Source: Pseudomonas sp. 31-12
Lineage (GTDB): Bacteria; Pseudomonadota; Gammaproteobacteria; Pseudomonadales; Pseudomonadaceae
DNA: 64,000 bases
NCBI RefSeq assembly: GCF_003151075.1
Contig: NZ_CP029482.1
Span: forward strand, 186,001 to 250,000
Direction: 5' to 3'
Part shown: piece after piece, positions 1-64,000 of the stretch
Layout: each line of letters opens with the position of its first letter
Position numbering within the stretch: the first letter of the stretch is position 1
The notes under the pieces: generated by a model
Databases searched by the model: none
What the model was told of the DNA's origin: nothing
The model's input: the letters and a program-made list of their open reading frames with translations, nothing else
Translations under genes and position numbers: made by a program

Positions 1-168
1 CGGCACCTGACCCAACGGATTGAGCGACAGGTAATCCGGCTGCTTGTGCGCGCCTTTGGCCAGATCGACGAAGATCAGCTCGGTCGGCAGTTGCAGCAGG
101 GACAGCATCAGCTCCACACGGTGAGCATGGCCGGAACGTGGGAAGTTGTAGAGTTTGATGGCTTGCAT
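1..168 (-). CDS. Glutathione S-transferase, N-terminal part (cut by window edge)
   Basis: Only the first 56 residues are in the window. The peptide begins [20 protein letters not shown] and continues with a pattern typical of the thioredoxin-like N-terminal domain of glutathione S-transferases: a short beta strand, a Ser in the position that usually activates glutathione (S12 or nearby), then a helix, and NPLGQVP just before the cut, which is the cis-proline loop that holds glutathione. The ATG at 168 follows a GGAG motif at a normal distance. Substrate cannot be inferred. It lies beside the LysR gene, on the chromosomal side of the island boundary, so it is probably an ordinary neighbour of glmS. 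Confidence 0.8.
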
Positions 169-298
169 GGTCGACTCCGCTGGGTAGTGGCGCCGTTCAG
201 GGAAGATCAGCGCCGATGGGAGCTATCTTCCCCTCTCAACCAAAACAACAGAATAACCAGCAATCGCAATCCATTATTTCAGCCAGCGCAATAACCCG

Positions 299-1201
299 TC
301 AGCGGTGCAAGGCCGGGTGCTCACGCAGCACTTTCACCGCGAAGTCGACAAAGCTGCGGACCCGCACCGGCGCCTTGCGTCCACCCTGATAGACCACATG
401 AATGGGCAACGGCGGCAGTTCGAAGTCAGCCAGCACGATTTCCAGCTCACCGGCGGCGATCTTGCTCGCCACTTGATACGACAGGACTCGGGTCAGGCCC
501 AGCCCCAGGCTCGCGGCGGTAATGGCTGCCTGATTGGCCGTGACCACAAGCCTCGGCTCCGGGCGGGCACTCAGTGGCTCCCCCGCCTCAAGGAACGGCC
601 AGTTTCTCAGTTGGCCAATGGACGAGGTGGCGATAATCGGCGCCCCGTTTAAATCATTGGGGTGCAGAGGCTTGCCGCGCTTCGCCAGAAACTCCGGAGA
701 GGCGCAAATAACCCGCCGCACCTCGCCCACATGAATCGCATGCTGGTTGCTGTCAGGCAATTCACCGATGCGCACCGCCACATCGATGCCCTCCTCGACC
801 ATGCTCACCACCCGGTCGACGAGCAGCGCGTTGATGGTGACTTCAGGAAACTGATTGAGGTAACCGACCGTGAGCGGCGTGACGAATAACTCACCGAACA
901 ATACCGGTGCTGTAATCGTCAGTTGCCCACGAGGTTGTGCGTGACTGCCGGCCGCCGAATCCTCGGCTTCCTGCACCTCGGCGAGAATCCTCCGACAATC
1001 TTCCAGAAAACGCTGCCCCGCCTCACTCAAATGCACGCTGCGAGTGGTCCGCGTCAGCAACTGCGTGCCGATGCGCTTCTCCAACGCAGCCACCGCCCGG
1101 GTGACGCTAGCTGCCGACATCCCCAAACGCCGCGCCGCCGCAGAGAAGCCTTGGTCCTGGGCGACGGCGACGAAGACCTGCATTTCCTGGAATCTGTCCA
1201 T
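299..1201 (-). CDS. LysR-family transcriptional regulator
   Basis: A 300-residue protein of normal LysR length. Residues about 4-62 form the winged helix-turn-helix (MQVFVAVAQDQGFSAAARRL, then SAASVTRAVAALEKRIG), followed by a periplasmic-binding-protein-like effector domain to the C-terminus. I start at the ATG at 1201 rather than further upstream because the protein then begins MDRFQEMQVF, as related regulators do, and the upstream extension reads through a terminator hairpin. The family binds DNA as a tetramer and responds to a small molecule. The target is unknown; neighbours give no firm clue, though the glutathione S-transferase gene starts 130 bp downstream on the same strand. It lies next to the left boundary of the attTn7 island and is probably core. 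Confidence 0.88.
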   Translation of the reverse strand: MDRFQEMQVFVAVAQDQGFSAAARRLGMSAASVTRAVAALEKRIGTQLLTRTTRSVHLSEAGQRFLEDCRRILAEVQEAEDSAAGSHAQPRGQLTITAPVLFGELFVTPLTVGYLNQFPEVTINALLVDRVVSMVEEGIDVAVRIGELPDSNQHAIHVGEVRRVICASPEFLAKRGKPLHPNDLNGAPIIATSSIGQLRNWPFLEAGEPLSARPEPRLVVTANQAAITAASLGLGLTRVLSYQVASKIAAGELEIVLADFELPPLPIHVVYQGGRKAPVRVRSFVDFAVKVLREHPALHR

Positions 1202-1227
1202 GGGGCAATGTCCTTCATTCGGATAAA

Positions 1228-1256
1228 AAAAATCGCAACCATAGGCTGCGATTTTT
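1228..1256 (-). terminator. Rho-independent terminator, apparently the displaced glmS terminator
   Basis: Read on the minus strand this is a stem AAAAATCGCA / TGCGATTTTT with further internal pairing around a short loop, followed by a run of about eight T. It points the way glmS is transcribed and sits 5' of the LysR gene, where no other minus-strand gene ends nearby (the nearest upstream frame is an unrecognised relic). In an uninterrupted locus it would lie about 25 bp behind the glmS stop codon. Assignment to glmS is inference from position and orientation. Confidence 0.75.
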
Positions 1257-1262
1257 AGTGTT
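1257..1262. repeat. Candidate left target-site duplication of the attTn7 island (AGTGTT)
   Basis: AGTGTT here recurs at 22917-22922 directly beside the Tn7-like end. Tn7 makes 5-bp duplications, so five of these six bases (GTGTT) could be the duplication. Short matches alone are weak; the value comes from coinciding with the stranded terminator on this side and the transposon end on the other. Confidence 0.5.
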
Positions 1263-1318
1263 GGCGCTGAACAAAACATTTTGACACTAGCAGGTCAGTA
1301 AATACGAGGGCAAACGTA

Positions 1319-1501
1319 TTAACCTGGCACGCAGCCAGGTGGTGTTTTGCCGTTAACGAAGTTGCTCGACGTGTCGCCGGAGGTGCTGGATCTGATTGCC
1401 TGCTCGGCCCCTTGCCAGCCGGCCTGGCGCAAAGCGTAGAGCAAGGTGGCGGCATCCAGCCCCGGCACCGCATGCCCGTTGCCTTCGGAATCATCGAGAT
1501 A
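1319..1501 (-). pseudogene. Unrecognised gene remnant
   Basis: An open minus-strand frame without a good start codon encodes about 60 residues, including HAVPGLDAATLLYALRQAGW and ending in KTPPGCVPG before TAA. The amino acid pattern looks like real protein (an amphipathic helix, then a polar tail), but I do not recognise the family. An in-frame TGA lies immediately upstream, and the neighbouring frame continues upstream, which would fit a frameshifted C-terminal fragment. It is at the left edge of the island. Confidence 0.25.
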
Positions 1502-1958
1502 TCAAACATCCAAGGCTGATGAAGCGTGGGGGGAGATTCGCAGGGGGGCTTATGTCCCGAAATAGTCTTCCGGGCCTGACTAATTCATCATAAACCAACC
1601 AACTCTCTCTCAGAGGCGAGTGGATGGTGGGCAAAGCCGCGAAGGTTGGGGTACCGGCAACTAGTACCGGCCACCCTTTCGGGCGCCCGACGCGACTCCG
1701 CCCATAACGCAGACAACGCGATAATTCACAGAGGCCCTAAGCAATCCCGCTGGATTCACCGACGGGCTTCTTGGTAACAATTCTAGGCTAATCGATATCA
1801 AGTCTTCGTCGAGATTTGATTCAAAAAACATCACTCCCACCCCGATAGGAGCAGTGTTCCATGGTCGGCTACGGGCAAGGCTCAATCAAATTCTTTCCAG
1901 AACACCTCGTCTTCGATAATCCATTACGGGGCCGTGCTATCAAGCAATTCGCGATCTC
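1502..1958. other. Intergenic stretch without recognisable genes
   Basis: About 450 bases between the remnant and the universal stress protein gene. Short open frames exist on both strands but none has a good ribosome site or a familiar protein pattern. A TACCGG string is repeated around 1650-1670. I see no transposon end or RNA gene. Confidence 0.4.
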
Positions 1959-2393
1959 TTATTTGACTAAGGTGATTGGTACTTCTGAGAGCTGAATCAC
2001 CTTAGCCGCGACAGAACCCAGAAAGATCCCCGCCAGAAAACCGTTACCATGGGAACCTAGGATGATGCTGTCACATCCTAGGGATTGCGAGCTCGCCACG
2101 ATTCTGCTGGCAGCATCGCCTTGTAACGTATGGAATGTGAATGCAATGCCTTCTTGTGTCAGAAGCGTCACAGCCTTTTGTGAGTCTTCAGCACTTTTAT
2201 CACCGTAGTAACGATCAATCTCATCCTCGCTCATGTCGTGTGCGATTCGAGTGGGTAAAAGTGGCTGCACATTCACCAGATGTACCTCAACACTCCCGCC
2301 CAGTAATCCGCCATCTTGGATCAGCCCAATAAGGTAACTAACCGCGCGCTCCGAATGCTCGGAACCATCGACAGCTACAAGTATTTTATGCAT
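1959..2393 (-). CDS. Universal stress protein (UspA family)
   Basis: A 144-residue single-domain Usp. It starts MHKILVAVDGSEHSERAV, the usual first strand and nucleotide-loop region, and ends with the ATP-binding signature GSHGNGFLAGIFLGSVAAKV followed by the last strand VPITLV. ATP-binding Usp proteins carry G-2X-G-9X-G(S/T); the spacing here fits. It starts at an ATG with GAGGG upstream and lies 67 bp downstream of the P-type ATPase gene on the same strand, so the two are probably co-transcribed from the Anr-box promoter. Usp proteins support survival under low oxygen and other stresses; the direct partner here is unknown. Confidence 0.9.
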   Translation of the reverse strand: MHKILVAVDGSEHSERAVSYLIGLIQDGGLLGGSVEVHLVNVQPLLPTRIAHDMSEDEIDRYYGDKSAEDSQKAVTLLTQEGIAFTFHTLQGDAASRIVASSQSLGCDSIILGSHGNGFLAGIFLGSVAAKVIQLSEVPITLVK

Positions 2394-2460
2394 TTTCTAA
2401 ACCCTCTTTCAGTGGCATGAAGATGCTTGTCGATAGGGTATGGCCAGCTTGCAATCAGTT

Positions 2461-5193
2461 CTACTCGGACAAGCGGATTCGAATTTGTTTTTCAATCTCG
2501 ATGATCGCAAAGAGCGCAACACCAACCCCGATGATCAGTAGGCCATCAAGGAAGGGGATCGCTTCTGTGGCAAACACCTTTTGCAGCGGTGGCGCATACG
2601 TGATGGCGAACTGAGCGATGGTAACCACTGCGACGGTCATCCACACGACCTTGGTGCCACGAATGCCCTTCCAGGTAAGCGATGTGCTGTAGAGATTACG
2701 AATGAAGAACAAATGGAATATTTCCATCACGACTAACGTGTTCACCGCGATGGTTCGGGCCAACTCCACCGAGTAGCCTCGGTCGAGCGCATACGAAAAA
2801 ATACCGTAAACGCCGCAGAGAAACAGAATAGAAACAAGCACCATATGCCAGACTAAAGCACCGCTTATCAGCGGCTCTTTGCGCGAACGGGGCGGTCTGC
2901 GCATGGTGTTTTCTTCGGTGGGCTCAAACGCTAGTGCGATGCCGAGCGTCACTGCGGTTATCAGATTGATCCACAGAATCTGTATCGGCGTCACCGGCAG
3001 TGTAAGGCCGAGTAGCAGGGCCACGATGATGGTCATGGTCTCGCCCGCGTTTGTAGGCAGCGTCCAGCTCAGCACTTTCTTGATGTTGTCGTAGACTGTC
3101 CGCCCTTCGCGCACTGCAGCCACGATGGACGCGAAGTTGTCATCGGCCAGCACCAGGTCTGCGGCTTCCTTGGCGGCCTCACTGCCTTTTCCACCCATGG
3201 CGATACCGGCATCGGCACGCTTTAGCGCTGGTGCATCGTTAACACCATCGCCGGTCATGGCCACAGCCATGCCATTCGATTGCAGCAGCATTACCAGCCT
3301 GAGCTTATGTTCGGGGCTGGTACGAGCAAAGATATTGACGTCCTTTACCGCCTCCTTGAGGGCGGCATCGTTCATGGCGTCCAGGTCTACACCAGTCAGC
3401 ACCTTGTCGGGATTTTGCAGGCCAATCTGGTAACCGATGGCAGCGGCGGTGCCGCCATGATCGCCAGTAATCATTTTTACGACAATGCCCGCCGCTTGGC
3501 ATTGTTGAACTGCCTTTATGGTCTCGGGTCTAGGCGGGTCAATCAGCCCGACCATACCCAGCAAGGTTAATGTCCCTTGCACGTCCCCAAACTCCAACAC
3601 GGTGTGCTCGGGCTGAACTGATCTAACTGCAAAAGCCAATACACGCTGCCCTTTGGCAGCAATCGTGTTTGCCTGTTCGTGCCAGTAGTCCGCGTTTAGC
3701 GTCTCAGTCCCGCCAGCGTTTACGAGCTGCTGCGTGCTCATGGCCAATATTTGCTCTGGCGCACCTTTCACATAAATAGAGGCCTTCCGATCATGGTTGT
3801 GATGCAGGGTCGCCATAAAGCGGTGTTTCGCGTCAAACGGAATGGCATCGGTGCGGGGCCAGGCCCGATGATCTTCATCGCTATCTACTCCGGTCTTTCC
3901 GGAAAATGCCAGCAAGGCACCCTCCATCGGATCTCCCTCTACCTTCCATAAGTCTTCATGCAGGCGCAGCACAGCATCGTTGCACAGGCCGGCTGCTCGC
4001 CCCAGTTCTGCCAACACAGGGTAAGTCGATATATCGACTAGCTGATCTGCAAGACTGATGCTTCCCGCAGGCTGATAACCTGCGCCATCGACCTTGAAGA
4101 TGAGATCGTTCGTGACGACCGATGCCACCATCATTTCGTTGCGGGTGAGTGTACCGGTCTTGTCAGTGCAGATGACGGATACCGAGCCTAGCGTTTCGAT
4201 GGCAGGCAGGCGACGCACGATGGCGTTGCGGCGAGCCATTGCCCGAACTCCGACAGCCAGAGTGATAGTAAGGACAGCGGGTAGCCCTTCAGGTATCGCC
4301 GCGACTGACATCCCGACCACGACCATGAAGATATCGGTGAACTCGTAGTGTCCGACATAATGGCCGAACACGAGCAAAAGGCCGCCGACTAACAAGATCA
4401 AGATCGTCAGCCAGCGCGCAAATACGTTCATTTGCTGCACCAGCGGAGTGGTCAGCGTTTCTACTCCTGCAAGCAGCGTACTGATGCGTCCGATTTCAGC
4501 TGCTGCTGCGGTAGCAACTACAACCCCAGTTGCTTGTCCGCAAGTCACGAGCGTGCCGCTGAACGCCATGCAAGTACGATCACCCAGGGCGGCTTCAAGA
4601 CCCACTGGTTCGGTATGTTTTTCTATTGGTACGGATTCACCGGTGAGAATTGCTTCTTGAATTTGTAGTCTGTTCGCGTGCAGCAGTCGTAAATCAGCAG
4701 GTACTTTGTCTCCGGCCTCCAGCAAGACAATATCGCCCGGTACTAGCTCCTCGCCTACAACACTCAAGCGTTCGCCTGCACGAACCACTGCGGCGTGCGG
4801 TGCCAGCATCTGCCGGATAGCGTCCATGGCTTTTTCCGCTTTGCCTTCCTGGACATATCCAATGATTGCGTTTGCAATAACCACTGCAAGAATCACCACC
4901 GTGTCCCACAGATGCTGCAGCATCGCGGTAATCGCAGCGGATCCTAGAAGCACATAAATCAGAATGTTGTGAAATTGCAGCAGGAATCTGAGCCACGCAG
5001 GTCGACGTGCTGCTTCTGGTAGCCTGTTGAAACCAGTGCGGGCAAGCCTGGCTTGAACTTCGGCGGCCTCCAGCCCAACATGCTCATTGACCTCAAGCAG
5101 GTTCGTCACTTGCTCTGCAGGCAGGGAGTGCCAGGCCACGGAATGCGGAGGGATTGGTGTTTGCTCAACTGCTGCATCGACCACCTGATTCAT
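2461..5193 (-). CDS. P2-type cation-transporting P-type ATPase
   Basis: A 910-residue ion pump. In order: N-terminal cation-ATPase domain (to about 70), M1-M2, actuator domain with LTGESVP near 185, M3-M4 with AIPEGLPAV near 303, the phosphorylation motif DKTGTLT at about 344, nucleotide domain, hinge TGDGVNDAPALK, then M5-M10. M4 PEGLP and M5 NAGE match the Ca2+-site residues of SERCA, but M6 reads NLITAV where SERCA has NLVTDG, so the key Asp is replaced by Ala. This puts the pump in the large bacterial PMA/PacL-like P2 group; the ion cannot be named. A TTG at 5196 is an alternative start; I prefer the ATG at 5193 behind AGGAG. It is probably in an operon with the Usp gene. Confidence 0.88.
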   Translation of the reverse strand: MNQVVDAAVEQTPIPPHSVAWHSLPAEQVTNLLEVNEHVGLEAAEVQARLARTGFNRLPEAARRPAWLRFLLQFHNILIYVLLGSAAITAMLQHLWDTVVILAVVIANAIIGYVQEGKAEKAMDAIRQMLAPHAAVVRAGERLSVVGEELVPGDIVLLEAGDKVPADLRLLHANRLQIQEAILTGESVPIEKHTEPVGLEAALGDRTCMAFSGTLVTCGQATGVVVATAAAAEIGRISTLLAGVETLTTPLVQQMNVFARWLTILILLVGGLLLVFGHYVGHYEFTDIFMVVVGMSVAAIPEGLPAVLTITLAVGVRAMARRNAIVRRLPAIETLGSVSVICTDKTGTLTRNEMMVASVVTNDLIFKVDGAGYQPAGSISLADQLVDISTYPVLAELGRAAGLCNDAVLRLHEDLWKVEGDPMEGALLAFSGKTGVDSDEDHRAWPRTDAIPFDAKHRFMATLHHNHDRKASIYVKGAPEQILAMSTQQLVNAGGTETLNADYWHEQANTIAAKGQRVLAFAVRSVQPEHTVLEFGDVQGTLTLLGMVGLIDPPRPETIKAVQQCQAAGIVVKMITGDHGGTAAAIGYQIGLQNPDKVLTGVDLDAMNDAALKEAVKDVNIFARTSPEHKLRLVMLLQSNGMAVAMTGDGVNDAPALKRADAGIAMGGKGSEAAKEAADLVLADDNFASIVAAVREGRTVYDNIKKVLSWTLPTNAGETMTIIVALLLGLTLPVTPIQILWINLITAVTLGIALAFEPTEENTMRRPPRSRKEPLISGALVWHMVLVSILFLCGVYGIFSYALDRGYSVELARTIAVNTLVVMEIFHLFFIRNLYSTSLTWKGIRGTKVVWMTVAVVTIAQFAITYAPPLQKVFATEAIPFLDGLLIIGVGVALFAIIEIEKQIRIRLSE

Positions 5194-5328
5194 CAATAAT
5201 TATCTCCTGTGCGCACAGCTCAACTGAATCGGGCTGAGGTGGTCATGAGCGAGCGTGGCTATATCAGAATGCTGAAAAATCGTTCGTCGTTCTTACATTC
5301 TCTATGTCATCTAGCTGATACGAACTAA

Positions 5329-5373
5329 AAGATACATGCAACCAATCGCTTGATGATTATTGACTTAAATCAA
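5329..5373 (-). promoter_or_regulatory. Anr/FNR-like box with a downstream promoter for the ATPase-Usp operon
   Basis: On the minus strand 5373-5360 reads TTGATTTAAGTCAA, matching the Anr/FNR consensus TTGAT-N4-ATCAA at 9 of 10 fixed positions. About 30 bases further on lies TATCTT (5334-5329), a possible -10 element, putting the box near -42 to -44 as in class II FNR-type promoters. The ATPase start codon is about 130 bases downstream. Low-oxygen control of the pump and stress protein is inferred. Confidence 0.55.
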
Positions 5374-5554
5374 ATTGTTGGCAGTCGGTAGTGTGACAAG
5401 ATATTTTACTGAGTAAGCTATTCTTCGATCTAAGTTTCTGGTGATTAAGGGTGTCAGCCGCCTGATATTATTGTTTAGTAAGTTCGATCTGTAAGCCTTT
5501 TGAATACCGTTACTGCAATACGTTGATAAATCATTACGTTACAGTCCGCCTATT

Positions 5555-5581
5555 GGTTGCACTCGACGTCAGAGTGCAACC
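5555..5581. repeat. Perfect 10-bp inverted repeat after the LTA-synthase-like gene
   Basis: GGTTGCACTC and its exact complement GAGTGCAACC are separated by seven bases, beginning 12 bases beyond the stop codon of the gene at 5593. It could end that transcript, but no T run follows on either strand, so it is at best an atypical terminator or an RNA-stabilising hairpin. Confidence 0.5.
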
Positions 5582-5592
5582 ATACGGGGTAC

Positions 5593-7803
5593 CTAGCTTG
5601 ATTGAGCACCGCTGTCGACCGGATTCTCATCCAGCACTTCTAGTGCTTCTGGCAACTCGGTAATCACGCTGAAGTCGCTCACCTCAACGGCACCCAATCC
5701 ATAGCCCAACAAGTGGAACGAAAACGCCTTACGCGACTGCGGATTGTCAAAACTGAAGTCCATCTCCAGTGGCTGGTCTGCAGTGACGACCATTTCGGCT
5801 GGCAGGCCCAGTTGGACATCCTGTTCCAGCTCCTTGGCCTTGAGCAGTATGTAGGCGTTCTGTTGTGGATCTACCGAGCGCACGGTCAGACGCACGCGAG
5901 TATGTGAGCCCTTGGGCATTTCCAGGTACTGAGCACCGATAAGGTTATCGGCCCAGTCATCCTTGATCTGCGCCTGAAGCGGGATGATGGCGGGACTGCC
6001 GAACTGGTAGTGCTGGTTCAACGGTGTCCGGAGCAGCGAATGATCCAGTGCCGTCGCTCTGGCTACGATTTGGCGGGCACGCTGGCCCCCATACTGCCCC
6101 GTCAAGGTTGCACGCTCGGCAATGAAGCCGGCGCTGGCGTAATACCGACAGCGCTGTTGAAAGTCACACTCGGTCAAGATGCCTTGGCCATCGTGATAGC
6201 GCAGCTTGTCGTTGGTGAATGACATGATTTCGCGGCCCGTTTCATAATCACGAAACAGGGAACGACCGCTCAAGGCTGAGGGGACGGGTAAGGCGAAGTA
6301 GTCGAGTATCGAGGTACTCAGATCGACATGCCCGTAGACCCCAGACTTCACCCTGGGCAACTGATCCTGCTCGGGCGCTAGCATCAGGTTGAAGCCCCAA
6401 GAGGAAGCCAGGCGCACACCATCTATGCCGTGGGATTCGTCCGAGGTGATCACCAGCAGGGTGTCTTTCAAGATGCCCTGACGTTCCAGGCCGCTGAGGA
6501 ATTGCCCGAGAGCATCATCCAGATACCCGACGGCGGCCTGCTTGGGTGTGTCGTAGCGCTCAAGGTAGTCTTCAGGGGCCGAATAGGGTTGGTGGGTGCC
6601 AACGGTCAGCAGGGTCAGCATCCACGGCGTCTTCTGCTTTTTCAGCTGGCCGACATAGTCCAGCGCCCCTTCGAAGAACGCCTTGTCATCCTTGCCCCAA
6701 GGGAACTCCAGATAGTTGCTATTAGTGAACCATTCCAAGCCATGGGTCGCATCGAAGCCGATGTGCGGCATGATCTTGTCTTTGGCCATGAATCGAAGGC
6801 CTGCACCCTGAAGGTAGTGCGTGGTAAACCCGTTCTTATGCAACTGGGCTGGCAAGCAGGCTTGGTTGCGCTTGCTCTGGGTCAACATTTCGACGCCTTT
6901 GGGCGTGCCGTTATCCAGCTTGTCGTAATCGCCGCAAAGCATCGCGTAAAGGCCGCGAATGGTTTGATGGCTATGCAGTACATAGTCCGGCGTATTCATG
7001 CCGCGCTCTGCCCAACGACTGAGGTTGGGCATGAGGTTTTCTTGATAGCTGCTGTGCAGGGCTTGGCGGTTGACGCCGACGTAAGCGCCGGGAATACCTT
7101 CCAGCGCGATGATCAACACATTGCGCGCACGCCCCGGTGCCGCGAGCAATTTCTGTCCGTCCAAATCGAGTTGAGTGAGCCCCGCCATTTGCGGTGGGAC
7201 ATCGACAACATCACCTTCCAACCACTCTTCTGCGCTTGCCTGAACATCGCCAACGCTCGCGGCCATCAACTGATGCGGGAGGTTGAACAAGCGCCACTGG
7301 TCTTCCTCTGAGGGGTACAGGTGCTGAGCGCCCCAATGGGCGATCAATAGCAGTAGCGGTGCTCCCCACGCGCTTCGTGGCAAGCCCGGAGCGGCAGTGG
7401 AGCGCCCCAGATACTGCGTGATCAGCCAAATCACCAGTCCAAGAAACAGAGTGGCGGCTAGCCAAGGCTGGGCGAAACCACCACCGGTAGAGTTTTCCAA
7501 AAACTGAGGGTCGATCAGGTAGTGCAGGTCTGAGGAGTTTGGAAGTCTACCGACCGCGCTGACCAGTTCGGCAGTCGCCAGCGTCATAAGTCCCCATGCC
7601 AGCAGCACTGGAAGTGCCAACCACCAAGGACGGCGATGCAGGAGTACGATGAGCAGGCTCGCAATTCCCAGATCTGAAAGGTAGCCGAGTGGATTCGACC
7701 AACCCAGTGCCGCACGCATGCACACAGGCACTATCAGAACCAATCCGATCAAAGTGATGAGGCGTGCATAGGGTTGTCGTAACCAGCGACGGATAATGTT
7801 CAC
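5593..7803 (-). CDS. LTA synthase-like membrane sulfatase-fold transferase
   Basis: A 736-residue protein with about five membrane segments in the first 160 residues, then a large extracytoplasmic alkaline-phosphatase/sulfatase-fold domain. Landmarks are NVLIIALEGIPG (first metal-binding strand), HSHQTIRGLYAMLCGDY (likely nucleophile Thr region, as in LtaS and OpgB), GTHQPYSAP, and ITSDESHG (late metal ligands). The family transfers phosphoglycerol or phosphoethanolamine to envelope glycans or lipids. The acceptor here is unknown; osmoregulated glucans are one possibility. A C-terminal domain of about 200 residues beyond the sulfatase fold is predicted beta-rich. Translation starts at GTG 7803 behind GGAAGG. 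It stands alone between the ATPase and nhaA. Confidence 0.75.
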   Translation of the reverse strand: MNIIRRWLRQPYARLITLIGLVLIVPVCMRAALGWSNPLGYLSDLGIASLLIVLLHRRPWWLALPVLLAWGLMTLATAELVSAVGRLPNSSDLHYLIDPQFLENSTGGGFAQPWLAATLFLGLVIWLITQYLGRSTAAPGLPRSAWGAPLLLLIAHWGAQHLYPSEEDQWRLFNLPHQLMAASVGDVQASAEEWLEGDVVDVPPQMAGLTQLDLDGQKLLAAPGRARNVLIIALEGIPGAYVGVNRQALHSSYQENLMPNLSRWAERGMNTPDYVLHSHQTIRGLYAMLCGDYDKLDNGTPKGVEMLTQSKRNQACLPAQLHKNGFTTHYLQGAGLRFMAKDKIMPHIGFDATHGLEWFTNSNYLEFPWGKDDKAFFEGALDYVGQLKKQKTPWMLTLLTVGTHQPYSAPEDYLERYDTPKQAAVGYLDDALGQFLSGLERQGILKDTLLVITSDESHGIDGVRLASSWGFNLMLAPEQDQLPRVKSGVYGHVDLSTSILDYFALPVPSALSGRSLFRDYETGREIMSFTNDKLRYHDGQGILTECDFQQRCRYYASAGFIAERATLTGQYGGQRARQIVARATALDHSLLRTPLNQHYQFGSPAIIPLQAQIKDDWADNLIGAQYLEMPKGSHTRVRLTVRSVDPQQNAYILLKAKELEQDVQLGLPAEMVVTADQPLEMDFSFDNPQSRKAFSFHLLGYGLGAVEVSDFSVITELPEALEVLDENPVDSGAQSS

Positions 7804-8093
7804 AGAGGCCTTCCAGACATTAAATCTTCATACAAGTGTGCTGGATGGTATCAAGCGATGGGAAGACTGATCGGGTTATTCGAAAAGGGCATGGGGTATG
7901 GAGCCGATGGGCGGCATGTATTGTTTCGCATGCCAATAGGTTCTGGTCTAAAACCCCCATTCCAGAGTAATGAATGAACAGCATTAATGCCCGGTTATGG
8001 CCTTGAACATTAACTGTTTCAGGCTGTTTAACGCCGCCATTCGTGTAGGCCAGATGTTAATCTATTACCTTTTAAGTGATCCCAAGGACGTTG

Positions 8094-9290
8094 ATGACCA
8101 AGCATCAAGCTAAAGCCGAAACCCCTAGAGCAGCCGCGATTCTGGCTCGCTTCCTGTCGTCGGAATCCGCTGGCGGTCTCGTGTTGATGGGTGCAGCTCT
8201 GGCCGCTCTGATTGTTGCTAACTCACCTCTATCCCAGAGTTACTTTGCAGCCTTGCACAGCGTTTGGATGGGCATGTCTGTAGAGCATTGGGTGAATGAT
8301 GGTCTGATGGCGATCTTCTTTCTGATGGTCGGTCTAGAAATCAAACGAGAGGTGCTGGCCGGTGGGCTTTCCACGTGGGGGCAGCGTGCCTTACCTGGAT
8401 TTGGTGCTTTGGGCGGCATGGTTGTTCCTGCGCTGATCTACATCGCAATCAACTGGGGTAATCCTGAGACCTTGGGGGGGTGGGCGATCCCGGCCGCTAC
8501 TGACATCGCATTCGCCTTAGGTGTTTTGTCGTTGCTGGGTAAGCGAGTCCCGACTTCGCTGAAAGTGTTTCTGGCTGCCTTGGCGATCATTGACGATCTG
8601 GGCGCGGTGGTGATCATCGCCTTTTTCTATACGTCGGGCCTTTCCATGCCGATGTTGCTGGCCTCGCTTGCGACCCTGGTCATTCTGATCGCAATGAATC
8701 GATTGGGCGTAAGGCGATTGTTCCCGTATCTCCTGGTCGGTGGTGTGCTGTGGTTCTTCGTGCTGCAATCGGGTGTCCATGCCACGCTGGCCGGTGTCGC
8801 TGTGGCGCTGTGCATCCCCATGGGCAAGCCAGAAGAGGAAGCCCGATCTCCGCTGCTTTTCCTGGAAGAGAAGCTGCACATGTGGGTAGCTTTCGCTGTG
8901 GTGCCGATTTTTGGTTTCGCCAACGCGGGTGTTTCATTGGCCGGTATTTCGATGGAGAACCTGGTCGATCCGGTTCCACTGGGTGTCGCTCTGGGGCTGC
9001 TGGTGGGCAAGCAGGTCGGTATTTTCCTATTGGCTGCTATGGCGATTCGTATGGGCCTGGCCAAGCTGCCGGAAGGGAGTACCTGGGTTCAACTCTATGG
9101 CGTAGCACTGTTGTGCGGCATTGGTTTCACTATGAGCCTATTCATTGGCAATCTGGCGTTCGCCGGATCAGCTCTTTTGATTGATGAAGTCAAAGTCGGT
9201 GTATTGATCGGATCGATTCTGGCAGCGTTGGGCGGCGTTATAGTCCTTCGCCGCAGCAGCGTCCTAACGAGTGCTGCCGTAGCCAAATAA
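8094..9290 (+). CDS. nhaA: Na+/H+ antiporter NhaA
   Basis: A 398-residue inner-membrane protein with about 12 membrane segments that exchanges internal Na+ or Li+ for external H+. The NhaA signatures are present: [13 protein letters not shown] (Asp of helix IV, D133 in E. coli numbering) and [15 protein letters not shown] (the D163-D164 pair of helix V). I start at ATG 8094, five bases after AAGGA; a GTG at 8076 in the same frame would make the ribosome site coding and is less likely. A hairpin terminator follows at 9305. In the island it sits between an envelope enzyme and trkH, consistent with a role in salt or pH stress. Confidence 0.95.
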
Positions 9291-9304
9291 TCTCTCTTGA
9301 TATG

Positions 9305-9342
9305 ACCACAGTATTTCTCGAAACCTAGAAATACTGTGGTTT
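9305..9342 (+). terminator. Hairpin terminator after nhaA
   Basis: A perfect 14-bp stem, ACCACAGTATTTCT with its complement, around an eight-base loop, starts 15 bases after the nhaA stop codon and ends in a short TTT. The T run is weak, so termination may be partial. Confidence 0.65.
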
Positions 9343-9390
9343 AGGAACCTGCGTCAGCCACTTAACAACCGATCCTTGTTTGACTGATTG

Positions 9391-9421
9391 CCCGTAGAAA
9401 TTTTACGCAAAATTTACGGGG
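9391..9421 (+). promoter_or_regulatory. Hairpin in the trkH upstream region
   Basis: CCCGTA and AATTTT pair with AAAATT and TACGGG around an ACGC loop, with two unpaired bases in the left arm. It lies about 55 bases before the trkH start codon and has no T run. It may be an operator or a leader hairpin; function is unknown. Confidence 0.35.
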
Positions 9422-9475
9422 CGTGGAGGTTGAGCATTCGATACTGCGCGGCGCTAATTTGGCAGGCTACTTTCT

Positions 9476-10930
9476 ATGTCCCTCGCAGCATTGCGGCTCA
9501 TCGGCTTCATCATAGGCATTTTTTTGATCACGCTGGCCGTAAGCATGGCTATTCCCATGATTACGCTGGTGGCCTATGAGCGTAACGACGATCTGTCGGC
9601 TTTTCTCTGGTCGAGTTTGATTACCTTCATAAGCGGCCTTCTTTTGATCGTGCGTGGGCGTCCTGATACTGGCCAGCTCCGTCCGAGGGATATGTACCTG
9701 TTGACGACTGGCAGTTGGGTGGTGGTGTGTACCTTCGCTGCGTTGCCAATGGTGTTCATCAGCCACATCAGTTACACCGACGCTTTCTTCGAAACAATGT
9801 CCGGCATCACAACCACTGGCTCAACTGTCCTGAGTGGTTTGGATACCGCTTCACCGGGATTGTTGATCTGGCGCTCGATGCTGCACTGGTTGGGTGGGAT
9901 CGGCTTCATCGGCATGGCTGTGGCGATCCTTCCACTGTTGCGAGTGGGTGGCATGCGTCTTTTCCAGACAGAGTCTTCAGACTGGTCGGAGAAAGTGACG
10001 CCGCGTTCCCATGTGGCAGCCAAGTACATCCTCTTTCTCTATCTGGGACTTACTGGCATCGGGGCTCTGGCACTCTGGATCGCTGGGATGACGCCGTTTG
10101 ACGCGGTCAACCACGCAATGTCGTTGATCTCGACTGGCGGATTCTCCACTTCGGACGCCTCGCTTGGGCATTGGACGCAGCCAGCGATTCACTGGGTAGC
10201 GGTGGTCATCATGATTCTGGGCAGCCTGCCTTTTACCTTGTACGTCGCAACTTTGCGCGGCCATAGGCGTGCGCTACTGAAGGATCACCAGGTACGCGGA
10301 TTTCTTGGATTCCTGATTGTCACCTGGCTGGCTGTGGGTACATGGCTATGCTTTCACAGCGACTACGTTTGGTGGGATGCATTTCGTATTGTGGCGGTCA
10401 ACGTGACCTCCGTCGTCACGACCACAGGAGTTGCAGTTGGCGATTACACACTATGGGGTAGTTTTGCCGTTCTGTTTTTCTTCTATCTGACGTTTGTCGG
10501 CGGATGCTCAGGCTCGACGGCTGGCGGACTGAAAATCTTTCGCTTCCAAGTTGCTGCCGCCCTACTCGTGAGTAGTTTGAAGCAGTTGATTCATCCTCGA
10601 GCCGTGATTCAGAAGAAGTACAACGGTCACCCCATTGACGAGGAGATCTTGCGCTCACTTTTAACCTTCTCATTTTTCTTCACCATCACCATTGCGGTAA
10701 TCGCCCTAGGGCTCGCTTTAATCGGACTGGATTGGACGACGGCTTTAAGTGGCGCTGCTACTGCTGTGTGTAACGTTGGGCCAGGCCTGGGCACGATTAT
10801 CGGGCCTGCCGGTAACTTCTCATCACTACCTGATGCAGCAAAATGGTTACTGACCATTGGCATGTTACTGGGGCGGTTGGAAATCCTGACCGTGCTGGTA
10901 CTTATTACGCCAGTCTTTTGGAGGTATTAG
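9476..10930 (+). CDS. trkH: Trk potassium uptake protein, TrkH family
   Basis: A 484-residue inner-membrane K+ translocating subunit, normal for Pseudomonas TrkH. The four pore loops of the M-P-M repeats are visible with their selectivity glycines: TTGSTVL, STGGFSTS, TTTGVAVGDY and NVGPGLG, and the intramembrane gate region GGCSGSTAGGLKIFR is conserved. Working TrkH needs the cytoplasmic NAD/ATP-binding subunit TrkA; none lies in the island, but one is in the core at 57059-58432, so this copy probably borrows it. Start ATG 9476 is preceded by only a poor GGCAGG; no better start is visible. A strong terminator follows at 11074. Confidence 0.95.
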   Translation: MSLAALRLIGFIIGIFLITLAVSMAIPMITLVAYERNDDLSAFLWSSLITFISGLLLIVRGRPDTGQLRPRDMYLLTTGSWVVVCTFAALPMVFISHISYTDAFFETMSGITTTGSTVLSGLDTASPGLLIWRSMLHWLGGIGFIGMAVAILPLLRVGGMRLFQTESSDWSEKVTPRSHVAAKYILFLYLGLTGIGALALWIAGMTPFDAVNHAMSLISTGGFSTSDASLGHWTQPAIHWVAVVIMILGSLPFTLYVATLRGHRRALLKDHQVRGFLGFLIVTWLAVGTWLCFHSDYVWWDAFRIVAVNVTSVVTTTGVAVGDYTLWGSFAVLFFFYLTFVGGCSGSTAGGLKIFRFQVAAALLVSSLKQLIHPRAVIQKKYNGHPIDEEILRSLLTFSFFFTITIAVIALGLALIGLDWTTALSGAATAVCNVGPGLGTIIGPAGNFSSLPDAAKWLLTIGMLLGRLEILTVLVLITPVFWRY

Positions 10931-10940
10931 CCTACCTATT

Positions 10941-11039
10941 GTGAGTTTGAGACTGGCTGCCCAAAACCTCCATCGCCAATTGAAAGAATGGAAAACCGCG
11001 TTCGGTGCAGATGTCGTTGAGTCGTGGCGCACTCAATAA
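10941..11039 (+). other. Short open frame between trkH and its terminator, possibly a remnant
   Basis: A GTG-started frame of 32 residues ends WKTAFGADVVESWRTQ before TAA. It has protein-like composition and ends just ahead of the terminator at 11074, but has no clear ribosome site and I do not recognise it. It may be the tail of a lost gene. The remaining bases to 11256 hold the terminator and the upstream region of the next gene. Confidence 0.2.
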
Positions 11040-11073
11040 CATCATTTGTAAGTACAAAGGGCCCTGTGAGGGT

Positions 11074-11107
11074 AATGCCAGTCAGCTAGGCTGACTGGCA
11101 TTTTTTT
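11074..11107 (+). terminator. Strong rho-independent terminator after trkH
   Basis: A perfect 13-bp stem, AATGCCAGTCAGC with its complement, a three-base TAG loop and a seven-T run. It separates trkH from the TAXI-TRAP operon. Confidence 0.9.
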
Positions 11108-11256
11108 CGGGGGTGAGAATCCCGATTAGGCGTCATCGCAGCGACCGATTGAGAAGCCCAAAATTATTAAGCTAACTCAGCTTCCCACTCAAGGCGTTGG
11201 TTTCGACTACAGTAGAAAGACTCTGCATAAAGCCATAACAAGACGGAGAGTTTTCC

Positions 11257-12210
11257 ATGCGAGTAAACAAACGCTTTAGCCTCTTTGCGGCCACCGCTGC
11301 GTTGACAGTCTCGTGCGCTGCTAACGCCGCACCGGTGTTCATAAACATCCTTACAGGTGGTACTAGCGGGGTTTATTACCCCATTGGGGTTGGGCTGTCA
11401 CAGATATACAGCGATGGGATACCGGGGGCGAAGACTTCTGTCCAAGCGACCAAAGCATCGGTGGAAAATCTCAACCTTTTACAAGCTGGGCGCGGGGAGC
11501 TCGCTCTGGCGCTTGGGGACTCTGTCGCTGATGCAAAAAACGGAGTGGAAGATGCCGGATTTAAGGCCCCGCTGACAAAGTTGCGAGCAATTGCCGGAGC
11601 CTATCCGAATTACATTCAAATTGTTGCGAACAAAGAGTCCGGCATCAAAACCTTGGCGGATCTGAAAGGGAAAACCATCTCCGTCGGCGCCCCCAAGTCC
11701 GGTACCGAGCTGAACGCGCGTGCGATCTTCAAAGCTGCGGGATTGACGTACGAAGACATGAGCAAAGTCCAATACCTACCCTTTGCGGAGTCGGTCGAGC
11801 TGATCAAAAACCGTCAGTTAGATGCCACGCTTCAGTCCTCGGGGTTAGGAATGGCGGCTATCCGCGACCTTTCCTCAACCATGCCATTGAACTACGTCTC
11901 CATCCCTCCCGATGTGGTTTCGAAAATCGGCAATGCCGCGTATCAGCCTGCACAAATTCCAGCCAATACCTATGACGGACAGCCTGAGTCAGTGCCTACG
12001 GTGGCGATCACTAATATTTTGGTGACGCGCGAGGATGTCTCGGATGACGTTGCCTACCAGATGACCAAGCTGATGTTCGAAAACCTCACTCGTTTAGGTA
12101 ATTCTCACTCAGCCGCCAAGGACATCAAGTTGCAAAACGCTGCCAAGAATCTGCCCATTCCACTTCACCCCGGCGCCGAGCGCTACTACAAGGAAGCTGG
12201 AGCGCTGTAA
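11257..12210 (+). CDS. TAXI-family TRAP transporter solute-binding protein
   Basis: A 317-residue periplasmic binding protein. Residues 1-24 are a signal peptide ending ANA-AP. The mature start carries the TAXI signature GGTSGVYYPIGVG, followed by TQA-type segments (VQATKASVENL) and the usual two-lobe fold. TAXI proteins deliver solutes, often dicarboxylates or amino acids such as glutamate or 2-oxoglutarate, to a fused TRAP permease driven by Na+ or H+. The permease gene follows 81 bp downstream on the same strand, with a DUF1850 gene after it, the standard TAXI operon. The ATG follows GGAGAG. The ligand cannot be inferred. Confidence 0.93.
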   Translation: MRVNKRFSLFAATAALTVSCAANAAPVFINILTGGTSGVYYPIGVGLSQIYSDGIPGAKTSVQATKASVENLNLLQAGRGELALALGDSVADAKNGVEDAGFKAPLTKLRAIAGAYPNYIQIVANKESGIKTLADLKGKTISVGAPKSGTELNARAIFKAAGLTYEDMSKVQYLPFAESVELIKNRQLDATLQSSGLGMAAIRDLSSTMPLNYVSIPPDVVSKIGNAAYQPAQIPANTYDGQPESVPTVAITNILVTREDVSDDVAYQMTKLMFENLTRLGNSHSAAKDIKLQNAAKNLPIPLHPGAERYYKEAGAL

Positions 12211-12291
12211 TCCAAAAATGCGCCACGGGGATGGTCGCTAGAGCGATAGAGCGGTTCGTACCCTTCTATGTAGTTTTGAGGCAGGTACCCA

Positions 12292-14319
12292 ATGAGCGAA
12301 GATCATCATGGCATAGCCGCCAATCCACGCGACTGGCCTAAGACGCTGTTCTACGTGGCGTTGTTGTTTTCAGTTTTCCAGATTATCACCGCTGCGTTTG
12401 CACCTGTTTCCAGCCAGGTGCTGCGCGCGGTGCACGTTGGTTTCCTGCTGTGGGTGGTGTTTTTAAGTTACCCGGCGTATGGCAGAGCACGTCCTTGGCA
12501 GCCGTTGGCCTGGATATTGAGTCTCGCTGGGATTACCACTGCCTTGTATCAATGGTTCTTCGAGGCGGATTTGATCCAGCGTTCGGGTGACCTGACATCT
12601 GCAGACATGGTGGTTGGGCTGGTATTGATCGCATTGGTGTTTGAGGCGGCTCGTCGGGTGATGGGTATCGCATTGCCCGTCATCTGTGGACTGTTTTTGG
12701 CATACGGTTTATTGGGTGAATACCTGCCAGGCGACTTGGCACATCGAGGCTACGGATTCGATCAAATCGTCAACCAGTTGTCCTTCGGCACCGAAGGTCT
12801 CTACGGGACACCCACCTACGTTTCCGCTACCTATATTTTCCTGTTCATTTTGTTCGGTTCCTTTCTTGAACAGGCCGGCATGATCAAATTGTTCACAGAT
12901 TTCGCGATGGGACTGTTTGGCCACAAACTCGGGGGGCCGGCAAAAGTATCGGTAGCGTCATCGGCTTTGATGGGGACGATTACAGGTTCAGGCATTGCAA
13001 ACGTTGTCACGACAGGACAGTTCACAATTCCATTGATGAAGCGCTTCGGCTACAAGGCAGCATTTGCTGGCGGCGTAGAGGCGACTTCGAGCATGGGCAG
13101 CCAACTGATGCCGCCTGTGATGGGGGCTGTCGCCTTTATTATGGCGGAAACAATTAATGTCCCATTTGTAGAGATCGCTAAAGCTGCGTTAATTCCAGCC
13201 ATCCTGTATTTCGGTTCGGTATTCTGGATGGTTCACCTTGAGGCAAAACGCTCCGACCTTAAAGGGCTACCCAAAGACCAATGTCCCAGCGCATGGGGTG
13301 CGGTAAAGGAAAGCTGGTATTTGCTGATTCCGCTTTTTGTCCTGGTCTACCTGCTGTTTTCCGGACGTACCCCGCTATTCTCCGGAATGGTGGGGCTGGC
13401 GCTAACAGCCATCGTTATTCTCGGTTCGGCAATCATTCTTCGGGTGTCCAGTTTCGCGATGCGGTGTGCGTTCTGGATCGCTCTTGGTGTCCTCTGCGTC
13501 GGTTTTTTCCAGTTGGGTATCAGCGTGATCTTTGCGGTGATCGCCACGTTAGTGGTCATCTGCTGGTTCATTCAGGGAGGCCGAGCAACCCTGAGTATTT
13601 GCCTGCATGCCTTGGTCGAAGGTGCTCGTCATGCTGTGCCGGTCGGGATTGCTTGCGCGCTAGTGGGAATCATCATCGGTGTAGTGTCATTGACGGGCAT
13701 AGCCTCGACCTTCGCCGGTTACATACTGGCCATCGGCAGGGATAACTTGTTGTTGTCACTCATACTGACGATGGTTACCTGCCTGGTGTTGGGTATGGGT
13801 ATCCCGACGATTCCCAACTACATCATCACCAGTTCGATTGCAGCACCCGCTTTGCTTGAGTTGGGTGTGCCGCTGATCGTGTCGCACATGTTTGTTTTCT
13901 ATTTCGGAATTCTTGCAGACCTTACCCCACCGGTTGCCTTGGCATGCTTTGCCGCAGCGCCCATTGCCAAGGAAACAGGATTCAAGATCAGTCTGTGGGC
14001 GGTTCGTATTGCACTGGCAGGCTTCGTCATTCCTTTCATGGCGGTCTACAACCCTGCGCTCATGATGCAAGGCGACAATTTGTGGATGACGGCCTATATG
14101 TTGGTGAAGACGATGTTGGCCGTTGGCCTCTGGGGAATGGCGTCCACAGGTTATCTGCAACAAAAGATGCCGATTTGGGAGCGGTTATTGAGTTTCGCCG
14201 CAGGTGCTTTGTTGGTCGTTGCGCTGCCTTGGACTGACGAAATCGGTTTCGTGCTGGGTGTGTTGATGATACTTCAGCATGTCTGGCGGTCTCGTCGTGC
14301 GGGACTGGCCAAAGCATGA
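12292..14319 (+). CDS. TRAP transporter fused permease (TAXI type, 4TM/12TM)
   Basis: A 675-residue integral membrane protein that fuses the small DctQ-like (first four membrane segments, to about residue 180) and large DctM-like permease subunits. The DctM-type core is recognisable by SALMGTITGSGIANVVTTG, GGVEATSSMGSQLMPPVMGA and the later GMGIPTIPNYIITSS and ADLTPPVALACFAAA repeats. It works with the binding protein encoded upstream. The start ATG at 12292 follows AGGT at a normal distance. The stop codon overlaps the next gene by four bases (ATGA), so the DUF1850 gene is translationally coupled. Confidence 0.95.
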   Translation: MSEDHHGIAANPRDWPKTLFYVALLFSVFQIITAAFAPVSSQVLRAVHVGFLLWVVFLSYPAYGRARPWQPLAWILSLAGITTALYQWFFEADLIQRSGDLTSADMVVGLVLIALVFEAARRVMGIALPVICGLFLAYGLLGEYLPGDLAHRGYGFDQIVNQLSFGTEGLYGTPTYVSATYIFLFILFGSFLEQAGMIKLFTDFAMGLFGHKLGGPAKVSVASSALMGTITGSGIANVVTTGQFTIPLMKRFGYKAAFAGGVEATSSMGSQLMPPVMGAVAFIMAETINVPFVEIAKAALIPAILYFGSVFWMVHLEAKRSDLKGLPKDQCPSAWGAVKESWYLLIPLFVLVYLLFSGRTPLFSGMVGLALTAIVILGSAIILRVSSFAMRCAFWIALGVLCVGFFQLGISVIFAVIATLVVICWFIQGGRATLSICLHALVEGARHAVPVGIACALVGIIIGVVSLTGIASTFAGYILAIGRDNLLLSLILTMVTCLVLGMGIPTIPNYIITSSIAAPALLELGVPLIVSHMFVFYFGILADLTPPVALACFAAAPIAKETGFKISLWAVRIALAGFVIPFMAVYNPALMMQGDNLWMTAYMLVKTMLAVGLWGMASTGYLQQKMPIWERLLSFAAGALLVVALPWTDEIGFVLGVLMILQHVWRSRRAGLAKA

Positions 14320-14714
14320 TGGGCTTGTGCCTGGGTCTGGCCGGCGTCGCCTGGGCTCAACTCCCAATCTCAAGCTTTACACTGGCTTGGAATCACACAA
14401 TTGAAAAAATTCGTTGGGAAGAAGACTACCGCGTCTCGAAACAGGGACTTGTGCTTACTGAGGCCAGGGTCAAAGGGAATGGCGCAGGCATGGAAATTCC
14501 CCCTGAGGCCAGGTTGGAAAAAGGCAGTTGGCACTATCAACGTCACCTGCCGCCCTTGCAGCCTCTGAGTCTGGGACGCACCCCGCAAGCAGGTGACTAC
14601 CAGTTATGCTTCGATCAGCAATGTCATGAGATGAGCGAGTGGCTAGGGCCACCCGTCAGCAATCCGTCCTCAGTGGAGCTATGGAGTTGCTGGACGGACT
14701 CAGGACAACACTAA
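14316..14714 (+). CDS. DUF1850 domain protein of the TAXI-TRAP operon
   Basis: A 132-residue protein, probably exported: the first 14 residues are hydrophobic and end AWA-Q. The rest, beginning FTLAWNHTIEKIRWEEDYRV and containing ARVKGNGAGMEIPPEA, is the DUF1850 pattern, a small domain found almost only beside TAXI-type TRAP genes. Its function is unknown; a periplasmic accessory role in uptake is inferred from linkage. The gene overlaps the permease by four bases. ATG occurs twice in a row at the start (14316 and 14319); the overlap favours the first. The gene converges with dctM. Confidence 0.8.
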   Translation: MMGLCLGLAGVAWAQLPISSFTLAWNHTIEKIRWEEDYRVSKQGLVLTEARVKGNGAGMEIPPEARLEKGSWHYQRHLPPLQPLSLGRTPQAGDYQLCFDQQCHEMSEWLGPPVSNPSSVELWSCWTDSGQH

Positions 14715-14741
14715 GTGGCCGGGGTAGCACAAACGTGAAGC

Positions 14742-14780
14742 CCTGTCCGGATACTGACGAACGTCCAGTACCCGGACAGG
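14742..14780. repeat. Inverted repeat between convergent TRAP operons
   Basis: CCTGTCCGG pairs with CCGGACAGG, extended by ACTG/CAGT after a mismatch. It lies exactly between the stops of the DUF1850 gene (plus) and dctM (minus). Neither side has a T run, so a two-way terminator role is uncertain. Confidence 0.5.
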
Positions 14781-14786
14781 CAGGCA

Positions 14787-16070
14787 TCAACTCATGCCCA
14801 GCCAGTTTGGCAAAGCCAGGGAGATCCAAGGCACGTAGGTAATCAGAATCAGGAACAGGAGCAGGATCATCAGCCACGGCATGGCGGCTCTGATGGTTGC
14901 CGGCAGTGTCATACCCGTCACAGCAGAGGTCACGAACAGGTTCAGACCCACGGGCGGCGTGATCAAGCCGATCTCCAGATTCACCACCATAATGATGCCC
15001 AGGTGAATGGGATCGATACCCAGCTTCATGGCGATGGGGAAGAGGATCGGTGCCAGGATCAGGATGATGGCCGAGGGTTCCATAAAGGCCCCTGCAATCA
15101 ACAGCACAATGTTCACCACCAGCAGGAACATCACCGGTGTCAGCCCCGCTTCAATCACCCACGCGGTGATCTGTTGCGGTAGCTGCTCGGTCGTCAGCAC
15201 ATGGGCGAAGAGCATGGCGTTGGCAATAATGAACATCAGCATGATGCTCAGCTTGGCTGAGTCGAGCAGGACTTTTGGCGTTTCGCGAAACGTCAGGTCT
15301 TTGTAGACGAACAAGGCGATGAAGGCCGAGTAAACGGCCGCCACCGCCGCAGCTTCAGTCGGGGTGAACATCCCGGAGTAGATACCTCCCAGGATGATGA
15401 GCATCAGCAATAAGCCCCAGATCGCCTTGCGTGCGGTGCCAAGCCACTCACGGAACGTCGCGCGCGGCATGGCGGGCAGGTTTTTCTTCACGGCGACGAT
15501 GTAGATCGCCACCATCAACGCCAGCCCCAGCAGCAGGCCTGGTAACACGCCCGCCATAAACAGTTTGCCGACAGACGTTTCGGTCGCGGCTGCGTAGACC
15601 ACCATGACGATCGAGGGTGGAATCAGGATGCCCAGGGTCCCCGCGTTACAGACGATCCCCGCACCGAAGGCCTGCGGATAACCGGAGCGGACCATGCCGG
15701 CAATGGCAATTGAACCCACCGCGGCGACAGTGGCCGGGCTCGATCCGGAAAGGGCCGCGAACAACATGCACGCCAACACGGCAGCGATGGCCAGACCACC
15801 ACGGATATGGCCGACACAGGCATTGGCAAAGTCAATCAGCCGCCGAGCGACGCCACCGGTGGTCATGAAGGCCCCCGCGAGCAGAAAGAACGGGATGGCC
15901 AGTAGCGTGTAGTGCTCCGACGTCTCGAACAGTTTGATCGCCAGTGAGCGCACGGAGTCCGGGCTGAAAAAAACGATGGTCAGTGAGCCCGCCAACCCCA
16001 GGGAGATGGCAATGGGAACACCGATAAACATCAGCACGAACAGCGATATAAACAGGAAGGCAATGGTCAT
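14787..16070 (-). CDS. dctM: TRAP transporter large permease, DctM family
   Basis: A 427-residue inner-membrane protein with about 12 segments and normal family length. Typical stretches include LSGSSPATVAAVGSIA, NAGTLGILIPPSIVMVVYA, MEPSAIILILAPILFPIA and IGLITPPVGLNLFVTS. It is the translocating subunit of a Na+-driven tripartite transporter for C4-dicarboxylates or similar acids, acting with DctQ and DctP from the adjacent genes. Its ATG overlaps the dctQ stop by four bases, so the two are coupled. The substrate is not determined by the sequence; C4-dicarboxylate is the family default. Confidence 0.93.
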   Translation of the reverse strand: MTIAFLFISLFVLMFIGVPIAISLGLAGSLTIVFFSPDSVRSLAIKLFETSEHYTLLAIPFFLLAGAFMTTGGVARRLIDFANACVGHIRGGLAIAAVLACMLFAALSGSSPATVAAVGSIAIAGMVRSGYPQAFGAGIVCNAGTLGILIPPSIVMVVYAAATETSVGKLFMAGVLPGLLLGLALMVAIYIVAVKKNLPAMPRATFREWLGTARKAIWGLLLMLIILGGIYSGMFTPTEAAAVAAVYSAFIALFVYKDLTFRETPKVLLDSAKLSIMLMFIIANAMLFAHVLTTEQLPQQITAWVIEAGLTPVMFLLVVNIVLLIAGAFMEPSAIILILAPILFPIAMKLGIDPIHLGIIMVVNLEIGLITPPVGLNLFVTSAVTGMTLPATIRAAMPWLMILLLFLILITYVPWISLALPNWLGMS

Positions 16071-16699
16071 GACTTGTCATCCTCGTGTTCAGTCAGTTTC
16101 ATCGCATCGGCGGCTTCATCGGCCAAGCCCAGGCCGGTCTGCCTGTTTTGCAGGATGCGCACGAGAATTTCAGCGAAACGGATGAAGACCAAGGCGAACC
16201 CTACGGGGACGATCAACCCGATGTGCCATTGCATGATCCCGTACTGGCCCAGGTCTTCGGCACCTATGCGCGCAATCATCAGGGTCTGGATCCACCCGAA
16301 ACTGGCAATGCTGAGCAGTCCGGCATAAGTCAGGCAGAAAAGACACGCGATGACGCCAATGAACCGTTGCATCGGTTTGCTGGCCAGCCTGACCAGCGCG
16401 TCGACGCCGATATGGCCTGCCGTGCGGACGCCGTACGACAGCCCGAAAAATATCAGCCAGCCAAACAAGGCCTTGGTCAGTGAGGTGCTCCAGGTCATCG
16501 CCTGGGCCATTCCCATGACCCCGTCGCCGATGGCGAACAGCGATTCGCTGGCGCCTTCCCAGCTCTCGGCGAGGCTGTAGAACAGGGTGTAGAGATTGTT
16601 GAGGACAACGTAGACAAATGTTACCAACGTCATGGCGGCCAGAAGAAAGACGATGAAGCCTTCCTCGAAGTGTTCCCAGATGCGCCGAAAAGCATTCAT
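16067..16699 (-). CDS. dctQ: TRAP transporter small permease, DctQ family
   Basis: A 210-residue membrane protein with four segments. It has a long loop between the first two, as in the longer DctQ proteins of Pseudomonas that transport C4-dicarboxylates. I start at ATG 16699: an ATG at 16708 is directly joined to the AGAGGAG ribosome site with no spacing, whereas 16699 lies nine bases after it. It forms the membrane complex with DctM. The gene lies between dctP (67 bp upstream) and dctM (four-base overlap). Confidence 0.9.
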   Translation of the reverse strand: MNAFRRIWEHFEEGFIVFLLAAMTLVTFVYVVLNNLYTLFYSLAESWEGASESLFAIGDGVMGMAQAMTWSTSLTKALFGWLIFFGLSYGVRTAGHIGVDALVRLASKPMQRFIGVIACLFCLTYAGLLSIASFGWIQTLMIARIGAEDLGQYGIMQWHIGLIVPVGFALVFIRFAEILVRILQNRQTGLGLADEAADAMKLTEHEDDKS

Positions 16700-16766
16700 G
16701 GATGGCATCTCCTCTAGCGGATGACAGGCAGGTGCTGCCAGGACGGCAACACCTGTCCTCCACCGA

Positions 16767-17882
<1,116 letters not shown>

Positions 17883-17897
17883 TTAGAAATCTTGTAC

Positions 17898-17932
17898 GTA
17901 ATAAGGTGCTGCCTCTGGAAACAACTTATTAC
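17898..17932. promoter_or_regulatory. Inverted repeat upstream of dctP, possible operator
   Basis: GTAATAAG and CTTATTAC, perfect complements 19 bases apart, lie about 140-170 bases upstream of the dctP start. The arms could bind a dimeric regulator or form a looped hairpin. No regulator gene is adjacent. Confidence 0.3.
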
Positions 17933-18036
17933 AATTAATGTTTGAGACGATTGCGATAAGGGGTAGCGGTTTTAAGAGCCATCTATACCGATGACAATCT
18001 CATCATCGATCAACGCACCACAACAAGGGCACCTAC

Positions 18037-18198
18037 TTAGCTCATGCTCATCGCTTCAGAATAAGAGGGTATATAGGTCAGTTGGCCTTTTTGCCGACGA
18101 CGTCCATTTCGATCGGGAGTCTTAGTAAAAAACACGGAAATTTCTTCGTCCTCCAATGGCTTGAACAACGTTCCGGACTCGTCCTCGGTGATGGTCAT
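18037..18198 (-). CDS. Small unrecognised open reading frame (53 residues)
   Basis: A minus-strand frame starting MTITEDESGTLFKPLEDEE, with FFTKTPDRNGRRRQKGQLTY and ending EAMSMS before TAA. It is rich in charged residues with no membrane segment and looks more like protein than noise, but it has only a weak ribosome site. The frame is closed by a TGA in the upstream repeat (18206-18262). It might be a small gene or the tail of a broken one. I do not recognise the family. It lies between dctP and the two-domain Usp gene. Confidence 0.3.
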   Translation of the reverse strand: MTITEDESGTLFKPLEDEEISVFFTKTPDRNGRRRQKGQLTYIPSYSEAMSMS

Positions 18199-18205
18199 GC
18201 GTAGA

Positions 18206-18262
18206 CCGCCTAAGGGTCAGCTGAAGTCAGCAGCTTGGGTCAAAACCACATCAGCACCAACA
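18206..18262 (-). repeat. Direct repeat copy 1, IS-end-like
   Basis: About 57 bases closely matching 20662-20718 in the same orientation; the first 41 positions differ only at one or two. Read on the minus strand it contains GGTTTTGACCCAAGCTGCTG and starts TGTTGGTGC. The arrangement resembles ends of IS21-like elements, but this is from memory and no transposase is present. It lies 30 bases beyond the stop codon of the Usp gene. Confidence 0.6.
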
Positions 18263-18291
18263 GCCGGCTGCGATAGTGGCGGTTTTTTCGT

Positions 18292-19194
18292 TCAGTGATC
18301 CGCTTCTCCCTTGATGGCCAAAACGCTGCAGGGCACCTGATACAGAACATGCTCCGTGGTACTGCCAATCAGCTTGTCCACCCCTTTGTGATGGGTATTT
18401 CCCATTACGAAGACATCCGCTCGAGTATGAGTCGCAAAGTCGGCCATCGCTTTGGTTGGTGGCCCTGCAATGAAGTGTTGTCGCTCAGGTGGCACGCCGT
18501 AGCGTCCAGCCAAGGCAACGAAGCACTTTTCAAGTGACCGGCGCACATCGTTGCTGAAGCCGGGCATCGTCACGGCGCCAGCACCTGCATCAGAGAAATG
18601 TGTGTGTGTCAGTTCATAGGCATACAGCATGTGCAATTCAGCATCACATTGCGTCGCCAATTCGTTCGCCGCCTGAATGACGCTGTCGTTGATTCCGCTG
18701 ATCTGACCCTCTGGATGCGATGGATCAACCGCCGCCACAATCACCCGAGGAAGCGGACACCTGACTTCGCTGACCAGATGTATGGGGGTCGGACATTCGC
18801 GCAATAGTTGCCAATCCAAAGGCGTGACGAATACGCGTTTGAGCGCTGATTCATGATGTACGTCCTTGATAATCAGGTCCGGCTGCATTTCAGCCACATG
18901 CCCGAGGATCTCTTGCAGCGGGTCACGGGTCAATGCAACTTCGGTGGTCACATTGATGCCCTTCCTGCGCATGAGTTCGGCCTCATCCGTCAACCACTGC
19001 AGGTTCTCCTGCCGGCAACTCTCACGAAGTTGTGCACTGTTGCTCATTAACCGCATAAGGTCGAAGTCTTCGATGAACACCGCAATATGCAGCGCTGCGC
19101 CTGTGGCATCGGCAAGTGCGATTGCCCGCTCCATCGCCGGCGAGTGACGCATGGTTGGACCTGCGATCAGAAAGAGTCGTTGATACTGCCTCAT
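18292..19194 (-). CDS. Two-domain universal stress protein
   Basis: A 300-residue tandem Usp. The first domain (about 1-140) begins MRQYQRLFLIAGPTMRHSPA and has degenerate nucleotide motifs. The second (about 148-297) is better kept, with VIVAAVDPSHPEG and the ATP-loop-like VMGNTHHKGVDKLIGSTTEH, ending VPCSVLAIKG. This is the UspE-like architecture. The start ATG follows GGAGG at six bases. It is flanked by the repeat copy and faces terC across a 387-base gap. A role in stress survival is inferred from the family. Confidence 0.9.
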   Translation of the reverse strand: MRQYQRLFLIAGPTMRHSPAMERAIALADATGAALHIAVFIEDFDLMRLMSNSAQLRESCRQENLQWLTDEAELMRRKGINVTTEVALTRDPLQEILGHVAEMQPDLIIKDVHHESALKRVFVTPLDWQLLRECPTPIHLVSEVRCPLPRVIVAAVDPSHPEGQISGINDSVIQAANELATQCDAELHMLYAYELTHTHFSDAGAGAVTMPGFSNDVRRSLEKCFVALAGRYGVPPERQHFIAGPPTKAMADFATHTRADVFVMGNTHHKGVDKLIGSTTEHVLYQVPCSVLAIKGEADH

Positions 19195-19475
19195 GTGACA
19201 CCTCCAAACGTTCCGGGTTATCCGCTAGCGCCCCCAGCACTCTCGCTTGTCCCACCATTGGCGATCTTTTATCGCCTCAACTACCTGGATCGACACTATC
19301 AATATACGCCTGCATCACCGGCTTACCAGTTGCCAAGCCTGTCGAAGGGTGTAGCAGACCTTTTCATCACGATCGAGCAGGAGACGGGACTGCTGGAGCC
19401 GCGCGCCATGCCACCCGTCTTGAGCACGGAGCAGAACCAATTCGATTGCCGGTAAATGAGTACTTGAATCAATAC
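19195..19475. other. Intergenic stretch upstream of the Usp gene, no gene recognised
   Basis: Frames on both strands run through this region, for example GVADLFITIEQETGLLEPRA on the plus strand, but none has a start with a ribosome site or a pattern I recognise. It must hold the promoter of the divergent Usp gene. Confidence 0.35.
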
Positions 19476-19505
19476 TTCGTAAAAAACGAACTATTCGCAA
19501 CGAAT
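19476..19505. promoter_or_regulatory. Two adjacent palindromes upstream of terC, candidate operators
   Basis: TTCGT-AAAAA-ACGAA (19476-19490) is followed two bases later by ATTCG-CAA-CGAAT (19493-19505). Both are perfect and share the TTCG/CGAA core. They lie 77-106 bases before the terC start codon, in reach of its promoter. They may bind a dimeric repressor; none is encoded next door. Confidence 0.4.
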
Positions 19506-19581
19506 AAACGATTTTTGTTGATGTAACAGGCTCGTTAGCATGACTCCTCCAGCCTATTGCTGCTTCATGCGGAGACAGTAA

Positions 19582-20556
19582 ATGACCGCCATCAGCGTCG
19601 GCCAATCCTGGATGTGGGCCGCCTTCATCGTGTTCGTCCTTGCCATGCTGGCGCTCGATCTGTTCGTCTTCGGCGGACGCAAGGCGCATCGTGTTTCGGT
19701 GCGCGAAGCGCTGGCCTGGGTCATCGCCTGGACCAGTTTGGCGTTGATCTTCGCCGTCCTGCTCTGGTGGTATCTGCGCAGCATGTTCGGCGCCGAAGTG
19801 GCCCAGCGTACAACGCTCGAATTCCTGACGGGCTACCTGATCGAGCAGTCGCTGTCGATCGACAACATGTTCGTTTTCGTGATGATCTTCGGCTACTTCG
19901 CCGTGCCGCCAGAGTTGCAGCGCCGCGTCCTGCTTTATGGCGTGCTGGGCGCCATCATCATGCGGGCCGGTATGATTTTCGCCGGTGTCTGGCTGGTGCA
20001 GGAATTTGCCTGGCTACTCTATGTCTTCGGTGCTTTCCTCGTCATCACCGGCATCAAGATGCTGATCTTCGCCAACCAGCAGCCAGACCTCGAAAAGAAC
20101 CCTTTGCTGCGCTGGATGCGTAGCCATCTTCGCATCACCGACGGCTTTCATGGCGAGCGCTTCTTCGTGCGTCAGAACGGCCTGCTCTGGGCGACGCCGA
20201 TGTTCCTGGTGCTGGTACTGATCGAGGCCAGCGATTTGGTGTTCGCGGTCGATAGCATCCCGGCTATCTTCGCCGTCACCACCGACCCCTTCATCGTGTT
20301 CACCTCCAACATCTTCGCCATCATGGGCCTGCGCGCACTGTATTTTCTGCTTGCCGACATGGCCAACCGCTTCCACTTGCTCAAATATGGCCTGGCCATC
20401 GTACTGGTGTTCATCGGCGGCAAAATGCTGGTCGCGCCGTGGTGGCACATGCCGATCCAATGGTCGCTGACCACAGTCGGCGGCGTCATATTGATTTCGG
20501 TATTGTTGAGCCTGACTTTGACGAAGAGCAAAACACGGGTTATGGGAGAACAATGA
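19582..20556 (+). CDS. TerC/Alx-family integral membrane protein
   Basis: A 324-residue protein with about nine membrane segments and the two TerC signature blocks: EQSLSIDNMFVFVMIF and EASDLVFAVDSIPAIFAVT, whose acidic residues sit inside the membrane and probably bind metal. The Alx/TerC family is linked to tellurite resistance, alkaline pH and Mn2+ export. There are no other ter genes here, so a metal or pH homeostasis role is more likely than tellurite resistance. ATG 19582 follows GGAGAC. The gene sits between two copies of an IS-end-like repeat, which suggests it was acquired separately from the rest of the island. Confidence 0.9.
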   Translation: MTAISVGQSWMWAAFIVFVLAMLALDLFVFGGRKAHRVSVREALAWVIAWTSLALIFAVLLWWYLRSMFGAEVAQRTTLEFLTGYLIEQSLSIDNMFVFVMIFGYFAVPPELQRRVLLYGVLGAIIMRAGMIFAGVWLVQEFAWLLYVFGAFLVITGIKMLIFANQQPDLEKNPLLRWMRSHLRITDGFHGERFFVRQNGLLWATPMFLVLVLIEASDLVFAVDSIPAIFAVTTDPFIVFTSNIFAIMGLRALYFLLADMANRFHLLKYGLAIVLVFIGGKMLVAPWWHMPIQWSLTTVGGVILISVLLSLTLTKSKTRVMGEQ

Positions 20557-20566
20557 TGAATCAGAG

Positions 20567-20719
20567 ATGTTGGCGCTGAGGCGGTTTTGACCCAGGCTAC
20601 CGGAAATCAATGGCCTACCCGAATACTTGGTAATCGATGGTCTAATGCGTGTCTTCACAGGCCGCCTAAGGGGCAGCTGAAGTCAGCAGCTTGGGTCAAA
20701 ACTGCACCTGCACCAACAT
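20567..20719. mobile_element. Short inverted-repeat-bounded relic (IS-end-like)
   Basis: The left edge, from ATGTTGGCGCTGAGGCGGTT into TTGACCCAGGCT, and the complement of the right edge, from ATGTTGGTGCAGGTGCAGTT into TTGACCCAAGCT, match at 27 of 34 positions, so the 153-base segment has terminal inverted repeats. It begins 10 bases after the terC stop codon. The right half is the second copy of the repeat at 18206. It has no coding capacity, as expected for a deleted IS or a small non-autonomous element. Confidence 0.55.
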
Positions 20720-20967
20720 ATATAGATCCGACATCTAGCTAATATCCTATCGGTCGATACACGACTCAGCATCGTCAGGAGTAGCTGTATCGCGGTTTCG
20801 CGCTCTGGATCATTAGGATCAAGAGCGCAGTACGGTGACGCGAGATCTTGGCGAACAGTTTCGGCACTTGCCCTGCATTAACCGCCGCGCCTGCATCGCC
20901 CTTGACTGACTCAACTACGCTTTAAGTGAAGGTTGCAGGCTGCCGAACCCGCAATCAGGAGGGTCCC
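20720..20967. other. Upstream region of the NfeD gene with an unrecognised frame
   Basis: A minus-strand frame here reads VKGDAGAAVNAGQVPKLFAK, then RHRTALLILMIQ, before a stop. It looks protein-like but has no start or known relative that I can name, so it may be a gene fragment. The stretch also has to contain the promoter of the NfeD gene. Confidence 0.25.
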
Positions 20968-22353
20968 ATGAACAGTCGCTGGTGGTGCCGCCTGCTCCTG
21001 CTGATGATACTGGTCGGGTTGCCGATGGGGTCAGTGACGGCTGCGGGCAGCATCGTGGTCCTGACGGTCAACGATGCCATCGGCCCGGCCAATGCCGACT
21101 ACGTCGTGCGGGGCCTGACGCGTGCGGAGACCGAGGGCGCACAGTTGGTGGTCATCAAGCTCGACACCCCCGGCGGGCTGGACACTTCGATGCGCTTGAT
21201 CATCAAGGCGATTCTGGCCAGCCCTCTGCCAGTGGCCAGTTTCGTCGCCCCCAGTGGCGCACGTGCGGCCAGCGCCGGCACCTATATCCTATATGCCAGC
21301 CACGTTGCCGCCATGACCCCGGGCACCAATCTGGGCGCCGCTACGCCGGTGCAGATCGGCGGCCTGCCCGGGACCGCGCCAGATCCACCGCGCCCACCAG
21401 CGGCACCTGCCACCGACAAAAACTCACCGCCCGAGCCGCTGGATACCCTGGCTCGCAAACAGATCAACGATGCAGCGGCTTACATCCGCGGCCTAGCGCA
21501 ACTGCGCGGACGTAACGCCGACTGGGCCGAACAAGCGGTACGTGAATCGCTCAGCCTGTCGGCCGACGAAGCGCTCAAACTCAAGGTGGTCGATTATGTG
21601 GCCAATGACGTAGCGGACCTGCTCAAGCAACTGGACGGTAAGAGCCTGAATGTCGCCGGTCAGACGTTGAAGCTGAGTACCGCCGGGGCTGCACTCATCG
21701 ATCATGCGCCTGATTGGCGCACACAACTGCTGGCGGTGATCACCAACCCCAGCGTGGCATTGCTGCTGATCATGTTCGGGGTCTATGGGTTGATATTCGA
21801 ATTCATGAACCCAGGGTCAGGTGTCGGTGGAGTACTCGGTGGTATCTGCCTGTTGCTGGGGTTGTATGCCCTGCAACTGTTGCCCGTGAATTACGCCGGG
21901 GTCGGACTGATTCTGCTAGGGCTCGCCTTCATGATCGCCGAGGCGTTTCTACCGAGTTTCGGTGTAATCGGCTTCGGTGGGGTGGTTGCTTTTGTAGTGG
22001 GCGCAGTGATTTTGATGGACACCGATGTACCGGGCTTCGGCATTCCGTTGGCGCTGATCATCGGCATGGCACTGATCAGCGCCCTGTTGCTAATGACTCT
22101 GGTCGGCATGGCGCTCAAGGCCCGACGCCGTGCCTTGGTCAGCGGCGATGCGGGCTTGGTTGGCAGCCTGGCCACGGTGACGGGGCTGCTGCCGGGTCTG
22201 CCGATGAGCGGCTGGGTGCAACTGCAGGGCGAAAAATGGCAAGTTCAGAGCCGCTCGCCTCTGCACCTGGGCCAACAGGTCCGGGTGGTGGCACGCACGG
22301 GCGTGAAGCTGGACGTCATTGCACCGGATGAAACGCCACCGCGAGGAGGTTGA
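20968..22353 (+). CDS. NfeD-family membrane protein with ClpP-like serine protease domain
   Basis: A 461-residue protein: signal peptide to about residue 26, a ClpP-like protease domain (about 30-230) with DTPGGLDTSMRLII and PSGARAASAGTYILYASH (catalytic Ser region), then four membrane segments and a C-terminal OB-fold NfeD domain. This is the long NfeD1b type, which cleaves and regulates a membrane stomatin or slipin encoded beside it. ATG 20968 follows AGGAGGG, a strong ribosome site. The partner gene follows after three bases but is badly truncated inside, so the pair probably no longer works as such. Confidence 0.88.
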   Translation: MNSRWWCRLLLLMILVGLPMGSVTAAGSIVVLTVNDAIGPANADYVVRGLTRAETEGAQLVVIKLDTPGGLDTSMRLIIKAILASPLPVASFVAPSGARAASAGTYILYASHVAAMTPGTNLGAATPVQIGGLPGTAPDPPRPPAAPATDKNSPPEPLDTLARKQINDAAAYIRGLAQLRGRNADWAEQAVRESLSLSADEALKLKVVDYVANDVADLLKQLDGKSLNVAGQTLKLSTAGAALIDHAPDWRTQLLAVITNPSVALLLIMFGVYGLIFEFMNPGSGVGGVLGGICLLLGLYALQLLPVNYAGVGLILLGLAFMIAEAFLPSFGVIGFGGVVAFVVGAVILMDTDVPGFGIPLALIIGMALISALLLMTLVGMALKARRRALVSGDAGLVGSLATVTGLLPGLPMSGWVQLQGEKWQVQSRSPLHLGQQVRVVARTGVKLDVIAPDETPPRGG

Positions 22354-22356
22354 TCC

Positions 22357-22644
22357 ATGTTCGTCGAATTGGGTTTTGGCGCGCTGCTCGCCTTGCTCCT
22401 CATCGCCAAGCAAGCCGAGGCTGAGCGTGAACGGCGGGCCAAGGTGATACACGCCGAAGGTGAATTGCAGGCTTCGGAGAAGCTCATGCAGGCCGCCGAG
22501 ATGCTTGGGCGCCAGCCTGGTGCCATGCAACTGCGCTATATGCAGACACTGGGTGCAATCGCTGGGGACAAGAGCTCGACCATTGTATTTCCGTTGCCGA
22601 TTGAGTTTTTGAAAGGAATGGCCGATTTGTCGCAAAAGAAATGA
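22357..22644 (+). CDS. Slipin (SPFH/band-7) with a large in-frame internal deletion
   Basis: Only 95 residues, against roughly 250 for intact slipins. The first 17 residues ([17 protein letters not shown]) are the usual membrane anchor, but the sequence then jumps straight to the C-terminal helix [20 protein letters not shown] and the conserved tail [17 protein letters not shown]. The whole band-7 domain, about 150-160 residues, is missing, yet frame, start codon and ribosome site (GAGGAGG) are intact. A retained anchor plus coiled tail might still make a stable peptide, but loss of function is more likely. It follows the NfeD gene by three bases, as in the normal pair. Confidence 0.8.
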
Positions 22645-22649
22645 CCAAC

Positions 22650-22823
22650 ACCGGTGTAGCATCCAATGCGGCAGCTCGAGAACCATCTCGTTCAGCATGA
22701 AGTGCTGAAGGTGCTTGGCCCCCTGACGGACCGACTCTGGAACAGACTGGTCTCTCGCCAAGTCGCGCAAACAATCACCCGTTTGAATAATGCTACGAGT
22801 AAGTTCATGGGGCGTTTGAGGTT
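22650..22823 (-). pseudogene. Fragment resembling the BPSL0761-family small protein
   Basis: The minus strand reads TPHELTRSIIQTGDCLRDLA, then RDQSVPESVRQGAKHLQHF, with no ATG at the expected place and no stop before it runs into the slipin gene. Small BPSL0761-family proteins typically have an ERTR...FL..L...P..VR..A..LLRH pattern, which this follows. I take it as a broken copy, from memory of the family. It lies between the slipin gene and the Tn7-like end. Confidence 0.35.
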
Positions 22824-22873
22824 GGTCGCGGAGACTAAGGGAGGGTCGCCTGTAAGCGACCTCCCGATCGTGA

Positions 22874-22917
22874 GACAGTTTTCATTATCGCTGGACAGAC
22901 TTTATTGTCTGAAAGCA
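22874..22917 (-). mobile_element. Tn7-like transposon right end
   Basis: On the minus strand, from 22917, the sequence is TGCTTTCA followed by GACAATAAAGTCT. The Tn7 right end is TGTGGGCG followed by GACAATAAAGTCT: the same first two bases, the same eight-base spacing and the same TnsB-binding core. A degenerate second site, GCGATAATGAAAACTGTC, follows at 22891-22874. The end begins 23 bases behind the glmS stop codon, exactly where Tn7 inserts. The third base is C rather than T, so the end may be damaged. Confidence 0.75.
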
Positions 22918-22922
22918 GTGTT
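22917..22922. repeat. Candidate right target-site duplication (AGTGTT)
   Basis: Matches 1257-1262 at the other boundary of the island. It overlaps the last base of the Tn7-like end by one position, so the duplicated 5-mer is probably GTGTT. Confidence 0.5.
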
Positions 22923-22940
22923 CAGTCAGCTGTGGATAAC

Positions 22941-24776
22941 TTATTCCACCGTCACCGACTTCGCCAGGTTCCGTGGCTGGTCAACGTCCGTGCCTTTCAA
23001 CACCGCCACGTAGTACGAGAGCAACTGCAGCGGGATGGTGTAGAGGATTGGCGACAGGATGTCGTGGATGTGCGGCATGTGGACAACGTGGGTACCCTCG
23101 CCGTTGGTCATGCCGGCCTTTTCGTCTGCGAAGACGATTAATTGGCCGCCACGGGCGCGGACTTCCTGGAGGTTGGACTTCAGCTTCTCCAGCAGTTCGT
23201 TGTTCGGTGCCACGGTGACCACGGGCATGTCGTTATCCACTAGCGCCAACGGGCCGTGCTTCAGTTCGCCCGCCGGGTAGGCTTCAGCGTGGATGTAGGA
23301 GATTTCCTTGAGTTTCAGGGCCCCTTCCATCGCTACCGGGAATTGCGCGCCACGACCGAGGAACAGGGTGTGGTTCTTCTCGGCGAACAGTTCGGCGATT
23401 TTCTCCACGGTGCTGTCCATGGCCAGGGCTTCGCCCAGACGTGTTGGCAGGCGGCGCAGTTCTTCAACCAGGGTGGCTTCGACGCCTTTGGCCAAAGTGC
23501 CGCGAACCTGACCCAGGGACAGAGTCAGCAACAGCAGGCCGACCAATTGGGTGGTGAAGGCTTTGGTCGAGGCCACGCCGATTTCGCGACCGGCCTGGGT
23601 CAGCAGGGTCAGGTCGGACTCACGCACCAGCGAGCTGATGCCGACGTTGCAGATCGCCAGGCTGGCGAGGAAGCCCAACTCCTTGGCGTTGCGCAAGGCG
23701 GCCAAGGTGTCGGCGGTTTCGCCGGACTGGGAAATGGTCACGAACAGCGTGTCTGGCTGCACCACGACTTTGCGGTAGCGGAATTCACTGGCGACTTCGA
23801 CCTGGCACGGGATACCGGCCAGTTCTTCCAGCCAGTAACGGGCAACCATACCGGCGTGGTAGCTGGTGCCGCAGGCGACGATCTGTACGTTGCGAACCTT
23901 GGCGAACAACTCCGGGGCTTCCGGGCCGAAGGCTTGCACCAGAACCTGTTGTTGGCTCAGGCGTCCCTCCAGCGTGCGCTGCACGACCGTAGGCTGCTCG
24001 TGGATTTCCTTGAGCATGAAGTGGCGGTACTCGCCCTTCTCGGCGGATTCGGCGTTGTCGCCGTACTGCACGGCTTCGCGCTCGACGAGTTTGCCATCAA
24101 CGTCCCAGATTTGAACGCTGTCGCGGCGAATCTCGGCGATATCGCCTTCTTCCATGTACATGAAACGGTCGGTGACCTGACGCAAGGCCAATTGGTCGGA
24201 AGCGAGGAAGTTTTCCCCCAGGCCCAGGCCAATCACCAGCGGGCTGCCACTGCGGGCGGCGACCAGACGATCCGGCTGGTCGGCGCTGATAACTGCCAGA
24301 CCATAAGCACCGTGCAGTTCTTTGACGGTCGCCTTCAAGGCCACGGTCAGGTCGTGCAGATCCTTGAGTTTATGCGCCAGCAGGTGAGCGATGACCTCAG
24401 TGTCAGTGTCCGAGGTGAACACGTAGCCCTGGGCCTTCAACTGTTCGCGCAGGGCCTCGTAGTTCTCGATGATGCCGTTGTGCACAACGGCCAGGTTCTG
24501 CCCGGAGAGATGTGGATGGGCGTTGCGTTCGCAAGGGGCGCCATGGGTTGCCCAACGGGTATGGGCGATGCCCAGACGACCGATCAGCGGCGCCTCGGCC
24601 AGAGCTTGATCCAGCTCATTGACCTTGCCCGGACGACGGACGCGATCAAGGATCCCGTCGTTGGTGAAAACCGCCACACCGGCGCTGTCGTAGCCACGGT
24701 ATTCCAGGCGTTTCAGACCTTCGAGCAGGATGGCGGTGATGTTACGTTCTGCGACTGCTCCGACAATTCCACACAT
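22941..24776 (-). CDS. glmS: Glutamine--fructose-6-phosphate aminotransferase (isomerizing)
   Basis: A 611-residue enzyme, normal length, that makes glucosamine-6-phosphate from fructose-6-phosphate and glutamine, the first step to UDP-GlcNAc for peptidoglycan and lipopolysaccharide. The N-terminal amidotransferase starts with the processed Cys (M-CGIVGA) and has HTRWATHG; two SIS sugar-isomerase domains follow, with CGTSYHAG and [10 protein letters not shown]. The end AKSVTVE forms the TnsD-recognised attTn7 sequence. Its ribosome site lies at the end of glmR, one base before the start. Its own terminator now appears to be at 1228-1256, beyond the island. Confidence 0.98.
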
Positions 24777-24777
24777 G

Positions 24778-25554
24778 CTATTTCTCCTGACTGACAGCCG
24801 CGATAATCAAATTGATACCGCGGGCCTGAATCTGATCCCGTGCTTCAACTGGCAGGCGATCATCGGTAATAAGGGTATGGACACTGCTCCAGGGCAGTTC
24901 CAGGTTGGGAATCTTGCGGCCGATCTTGTCGGCCTCCACCATCACGATCACTTCACGGGCGACGTCAGCCATAACCCGGCTCAGACCCAGCAATTCGTTG
25001 AAGGTGGTGGTACCGCGAACCAGGTCGATGCCATCGGCACCGATAAACAACTGGTCGAAGTCGTAAGAGCGTAGTACTTGCTCGGCGACCTGCCCCTGAA
25101 AGGACTCGGAATGCGGGTCCCAGGTGCCGCCGGTCATCAACAGCACCGGCTCGTGTTCGAGTTCGCTCAAGGCGTTGGCCACATGCAGGGAATTGGTCAT
25201 CACCACCAGCCCGGGCTGTTGACCGAGTTCCGGGATCATGGCGGCGGTGGTGCTGCCGCTGTCGATGATGATTCGTGCATGCTCGCGAATCCGCCTAACG
25301 GCGGCACGGGCAATGGCCTGCTTGTATTTGGAGACCGGTTGGCCGATGTCGGCGACCAGCTCCTGAGGCATGGTGATCGCTCCGCCATAGCGGCGCAGCA
25401 ACAAACCATTACTTTCTAGCGCGGCCAAATCCTTGCGAACCGTAACTTCTGAAGTTTCGAAGCGCTTGGCCAGCTCATCCACACTGACTTCGCCCTGCTC
25501 ATTGACCAAGGCGAGGATGTTGTGACGACGTTGGGGTGTATTGCGTTTCGACAT
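24778..25554 (-). CDS. glmR: DeoR-family regulator of glmS (GlmR)
   Basis: A 258-residue DeoR-type regulator with an N-terminal winged helix ([20 protein letters not shown]) and a C-terminal sugar-phosphate sensor domain containing [10 protein letters not shown] and FIGADGIDL. In Pseudomonas a DeoR-type gene lies between glmU and glmS and is thought to control glucosamine-6-phosphate synthesis. I start at ATG 25554 ([10 protein letters not shown]), where family members begin; an upstream ATG at 25596 adds an unlikely leader. It ends one base before glmS and the two are surely co-transcribed. Confidence 0.9.
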
Positions 25555-25654
25555 GATCTGGTAAGTTTCGATTCGAAAGATAACGGAAGCAATCAAAACC
25601 TATCAGCGAAACTTCGTCAAGCGGGTGTAAGAAAAAATATCAGTGGATAAACGC

Positions 25655-25719
25655 ATCGCGGGCAAGCCCGCTCCCACAAGGTCTTGCGAAATCCTTGTGG
25701 GAGCGGGCTTGCCCGCGAT
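25655..25719. repeat. Paired REP elements between glmU and glmR
   Basis: TCGCGGGCAAGCCCGCTCCC followed by ACAAGG is repeated as its exact complement after a short spacer, making a long imperfect hairpin with GGGCAAGCCC forming its own small palindrome. The same unit recurs at 56940-57026. This is the common Pseudomonas REP family; it may protect or end the glmU transcript. Confidence 0.85.
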
Positions 25720-25772
25720 GACGATCAATCAGGCTGTGTATAACTAAAACCTGAAAACGCTATGTGGATAAC

Positions 25773-27140
25773 TCAGCTCTTCTTGATCTTCACCGGCCGT
25801 TTCCAGCCATCGATATTCTTCTGGCGCGCGCGACCCACCGCCAACTGCGCGTTATCCACATTCTGGGTTATCGTCGAACCGGCCGCCGTCGTCGCACCGG
25901 AAGAGATATCCACAGGCGCCACCAACGAGTTGTTGGAACCGATGAACACATCTTCACCCAACACGGTTTTCCACTTATTGGCGCCGTCGTAGTTGCAGGT
26001 GATGGTGCCCGCGCCAATGTTGGTGCGCGCGCCGATCTCGGCATCGCCCAGATAGGTCAAGTGACCGGCCTTGGCGCCTTCACCCAGATGAGCGTTCTTC
26101 AGCTCTACAAAGTTACCCACATGCGCGCGAGCTTCCAGCACCGTACCTGGACGCAGGCGAGCGAACGGGCCGGCATCGCTGCCTTCGCCCAGGCTCGCGC
26201 CTTCGATATGGCTGTTGGCCTTGATCACCACGCCTTTGCGCAGGGTGCTGTCCTTGATCACGCAGTTAGGACCGATCACCACGTCATCTTCAATGACGAC
26301 CTTGCCTTCGAGGATCACGTTGATGTCGATCAGCACGTCGCGGCCGACGGTGACTTCACCGCGCACATCGAAACGCGCCGGGTCGCGCAGGGTCACGCCT
26401 TGCGCCATCAGACGACGACCGGCGCGCAGCTGATAATGGCGCTCGAGCTCGGAGAGTTGCTTGCGATCATTGGCGCCCTGCACTTCCATGGCGTCATGGG
26501 GTTGCTCGGTAGCCACCACCAGACCATCGCTGACCGCCATTGCAATCACGTCGGTCAGGTAATACTCGCCCTGGGCATTGTTGTTGGAGAGGCGGCTCAT
26601 CCAGCCACCCAATTGCGCGAAAGGCAGCGCCAGAATGCCGGTGTTGCCTTCGGTGATCGCACGCTCGGCTTCGTTGGCGTCTTTCTGCTCGACGATGGCC
26701 GTGACCTTGCCGGCGGCATCGCGGACGATGCGGCCGTAACCGGTCGGGTCATCCAGCTCGACGGTGAGCAGGCCCAGTTGCTGCGGGGCGACTTTCTTGA
26801 GCAGACGTTGCAGGGTTTCGACTTCAATCAACGGCACGTCACCGTACAGGATCAGTACGGTGTCGGACTTGATGAACGGCACGGCCTGAGCCACCGCGTG
26901 ACCGGTACCCAGTTGCTTGTCCTGCAGCACGAAATTCAGATCGTCCGCCGCCAGACGCTCGCGCACCGCTTCGGCGCCATGACCGATCACGACGTGGATG
27001 CGCTGTGGATCAAGTTGCCGGGCGCTGTGGATAACATGACCAAGCATCGAGTTGCCGGCAATCGGATGCAGCACCTTCGGCAACGCCGAACGCATGCGAG
27101 TGCCTTGGCCGGCAGCGAGGATAACGATTTCAAGAGACAT
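25773..27140 (-). CDS. glmU: Bifunctional UDP-N-acetylglucosamine pyrophosphorylase/GlcN-1-P acetyltransferase
   Basis: A 455-residue two-domain enzyme that acetylates glucosamine-1-phosphate and then couples it to UTP to form UDP-GlcNAc. The N-terminal uridylyltransferase has the nucleotide loop [20 protein letters not shown]; the C-terminal part is a left-handed beta helix of hexapeptide repeats, with the active-site stretch [19 protein letters not shown]. It lies between the atp operon and glmR-glmS, so three steps of one pathway are adjacent. A plus-strand open frame opposite the whole gene is a shadow. Confidence 0.98.
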
Positions 27141-27200
27141 GACTGGCTACCAATCCTGGGTGGTCAGCGGCTGCGACCAGGTTATGAATATCGGAAAAGA

Positions 27201-27230
27201 AAAAAGGGTAGCCGAGGCTACCCTTTTTAA
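27201..27230 (-). terminator. Rho-independent terminator of the atp operon
   Basis: AAAAAGGGTAGCC pairs with GGCTACCCTTTTT across two bases. On the minus strand it ends in a T run, 27 bases after the atpC stop codon, and separates the atp operon from glmU. Confidence 0.88.
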
Positions 27231-27256
27231 TCAATCGCGCAACAAGCAATGGCCTA

Positions 27257-27682
27257 TTAGTGGCCAAACTTCTTGCGGATCTGCTGGACGGTGCGCAGCT
27301 GAGCTGCAGCCTCGGCCAGACGTGCGGCAGCAGAACCGTAATCGAATTCCGCGCCCCGCTCATGCAAGGCCTTCTCGGCAGCCTTAACGGCTTCCTGAGC
27401 GGAGGCTTCGTCCAGGTCGGCAGCACGTTGCACGGTGTCGGCAAGAACCTTGACCATGTTCGGCTGAACCTCGAGGAAACCACCGGAGATGTAATACACC
27501 TCCTCTTCCCCGCCCTGCTTGACCAGGCGGATCGGGCCCGGCTTGAGATTAGTGATCAACGGCGCGTGACCCAGGGCGATACCAAGATCACCCAGTGCAC
27601 CGTGCGCAATCACCATCTCGACCAGACCGGAAAAGATTTCCCCTTCCGCGCTGACGATATCGCAATGGACTGTCATAGCCAT
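27257..27682 (-). CDS. atpC: F1F0 ATP synthase epsilon subunit
   Basis: A 141-residue subunit of the F1 central stalk. It has the N-terminal beta-sandwich ([32 protein letters not shown]) and a C-terminal helical hairpin that can inhibit ATP hydrolysis ([18 protein letters not shown]). It is the last gene of the atpIBEFHAGDC operon, 45 bp after atpD, and is followed by a terminator. Confidence 0.97.
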
Positions 27683-27727
27683 CTGATTGCCTCAACCTAA
27701 ATTAGCGCCCGTTGCCGGGCGCCGGGA

Positions 27728-29134
<1,407 letters not shown>

Positions 29135-29995
29135 TTAAACCGCGGCAGCGCCGCCGACGATTTCCGAGATCTCTTGGGTGATCGCAGCCTGACGCGCCTT
29201 GTTGTAGACCAGCTGCAAATCGCTGATCAAATCACCGGCGTTGTCGGTAGCGTTCTTCATCGCGATCATCCGCGCAGCTTGTTCCGCCGCGTTGTTCTCG
29301 ACCACCGCCTGGTAGACCTGCGACTCCACGTAACGGACCATCAAGCCGTCAAGCAGCTCTTTGGCGTCCGGTTCGTACAGATAATCCCAGTGGTGCTTGA
29401 GTTCCTGATCCGGGGTTGCCACCAGTGGAATCAATTGCTCCACGGTAGGCGTTTGCGTCATGGTGTTGACGAACTTGTTGGACACCACGGACAGGCGGTC
29501 AATACGGCCGTCCAGGTAGGCATCCAGCATCACCTTGACGCTGCCGATCAGGTCATTGATCGACGGCTCTTCACCCAGGTGGCTGATAGCGGCTACGACG
29601 TTACCGCCGAAGTTGCGGAAGAAAGCCGCACCCTTGCTACCAACAACACACAGATCGATCTCGACGCCGTTTTCGCGGTTTACCGCCATGTCCTTGACCA
29701 AAGCCTTGAACAGGTTGGTGTTCAAGCCACCACACAGACCACGGTCACTGCTCACCACGACATAACCGACGCGCTTTACTTCACGGTCGAGCATGAACGG
29801 GTGGCGATATTCCGGGTTGGCGTTGGCCAGATGGCCAATAACCTGGCGGATGCGCTCCGCATAAGGACGGCTAGCAGCCATGCGCATTTGTGCCTTGCGC
29901 ATTTTACTGACCGCCACTTTTTCCATGGCGCTGGTAATCTTTTGCGTGCTTTTGATGCTCGCAATCTTACTGCGAATCTCTTTTGCGCCTGCCAT
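29135..29995 (-). CDS. atpG: F1F0 ATP synthase gamma subunit
   Basis: The 286-residue rotor shaft of F1. N- and C-terminal helices form the coiled coil: [20 protein letters not shown] at the start and [20 protein letters not shown] at the end. The central Rossmann-like part contains [18 protein letters not shown]. It turns inside the alpha3-beta3 ring and couples rotation of the c-ring to catalysis. Length is as expected. It follows atpA by 50 bp. Confidence 0.98.
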
Positions 29996-30045
29996 GTAAC
30001 ACCTATCAGGTTAGCAAGCGGGAGCCTTGCGGCTCCCGCTGCGGC

Positions 30046-31590
30046 TTACCAGGTTTGGGTGGCCTTGAACTTCTCGATACCGGCTTTCATGCCAGCGTCG
30101 ATTTCGTCATTGAAGTCACCCTTCACGTTGATCTTCGCCATCAAATCGGCGTGATCGCGGTTGAAGAAAGCAATCAGCGCTTGTTCAAAGCTGCCGATCT
30201 TGGCGATTTCGACGTCAGTCAGGAACCCACGCTCAGCGGCATACAGCGACAGCGCCATGTCAGCGATCGACATTGGTGCGTATTGCTTCTGCTTCATCAG
30301 CTCGGTAACGCGCTGACCATGCTCAAGTTGCTTACGGGTCGCTTCGTCCAGGTCAGAAGCGAACTGGGCGAATGCCGCCAGTTCACGGTACTGAGCCAGA
30401 GCGGTACGGATACCACCGGAGAGCTTCTTGATGATCTTGGTCTGAGCGGCACCACCCACACGGGATACCGAAACACCGGCGTTCACAGCAGGACGGATCC
30501 CGGAGTTGAACATGGCCGATTCCAGGAAGATCTGACCGTCGGTGATGGAAATCACGTTGGTCGGAACGAACGCGGAAACGTCGCCAGCCTGGGTTTCGAT
30601 GATCGGCAGTGCGGTCAGGGAACCGGTTTTGCCGGTCACTGCGCCGTTGGTGAACTTCTCTACGTATTCTTCCGAAACGCGGGATGCGCGCTCCAGCAGA
30701 CGGGAGTGGAGATAGAACACGTCGCCTGGGTAAGCTTCACGGCCTGGTGGACGGCGCAGCAGCAGGGAAATCTGGCGGTAAGCCACTGCTTGCTTGGACA
30801 GATCGTCATAAACGATCAGCGCGTCTTCACCGCGGTCGCGGAAGAATTCACCCATGGTGCAACCGGAGTACGGTGCCAGGAATTGCAGTGCTGCAGATTC
30901 CGAAGCGCTCGCTGCCACGACGATGGTGTTAGCCAGTGCGCCGTTTTCTTCCAGCTTGCGAACCACGTTGGCGATGGTCGATTGTTTCTGACCGATTGCT
31001 ACGTAGACGCAGAAAATGCCGCTGTCTTTCTGGTTGATGATCGCGTCGATCGCCAGAGCGGTTTTACCGATCTGACGGTCACCGATGATCAGCTCACGCT
31101 GGCCACGGCCGACAGGGATCATGGCATCGACAGCCTTGTAGCCAGTCTGTACAGGCTGGTCTACCGACTTACGCCAGATCACGCCTGGAGCAACTTTCTC
31201 GACCGCATCGGTCTCGGTGTTGTTCAGCGGACCTTTGCCGTCAACTGGGTTACCCAGTGCGTCGACTACGCGACCCAGCAGTTCCTTACCAACCGGAACT
31301 TCGAGGATGCGGCCGGTGCACTTGGCGCTCATGCCTTCAGCCAGTGACTGGTAGGAGCCCAATACAACGGCGCCTACGGAGTCTTGCTCCAGGTTGAGAG
31401 CCATACCGAAGACGCCGCCCGGAAACTCGATCATCTCGCCGTACATGACGTCGGCCAGACCGTGAATCCGCACGATACCGTCAGATACGCTGACGACAGT
31501 GCCTTCGTTACGGGCTTGGGAGGTCACATCGAGCTTGTCGATGCGGCCCTTGATAATTTCACTTATTTCGGAAGGATTGAGTTGCTGCAT
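30046..31590 (-). CDS. atpA: F1F0 ATP synthase alpha subunit
   Basis: The 514-residue regulatory nucleotide-binding subunit of F1. P loop [18 protein letters not shown] near residue 170; Walker [14 protein letters not shown]; alpha signature [19 protein letters not shown]. It alternates with beta in the hexamer and binds delta at its N-terminus. It lies between atpH (21 bp upstream) and atpG in the standard order. Confidence 0.98.
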
Positions 31591-31611
31591 TGCTCTGCTG
31601 CCCCTTCAAAC

Positions 31612-32148
31612 TCAAGATTTCAATGCTTCGGCAAGGCTCGCGAGTTTGCCGCGAACCGAGCCATCGATAACCAGGTCGCCGGCGCGGATGACAATGCCCC
31701 CAATAAGGGATTTGTCTTCCTCGACTTGCAGGCGCACTTCCCGGTTGAGTCGTGCACTGAGAACCTTGGCGAGTTTGTCTTGCTGTTCTTGGTTCAATGC
31801 AAAAGCACTGGTTACTTCAACGTCTACCGATTTCTCTTGTTCAGCCTTGTACAGGTCAAACAGAGCGGCGATCTCCGGCAGAAGCGGGAGACGGTCGTTT
31901 TCGGCAACGACGTGAATGAAGTTCTGTGCCTTGGCATCAAACTTGTCGCCGCACACGTCAATAAACGTGGCGGCCTTGTCTGCGCTCGTCAGTCGCGGGG
32001 CCTTGAGCACGCGCTGCATGGTGTCATCTTGCGACACTGCTGCAGCCAGGCCGAGCATGGCTGACCAAGAGGCCAGTTGCTGGTGGGCCTGGGCGTGCTC
32101 GAAGGCTGCCTTAGCGTAAGGTCGGGCCAACGTGGTCAATTCTGCCAT
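31612..32148 (-). CDS. atpH: F1F0 ATP synthase delta subunit
   Basis: The 178-residue peripheral-stalk subunit joining F1 alpha to the b dimer. The N-terminal helical bundle begins [20 protein letters not shown], and the C-terminal conserved stretch is [20 protein letters not shown] followed by [19 protein letters not shown]. It is encoded 12 bp after atpF. Confidence 0.97.
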
Positions 32149-32160
32149 GATCGCCCTCGC

Positions 32161-32631
32161 TTAAATTTCAGCAGCCAGTTTGTTTACCAGCTCCGCGTGC
32201 GCGTTTTGATCGATTGTGGAACCCAGGATCTTCTCGGCGCCAGAGACTGCCAGGTTACCCAGTTGGGCACGCAGCGCGTCTTTGACACTGTTCAGTTCCT
32301 GCTCGATCTCGGCCTGAGCCTGAACCTTCACACGGTCAGCGTCGATACGGGCTTTTTCAACAGCCTCTTCAACGATCTGGTTACCGCGTTTCTTGGCTTG
32401 CTCAATGATTTCGGCTGCCTGAGCTTTTGCTTCGCGCAGTTGCTGACCCGCTTTATCTTGGGCCAGCTCCAGGTCGCGAGCTGCTCGGGCGGCAGCGTCC
32501 AGTCCATCCGCGATCTTCTTCTGACGTTCGTGCAAAGCCGCGATGACCGGAGGCCACACGAACTTCATGCAAAACAGTACAAAAATGAAGAACGCAACGG
32601 ACTGGCCAATCAGGGTTGCATTAATGTTCAC
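32161..32631 (-). CDS. atpF: F1F0 ATP synthase b subunit
   Basis: A 156-residue peripheral-stalk subunit. One N-terminal membrane helix ([20 protein letters not shown]) is followed by a long charged coiled coil, the normal b architecture. It forms a dimer that holds F1 against the a subunit. It lies between atpE and atpH. Confidence 0.97.
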
Positions 32632-32687
32632 GCCAACACCTCGCTCGTTCGTTGCACATCACACCAATTACTCGAAGGTTCGAGTAA

Positions 32688-32960
<273 letters not shown>

Positions 32961-33078
32961 TTACGTCGTATGGTTTAGGTTTTTTAGATTTTAAAGCGGT
33001 AAAACAAATCGTTTCATAGCCCTGTTCGGGCACCCACCCGTTTGACCGGGTGGGACATCAGACTAGTCGAGACTGGTC

Positions 33079-34372
<1,294 letters not shown>

Positions 34373-34520
34373 CACAATTACTCCCCAATGGTCGGCTGCC
34401 AGAATTCAATAACTTGGCATAATTTGTGCCGACAAAATGCGCGCAGAGTATAGGGGCGGTTCTGCCCCTATTCAACTGTCAGGTAGTGATTTCCGACTGC
34501 ACGCTACATGAGGAAATGTT

Positions 34521-35393
34521 TCAGCGAATGTGTGCGAGCACACCCTGAAGCTCATCAAGGGAGTTGTAACCAATAACCAACTGCCCTTTCCCCTTCTTTC
34601 CGTGGCGGATCTGCACCGCAGAGCCTAGGCGTTCGGCCAGGCGCTGCTCGAGTCGGGCGATATCAGGGTCCGGTTTGACCGGTTCGGCAGGCTCCTGTTT
34701 GCCACTCAACCACTGGCGAACCAGTGCCTCAGTTTGGCGCACCGTCAGCCCCCGTGCGACAACATGTCGCGCCCCTTCAACCTGTTGATTCTCCGGCAAA
34801 CCGAGCAAAGCACGGGCATGACCCATTTCCAGGTCACCGTGCGACAGCATGGTTTTGATAACTTCCGGCAACGCGATCAAGCGTAGCAGGTTGGCCACAG
34901 TCACGCGGGATTTGCCCACGGCTTCGGCCACTTGTTGCTGAGTCAGCTGGAATTCCTGCTGCAAACGCTGCAGGGCCACGGCTTCTTCGATCGGATTGAG
35001 GTCTTCACGCTGGATGTTCTCGATCAGCGCCATGGCGATCGCGGTTTCATCCGGCACATCGCGAACCATCGCCGGAATGGTTTCCTGGCCAGCCTGCTGG
35101 CTGGCGCGCCAGCGACGTTCACCGGCGATGATTTCGAAGCGACCGTTGCCGATCGGACGAACCACGATCGGCTGCATCACGCCCTGGGCCTTGATCGACT
35201 GCGCCAGCTCTTCCAGCGCCTGAGGATCCATGTCCCGACGCGGCTGGTACTTGCCGCGCTGGATCAGGTCCAGGGGCAGGTGCTGCAGCTCACGCTGATC
35301 GGCCTGCACCGCTTGTTCTTCCAGCGAGCTGACAGTCGGACCACTCAGCAGTGCATCCAGTCCACGTCCGAGACCTCGTTTCTTGACGGCCAT
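34521..35393 (-). CDS. parB: Chromosome partitioning protein ParB
   Basis: A 290-residue protein that binds parS and spreads along DNA as a CTP-dependent clamp. The N-terminal CTP-binding domain has GERRWRASQQAG (the GxxRxxA box); the central helix-turn-helix (TQQQVAEAVGKSRVTVANLL) reads parS; the C-terminus dimerises. Two parS sites lie in recF, 12 kb away. It follows parA by nine bases on the same strand. Confidence 0.98.
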   Translation of the reverse strand: MAVKKRGLGRGLDALLSGPTVSSLEEQAVQADQRELQHLPLDLIQRGKYQPRRDMDPQALEELAQSIKAQGVMQPIVVRPIGNGRFEIIAGERRWRASQQAGQETIPAMVRDVPDETAIAMALIENIQREDLNPIEEAVALQRLQQEFQLTQQQVAEAVGKSRVTVANLLRLIALPEVIKTMLSHGDLEMGHARALLGLPENQQVEGARHVVARGLTVRQTEALVRQWLSGKQEPAEPVKPDPDIARLEQRLAERLGSAVQIRHGKKGKGQLVIGYNSLDELQGVLAHIR

Positions 35394-35402
35394 GGGGATT
35401 CC

Positions 35403-36200
35403 TTAAGTTGCCTGAGCGGCGGCGGTGCGTGAGTTTTTGCGTTGACGACGAACCAGCTCGCCGGCTAACGCCAGGTAGGCGATAGCGCCACGCGATGCTT
35501 TGTCGTAAGCCAGTGCCGGCATACCGTAACTGGGTGCTTCAGCCAGACGGATGTTGCGCGGGATAACGGTGTCGTACAGTTGCTCGCCGAAGTGTTCCTT
35601 GAGCTGCGCCGACACGTCGTTCATCAGGCTCAGGCGCGGGTCATACATGGTCCGCAACAGGCCTTCGACTTTCAGGTTCGGGTTGAGCAATTCAGCGATG
35701 CGCTTGATGTTATCCACAAGGTCGCTCAAACCTTCGAGCGCAAAGTACTCGCACTGCATGGGGATAATCACCCCGTCAGCCGCGACCAATGCGTTCAATG
35801 TGAGCATCGACAGCGACGGCGGGCAGTCGATCAAAATGTAATCGTAGTTTTCACGGATCGGCGCCAGCGCACTGCGCAGACGGCTTTCCTTCATCTGCAT
35901 TTCCAGCAGAACCACTTCAGCCGCCGTGAGGTCACGGTTGGCCGGCAACAACTGGTAACCGCCATGCTCGGAGTAGTGCATGGCCTGGGCCAGGTCACAC
36001 TCGCCGATCAGCAGGTCGTAGACCGAGTTTTCCAACCCGTGTTTATCCACACCGCTACCCATGGTGGCGTTGCCCTGTGGATCGAGATCGATCAACAGCA
36101 CCCGGCGCTTGGTAGCAACCAGGGAAGCTGCGAGGTTGATGCAGGTGGTGGTTTTACCCACGCCACCTTTCTGGTTCGCTATCGCGAATACCTTAGCCAT
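35403..36200 (-). CDS. parA: Chromosome partitioning ATPase ParA (Soj type)
   Basis: A 265-residue deviant-Walker ATPase, AKVFAIANQKGGVGKTTTCI at the N-terminus, with DLDPQGNATMGSG and the Walker B IDCPPSLSMLTLN. It binds DNA non-specifically and, with ParB, separates newly copied origins. I start at ATG 36200 (MAKVFAIANQ), as in relatives; the upstream ATG at 36218 adds six unlikely residues. It lies downstream of rsmG (18 bp). Confidence 0.98.
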   Translation of the reverse strand: MAKVFAIANQKGGVGKTTTCINLAASLVATKRRVLLIDLDPQGNATMGSGVDKHGLENSVYDLLIGECDLAQAMHYSEHGGYQLLPANRDLTAAEVVLLEMQMKESRLRSALAPIRENYDYILIDCPPSLSMLTLNALVAADGVIIPMQCEYFALEGLSDLVDNIKRIAELLNPNLKVEGLLRTMYDPRLSLMNDVSAQLKEHFGEQLYDTVIPRNIRLAEAPSYGMPALAYDKASRGAIAYLALAGELVRRQRKNSRTAAAQAT

Positions 36201-36218
36201 TCTTGCTTGTGTTCCCAA

Positions 36219-36863
36219 TCATGCCGTGCGGCGCAGTATCAGCAGATGGCGTTGGCCTTGGCAACCAGGTACGGCCAGGGCGTGTTCGCTATCGAGGTGG
36301 AAGTCTGCCGGCAATGCTACCAGCTCATCGGCCGGATGAACGCCCTTCATTGCCAGCCAGCGTGTATCGGCATCGCCAAGGTGGCGAGTCCAGTTACTGA
36401 AGTTTTCCATGCTGCTGAATGCCCGGGAAATGATCCCGTTGAACGGCTGGGCAGGCTGGAACGCTTCGACACGGCTGTGGATAACTTGCAGGTTATCCAG
36501 TTTGAGTTCGAGTTTGACCTGGGTCAGGAAGCGGGTTTTCTTGCCGTTGCTGTCCAGGCAGGTCACTTGCGACTCTGGAAACAGGATAGCCAACGGAATA
36601 CCCGGCATGCCGCCGCCGCTGCCAACGTCCAGCCAGCGACCGTTCTCGACGAACGACATCACGCTCAAACTATCGAGCAGGTGACGGGAAACCATTTCGT
36701 CCGGATCGCGCACGGCGGTCAGGTTGTAAGCCTTGTTCCATTTGATCAACAGGGCCAGATAGCCCAGCAATTGCGCGTGCTGGGCTTCTGTCAGTGTGAC
36801 ACCGAGCTGGCGGGCACCTGTGGATAACTCTTCGGCATGTTGCGAGGTGACCAACGAACTCAA
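36219..36863 (-). CDS. rsmG: 16S rRNA (guanine527-N7)-methyltransferase
   Basis: A 214-residue AdoMet-dependent methyltransferase that modifies G527 of 16S rRNA, affecting streptomycin sensitivity. The Rossmann glycine motif is [20 protein letters not shown]; the adenosyl-binding acidic residue follows in [10 protein letters not shown]. Its start overlaps the mnmG stop by four bases, so the genes are coupled. Formerly gidB. Confidence 0.97.
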
Positions 36864-38761
36864 GCGCTTTGCTCCAACTGACGGCCCGCGCCGCGTTTTT
36901 TCAAATGAATCATCAACAGCGAAATCGCTGCCGGCGTGACGCCCGGGATACGTGATGCCTGACCCAAAGTCTCTGGACGGGTCGCACCGAGCTTGCTCTG
37001 GATCTCCTTGGAGAGACCGGAAATGTTCGTGTAATCGATATCCACAGGCAGTTTTGTATCTTCGCTGGCCCGCAGACGAGCGATTTCATCCTGCTGACGA
37101 TCGATGTAACCGGCGTATTTGGTCTTGATTTCGACCTGCTCGGCGACTTGTGGATCTTCTGCGCCCCCACCGGTCACGGCGATCAGACCAGCGTAGTCGA
37201 TTTCCGGACGGCTCAGCAGATTGAGCAAATTGTATTCGTGGGTCAGCGGTGTACCGAACTTCTCGGAAATCGCATCGCCCTGCTCGGTACCCGGGCGGAC
37301 CCAGGTACTTTTCAGACGTTGCTCTTCGAGATCGATGCTTTCGCGTTTCTTGCAGAACGCCGCCCAACGCGCGTCATCGACCAGACCCAACTCGCGCCCT
37401 TTTTCGGTCAGGCGCAGGTCGGCGTTGTCTTCGCGCAGGATCAGGCGGTATTCGGCACGGGATGTGAACATCCGGTACGGCTCTTGAGTACCGAGGGTAA
37501 TCAAGTCGTCGACCAACACCCCGATGTACGCCTCATCGCGACGCGGGCACCAGGCATCTTTGCCCTGTGCCCGCAGTGCAGCGTTGGCGCCGGCCAGCAA
37601 ACCTTGGGCACCCGCTTCTTCGTAACCGGTGGTGCCGTTGATTTGCCCGGCGAAAAACAGACCACCGATGACTTTGGTTTCGAGGTTGTACTTCAGGTCA
37701 CGGGGGTCGAAATAGTCGTACTCGATGGCGTAGCCAGGACGAACAATGTGCGCGTTTTCCATGCCGCGGATCGATTGCACGATCTGCAATTGCACGTCGA
37801 ACGGCAAGGATGTGGATATCCCGTTCGGGTACAACTCGTGCGTCGTCAAACCTTCCGGCTCGATGAAGACCTGGTGGCTTTCCTTGTCGGCAAAGCGGTG
37901 GATCTTGTCTTCGATCGACGGGCAATAACGCGGACCGATACCTTCGATCTGCCCTGCATCGGAATACATCGGCGAACGATCGAGGTTCGCGGCGATGATT
38001 TCGTGAGTGCGGGCGTTGGTGTGGGTAATCCAGCAGCTCACCTGTTTCGGATGCTGTTCTTTGGACCCCATGAACGACATCACCGGGATCGGTGTATCGC
38101 CTGCTTGCTCGGTCATGACCGAGAAATCCACGGAACGGCCGTCGATTCGCGGTGGTGTACCGGTTTTCAGACGACCAACCCGCAATGGCAATTCACGCAG
38201 ACGGTGAGCCAGGGCGATCGATGGCGGATCACCGGCGCGGCCACCGGAATAATTCTGCATGCCGATGTGGATAAGTCCGCCGAGGAAGGTGCCAGTGGTC
38301 AACACCACGGAATCCGCGAGGAAACGCAGGCCCATTTGGGTGACAACACCACGCACTTGCTCCTGCTCGACGATCAAATCATCAGCAGCTTGTTGAAATA
38401 TCCACAGGTTCGGCTGGTTTTCCAATGCTTCGCGGACAGCGGCCTTGTACAGAACCCGGTCTGCCTGAGCGCGAGTTGCACGCACGGCCGGGCCTTTGCG
38501 GCTGTTCAATACGCGAAACTGGATACCACCTTTGTCGGTAGCCATGGCCATCGCGCCGCCGAGGGCATCGATTTCTTTTACCAGATGGCTTTTGCCGATC
38601 CCGCCAATGGCAGGGTTGCAACTCATGGCACCGAGGGTTTCCACGTTATGCGTCAGCAACAGGGTTTTAGCACCCATGCGTGCTGAGGCCAGTGCTGCCT
38701 CGGTACCGGCATGACCGCCGCCGATGACGATCACTTCAAAACGGGAAGGGAAATCCACCAC
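36860..38761 (-). CDS. mnmG: tRNA uridine-5-carboxymethylaminomethyl modification enzyme MnmG
   Basis: A 633-residue FAD enzyme that, with MnmE, makes cmnm5U34 in the wobble position of several tRNAs. The FAD loop is [20 protein letters not shown] at the N-terminus; the catalytic Cys region includes [19 protein letters not shown] and later [20 protein letters not shown]. Its partner gene mnmE is upstream on the same strand, separated by an origin-like intergenic region. Formerly gidA. Confidence 0.98.
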
Positions 38762-38884
38762 GCACCTCGTGCCTGCTTCAGTCAGGTAATCAGGAATAGT
38801 TTGAGCTCAGGTTTCTATACCTGGTCGGCAAGTATAGGGACTTCGCCCTTCCTAAAGAACCCTTTGCACAAAAATTAACCAGCT

Positions 38885-39175
38885 GTGGAGAAGTCGGGGT
38901 TATAGAAATTAAAAAGAGAGAAATTTATTAAATCTTTGTTTTTATGTTTATTTCTACTGAGGCACATTTCTGTGGATAGATCTCTACAGGCCTTTATATT
39001 CAATATGTACAGAGATTCAAAACCCTGTGATCATGTGCCAAGGAGGCCCTTGGATAACCGGTTTAAGCCTGTGGATGAAAGGGGTGGTTATCCACAGGGG
39101 CGGTTATCTTCAGTTTTCAGGCCCTGTTATCAACTGCCCTTAGTGGCAGTTACTCACAGGGCTTAATCCACAGAA
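38885..39175. other. Origin-like region between mnmG and mnmE, diverged copy of oriC
   Basis: An AT-rich block (about 38897-38960) is followed by a DnaA-box cluster: a perfect TTATCCACA at 39088 and one-mismatch boxes at 38971, 39070 and 39164. Laid beside the rpmH-dnaA oriC it matches over most of its length, for example TATAGAAAT, CTGTGGATA, GTACAGAGA and GGTTATCCACAGG occur in the same order. Two origin-like fragments are, as I recall, known in P. aeruginosa. Whether this copy fires is not decided by sequence. Confidence 0.65.
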
Positions 39176-39268
39176 AAGTGCTGATCCAGCAAATTCCGCA
39201 CACGGAAAATCCGCTCAAGCAGAAAGAATCTGCTCAGCACTGGAGGACGATCTGAGAAAAGGGAAGGA

Positions 39269-39295
39269 ACAGACAGGCTCGAATGGCCTGTCTGT
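39269..39295 (-). terminator. Hairpin terminator after mnmE
   Basis: ACAGACAGGC pairs with GCCTGTCTGT around a seven-base loop, 15 bases beyond the mnmE stop codon. On the minus strand a pyrimidine-rich but not pure T stretch follows, so it is of moderate quality. Confidence 0.6.
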
Positions 39296-39309
39296 GGACA
39301 ACGGAAGGA

Positions 39310-40680
39310 CTATTTACCGATGCAGAAGCTGGAAAAAATGCGCCCCAGCAGGTCATCGGAGCTGAATGCACCGGTGATTTCACCCAAAGAGTGCTGAGCC
39401 TGGCGTAAATCTTCGGCTAGCAGTTCACCGGCGCCCGCCAAGGTCAGCTGTGCACGGCCATGTTCAAGGGATGCGCTGGCATGTCGTAGTGCCTCAAGGT
39501 GACGCCTGCGAGCACTGAAGCTGCTTTCCGAGGTCTGCTCGTAGCCCATGCACGCCTTGAGATGTTCGCGTAGCAGCTCCAGTCCCATGCCGGCGGATTT
39601 CGCACTGAGGCTTATGGTGACGTGGCCATCGTCACTGACTTCCAGGGCAATCGCTTCTCCCGTCAGGTCAGCCTTGTTACGGATCAGCGTGACCTTTGCC
39701 GGATCCGGGCGTATTTCCAGGAATTCCGGCCATAACGCAAACGGATCAAGTGCCTCAGGAGCAGTCGCATCGACCACTAACAGCACGCGATCTGCCTCGC
39801 CGATGGCTTTCAACGCCCGCTCGACACCGATTTTTTCCACCTGGTCATCGGTATCTCGCAAACCTGCCGTGTCGACCACGTGCAACGGCATGCCATCGAT
39901 GTGGATATGTTCGCGAAGAATATCCCGGGTGGTGCCGGCAATCTCGGTCACGATCGCGGCTTCTCGCCCGGCCAACGCATTCAGCAGGCTGGACTTACCG
40001 GCATTCGGCCGGCCGGCAATGACCGCGGTCATCCCATCGCGTAACAAGGCACCTTGTCCGGCTTCACGAAGCACTGTGGATAATTCGTCGCGCACCTTAT
40101 CGAGCATCGTCAGTACGTGGCCGTCAGCCAGGAAGTCGATTTCTTCCTCCGGGAAATCGATGGCCGCTTCGACGTAGATGCGCAGGCCAATCAGCTGCTC
40201 GGTGAGGTTATGCACACGCTGGGAGAAGGCGCCCTGCAACGAACGCAACGCGTTGCGCGCGGCCTGTGCAGAACTTGCCTCGATCAGGTCGGCGATGGCT
40301 TCCGCCTGGGCGAGGTCGAGTTTGTCATTGAGGAAGGCACGCTCACTGAATTCTCCCGGCCGGGCCAGACGGCAGCCCAGTTCCAGGCAACGTTTGAGCA
40401 ACATGTCCAGAACGATCGGCCCGCCGTGCCCCTGCAGTTCAAGCACGTCTTCGCCGGTAAAAGAGTTGGGTCCCGGGAAATACAAGGCGATGCCTTCGTC
40501 CAGCACCTCTTCGTTTTCATTGAGGAAGGGGCCGTAGTGGGCAAATCGGGGTTTCAGTTCGCGACCGCTGATCGCCTTGGCGGCAATGCTCGCCAACGGC
40601 CCGGAAATACGGACGATGCCCACTCCGCCGCGACCTTGAGCGGTGGCGACAGCTGCGATGGTTTCCCGAGGAACGCTCAT
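39310..40680 (-). CDS. mnmE: tRNA modification GTPase MnmE
   Basis: A 456-residue GTPase that works with MnmG on wobble uridine of tRNA. N-terminal tetrahydrofolate-binding domain, then a helical domain holding the G domain ([37 protein letters not shown]), and the C-terminal CIGK motif whose Cys is required for modification. I start at ATG 40680 ([10 protein letters not shown]), the family start; an in-frame ATG at 40698 adds six residues. Formerly trmE. Confidence 0.98.
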
Positions 40681-40711
40681 AAACCGGTATCCAGACAAAA
40701 GTGACAGATAG

Positions 40712-40738
40712 CAAAACGCCCCACTAGGGGGCGTTTTG
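40712..40738 (-). terminator. Rho-independent terminator after yidC
   Basis: CAAAACGCCCC pairs with GGGGCGTTTTG around five bases, starting about 20 bases after the yidC stop codon in the minus direction, with TTTTG in the right arm. It lies between yidC and mnmE. Confidence 0.75.
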
Positions 40739-40759
40739 AGTGGTTATCCACAGTGTAAA

Positions 40760-42442
40760 TCAGGCAGCTGCTTTAGTAGCCGCTTCGACTTTACGAGTGA
40801 TGTACCACTGTTGGGCGATGGACAGGCAGTTGTTCACTACCCAGTACAGCACCAGACCAGCCGGGAACCACAGGAAGAAGAAGGTGAAGATGATTGGCAT
40901 CAGCTTCATGACCTTCGCCTGCATAGGATCCGGAGGTGTCGGGTTCAACTGCTGCTGGATGAACATGGTTGCACCCATGATGATCGGCAGAATGAAGAAC
41001 GGATCCTTGATCGACAGGTCAGTAATCCACAGCATGAATGGCGCTTGGCGCATTTCAACGCTTTCCAGCAGAACCCAGTACAGAGAAAGGAAAACCGGCA
41101 TCTGTACGAGGATTGGCAAGCAACCACCCAGCGGATTGATCTTCTCTTTCTTGTACAGCTCCATCATGGCTTGCGACATTTTCTGCCGGTCATCGCCATG
41201 TTGCTCTTTCAGCGCGGCCAGTTTCGGTGCCACTGCACGCATGCGCGCCATGGATTTGTAGCTGGCAGCCGACAGCGGGAAGAAAATCCCTTTGATCAGC
41301 ATGGTCAGGAAGATGATCGACCAGCCCCAGTTACCGACGATGGCGTGGATGTGTCCCAGCAGCCAGAAGATTGGCTGGGCAATGAACCAAAGAATGCCGT
41401 AGTCGACGGTCAGTTCCAGACCTGGGGACAACTCTTTCAGCACGGCCTGGCTTTTCGGACCGGCATAGAGAATCGCGCTGGTTTCGGCTTTTGCACCTGG
41501 CGCAACGCTTATTGCCGGGCCGGTATAACCGATGATGTAGTTGCCTTTGCTGTCTTTACGGGTCTGGACGACGTTGTTTTCGCCCTTGGCCGGAATCCAG
41601 GCGGTGACGAAGTAGTGTTGCAACCAGGCAACCCAACCACCACTGACGGTTTCCTTCAACTGCGCCTTGTCCATGTCCTTCATGGACACTTTCTTGTACG
41701 GCTCGTTACTTGTCCACAGGGCAGCGCCCAGGTAAGTCGCGGTACCGGTGGCGGTAGTCGAGGAAGGATCGCCGCTGGCGTCACGCTTCAGTTGCGCGAA
41801 CATCGCACCAGACCAGGGCTGTGCGCTCTGGTTATCGATCAGATAGGAAACGGTTACGTCATACAGGCCACGTTTTACCGTGAAACGCTTGATGTAGTTG
41901 ACGCCGTCCTTGCTGAACTTCAGGTCCACGACCAATTGGTCCTGACCGTCAGCCAGTTGATAAGTCTTCTTCTCCGAAGAGTAAACCGGACGACCGGCCG
42001 GGCTTGCGTCCGGCCCGTTGGTACCGATCAGACCGCTTTGCGCCAGGTAAGTCAGCTCACCGCCGTTATCAAACAGCTGGAACGGAATTTCCGGATGGTC
42101 CTGGCGACGTGGGTACAGCGGCAATTTCAACTGGGCGACATCGCCACCTTGTGGATCGATTGCCAGGTCGAGCACATCCGTTTTGATCTGGATGAGGTCC
42201 TTGCTGACAGCAACTGGTGTTTCAGCAGGTGCTGCACTGGTATCACTTGCGGCGCGTGGAATGTCGTCACTGACAGAAGCATTATTGCCAGTCGCCGTGT
42301 CCGGTAGGCCCGGTGCGGTAGTACTGGAAGCAACATTCTGAGTCGGCAGGGCAGCCTGGCCATAGTCCTGGTTCCATTTAAGAACCATAACGTAGGACAC
42401 GATTGCCAGGGCGACGATCAGGATCGTGCGTTTGATATCCAT
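40760..42442 (-). CDS. yidC: Membrane protein insertase YidC
   Basis: A 560-residue insertase. One N-terminal membrane helix, a large periplasmic beta domain (to about 350), then the five-helix core with the conserved groove Arg (PLSAASYKSMARMRAVAP) and LGGCLPILVQMPVFLSLYWV. It inserts small inner-membrane proteins such as the ATP synthase c subunit. Positive charges at the C-terminus (RKVEAATKAAA) are usual. It lies two bases after yidD in the rpmH-rnpA-yidD-yidC group. Confidence 0.98.
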   Translation of the reverse strand: MDIKRTILIVALAIVSYVMVLKWNQDYGQAALPTQNVASSTTAPGLPDTATGNNASVSDDIPRAASDTSAAPAETPVAVSKDLIQIKTDVLDLAIDPQGGDVAQLKLPLYPRRQDHPEIPFQLFDNGGELTYLAQSGLIGTNGPDASPAGRPVYSSEKKTYQLADGQDQLVVDLKFSKDGVNYIKRFTVKRGLYDVTVSYLIDNQSAQPWSGAMFAQLKRDASGDPSSTTATGTATYLGAALWTSNEPYKKVSMKDMDKAQLKETVSGGWVAWLQHYFVTAWIPAKGENNVVQTRKDSKGNYIIGYTGPAISVAPGAKAETSAILYAGPKSQAVLKELSPGLELTVDYGILWFIAQPIFWLLGHIHAIVGNWGWSIIFLTMLIKGIFFPLSAASYKSMARMRAVAPKLAALKEQHGDDRQKMSQAMMELYKKEKINPLGGCLPILVQMPVFLSLYWVLLESVEMRQAPFMLWITDLSIKDPFFILPIIMGATMFIQQQLNPTPPDPMQAKVMKLMPIIFTFFFLWFPAGLVLYWVVNNCLSIAQQWYITRKVEAATKAAA

Positions 42443-42444
42443 GA

Positions 42445-42690
42445 TTACTCGGCCATCGAAGAAGAACGGGAGGTAGGGATAGGTGGAACCGGGTCATAAC
42501 CACCGGGATTCCACGGATGACAGCGACCTAAACGACGAAAGGTCAGCCAGCCACCGCGCAGAAGGCCATGATTTTCTATGGCTTCATACGCGTAGCAGGA
42601 ACAACTGGGGTAGAAACGACAGTGACTGGCCATCAGGGGACTAATGGCATAGCGATAAAACTGGATCGGAACGAGTGCCAGTTTACGCAT
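42445..42690 (-). CDS. yidD: Membrane protein insertion efficiency factor YidD
   Basis: An 81-residue small protein with the family pattern [20 protein letters not shown] and [20 protein letters not shown], rich in conserved Cys and His. It aids YidC-dependent insertion. Its ATG overlaps the end of rnpA by eight bases, so it is translationally linked. Confidence 0.96.
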
Positions 42691-43084
42691 CGGGACTGTC
42701 TACCCCTACAGTTTCGGTTTTGACTGCTGGTACCGGCTTGCTACGTGCCAGACGCTTCCAGAGTTTGCCGAAATGCTGAATCAATTCGGGGTTTTCTACG
42801 TCACCCAAACCTTTGCGCGCGACGATAACGATGTCCCATCCGACCAGTGAATCCTGGTTCAGGCGAAACGATTCGCGCATCAGACGTTTGAGGCGATTGC
42901 GCTCGACGGAGAGCTTTACGCTCTTTTTCCCGATAACCAACCCGAGACGGGGGTGATCGAGATCGTTGTTGCGCGCAAGGAGCAGGAGATTTTTCCCCGG
43001 AACCTTGCCGGTAGGGGAGTCAAAGACTGCCTTGAAATGCCGGGGGGTAAGCAGACGCTTTTCCCGACTGAAGTCCTGACTCAC
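42683..43084 (-). CDS. rnpA: Ribonuclease P protein component
   Basis: A 133-residue basic protein that assists the RNase P RNA in cutting tRNA precursors. The RNR signature is [14 protein letters not shown] start at GTG 43084 ([12 protein letters not shown]), which matches relatives; the frame stays open upstream through rpmH but in the wrong context. Its start lies 16 bases after the rpmH stop. Confidence 0.93.
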
Positions 43085-43100
43085 CTCCAGTGCCGGATTA

Positions 43101-43235
43101 TCAAACTGCCAGACGCGCACGACCTTTGGCGCGACGACGCGACAGGACGGCACGACCGTTCTTGGTAGCCATGCGAGCACGGAAACCGTGGGTACGAGCG
43201 CGTTTGATAGTGCTTGGTTGGAAAGTACGTTTCAT
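43101..43235 (-). CDS. rpmH: 50S ribosomal protein L34
   Basis: A 44-residue very basic protein: [20 protein letters not shown] to start, [12 protein letters not shown] to end. It matches L34 along its whole length. The gene is the first of the rpmH-rnpA-yidD-yidC group and has a good sigma-70 promoter at 43297-43325. Confidence 0.98.
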
Positions 43236-43296
43236 TGTCGTGTTACCTGGTTCGTCCACAACGGGCCGGAATGGCCCCCGTTTTAAGAGACCGGGG

Positions 43297-43325
43297 ATTC
43301 TAGAGAAAGCAAGCCTCTAGGTCAA
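43297..43325 (-). promoter_or_regulatory. Sigma-70 promoter of rpmH
   Basis: On the minus strand TTGACC (43325-43320) and TAGAAT (43302-43297) are separated by exactly 17 bases. The transcript would start about 55 bases before the rpmH ATG. Confidence 0.78.
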
Positions 43326-43329
43326 TTTC

Positions 43330-43740
43330 CAACCAGCGTTTCCTTATAAATAGATCTCCAGGCGATTTCTCGTCCGCAGGTGCTTCGCTAGATATAGAAA
43401 TAAAGAAGGAAGTTATTTAAAGCTTTTCTGTAAAGCTTATAAAAGCTAGGGAGGCGATCATCTGTGGATAACTACCTTGAGCCCTTCTATCTCGCACTGT
43501 ACAGAGAATGACAACTACGGTGGAAAACAGGGGGCAGCCTGTGCTGCGCTGTCGGATAAGCTGTGTGTGGAATGGCCAGTTATCCACAGGCAGGTTATCC
43601 ACCGAGTTTCGCCCCTACTTGTCCAGTGCCCTCATGGGCGGTTATCCACAGAGCTTATGCACATACCATTGGTCGTCTTTTTGACGGTTAACGCGTTGAT
43701 AATTCATGGTCTGTGCGCAACCTGCATGTGGATAAGTGGA
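43330..43740. other. oriC: Chromosomal replication origin oriC
   Basis: Between rpmH and dnaA. The left part (about 43335-43450) is AT-rich, suited to strand opening, with repeated AAGCTT-like words. The right part has perfect DnaA boxes at 43463, 43580, 43642 and 43727 (mixed orientation) plus near-perfect ones at 43595 and 43655. Position beside dnaA and box density fit Pseudomonas oriC. Confidence 0.92.
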
Positions 43741-43757
43741 CGTCTGGCCGCTACAAT
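43729..43757 (+). promoter_or_regulatory. Candidate dnaA promoter overlapping a DnaA box
   Basis: TGGATA (43729-43734) and TACAAT (43752-43757) are 17 bases apart. The -35 element lies inside the DnaA box TGTGGATAA at 43727-43735, so DnaA could repress its own gene. The -35 match is only moderate. Confidence 0.45.
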
Positions 43758-43802
43758 GGCCGCTTGTTTTTGCCTCACCGGCTTTCAACTTAGGGGATAT
43801 CC

Positions 43803-45323
43803 GTGTCAGTGGAACTTTGGCAGCAGTGCGTAGAGCTTTTGCGCGATGAGCTGCCTGCCCAACAATTCAACACTTGGATCCGTCCACTACAGGTCGAAGC
43901 CGAAGGCGACGAGTTGCGTGTCTACGCACCGAATCGTTTTGTTCTCGACTGGGTCAACGAAAAATATCTGGGCCGCGTCCTTGAACTGCTGGATGAGCAT
44001 GGCAATGGCATGGCGCCTGCGCTCTCCTTATTAATAGGCAGCAAACGCAGTTCGGCACCGCGTGCGGCACCGAATGCACCGTTGGCCGCCGCTGCTTCCC
44101 AGGCTCAATCCGCTCAAGCGCCTGTCAGCGCTCCGGCACCAGTACCGACGAGCGCACCGACCAAACGTGCGACGCAAAAAATGGCCGAGGTCAATGAAGA
44201 GCCGTCTCGCGACAGCTTCGACCCCATGGCCGGCGCCAGTTCGCAACAGGCACCGGTTCGCGCCGAGCAGCGCACGGTGCAGGTTGAAGGTGCGCTCAAG
44301 CACACCAGTTACCTGAACCGGACCTTCACCTTCGAAAACTTCGTTGAGGGTAAATCCAACCAACTGGCCCGAGCTGCGGCCTGGCAGGTTGCGGATAACC
44401 CGAAGCACGGTTACAACCCGCTCTTCCTTTATGGCGGCGTCGGCCTGGGTAAGACCCACTTGATGCACGCTGTGGGTAACCACCTATTAAAGAAGAACCC
44501 GAATGCCAAGGTCGTTTACTTGCATTCGGAGCGGTTCGTGGCCGACATGGTCAAGGCCCTGCAGCTGAACGCGATCAACGAGTTCAAGCGCTTCTACCGT
44601 TCGGTGGATGCGTTGCTGATCGATGACATTCAGTTCTTCGCTCGCAAAGAGCGATCCCAGGAAGAATTTTTCCACACCTTCAACGCCCTGCTTGAAGGTG
44701 GCCAGCAGGTCATTCTTACCAGTGACCGCTACCCGAAAGAAATCGAAGGCCTTGAAGAACGCCTGAAATCCCGCTTTGGCTGGGGCCTGACGGTTGCCGT
44801 CGAGCCGCCGGAGCTGGAAACCCGCGTAGCGATCCTGATGAAAAAGGCCGATCAGGCCAAAGTCGATCTGCCACACGATGCGGCGTTCTTCATTGCCCAG
44901 CGTATTCGCTCCAACGTCCGTGAGCTGGAAGGCGCGCTCAAACGCGTGATCGCCCACTCGCACTTCATGGGCCGCGACATCACCATCGAGTTGATTCGCG
45001 AATCCCTGAAAGACCTGTTGGCGCTGCAAGACAAACTGGTCTCTGTGGATAACATTCAGCGCACGGTCGCCGAGTACTACAAGATCAAGATCTCCGATCT
45101 GCTGTCCAAGCGGCGTTCACGCTCGGTCGCACGTCCGCGTCAGGTTGCAATGGCGTTGTCCAAAGAGTTGACTAACCACAGCCTGCCGGAAATCGGCGAT
45201 GTGTTTGGTGGCCGCGACCACACCACCGTTTTGCACGCCTGCCGCAAGATCAACGAACTTAAGGAATCCGACGCGGACATCCGCGAGGACTACAAGAACC
45301 TGCTGCGTACACTGACCACTTGA
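43803..45323 (+). CDS. dnaA: Chromosomal replication initiator DnaA
   Basis: A 506-residue AAA+ initiator. Domain I (to about 90), a proline- and alanine-rich linker (about 95-170), the ATPase with [18 protein letters not shown] and [20 protein letters not shown], and the C-terminal helix-turn-helix that reads the 9-mer box ([19 protein letters not shown]). It starts at GTG 43803, as common for this gene; [13 protein letters not shown] matches relatives. Confidence 0.98.
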
Positions 45324-45362
45324 TGAACACCAGCGCAGCTTATTAAGGCAAGGGACTAGACC

Positions 45363-46466
45363 ATGCATTTCACCATTCAACGCGAAGCCCTGTTGAAACC
45401 CCTGCAACTGGTCGCAGGCGTCGTCGAGCGCCGACAGACCTTGCCGGTGCTCTCCAACGTGCTGCTGGTTGTCGAAGGCCAGCAATTGTCGCTGACCGGT
45501 ACCGACCTGGAAGTCGAGCTGGTCGGTCGTGTGCAACTCGAAGAGCTCGCGGACCCGGGTTCCATCACTGTGCCTGCGCGCAAGCTGATGGACATCTGCA
45601 AGAGCTTGCCGAACGACGCGCTGATCGACATCAAGGTCGATGAGCAGAAGCTTGTGGTGAAGGCCGGCCGTAGCCGCTTCACCCTGTCGACCCTGCCGGC
45701 CAACGATTTCCCGACTGTTGAAGAAGGCCCTGGCTCGCTGACGTGCAGCCTGGAGCAGAGCAAACTGCGCCGTCTGATCGAACGCACCAGCTTCGCCATG
45801 GCCCAACAGGACGTGCGTTATTACCTGAACGGCATGTTGCTGGAAGTTTCTGAAGGCATCATCCGCGCCGTGGCCACTGACGGTCACCGTCTGGCCATGT
45901 GCTCGATGAAGGCCGATATCGGTCAGCCGGATCGCCACCAAGTGATCGTTCCGCGCAAGGGTATCCTTGAACTGGCGCGTCTGCTGACCGAGCCGGACGG
46001 CATTGTCAGCATCGTGCTGGGTCAACACCACATCCGTGCGACTACCGGTGAGTTCACCTTCACTTCGAAACTGGTTGACGGCAAATTCCCTGACTACGAG
46101 CGGGTTCTGCCGAAAGGCGGCGACAAGCTGGTGCTCGGTGATCGCCAGGCCTTGCGTGAAGCCTTCAGCCGTACCGCGATTCTGTCCAACGAGAAGTACC
46201 GCGGCATCCGTCTGCAATTGGCCAACGGTCAGCTGAAGATCCAGGCAAACAACCCGGAGCAGGAAGAAGCTGAAGAAGAAGTGGGCGTTGAGTACAACGG
46301 CGGCAATCTGGAAATCGGCTTCAACGTGAGCTATCTGCTCGACGTGCTGGGCGTGATGACCACCGAGCAGGTTCGCCTGATCCTGTCCGACTCCAACAGC
46401 AGTGCGCTGGTGCAAGAGTCCGACAACGACGACTCGGCCTACGTCGTTATGCCGATGCGTCTGTAA
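45363..46466 (+). CDS. dnaN: DNA polymerase III beta subunit (sliding clamp)
   Basis: A 367-residue ring-forming clamp of three repeated domains, beginning MHFTIQREALLKPLQLVAGV and ending with the clamp C-terminus YVVMPMRL that lines the binding pocket for polymerase peptides. It follows dnaA by 39 bp in the usual order. Confidence 0.98.
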   Translation: MHFTIQREALLKPLQLVAGVVERRQTLPVLSNVLLVVEGQQLSLTGTDLEVELVGRVQLEELADPGSITVPARKLMDICKSLPNDALIDIKVDEQKLVVKAGRSRFTLSTLPANDFPTVEEGPGSLTCSLEQSKLRRLIERTSFAMAQQDVRYYLNGMLLEVSEGIIRAVATDGHRLAMCSMKADIGQPDRHQVIVPRKGILELARLLTEPDGIVSIVLGQHHIRATTGEFTFTSKLVDGKFPDYERVLPKGGDKLVLGDRQALREAFSRTAILSNEKYRGIRLQLANGQLKIQANNPEQEEAEEEVGVEYNGGNLEIGFNVSYLLDVLGVMTTEQVRLILSDSNSSALVQESDNDDSAYVVMPMRL

Positions 46467-46486
46467 TCATGCTCAGCAGAAGCTAG

Positions 46487-50013
<3,527 letters not shown>

Positions 50014-50036
50014 TCCAGCAGCGGACCTGCCAAACG

Positions 50037-50069
50037 AAAAAGGCCAACGCTCAGCGTTGGCCTTTTTTT
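50037..50069 (+). terminator. Strong terminator after gyrB
   Basis: AAAAAGGCCAACGC, a three-base loop, GCGTTGGCC and seven T, starting 24 bases beyond the gyrB stop codon. Confidence 0.92.
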
Positions 50070-50120
50070 ATCTTTAAAAAATAATCGCAGAAACAAAAAA
50101 CAGCGCAAATCGCAGGTATA

Positions 50121-50150
50121 AAAAAACCGGCTATATCAGCCGGTTTTTTT
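50121..50150. terminator. Second, two-way terminator between gyrB and plsC
   Basis: AAAAAACCGGCT, a five-base loop, AGCCGGTTTTTTT. T runs on both strands make it able to stop gyrB read-through and the minus-strand plsC transcript. The stretch from here to 50279 is AT-rich and carries one perfect DnaA box at 50266. Confidence 0.85.
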
Positions 50151-50279
50151 GCGCCCAAAAAAAACTTATGCACCATTTCCCAAGTTTTATGAGTTTAAGA
50201 AATATGCATATAAATCATAAAGATACGATCATAAAACGTTAGTTTTCGATAAAACGGTACACAGGTTATCCACAGAATC

Positions 50280-51059
50280 TCAGACAGTCACTTGATCGTT
50301 GGCAGAGGGGGCTGCCGGAGCTGCTGGCAGCGAACCCATTTCCCGTTGCATCTGCTCGTTCCAGCTCTGTACCCGGTCATTCAGATCGGCAATGGCGCGT
50401 GGCCCAGTGCCCACGGCGTACATTGGCTCGCCGATGATGACGGTGATGACGCCTTGCTTCTTTAGCCAACCGGTTTTCGGCCAGAACTTGCCAGCATTGT
50501 GCGCAATCGGCAGCACTGGAAGCGCGGCGTTGACCGCCAACGCGGTGCCACCGCGTGAGAACTTGCCGATGGTGCCATAAGGAACGCGAGTCCCTTCGGG
50601 GAAGATCAGCACCCAGACGCCATCCTTGAGCAGTTCATCGCCTTTCTTCGCCACATGCTTGAGCGCGACTTTCGGATTGTCACGGTCGATGGCGATCGGT
50701 CGCAGCATGGCCATGGCCCAGCCGAAGAACGGCACATACAGCAAGGAGCGCTTGAGCACCTGGCTCAACGGCTCGAAGTAGGCGGAAAGGAAGAATGTTT
50801 CCCAAGTGCTCTGGTGGTTCGACTGAATCACGCAAGGCTGGTCCGGCACATTCTCGGCGCCCTTCACTTCATAGCTGATGCCCAGGAACACTTTGCTCAG
50901 CCACAAGGCGCAACGGCACCAGTACACGTTGATGAAGCGATAGCGTGCCTTGAAGGGCAGGAACGGCGCGATAAAAAAGCTCAGGCTGCACCAAAGCAAA
51001 GAGCTGGTGCCCAGCAACAGATAAAAGAGGAACGTTCTGATGGCCTGCAGTATCGACAT
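50280..51059 (-). CDS. plsC: 1-acyl-sn-glycerol-3-phosphate acyltransferase
   Basis: A 259-residue membrane-associated enzyme that makes phosphatidic acid from lysophosphatidic acid. The first 30 residues are a membrane helix; the catalytic block is QSNHQSTWETFF (H-x4-acid) and the substrate motif FPEGTRVPYG. It is the last gene of glyQ-glyS-gmhB-plsC. Other PlsC paralogues exist in Pseudomonas, so the exact role may be secondary. Confidence 0.9.
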   Translation of the reverse strand: MSILQAIRTFLFYLLLGTSSLLWCSLSFFIAPFLPFKARYRFINVYWCRCALWLSKVFLGISYEVKGAENVPDQPCVIQSNHQSTWETFFLSAYFEPLSQVLKRSLLYVPFFGWAMAMLRPIAIDRDNPKVALKHVAKKGDELLKDGVWVLIFPEGTRVPYGTIGKFSRGGTALAVNAALPVLPIAHNAGKFWPKTGWLKKQGVITVIIGEPMYAVGTGPRAIADLNDRVQSWNEQMQREMGSLPAAPAAPSANDQVTV

Positions 51060-51140
51060 GGTGACGTTTACCGTGCGGGCTCTGCCCGTCTATATAAAGC
51101 GCACTTCCGATCAATCCATAACCGGAACAATCGAAGCACT

Positions 51141-51674
51141 CTAATTGTGGATAAGTTCTGCGGCAATCGCCGCCAGATCGTCAAATATCAAGGTGCCTAC
51201 CGGTAGGGTCTTGCCCAAAGTCTTTTCGCCTTTCCCGGTCTTAACTAAAACTGGCTGAGAATCGACGGCTTTTGCGGCTTCCAGGTCACCAAGACTGTCG
51301 CCGACGAACCATAAATCAGTCAGCGATACGTTGTAATGAGCGGCGATGGTTTTCAACATCCCGGGTTTTGGCTTGCGGCAATCGCAGCCGTCGTCCGGCC
51401 CGTGCGGGCAATAAACGATCAGCCCGACTTCACCGCCCTGCTCCGCCACCCGCTCGCGCAAGCGCTCGTGCATGGCGTCCAGGGTGGCGATGTCGTAATA
51501 GCCGCGAGCGATGCCCGACTGGTTGGTGGCCACCGCCACCGTCCAGCCGGCCTTGCTCAACTGCGCGATGGCTTCGATCGAACCGGGGAGCGGAATCCAC
51601 TCCTCCACCGACTTGATGTAAGCGTCGGAGTCGTAATTGATCACCCCGTCCCGATCGAGAATCAGCAGTTTCAA
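51141..51674 (-). CDS. gmhB: D-glycero-beta-D-manno-heptose-1,7-bisphosphate 7-phosphatase
   Basis: A 177-residue HAD phosphatase in ADP-heptose synthesis for the lipopolysaccharide inner core. Motif I is LLILDRDGVINYDSDAYI, motif II AVATNQSG, and CPHGPDDGCDCRKPKPGM is the zinc loop typical of GmhB. I start at TTG 51674, seven bases after GAGGG, giving MKLLILDRDG as in relatives; the open frame upstream overlaps glyS. A perfect DnaA box lies at the 3' end. Confidence 0.9.
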   Translation of the reverse strand: MKLLILDRDGVINYDSDAYIKSVEEWIPLPGSIEAIAQLSKAGWTVAVATNQSGIARGYYDIATLDAMHERLRERVAEQGGEVGLIVYCPHGPDDGCDCRKPKPGMLKTIAAHYNVSLTDLWFVGDSLGDLEAAKAVDSQPVLVKTGKGEKTLGKTLPVGTLIFDDLAAIAAELIHN

Positions 51675-51684
51675 CAGCAGTCCC

Positions 51685-53739
51685 TCAGCCCAGCATCGAA
51701 ATGTCGGCGACGCCGAGGAACAGCCCACGCAGGCGCGCCAGCAATGCATAACGGTTGGCGCGGACCTTGGCGTCTTCAGCGTTGACCATTACTGCTTCGA
51801 AGAACGCATCCACCGGCTCGCGCAAGGCAGCCAGGCGTGCCAGCGATTCGCTGTACTGACGCGCGGCGGCCATTGGCTGCACAGCCTGGTCAGCCTGCTG
51901 GATCGCCGAGTACAGGGAGAACTCGTTGGCGTTGTCGAAGTACTTGGCTTCCACGACCGAAGGAACCGATCCCTCGACCTTGCTCAGCAAGTTCGAAACG
52001 CGCTTGTTCACCGCGGCCAGGGCAGCGGCTTCCGGCAACTTGCGGAACGCTTCTACCGCTTGAACACGCTGATCGAAGTCCAGCGCCGAACCCGGCTTCA
52101 GGGCACGAACCGACAGGTAAGTTCCGACATCCACGCCTTCGTCTTCGTAACGGGCACGCAGACGGTCGAAGATGAACTCCAGCACCGAATCGTTCAGGCC
52201 GGCAGCCTTCACTTTGGCACCGAACGCATTCACGGCGAATGCCACGGCGTCGTTCAGGTCGAGGTCGAGCTTCTTGTCGATCAGGATGCGCAGCACGCCG
52301 AGTGCCGCACGGCGCAGGGCATACGGGTCTTTGCTGCCGGTAGGCAACATGCCGATACCGAAGATACCGACCAGGGTGTCGAGCTTGTCGGCGATGGCCA
52401 CGGCCGCACCGGTCAGGGTGCTCGGCAGTTCAGCGCCGGCACCGCGCGGCATGTATTGCTCGTTCAGTGCCAGTGCGACTTCTTCCGGCTCGCCGTCGTT
52501 GAGGGCGTAGTAATAACCGGCGACGCCTTGCATCTCCGGGAACTCACCGACCATTTCGGTCGACAAGTCGCACTTGGACAGCAGGCCGGCACGGGAAGCC
52601 CAGGCTGCGTTGCCGCCAATGCGTTGCGCGATGAACGCGGCGAGTTTGGAAACGCGCTCGGCCTTGTCGTAGACGCTGCCGAGTTTTTCCTGGAACACCA
52701 CGTTCTGCAGGCGCAGGTTGAAGTCTTCGAGTTTCTGCTTCTTGTCTTGCTTGAAGAAGAACTCGGCGTCGGTCAGGCGTGGGCGAACCACTTTCTCGTT
52801 ACCGGCGATGATCTGCTGCGGGTCTTTGCTTTCGATGTTGGCCACGGTAATGAAACGTGGCAGCAACTTGCCGTCGGCATCCAGCAGGCAGAAGTACTTC
52901 TGGTTGTCCTGCATGGTGGTGATCAGCGCTTCTTGCGGCACATCGAGGAAGCGTTCCTCGAACGAGCACACCAGCGGCACCGGCCATTCAACCAGCGCGG
53001 TCACTTCGTCGAGCAAGGCTGGAGGAACGATGGCAGTACCTTCCTGCATCGTCGCCAGTTCTTCGGTGCGCTTGCTGATCAGCTCGCGACGCTCGTTGGC
53101 ATCGGCCAGTACATAGGCGGCACGCAGGTCGCTCAGGTAATTGGCCGGCGAAGTGATACGCACGCTTTCCGGGTGGTGGAAGCGGTGACCACGGGAATCA
53201 CGACCGGACTTCTGGGCGAGGATCGTGCAATCGATGACTTGGTCACCGAGCAGCATTACCAGCCATTGGGTCGGACGAACGAATTCTTCCTTGCGAGCAC
53301 CCCAGCGCATGCGCTTGGGGATCGGCAGGTCGTTCAGCGAGTCTTCAACGATGGTCGGCAGCAGGCTCGCGGTCGGCTTGCCGGCGATGCTTTGGCTGTA
53401 ACGCAGTTTCGGACCGCTTTGATCGATTTCGCTCAGGTCGACGCCGCACTTCTTGGCGAAACCCAGTGCTGCTTGAGTCGGGTTGCCTTCGGCATCGAAC
53501 GCGGCCTGACGTGGCGGGCCGTCGAGGTTGATGCTGCGATCAGGTTGCTGAGTAGCCAACGAGGTGATCAGTACCGCCAGGCGACGTGGCGCGGCGTAGA
53601 CGGTTTTGGTCTCGTAGTTCAGGCCTGCGGCTTGCAGGCCCTTGTCGATACCAGCCAGAAATGCGTCGGCCAAAGTGTTCAGGGCTTTGGGTGGCAGTTC
53701 TTCGGTGCCCAGTTCAACCAGAAAATCTTGAGCACTCAT
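51685..53739 (-). CDS. glyS: Glycine--tRNA ligase beta subunit
   Basis: The 684-residue beta chain of the bacterial alpha2-beta2 glycyl-tRNA synthetase. Starts [20 protein letters not shown], contains the HD-like [20 protein letters not shown] region and a C-terminal tRNA-binding part. Its ATG overlaps the glyQ stop by four bases, giving equal translation of the two subunits. Confidence 0.98.
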
Positions 53740-54689
53740 TGTGCCGCCTCCAGCTTGGCCAGTACTTCGTCACGCAGGTCCGGGGTCGCCATCGGGAAGC
53801 CCAGCTTGGCCCGGGCCAGCAGGTAGGCTTGCGCAACGGAACGCGCCAGGGTGCGCACACGCAGGATGTATTGCTGACGCGCAGTCACCGAAATCGCCCG
53901 GCGCGCATCCAGCAGGTTGAACGTATGGGAGGCCTTCAACACCATTTCGTAGCTTGGCAACGGCAGTGGCTGGTCGAGCTCGATCAGGCGCTTGGCTTCG
54001 CTTTCGTAGAAATCGAACAGCTCGAACAGCTTCTCGACGTTGGCGTGTTCGAAGTTGTAGGTCGACTGCTCCACTTCGTTCTGGTGGAACACGTCGCCGT
54101 AGGTCACCTTGCCGAACGGACCGTCAGCCCAGACCAGGTCGTAGACCGAGTCCACGCCTTGCAGGTACATGGCCAGACGCTCGAGACCGTAAGTGATCTC
54201 GCCGGTCACCGGGTAGCACTCGATGCCGCCCGCTTGCTGGAAGTAAGTGAACTGCGTCACTTCCATGCCGTTGAGCCAGACTTCCCAGCCCAGACCCCAG
54301 GCGCCCAGTGTTGGCGATTCCCAGTTGTCTTCGACGAAGCGAATGTCGTGGACCAGCGGGTCCAGGCCGACATGCTTGAGGGAGCCCAGGTACAGTTCTT
54401 GGAAATTGTCCGGGTTCGGCTTCAGGACTACCTGGAACTGGTAGTAGTGCTGCAGACGGTTCGGGTTTTCGCCGTAGCGGCCGTCAGTCGGGCGACGACT
54501 GGGCTGCACATAAGCGGCGTTCCAGGTTTCCGGGCCAATGGCGCGCAGGAATGTAGCGGTGTGGAAAGTGCCGGCGCCTACTTCCATATCGTAGGGCTGA
54601 AGTACCACACAACCTTGCTCGGCCCAGTATTGCTGGAGGGCGAGGATCAAGTCTTGGAAGGTACGCACGGCTGGCGTAGGCTGGCTCAC
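53736..54689 (-). CDS. glyQ: Glycine--tRNA ligase alpha subunit
   Basis: The 317-residue catalytic alpha chain. Class II motifs include [20 protein letters not shown] and [21 protein letters not shown] start at GTG 54689 (then [13 protein letters not shown]) behind AGGTG, because the 44 residues further up are not family-like. It diverges from tag, whose ATG is 81 bp away. Confidence 0.95.
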
Positions 54690-54770
54690 GAAATTCACCT
54701 GTTTCTTGGGCTGCGATTTAAAGAGCGGGAGTATACCCGATTCGGTCCTGCGCACGCCCCCTGGAGCCTT

Positions 54771-55328
54771 ATGCCACGCTGCTTTTGGTGTTCCGAAGAT
54801 CCGCTGTACATGGCTTATCACGATCAGGAGTGGGGCACGCCGCTACGCGATGCGCAGGGATTGTTCGAGTTGCTTTTGCTCGAAGGGTTCCAGGCCGGCC
54901 TTTCCTGGATCACCGTGCTGCGTAAACGAGAGCGATATCGCGAGGTGTTGTTCGGCTTCGACGTACAGCGGGTGGCGCAGATGAGCGACGCGGAAATCGA
55001 TGAATTGATGCTCGATCCGGGCATTATTCGCAATCGCCTCAAACTCAATGCGGCCCGTCGCAACGCCCAGGCGTGGCTGGCGCTGGAGGATCCGGTGGAA
55101 TTCCTCTGGTCCTTCGTCGGCGGCAAGCCTGTGATCAATCATTTCAAGGATCGCACCGAGGTGCCGGCGGTTACGCCGGTCGCGGTGGAGATGAGCAAAG
55201 GCCTGAAAAAGGCCGGCTTCACGTTCGTCGGTCCGACCATTTGCTACGCACTGATGCAGGCCTCGGGCATGGTCATGGACCACACGCAAGACTGCGACCG
55301 CTACGCTCAGCTCGCCAACGGCGGTTAG
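54771..55328 (+). CDS. tag: DNA-3-methyladenine glycosylase I
   Basis: A 185-residue repair enzyme that removes 3-methyladenine from DNA. The N-terminus [21 protein letters not shown] and the C-terminal [10 protein letters not shown] hold the Cys/His residues of the zinc snap. The ATG follows GGAG. A longer open frame starting at 53586 overlaps glyQ/glyS on the other strand and is not the gene. Confidence 0.95.
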
Positions 55329-55368
55329 AATGGCCGCCTCGCGCACAGCACAAGATCAGGAGTGACCT

Positions 55369-56256
55369 GTGGATAAGTTTAAAGGCGCCTTGCTGGTAGG
55401 CGCTCTGCGGCTGTTTGCCCTGCTCCCGTGGCGGGCAGTGCAAGCCGTGGGCTCGGCCATTGGCTGGGTCATGTGGAAAACACCCAACCGTTCCCGCGAT
55501 GTGGTGCGGATCAACCTCGCCAAGTGCTTCCCCGAAATGGACCCGGCTGAACGCGAGCGTCTGGTCGGCCAGAGCCTGAAAGACATCGGCAAGTCCCTGA
55601 CCGAAAGCGCTTGCGCCTGGATCTGGCCGGCTCAGCGTTCGATCGATCTGGTGCGTGAAGTCGAAGGTCTCGACGTATTGAAAGACGCCCTAGCCTCCGG
55701 CAAAGGTGTCGTCGGCATCACCAGTCACCTGGGCAATTGGGAAGTGTTGAACCACTTCTATTGCAATCAGTGCAAACCGATTATTTTCTACCGACCGCCA
55801 AAACTGAAGGCTGTGGATGATTTGTTGCGCAAGCAGCGCGTGCAATTAGGCAACCGCGTAGCCGCTTCCACCAAGGAAGGCATCCTCAGCGTTATCAAGG
55901 AAGTGCGCAAAGGTGGTGCAGTGGGCATTCCCGCTGACCCGGAACCGGCCGAATCCGCCGGGATCTTCGTGCCGTTCTTCGCCACCCAGGCACTGACCAG
56001 CAAGTTCGTACCGAATATGCTCGCGGGCGGCAAAGCGGTCGGTGTGTTCCTGCATGCGCTGCGGCTGCCGGACGGTTCCGGTTACAAAGTGATCCTCGAA
56101 GCCGCGCCAGAGGCCATGTACAGCACCGATACAGAAACGTCCTGCGCGGCCATGAGCCAAGTGGTCGAGCGTTATGTGCGGGCGTATCCGAGCCAATACA
56201 TGTGGAGCATGAAGCGCTTCAAGAAGCGTCCACCGGGTGAAGAGCGTTGGTATTGA
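55369..56256 (+). CDS. Lipid A biosynthesis (LpxL/HtrB-type) acyltransferase
   Basis: A 295-residue inner-membrane acyltransferase. The active block is TSHLGNWEVLNHFY (H-x4-E) and a second block GIPADPEPAESAGIFVPFFA. LpxL-type enzymes add secondary acyl chains to lipid A; some homologues act on lysophospholipids. The GTG start at 55369 lies inside a perfect DnaA box (55368-55376). AGGAG is placed correctly upstream. Confidence 0.9.
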   Translation: MDKFKGALLVGALRLFALLPWRAVQAVGSAIGWVMWKTPNRSRDVVRINLAKCFPEMDPAERERLVGQSLKDIGKSLTESACAWIWPAQRSIDLVREVEGLDVLKDALASGKGVVGITSHLGNWEVLNHFYCNQCKPIIFYRPPKLKAVDDLLRKQRVQLGNRVAASTKEGILSVIKEVRKGGAVGIPADPEPAESAGIFVPFFATQALTSKFVPNMLAGGKAVGVFLHALRLPDGSGYKVILEAAPEAMYSTDTETSCAAMSQVVERYVRAYPSQYMWSMKRFKKRPPGEERWY

Positions 56257-56328
56257 GTTGATTGGCATGATCTGTGGATAACCTTGAACCCAGGGTTATC
56301 CACAACGGTTCATACAAGGGCGCAAAAG

Positions 56329-56568
56329 ATGTCCGAACACCGCAAATCGTTTCGTATCAAGATCACTCACGATAGCTTCGGCGAATGCCTTGGCCAGACG
56401 CGTAACCTGTCGGCCACGGGCGTCTACGTCAAGCATCCGGGTTTGTCGTCGCTGCGTGAAGGCGCGGTGGTTTACGGACAGGTGCAGGACTTACCCACAG
56501 GTGCGCCACGGGTGCGCATGGAGGTGGTGCTGGTGGATGCCGATGGCATTGGCCTGCGCTATCTCTGA
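56329..56568 (+). CDS. PilZ-domain protein
   Basis: A 79-residue single PilZ domain. EHRKSFRIKI is the RxxxR-type loop that can bind cyclic di-GMP, and the later GxxL pattern fits. It may adjust motility or polysaccharide secretion in response to cyclic di-GMP; the partner is unknown. ATG 56329 follows AAGGG. Its stop codon abuts that of the TPR gene on the other strand. Confidence 0.85.
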   Translation: MSEHRKSFRIKITHDSFGECLGQTRNLSATGVYVKHPGLSSLREGAVVYGQVQDLPTGAPRVRMEVVLVDADGIGLRYL

Positions 56569-56883
56569 TCAGTGCGCCTGCCGCTCAAGCTTCTTCAGAA
56601 ACACCGTCATTTCCTTCTCTGCCTGCTTGTCGCCATGGGCGCGGGCGGCTTCCAGGCCCTGCTCCCACGCCTGACGCGCAGCCGCGAAATCTGCCAGCGC
56701 CAGATGGGCCTTGCCTAACAGCTTCCAGGCTGCCGAATACTTTGGATCGAACTCGACGCAGCGCTGGAAATGCTCGGCGGCCTTGGCGTTTTCCCCAAGA
56801 TCGAGATAACCCTTGCCCAGGCCGAATCGCAGCAATGAGTTATCCACACCCTTGGCGAGCATTTTTTCCAGGGATTCGAGCAT
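56569..56883 (-). CDS. Small TPR-repeat protein
   Basis: A 104-residue all-helical protein with about two and a half tetratricopeptide repeats: NSLLRFGLGKGYLDLGENAK, AAEHFQRCVEFDPKYSAAWK and LGKAHLALADFAAARQAWEQ. No signal or membrane segment. Such proteins act as small adaptors; the partner is unknown. It lies between the PilZ gene and a REP pair. Confidence 0.85.
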   Translation of the reverse strand: MLESLEKMLAKGVDNSLLRFGLGKGYLDLGENAKAAEHFQRCVEFDPKYSAAWKLLGKAHLALADFAAARQAWEQGLEAARAHGDKQAEKEMTVFLKKLERQAH

Positions 56884-56939
56884 GGTGGATTCCTTGTTTA
56901 GATTATTCAGTGATGCCTATGTGGTCATGAGATCGCTTT

Positions 56940-57026
56940 CGCGGGCAAGCCCGCTCCCACAGCGATCTTCAGTGAACACAGAATTTTTTGCACGACCGAG
57001 AACCTGTGGGAGCGGGCTTGCCCGCG
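56940..57026. repeat. Paired REP elements between the TPR gene and trkA
   Basis: CGCGGGCAAGCCCGCTCCCA followed by CAG and its exact complement, 41 bases apart, same unit as at 25655. They lie about 30 bases beyond the trkA stop codon and may stabilise or end that transcript. Confidence 0.85.
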
Positions 57027-57058
57027 AAGAGGCCAGTCCAGGCGCTCACAATCATGGA

Positions 57059-58432
57059 TCAGAAGAAGCTGAGCCCCACATGGAACAGCTTTTCCACATC
57101 CCGAATATGCTTTTTATCCACAAGGAACAGAATCACATGGTCGCCCGCCGCGATCACCGTTTTGTCATGGGCAATGATCACTTCTTCATCACGAATGATT
57201 GCGCCAATCGTCGTCCCCGGCGGCAAACCGATGTTCTCGATCGCCTTGCCAATCACCTTGCTCGACTTCTCATCACCATGGGCAATCGCCTCGATGGCCT
57301 CCGCCGCGCCGCGACGCAATGAGTGCACGCTGACGATATCGCCGCGTCGCACGTGAGCCAGCAGCGTGCCGATGGTCGCCAGTTGCGGGCTGATGGCGAT
57401 GTCGATATCGCCGCCCTGGATCAAATCCACGTAAGCCGGGTTGTTGATGATCGTCATCACCTTCTTCGCGCCCAGGCGCTTGGCCAGCAGCGAAGACATG
57501 ATGTTGGCTTCGTCATCGTTGGTCAGGGCGAGGAAGATATCCGCGTCTGCAATGTTCTCTTCCATCAGCAAGTCGCGGTCGGAGGCACTGCCCTGCAACA
57601 CCACGGTGCTGTCGAGGGTGTCTGAGAGATGGCGGCAGCGGGCCGGGTTCATCTCGATGATCTTCACCTGATAACGGCTTTCAATCGCTTCGGCCAGGCG
57701 CTCACCGATCTGCCCGCCACCGGCGATGACGATGCGTTTGTAGGTTTCATCCAGGCGGCGCATTTCGCTCATCACCGCACGAATATTCGCCTTGGCGGCG
57801 ATGAAAAATACTTCGTCGTCAGCCTCGATCACCGTATCGCCCTGGGGCAAGATCGGCCGATCACGGCGGAAAATCGCGGCAACGCGGGTTTCAACGTTGG
57901 GCATGTGTTCACGCAACTGGCGCAACTGCTGGCCCACCAAAGGCCCGCCGTAGTACGCCTTGACCGCCACCAGTTGCGCTTTGCCTTCGGCGAAGTCGAT
58001 CACCTGCAACGCACCCGGATGCTGAATCAGGCGCTTGATGTAATTGGTCACAACCTGTTCCGGGCTGATCAGCACGTCCACCGGAATCGCTTCGTTATCG
58101 AACAACTCGGAGCGCGTCAGGTACGCGGCTTCGCGGACTCGGGCGATCTTGGTCGGGGTGTGGAACAGGGTGTGGGCGACCTGACAGGCGACCATGTTGG
58201 TTTCGTCGCTGTTGGTCACTGCCACCAGCATGTCGGCGTCGTCCGCGCCGGCCTGACGCAGCACGGTCGGCAACGAGCCGCGGCCCTGCACGGTGCGGAT
58301 GTCCAGGCGATCGCCGAGATCGCGCAGACGCTCGCCGTCGGTGTCGACCACAGTGATGTCGTTGGCCTCGCTGGCCAGATGTTCTGCCAGCGAACCGCCG
58401 ACCTGCCCTGCGCCGAGGATGATGATTTTCAT
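57059..58432 (-). CDS. trkA: Trk potassium transporter peripheral subunit TrkA
   Basis: A 457-residue cytoplasmic protein of two Rossmann/RCK pairs. The NAD-binding loops are [17 protein letters not shown] near the N-terminus and [16 protein letters not shown] near residue 235, each followed by a TrkA-C domain. It gates TrkH in response to NADH or ATP. The TrkH in this window lies 47 kb away in the island. It follows rsmB by 22 bp. Confidence 0.97.
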
Positions 58433-58454
58433 CCAGTCACTCCCTTAAATCCGG

Positions 58455-59765
58455 TTAACCGCGCGCGGCGGCGATCTTGATCAGTTTGGCGTAGTAGAAC
58501 CCGTCGTGGCCGCCTTCCTGTGCCAGTAACTGGCGACCGTGAGGTTGTTTGAGACCGGCCGCCGTGGCGATGTCCAGCTCACGGGCGCCCGGTGTGCGAG
58601 CGAGGAAGGCTTCGATGACCTCGGTGTTCTCGGTCGGCAGCGTGGAGCAGGTGGCGTAGAGCAGAATCCCGCCGACTTCCAGCGTTATCCACATGGCATC
58701 GAGTAATTCGCCTTGCAGCACCGCGAGCGCGGCGATGTCGTCGGGTTGGCGAGTCAGCTTGATGTCCGGGTGACGACGGATCACGCCAGTGGCCGAACAT
58801 GGCGCATCCAGCAGGATGCGCTGGAACGGTTTGCCGTCCCACCAGGTCGTGGTGTCGCGGCCGTCGGCGGCAATCAGTTCGGCGCTCAGGCCCAGGCGTG
58901 CGAGGTTCTCACGCACGCGCACCAGGCGCTTGGCTTCCAGATCCACCGCCACGACGCCCGCCAGTTTTGGCTCGGCTTCGAGGATGTGGCAGGTCTTGCC
59001 GCCCGGGGCGCAGCAGGCGTCCAGTACACGTTGGCCCGGCGCCAGGTCGAGCAGGTCGGCGGCCAGTTGCGCCGCCTCGTCTTGCACGCTGATCCAGCCT
59101 TCGGTGAAGCCCGGCAGGCTGCGCACGTCAGCGGCGGCTTCGAGGATGATGCCGTCCTGACTGTAAACACACGGCGTGGCGGCGATGCCGGCCTCCGTCA
59201 GCAACCCAAGGTAGGCGTCGCGAGTGTGATGGCGGCGGTTGACCCGCAGTATCATCGGCGGATGCGCATTGTTCGCTGTGCAAATGGCTTCCCACTGCTC
59301 AGGCCAGAACGCCTTGAGGGATTTTTGCAGCCAGCGCGGATGCGCGGTGCGCACCACCGGATCGTGTTCCAGCTCGGCCAGCAGTGCTTCGCTTTCCCGT
59401 TGGGCGCGGCGCAACACGGCGTTGAGCAAGGCCTTGGCCCAGGGCTTTTTCAGCTTGTCGGCGCAACCAACGGTTTCGCCAATGGCGGCGTGGGCCGGGA
59501 CGCGGGTGTAGAGCAGTTGATAAAGACCGACCAGCAACAGCGCCTCGACATCGGCGTCCGCTGCCTTGAAAGGCTTTTGCAGCAACTTGGCCGCCAGCGC
59601 CGACAAACGTGGCTGCCAGCGCGCGGTGCCAAACGCCAGATCCTGAGTGAAGCCGCGATCGCGGTCTTCAACCTTGTCCATTTGTGTCGGCAAAGAACTG
59701 TTGAGTGAGGCTTTTCCGTTAAGAACGGCGGCGAGTGCCTTGGCGGCGGCAAGACGTGGATTCAT
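58455..59765 (-). CDS. rsmB: 16S rRNA (cytosine967-C5)-methyltransferase
   Basis: A 436-residue enzyme with an N-terminal NusB-like RNA-binding domain and a C-terminal AdoMet domain ([16 protein letters not shown]). The catalytic Cys is in [11 protein letters not shown] and the second Cys in LYATCST. It methylates C967 of 16S rRNA. Its start overlaps the fmt stop by four bases. Also called sun. Confidence 0.97.
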
Positions 59766-60721
59766 TGAGCGTCCGCCGCTTGACCGAGCACTGTGCCGAC
59801 GGCGAATTTCTCACGACGGCTGTTGAACAAGTCGCTGAAGTTCAGCGCCTTGCCACCGGGCAATTGCAGACGGGTCAGGCACAGGGCCTGCTCACCGCAA
59901 GCGACGATCAAACCGTCCTTGCTGGCGCTGAGGATTTGCCCAGGTGCGCCCTGCCCTTCGGCGAGGCTCGCGGCCAGCACTTTCAGCGCTTCGCCGTTCA
60001 GCGTGCTGTGGGTGATCGGCCACGGGTTGAAGGCGCGGACCAGGCGTTCCAGCTCAATCGCCGGACGGCTCCAGTCGATGCGCGCTTCGTCCTTGTTCAA
60101 TTTGTGAGCATACGTGGCGAGGCTGTCGTCCTGAACTTCGCCTTCCAATGTGCCGGCGGCGAGGCCGGCAATTGCCTGAATGACAGCCGGTGGACCCATT
60201 TCGGCGAGGCGGTCGTGGAGGCTGCCGCCGGTGTCTTCGGCGGTGACTGGTGTGGTGACTTTCAGCAGCATCGGCCCGGTATCCAGGCCCAGTTCCATGC
60301 GCATCACCGTCACGCCGCTTTCGCTGTCGCCTGCTTCGACGGCACGCTGGATCGGCGCCGCACCGCGCCAGCGTGGCAGCAACGAGGCGTGGCTGTTGAT
60401 GCAGCCCAGGCGTGGAATATCCAGCACCGCTTGCGGCAGGATCAGGCCGTAGGCGACCACCACCAGCAAATCCGGCTTGAGTGCGGCCATTTCAGCCTGA
60501 GCGTCTTCGTTGCGCAGGGTCGGCGGCTGCAACACCGGGATGTTGTTTTCCAGCGCGAGTTGCTTGACCGGGCTCGGCATCAGCTTTTGCCCACGGCCCG
60601 CCGGACGGTCCGGCTGGGTGTAGACCGCGACGATCTCGTAAGGGCTGGCGAGCAGGGCCTTGAGGTGTTCGGCGGCGAATTCCGGGGTGCCGGCAAAGAC
60701 GATGCGCAGTGGCTCAGTCAT
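59762..60721 (-). CDS. fmt: Methionyl-tRNA formyltransferase
   Basis: A 319-residue enzyme that formylates initiator Met-tRNA. The N-terminal domain carries [20 protein letters not shown] with the catalytic Asn and His, and a C-terminal OB-fold binds tRNA. I start at ATG 60721 ([12 protein letters not shown]). It is separated from def by a hairpin terminator. Confidence 0.97.
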
Positions 60722-60742
60722 GGGAGCAATCTCTGAAAAGAA

Positions 60743-60766
60743 AAAGGCTTGCCGCAGCAAGCCTTT
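60743..60766 (-). terminator. Terminator or attenuator between def and fmt
   Basis: On the minus strand AAAGGCTTGC, four bases, GCAAGCCTTT, then TTCTTTTC. It lies 13 bases after the def stop codon and 22 bases before the fmt start. If it works fully, fmt needs another promoter. Confidence 0.7.
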
Positions 60767-60778
60767 GAAAGAAGGGCA

Positions 60779-61285
60779 TCAAGCGTTCTGGCGATGGAGC
60801 TTTTCCAGTTTCTTCTTGATTCGGTCGCGTTTGAGGTTCGACAGGTAGTCGACGAACAATTTGCCATTGAGGTGGTCGCATTCGTGCTGGATGCACACGG
60901 CGAGCAGGCCTTCGGCGATCAGTTCGTAAGGCTTGCCGTCGCGGTCCAGGGCCTTGACCTTGACCTTCTGCGGGCGATCGACGTTTTCGTAGAAGCCCGG
61001 CACCGAGAGGCAGCCTTCCTGGTATTGCTCCATCTCGTCGGTCAGCGATTCGAACTCGGGGTTGATGAACACCCGCGGTTCGCTGCGGTCTTCGGAGAGG
61101 TCCATCACGACGATACGTTTGTGCACGTTGACCTGGGTCGCGGCGAGGCCGATGCCTGGCGCTTCATACATTGTTTCAAACATGTCATCGACCAACTGAC
61201 GCACTTCGTCGTCCACTACGGCCACAGGTTTGGCGATAGTGCGCAGGCGCGAGTCGGGAAATTCGAGGATGTCTAAAATGGCCAT
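60779..61285 (-). CDS. def: Peptide deformylase
   Basis: A 168-residue metalloenzyme that removes the N-formyl group from new proteins. The three motifs are all present: [17 protein letters not shown] and HECDH (iron ligands Cys and two His). I start at ATG 61285 ([11 protein letters not shown]); the upstream open frame runs into the divergent promoter region. It diverges from the LysM gene. Confidence 0.98.
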
Positions 61286-61455
61286 AAGCTTAATTGCTGC
61301 ACGTGTGAGGTAAAGTCGGGTCGATGGCCTGGCAGGTCCGAAGATGCAGGCTACCGTTGTGAAGCGTAGCTCCTTTTCTTTTATCAAAGAGTCAGGAGCG
61401 AGCCACGAGGGCTCTGGCGTTTCACGCGAACGCACATAATAAAGGGATTCACCGC

Positions 61456-62481
61456 ATGAGGAAATCACTACTCGCCTTGCTCCTTCTGGCCTCGGCCGGT
61501 TTGGCGCACGGGCAAGTGCAACTCAAGGAAGGTTTTCCACAGCAATACACAGTGGTGGCGGGTGACACACTCTGGGACATTTCGGGAAAATTCCTCCGGG
61601 AGCCGTGGAAGTGGCCGGAGTTGTGGCAAGCCAATCCACAGATTGAAAACCCCAATCTCATCTACCCTGGCGACTCGCTGTCGCTGGTCTATGTCAACGG
61701 CCAACCGCGTCTGACCCTCAATCGCGGGGCTTCGCGCGGCACCATCAAGCTCTCGCCACGGGTGCGCAGTTCGCCGGTGGCTGATGCGATCCCGAGCATT
61801 CCGCTGCAATCGATCAACAGCTTTCTGCTGAGCAACCGCATCGTCGACAAGGTCGAGGACTTCGACAAGGCGCCTTACATCGTCGCCGGCGATGCCGAAC
61901 GCGTGCTCAGCGGCACCGGGGACCGCATCTTCGCCCGTGGCCATTTCGACCCGAACCAGCCGGTGTACGGCATCTTCCGTCAGGGCAAGGTCTACACCGA
62001 TCCCGAGAGCAAGGAGTTTCTGGGGATCAACGCCGATGACATCGGCGGAGGCGAGATCGTGGCCACCGAAGGCGACGTCGCCACCTTGGCACTGCAACGC
62101 ACCACTCAGGAAGTGCGTCTCGGCGACCGTTTGTTCAGCGGTGAAGAGCGCTCCATCAACTCGACCTTCATGCCCAGTGCGCCAAAAACCCAGATCAATG
62201 GCTTGATCATCGATGTGCCGCGTGGGGTTACCCAGATTGGCGCGCTGGATGTGGTCACGCTGAACAAGGGGCAACGCGATGGCCTGGCCGAAGGCAACGT
62301 GTTGGTGGTGATGAAAACCGGTGAAACAGTGCGCGACCGGATTACCGGTCAGCCGCTGAAAATCCCCGATGAACGTGCCGGTCTGCTGATGGTTTTCCGC
62401 ACCTACGACAAGCTCAGTTACGGGCTGGTCCTGAACGCATCGCGCTCGCTGGCGGTGATGGACAAGGTGCAAAATCCGTAA
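61456..62481 (+). CDS. LysM-domain peptidoglycan-binding protein
   Basis: A 341-residue exported protein. Residues 1-19 are a signal peptide ([13 protein letters not shown]), then a LysM domain ([34 protein letters not shown]) that binds peptidoglycan, and about 250 residues of uncharacterised beta-rich sequence. Pseudomonas carry this gene upstream of dprA. The role may be envelope maintenance. ATG 61456 follows AAAGGGA. Confidence 0.9.
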
Positions 62482-62560
62482 GCCTGCTCCACAAGTTACC
62501 AACAGAGTTATCCACAGCTTATTCCCGTTTGAACGGGCTCATAACGATCAAGGATGATCC

Positions 62561-63664
62561 ATGTCGCTGTCTGCCGTCACACCGGTTTCCCCTGCGGAAC
62601 TGGAAGCTCGTTTACGTCTGCATCGCTTGCCGGAACTCGGCCCGGCGCGTTTCAAGAAATTGCTCGAAGCCTTCGGCTCGGCGTCCAAAGCCATCAGCGC
62701 GCCCGCCAGCGCCTGGCGTTCGCTGGGCCTGCCGCTGGCGTGCGCCGAAGCCCGGCGCGCCAATGAAGTGCGCGATGGCGCGGCCCACGCATTGGCCTGG
62801 CTAGAGCGTCCGGGCCAGCATTTACTGATGTGGGACCAGCCTGACTATCCGGCGCTGCTGGCGGAAATCAGCGATGCGCCGCCGCTGTTATTCGTGGCAG
62901 GCGATCCGGGTATCCTGGAAAAACCGCAATTGGCGATGGTCGGCAGTCGTCGCGCTTCGCGACCGGGCATGGACACCGCAGCGGCGTTTTCGCGCAGCCT
63001 GGCCAGCGCCGGTTTCGTCATCACCAGCGGTCTGGCGTTGGGCATCGATGCGGCCGCGCATCAAGCCGCCCTGGACGTGGGCGGGCGAACGGTCGGGGTA
63101 CTTGGCACGGGACTTGAAAAGTTTTATCCACAGCGAAATCGGCGGCTGGCCGACGCCATGATCGCGTCGGGCAGCGCGGTGCTTTCCGAGTTCCCGCTGG
63201 ACGCCGGCCCCAGCGCTGGCAACTTCCCTCGGCGCAACCGGATCATCAGCGGTTTATCCCTCGGTGTGTTGGTGGTCGAAGCGAGTGTCGCCAGCGGCTC
63301 ATTGATCACAGCGAGGCTGGCGGCGGAGCAAGGACGCGAGGTGTACGCGATTCCTGGGTCGATCCATCACCCTGGGGCCAAGGGGTGTCATCAATTGATC
63401 CGCGACGGGGCGATGCTGGTGGAAACCATCGAGCATATCCTCGAAGCGTTGCGCGGCTGGCAACGGCTGCCGTTATCCACAGAGACCCTGCAAACGCCCA
63501 CGCATCCGCTGCTCCTGTTGCTTCACGCCGCGCCCCACACCAGCGAAGCGTTGTCGGTCAGCAGTGGCTGGGCCTTGTCTAAAGTGCTGGCAGCGCTGAC
63601 CGAACTGGAAATGGATGGCCAGGCCGTGTGCGAAAGCGGGCGCTGGTTTGCGCGGGTGAGCTAG
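62561..63664 (+). CDS. dprA: DNA processing protein DprA
   Basis: A 367-residue protein that protects incoming single-stranded DNA and loads RecA. N-terminal helix-hairpin region, central Rossmann fold (AMVGSRRASRPGMDTA, ITSGLALGIDAAAHQAAL, VLGTGLEKFYPQRNRRLAD) and a C-terminal winged helix. The start ATG follows AAGGATG. Two perfect DnaA boxes lie inside it. Confidence 0.97.
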   Translation: MSLSAVTPVSPAELEARLRLHRLPELGPARFKKLLEAFGSASKAISAPASAWRSLGLPLACAEARRANEVRDGAAHALAWLERPGQHLLMWDQPDYPALLAEISDAPPLLFVAGDPGILEKPQLAMVGSRRASRPGMDTAAAFSRSLASAGFVITSGLALGIDAAAHQAALDVGGRTVGVLGTGLEKFYPQRNRRLADAMIASGSAVLSEFPLDAGPSAGNFPRRNRIISGLSLGVLVVEASVASGSLITARLAAEQGREVYAIPGSIHHPGAKGCHQLIRDGAMLVETIEHILEALRGWQRLPLSTETLQTPTHPLLLLLHAAPHTSEALSVSSGWALSKVLAALTELEMDGQAVCESGRWFARVS

Positions 63665-63718
63665 GTTTTATAGGGAAGATCGGTAAACTGCGCAGAGCCT
63701 TATTCCGGAGAGTTTTTC

Positions 63719-64000
63719 ATGGTCAACAGTTGGCGTGTGCAACAAGCCGCACAAGCCGTTCGCGCAGGGGCAGTGATTGCCTACCCAACCGAAGCGGTCT
63801 GGGGGCTGGGTTGCGATCCGTGGGACGAAGAGGCGGTGTATCGTCTGTTGGCGATCAAGGGCCGGTCTGCGGAAAAGGGCCTGATTCTGGTCGCAGACAA
63901 CATTCGTCAGTTCGACTTCCTGTTCGAAGACTTCCCGGAACTGTGGATGGATCGCATGGCCAGCACCTGGCCAGGACCTAATACCTGGCTGGTGCCGCAT
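63719..64000 (+). CDS. tsaC: L-threonylcarbamoyladenylate synthase TsaC, N-terminal part (cut by window edge)
   Basis: The first 94 residues of a YrdC-fold protein: [20 protein letters not shown] and [16 protein letters not shown] are the family signature, including the Lys and Arg of the active site. The enzyme makes threonylcarbamoyl-AMP for t6A37 of tRNA. ATG 63719 follows CCGGAGAG. The gene runs out of the window. Confidence 0.95.

What the first reader, a model, noticed from the sequence alone, without database searches (positions are those of the whole stretch)
1257..22922. A 21.7-kb accessory island sits in the attTn7 site behind glmS
Three signs agree: a Tn7-like end 23 bp behind the glmS stop codon; AGTGTT at both edges; and a terminator oriented for glmS stranded on the far side. 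The content is accessory, and the transposition genes are missing. The ancestral locus can be rebuilt as glmS, GTGTT, terminator, LysR.
Basis: partly seen in the sequence, partly recalled or inferred. Interest (0 to 1): 0.75.

Follow-up and report, generated by a model that had tools for sequence, protein, structure and literature searches.

The report
Stranded Tn7-like island behind glmS
In this Pseudomonas chromosome a 21.7-kb block of transporter and stress genes sits in the standard landing site of Tn7 transposons, flanked by worn Tn7-type ends that best fit two different types and with no recognisable transposition gene, so it is likely the leftover of neighbouring Tn7-like elements that fused and became stuck.

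Summary
Of 149 Pseudomonas genomes, 44 have a LysR match downstream of glmS: 15 with only 74-121 bp between them, 29 (this one included) with 1.4-64 kb inserted. All 14 short sites read (of 15) show glmS stop, 26-31 nt, an ATCGCAGC hairpin, LysR; the window's flanks with one ACACT give 28 nt. Genome G005 has identical flanks around another Tn7-like element that carries tnsABCD.

Both edges carry inward-facing TnsB-type sites, ranks 1 and 2 of 127,968 positions with two of the site models. The left edge equals a known end type with 181 bp missing. The right edge best fits a different type. I infer a collapsed tandem array that can no longer move. For it: ends match in 6 of 6 blocks with tns genes, and mixed neighbours occur in G086 and G058. 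Against a general rule: blocks without an intact tns set split three differing (one weakly) to three matching.

The cargo (two Usp, Ca2+-type ATPase, NhaA, TrkH, two TRAP systems, TerC/Alx, NfeD) is intact apart from a cut-down slipin, shows low dN/dS, and recurs elsewhere in changed order. It holds the only DctP found in the genome. Tn7-derived islands are a known kind; the mismatched ends are the new part.

The parts
1225..1256 (-). glmS-directed terminator-like hairpin, now on the far side of the island next to LysR
   Evidence: hairpin -18.1 kcal/mol; a like hairpin between glmS and LysR in 14 of 14 short sites read
1257..1261 (.). 5-bp flanking repeat AGTGT (ACACT in glmS direction), LysR side
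   Evidence: the same 5 bp flank the element in G005
1262..1332 (+). left end: terminus TGGCGC joined to the fourth inner TnsB-type site (site at 1271-1287); 181 bp missing relative to G086
   Evidence: site rank 1 of 127,968 with A and A+T models; 49 of 66 identical to the fourth-site zone of G086, next best 32
1623..1709 (-). C4 antisense RNA family match in the left flank of the cargo
   Evidence: Rfam RF01695, 45.6 bits against gathering score 45
1959..2393 (-). universal stress protein (Usp)
   Evidence: PF00582
2461..5196 (-). type II P-type cation ATPase, nearest to Ca2+ pumps
   Evidence: Pfam; TIGR01522 best but below its cut-off; PDB Ca2+ ATPases E 1e-171
5593..7803 (-). sulfatase-fold membrane protein, lipoteichoic acid synthase-like
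   Evidence: PF00884; PDB matches
8076..9290 (+). NhaA Na+/H+ antiporter
   Evidence: PF06965; TIGR00773 over cut-off
9476..10930 (+). TrkH-family K+ uptake protein
   Evidence: PF02386
11257..12210 (+). TAXI-type TRAP solute-binding protein
   Evidence: PF16868
12292..14319 (+). fused TRAP permease
   Evidence: TIGR02123 over cut-off
14316..14714 (+). DUF1850 protein
   Evidence: PF08905
14787..16070 (-). DctM TRAP large permease
   Evidence: PF06808
16067..16708 (-). DctQ TRAP small permease
   Evidence: PF04290
16767..17756 (-). DctP binding protein, C4-dicarboxylate type; only DctP found in this genome
   Evidence: PDB DctP E 8e-169; single genomic match at E 1e-30
18203..18262 (.). half copy of a repeat element beside usp2
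18292..19194 (-). UspE-like double universal stress protein
   Evidence: PF00582; UspE model below its cut-off
19582..20556 (+). TerC/Alx family metal homeostasis membrane protein
   Evidence: TIGR03718 over cut-off
20567..20719 (.). about 150-bp element with 32-nt inverted arms
20926..22353 (+). NfeD1b membrane protein
   Evidence: PF24961, PF25145, PF01957
22357..22644 (+). slipin remnant of 95 aa, in-frame deletion of the middle
   Evidence: alignment to a 252-aa slipin of G203
22839..22865 (-). hairpin without T run just inside the right end
   Evidence: -21.3 kcal/mol for 22820-22880, z -2.6; no canonical terminator found
22872..22916 (-). right end: two TnsB-type sites 20 bp apart (22892-22908, 22872-22888), best fit to the C end type
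22917..22921 (.). 5-bp flanking repeat AGTGT (ACACT), glmS side

Best explanation
The 21.7-kb block at 1262-22916 sits in the glmS attachment site between two ACACT repeats, carries Tn7-type ends that best fit two different types and no recognisable transposition gene, and is likely the remnant of a tandem Tn7-like array that collapsed by deletion. Shown: site, repeat, displaced terminator, end sites, no tns homolog found, end-type mismatch under my site models. Inferred steps: an A-type element inserted first, beside the terminator; a second element with a C-type right end inserted at the same position on the glmS side, copying the same 5 bp; a deletion from inside one into the other removed both inner ends and all tns genes; a further 181-bp deletion in the left end removed three of its four sites. 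What remained would not be paired by either transposase and is predicted to be fixed. The cargo, predicted to serve Na+, K+, Ca2+ and Mn2+ balance and dicarboxylate uptake, appears to be kept by selection (pairwise dN/dS 0-0.18).
For: Short sites in 15 of 44 glmS-LysR pairs; 14 of 14 read have the hairpin at 26-31 nt, and the window counts 28 nt with one repeat. G005 shares 24 nt after the stop and 75 nt from the repeat into LysR, letter for letter, around an element with TnsA, B-, C-, D- and TniQ-type genes. Edge sites rank 1 and 2 of 127,968 with the A and A+T models. Left edge: 49 of 66 identical to a fourth-site zone, next best 32 among 127,868; its core occurs in 7 of 398 genomes, this one included, and the seven copies outside this genome are all fourth sites of four-site left ends. 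Right edge: second site rank 1 with the C model, left site rank 1799 with it. Ends match in 6 of 6 blocks that hold tns genes. T-type beside A-type in G086 and C-type beside A-type in G058, seen directly. No tns match in the window with A-type or C-type queries.
Against: Blocks without an intact tns set do not all differ: window, G127 and (weakly, right end 11.7 bits) G134 differ, but G099 (T/T), the glmS-proximal block of G086 (A/A) and the first block of G078 (C/C) match; 3 of 6 against 0 of 6 is not significant (Fisher p 0.18). The tns-bearing loci trained the models, so their 6 of 6 is partly circular; the C model has 5 sites from G002 and G134. Right site 1 scores 14.0 with T and 11.3-11.5 with A; with all 32 sites pooled the left site falls to rank 5. 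G136 shows only a right end, G021 only a left end, and most occupied loci show neither. The repeat register is open by one base. No internal relic end was found above 16 bits.
Confidence: 0.55

Rival explanations
1. One ancient Tn7-like element inserted once, lost its tns genes, and its two ends drifted apart in sequence.
For: Exact site, 5-bp repeat and inward sites need only one insertion. Right site 1 also ranks 2 with the A model (11.5 bits). Three other blocks without tns genes have matching ends, so simple loss of tns genes does happen.
Against: Right site 2 ranks 40 with the A model but 1 with the C model; the left site ranks 1799 with C. G127 shows the same kind of mismatch at high scores (18.6 C, 23.7 A).
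Confidence: 0.3
2. Accretion: a small decayed Tn7-like remnant sat in the site and the cargo came later by homologous recombination or nested elements.
For: Cargo genes have unequal divergence from the copies compared (dS 0.08-0.77), recur at other loci in other order, and repeat elements flank usp2-terC.
Against: G366 keeps much of the same gene order at another place, with the TAXI block inverted, so the set tends to travel together; nothing dates the cargo after the ends.
Confidence: 0.1
3. The block is ancestral and was lost from relatives.
For: A sulfatase-like relative is found between glmS and LysR in five other genomes, G039, G111, G124, G010, G123.
Against: That copy is 69-73% identical in protein and divergent from LysR; short sites, the repeat and the transposon ends all point to gain. 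In the inserts fetched by then one search found no other island protein except a 33% TerC match in G107; a middle part of the G005 insert later added a 31% ATPase match.
Confidence: 0.03
4. An integrase-type genomic island or prophage that happens to lie behind glmS.
For: None found.
Against: No integrase or phage family among the 15 island ORFs scanned with Pfam; edges fit Tn7-type ends.
Confidence: 0.02

Closest known systems
Tn7 and Tn7-like elements in attTn7 (for example the G005 element read here)
   Same: Position behind glmS, 5-bp repeat, right end next to glmS, inward TnsB-type sites at both edges
   Different: No tnsABCD found; left end lacks three of four sites; the two ends best fit different types
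Tn7-derived genomic islands (Parks and Peters 2007, 2009; Peters 2014: content recalled; titles seen in reference lists)
   Same: Accessory cargo parked in attTn7
   Different: I have no paper in hand that describes mismatched ends or collapsed mixed arrays
tnsABCD with heavy-metal genes in Pseudomonas putida KT2440 and W619 (PMC3056050, passages)
   Same: Same genus, Tn7-family genes beside stress cargo
   Different: There tns genes are present and the cargo is metal resistance
Transmissible locus of stress tolerance (recalled, no call)
   Same: Stress and ion genes moving as a block
   Different: None of its recalled hallmark genes (small heat shock proteins, ClpK, FtsH, YfdX, HdeD) appears among the Pfam matches of the 15 ORFs

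Membership tests
Functional Tn7-like transposon | Insertion at the glmS attachment site | tested here: met
   repeat 20-24 nt behind the stop; 14 of 14 short sites read
Functional Tn7-like transposon | 5-bp target repeat (stated for Tn7 in PMC6360697, passage) | tested here: met
   ACACT at both edges, as in G005; register open by one base
Functional Tn7-like transposon | Arrays of TnsB-type sites at both ends | tested here: inconclusive
   two at the right, one at the left where related ends have four
Functional Tn7-like transposon | tnsABC with a targeting gene | tested here: not met
   no match below E 0.31 (A-type queries) or 0.70 (C-type queries) in 1-25000; one partial TniQ match in the genome, 31 bits, over the 27-bit cut-off, about 3.2 Mb away
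Tn7-derived genomic island (remnant) | Accessory genes between Tn7-type edges in attTn7, absent from relatives | tested here: met
Integrase-type genomic island | Tyrosine or serine recombinase gene | tested here: not met
   15 of 15 island ORFs scanned with Pfam, none
Anti-phage defence island | Known defence proteins | tested here: inconclusive
   no PADLOC match in the 10 of 15 ORFs scanned; five not scanned

The most novel reading that the evidence does not exclude
Different Tn7-like families stack in tandem behind glmS in Pseudomonas, and deletions across the stack leave chimeric-ended, immobile blocks that lock transposon cargo into the chromosome; the window's island, with the only DctP found in its genome, is one such locked block.
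Probability: 0.42. Interest if true: 0.6.

Novelty: new member of a known kind. Interest (0 to 1): 0.43.

Why it matters
Islands in attTn7 without tns genes can be put down to simple decay. The end types suggest a second route: arrays of unrelated Tn7-like elements share one landing site and one 5-bp repeat, so a deletion between neighbours leaves clean-looking edges that no single transposase would be expected to pair. That would turn mobile cargo into resident genes, here including the only DctP found in the genome. It also gives a test that needs only sequence: compare the two end types of every tns-less attTn7 island.

Tried and rejected
A first site model from strings that I read off loci by eye, some padded by one letter (used again in the G086 scan), was replaced by sites collected by rule. 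A regular expression missed most sites and its T model was empty; that output was not used. I first took the left edge for a complete terminus and considered an IS21-like end, because TGTTGGCGCTGA also begins the repeat at 20567 (the IS21 label is recalled); one search showed that it is the fourth inner site of a known left end. I first read the right edge as having lost one base; G002 reads the same way, but its flank repeat is ambiguous, and so is the G058 junction, so I claim neither. Plasmids: the left flank had no match; the whole island gave 9 records with at most 8% of the query covered. A search for papers holding at least 4 of 6 cargo terms found none. The large DNA search left 125 of 398 genomes unscored; the NfeD piece was then searched in all 398. 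L158 and L163-L164 were fetched but not analysed. Structure prediction was not used.

Full report
The locus. The window lies in a one-contig genome of 6.73 Mb; its near relatives by NfeD are named Pseudomonas. glmS is at 22941-24776 (-) and the LysR gene at 299-1204 (-); both read the same way. Between them lie 21.7 kb with 15 ORFs. AGTGTT stands at both edges (1257-1262, 22917-22922).

Empty sites. I searched glmS and the LysR protein in 149 genomes of the genus, this one included. glmS is in 149 of 149; a LysR match at E 1e-100 is in 80 of 149. Counting by hand from those tables, 44 genomes have a LysR match (72-100% identity) downstream of glmS, same strand, same contig, within 100 kb: 15 with a gap of 74-121 bp and 29, this one included, with 1.4-64 kb. 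I fetched 14 of the 15 short sites; G081 was not read. In 14 of 14 the glmS stop is followed at 26-31 nt by an ATCGCAGC hairpin and then LysR. The window counts 28 nt with one copy of the repeat. In G005 the 24 nt after the stop and 75 nt from the repeat into LysR are identical to the window, and the repeat flanks an element with TnsA, TnsB-type, TnsC-type, TnsD and TniQ genes. In four genomes (G052, G082, G113, G099) a conserved 6-kb block lies next to LysR instead; G052 and G099 are the nearest by glmS. So the site is a hot spot with several histories.

Edges. I collected TnsB-type sites by rule and built models: A (15 unique sites from G005, G130, G086), T (13 from G046, G106, G086, G099), C (5 from G002 and one end of G134). 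In the 64-kb window, 127,968 positions on both strands, the A+T model puts the left site (1271) first and the right site (22892) second. With A without the fourth-site copy, ranks are 1 and 2; with T, left 13, right 2 and 3; with C, left 1799, right 15 and 1; with all pooled, left 5, right 1 and 2. The right edge has two sites 20 bp apart, and this pair ranks first of 127,928 with the A, T and A+T models.

The left end. The 22-nt core of the left site, with up to two mismatches, occurs in 7 of 398 genomes, this one included; the reversed control pattern gave no hit in the rows shown. The seven copies outside this genome, in six genomes, are all the fourth and innermost site of a left end with four sites at near-constant spacing. 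In the window the same zone (49 of 66 identical; next best 32) follows directly after TGGCGC, the terminus seen in G086. I read that as a deletion of 181 bp that took sites 1-3.

Two end types. The hairpin next to LysR was found in 10 of 29. Blocks with tns genes: G005, G130 and G046 (tnsABC plus TnsD or TniQ), G106 (TnsA and TniQ/TnsD type only), G002 (a divergent set: TnsD, TniQ, a weak AAA match, a TnsB match of 22%) and the T block of G086; their right and left ends are of one type in 6 of 6. Blocks in which I found no intact set and saw both ends: the window, G127 and G134 differ (G134 weakly; it keeps a 114-aa TnsA-like stretch), while G099 (T/T), the glmS-proximal block of G086 (A/A) and the first block of G078 (C/C; a second C/C block may follow) match. 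Three of six against none of six is not significant (Fisher p 0.18), and the tns-bearing loci helped to train the models. So mismatch is not the rule for tns-less blocks; it is a property of this one and of G127, weakly of G134. Mixed neighbours are seen directly: in G086 a T-type right end abuts an A-type left end, in G058 a C-type right end abuts an A-type left end. From the window's own mismatch and these arrays I infer a collapsed tandem array. The repeat does not argue against it, since each insertion at the same position would copy the same 5 bp.

Transposition genes. The five A-type Tns proteins of G005 find nothing in window 1-25000 below E 0.31, the five C-type proteins of G002 nothing below E 0.70. 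TniQ in this genome gives one partial match (31 bits, cut-off 27) about 3.2 Mb away.

Cargo. Pfam, NCBIfam and PDB comparisons give two universal stress proteins, a Ca2+-type P-ATPase, a sulfatase-fold membrane protein, NhaA, TrkH, a TAXI-type TRAP system with DUF1850, a DctPQM system, TerC/Alx, NfeD and a slipin cut down in frame to 95 aa (252 aa in G203). PADLOC found no defence gene in the 10 ORFs scanned. Against one chosen copy each elsewhere the 14 uncut genes have dN/dS of 0 to 0.18, with dS from 0.08 to 0.77, so the genes look kept but have unequal histories. The DctP is the only one in the genome at E 1e-30; NhaA has a second copy at 56%.

The same genes elsewhere. Modules recur away from glmS: TAXI to TerC in G086 (95-97%), TAXI to DctP plus the sulfatase-like gene in G005 (95% and 86%), USP1 to DctM plus NfeD in Pseudomonas sp. 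QTF5, where NfeD is followed by a ligD-like start, and USP1, ATPase, NhaA, TAXI set, DctMQP and NfeD in G366. The 5.6 kb read at the ligD locus of the window's own genome have no such insert. The gene set thus tends to travel, and Tn7-type parking is one of its routes; this last point is inference.

Function. From family knowledge, NhaA, TrkH, a Ca2+-type pump and TerC/Alx point to ion and pH balance, and DctPQM to C4-dicarboxylate uptake. No function was tested.

Literature. I saw passages of PMC11406308, PMC10293859, PMC3056050, PMC8649781 and PMC6360697 and search listings. PMC6360697 states the 5-bp repeat and TnsB sites at Tn7 ends. In these listings and passages I found no account of mismatched ends or collapsed mixed arrays; most subscription literature is not in the library searched.

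Noticed in passing
window 20567-20719 and 18203-18262: A 150-bp element with 32-nt inverted arms and a half copy flank usp2-terC; related copies lie beside the same module in G210, G130 and G086.
   Followed up: partly
window 1623-1709 (-): C4 antisense RNA match just over the gathering score; similarity to the QTF5 island stops at 1626.
   Followed up: no
window 22357-22644: Slipin gene with an in-frame deletion of its middle, still open; NfeD copies at 90-94% elsewhere also lose similarity at or before the start of the slipin.
   Followed up: partly
window 1187-1261 and L049: G005 matches 75 nt from the repeat into LysR without a difference although its LysR protein is only 85% identical, which hints at local exchange.
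   Followed up: no
L033-L037: A relative (69-73% in protein) of the island's sulfatase-like gene stands divergent to LysR behind glmS in five other genomes.
   Followed up: no
L024, L025, L026, L028: A conserved 6-kb block between glmS and LysR in four genomes, two of them the nearest by glmS; in G099 what looks like an arsenic island with T-type ends and no tns match precedes it (gene labels from translation starts, not from a family search).
   Followed up: partly
L062, L161, L162: G086 carries at least three stacked Tn7-like blocks of two end types behind glmS.
   Followed up: partly
L039: G078 shows several short blocks bounded by C-type ends behind glmS without a tns match.
   Followed up: no
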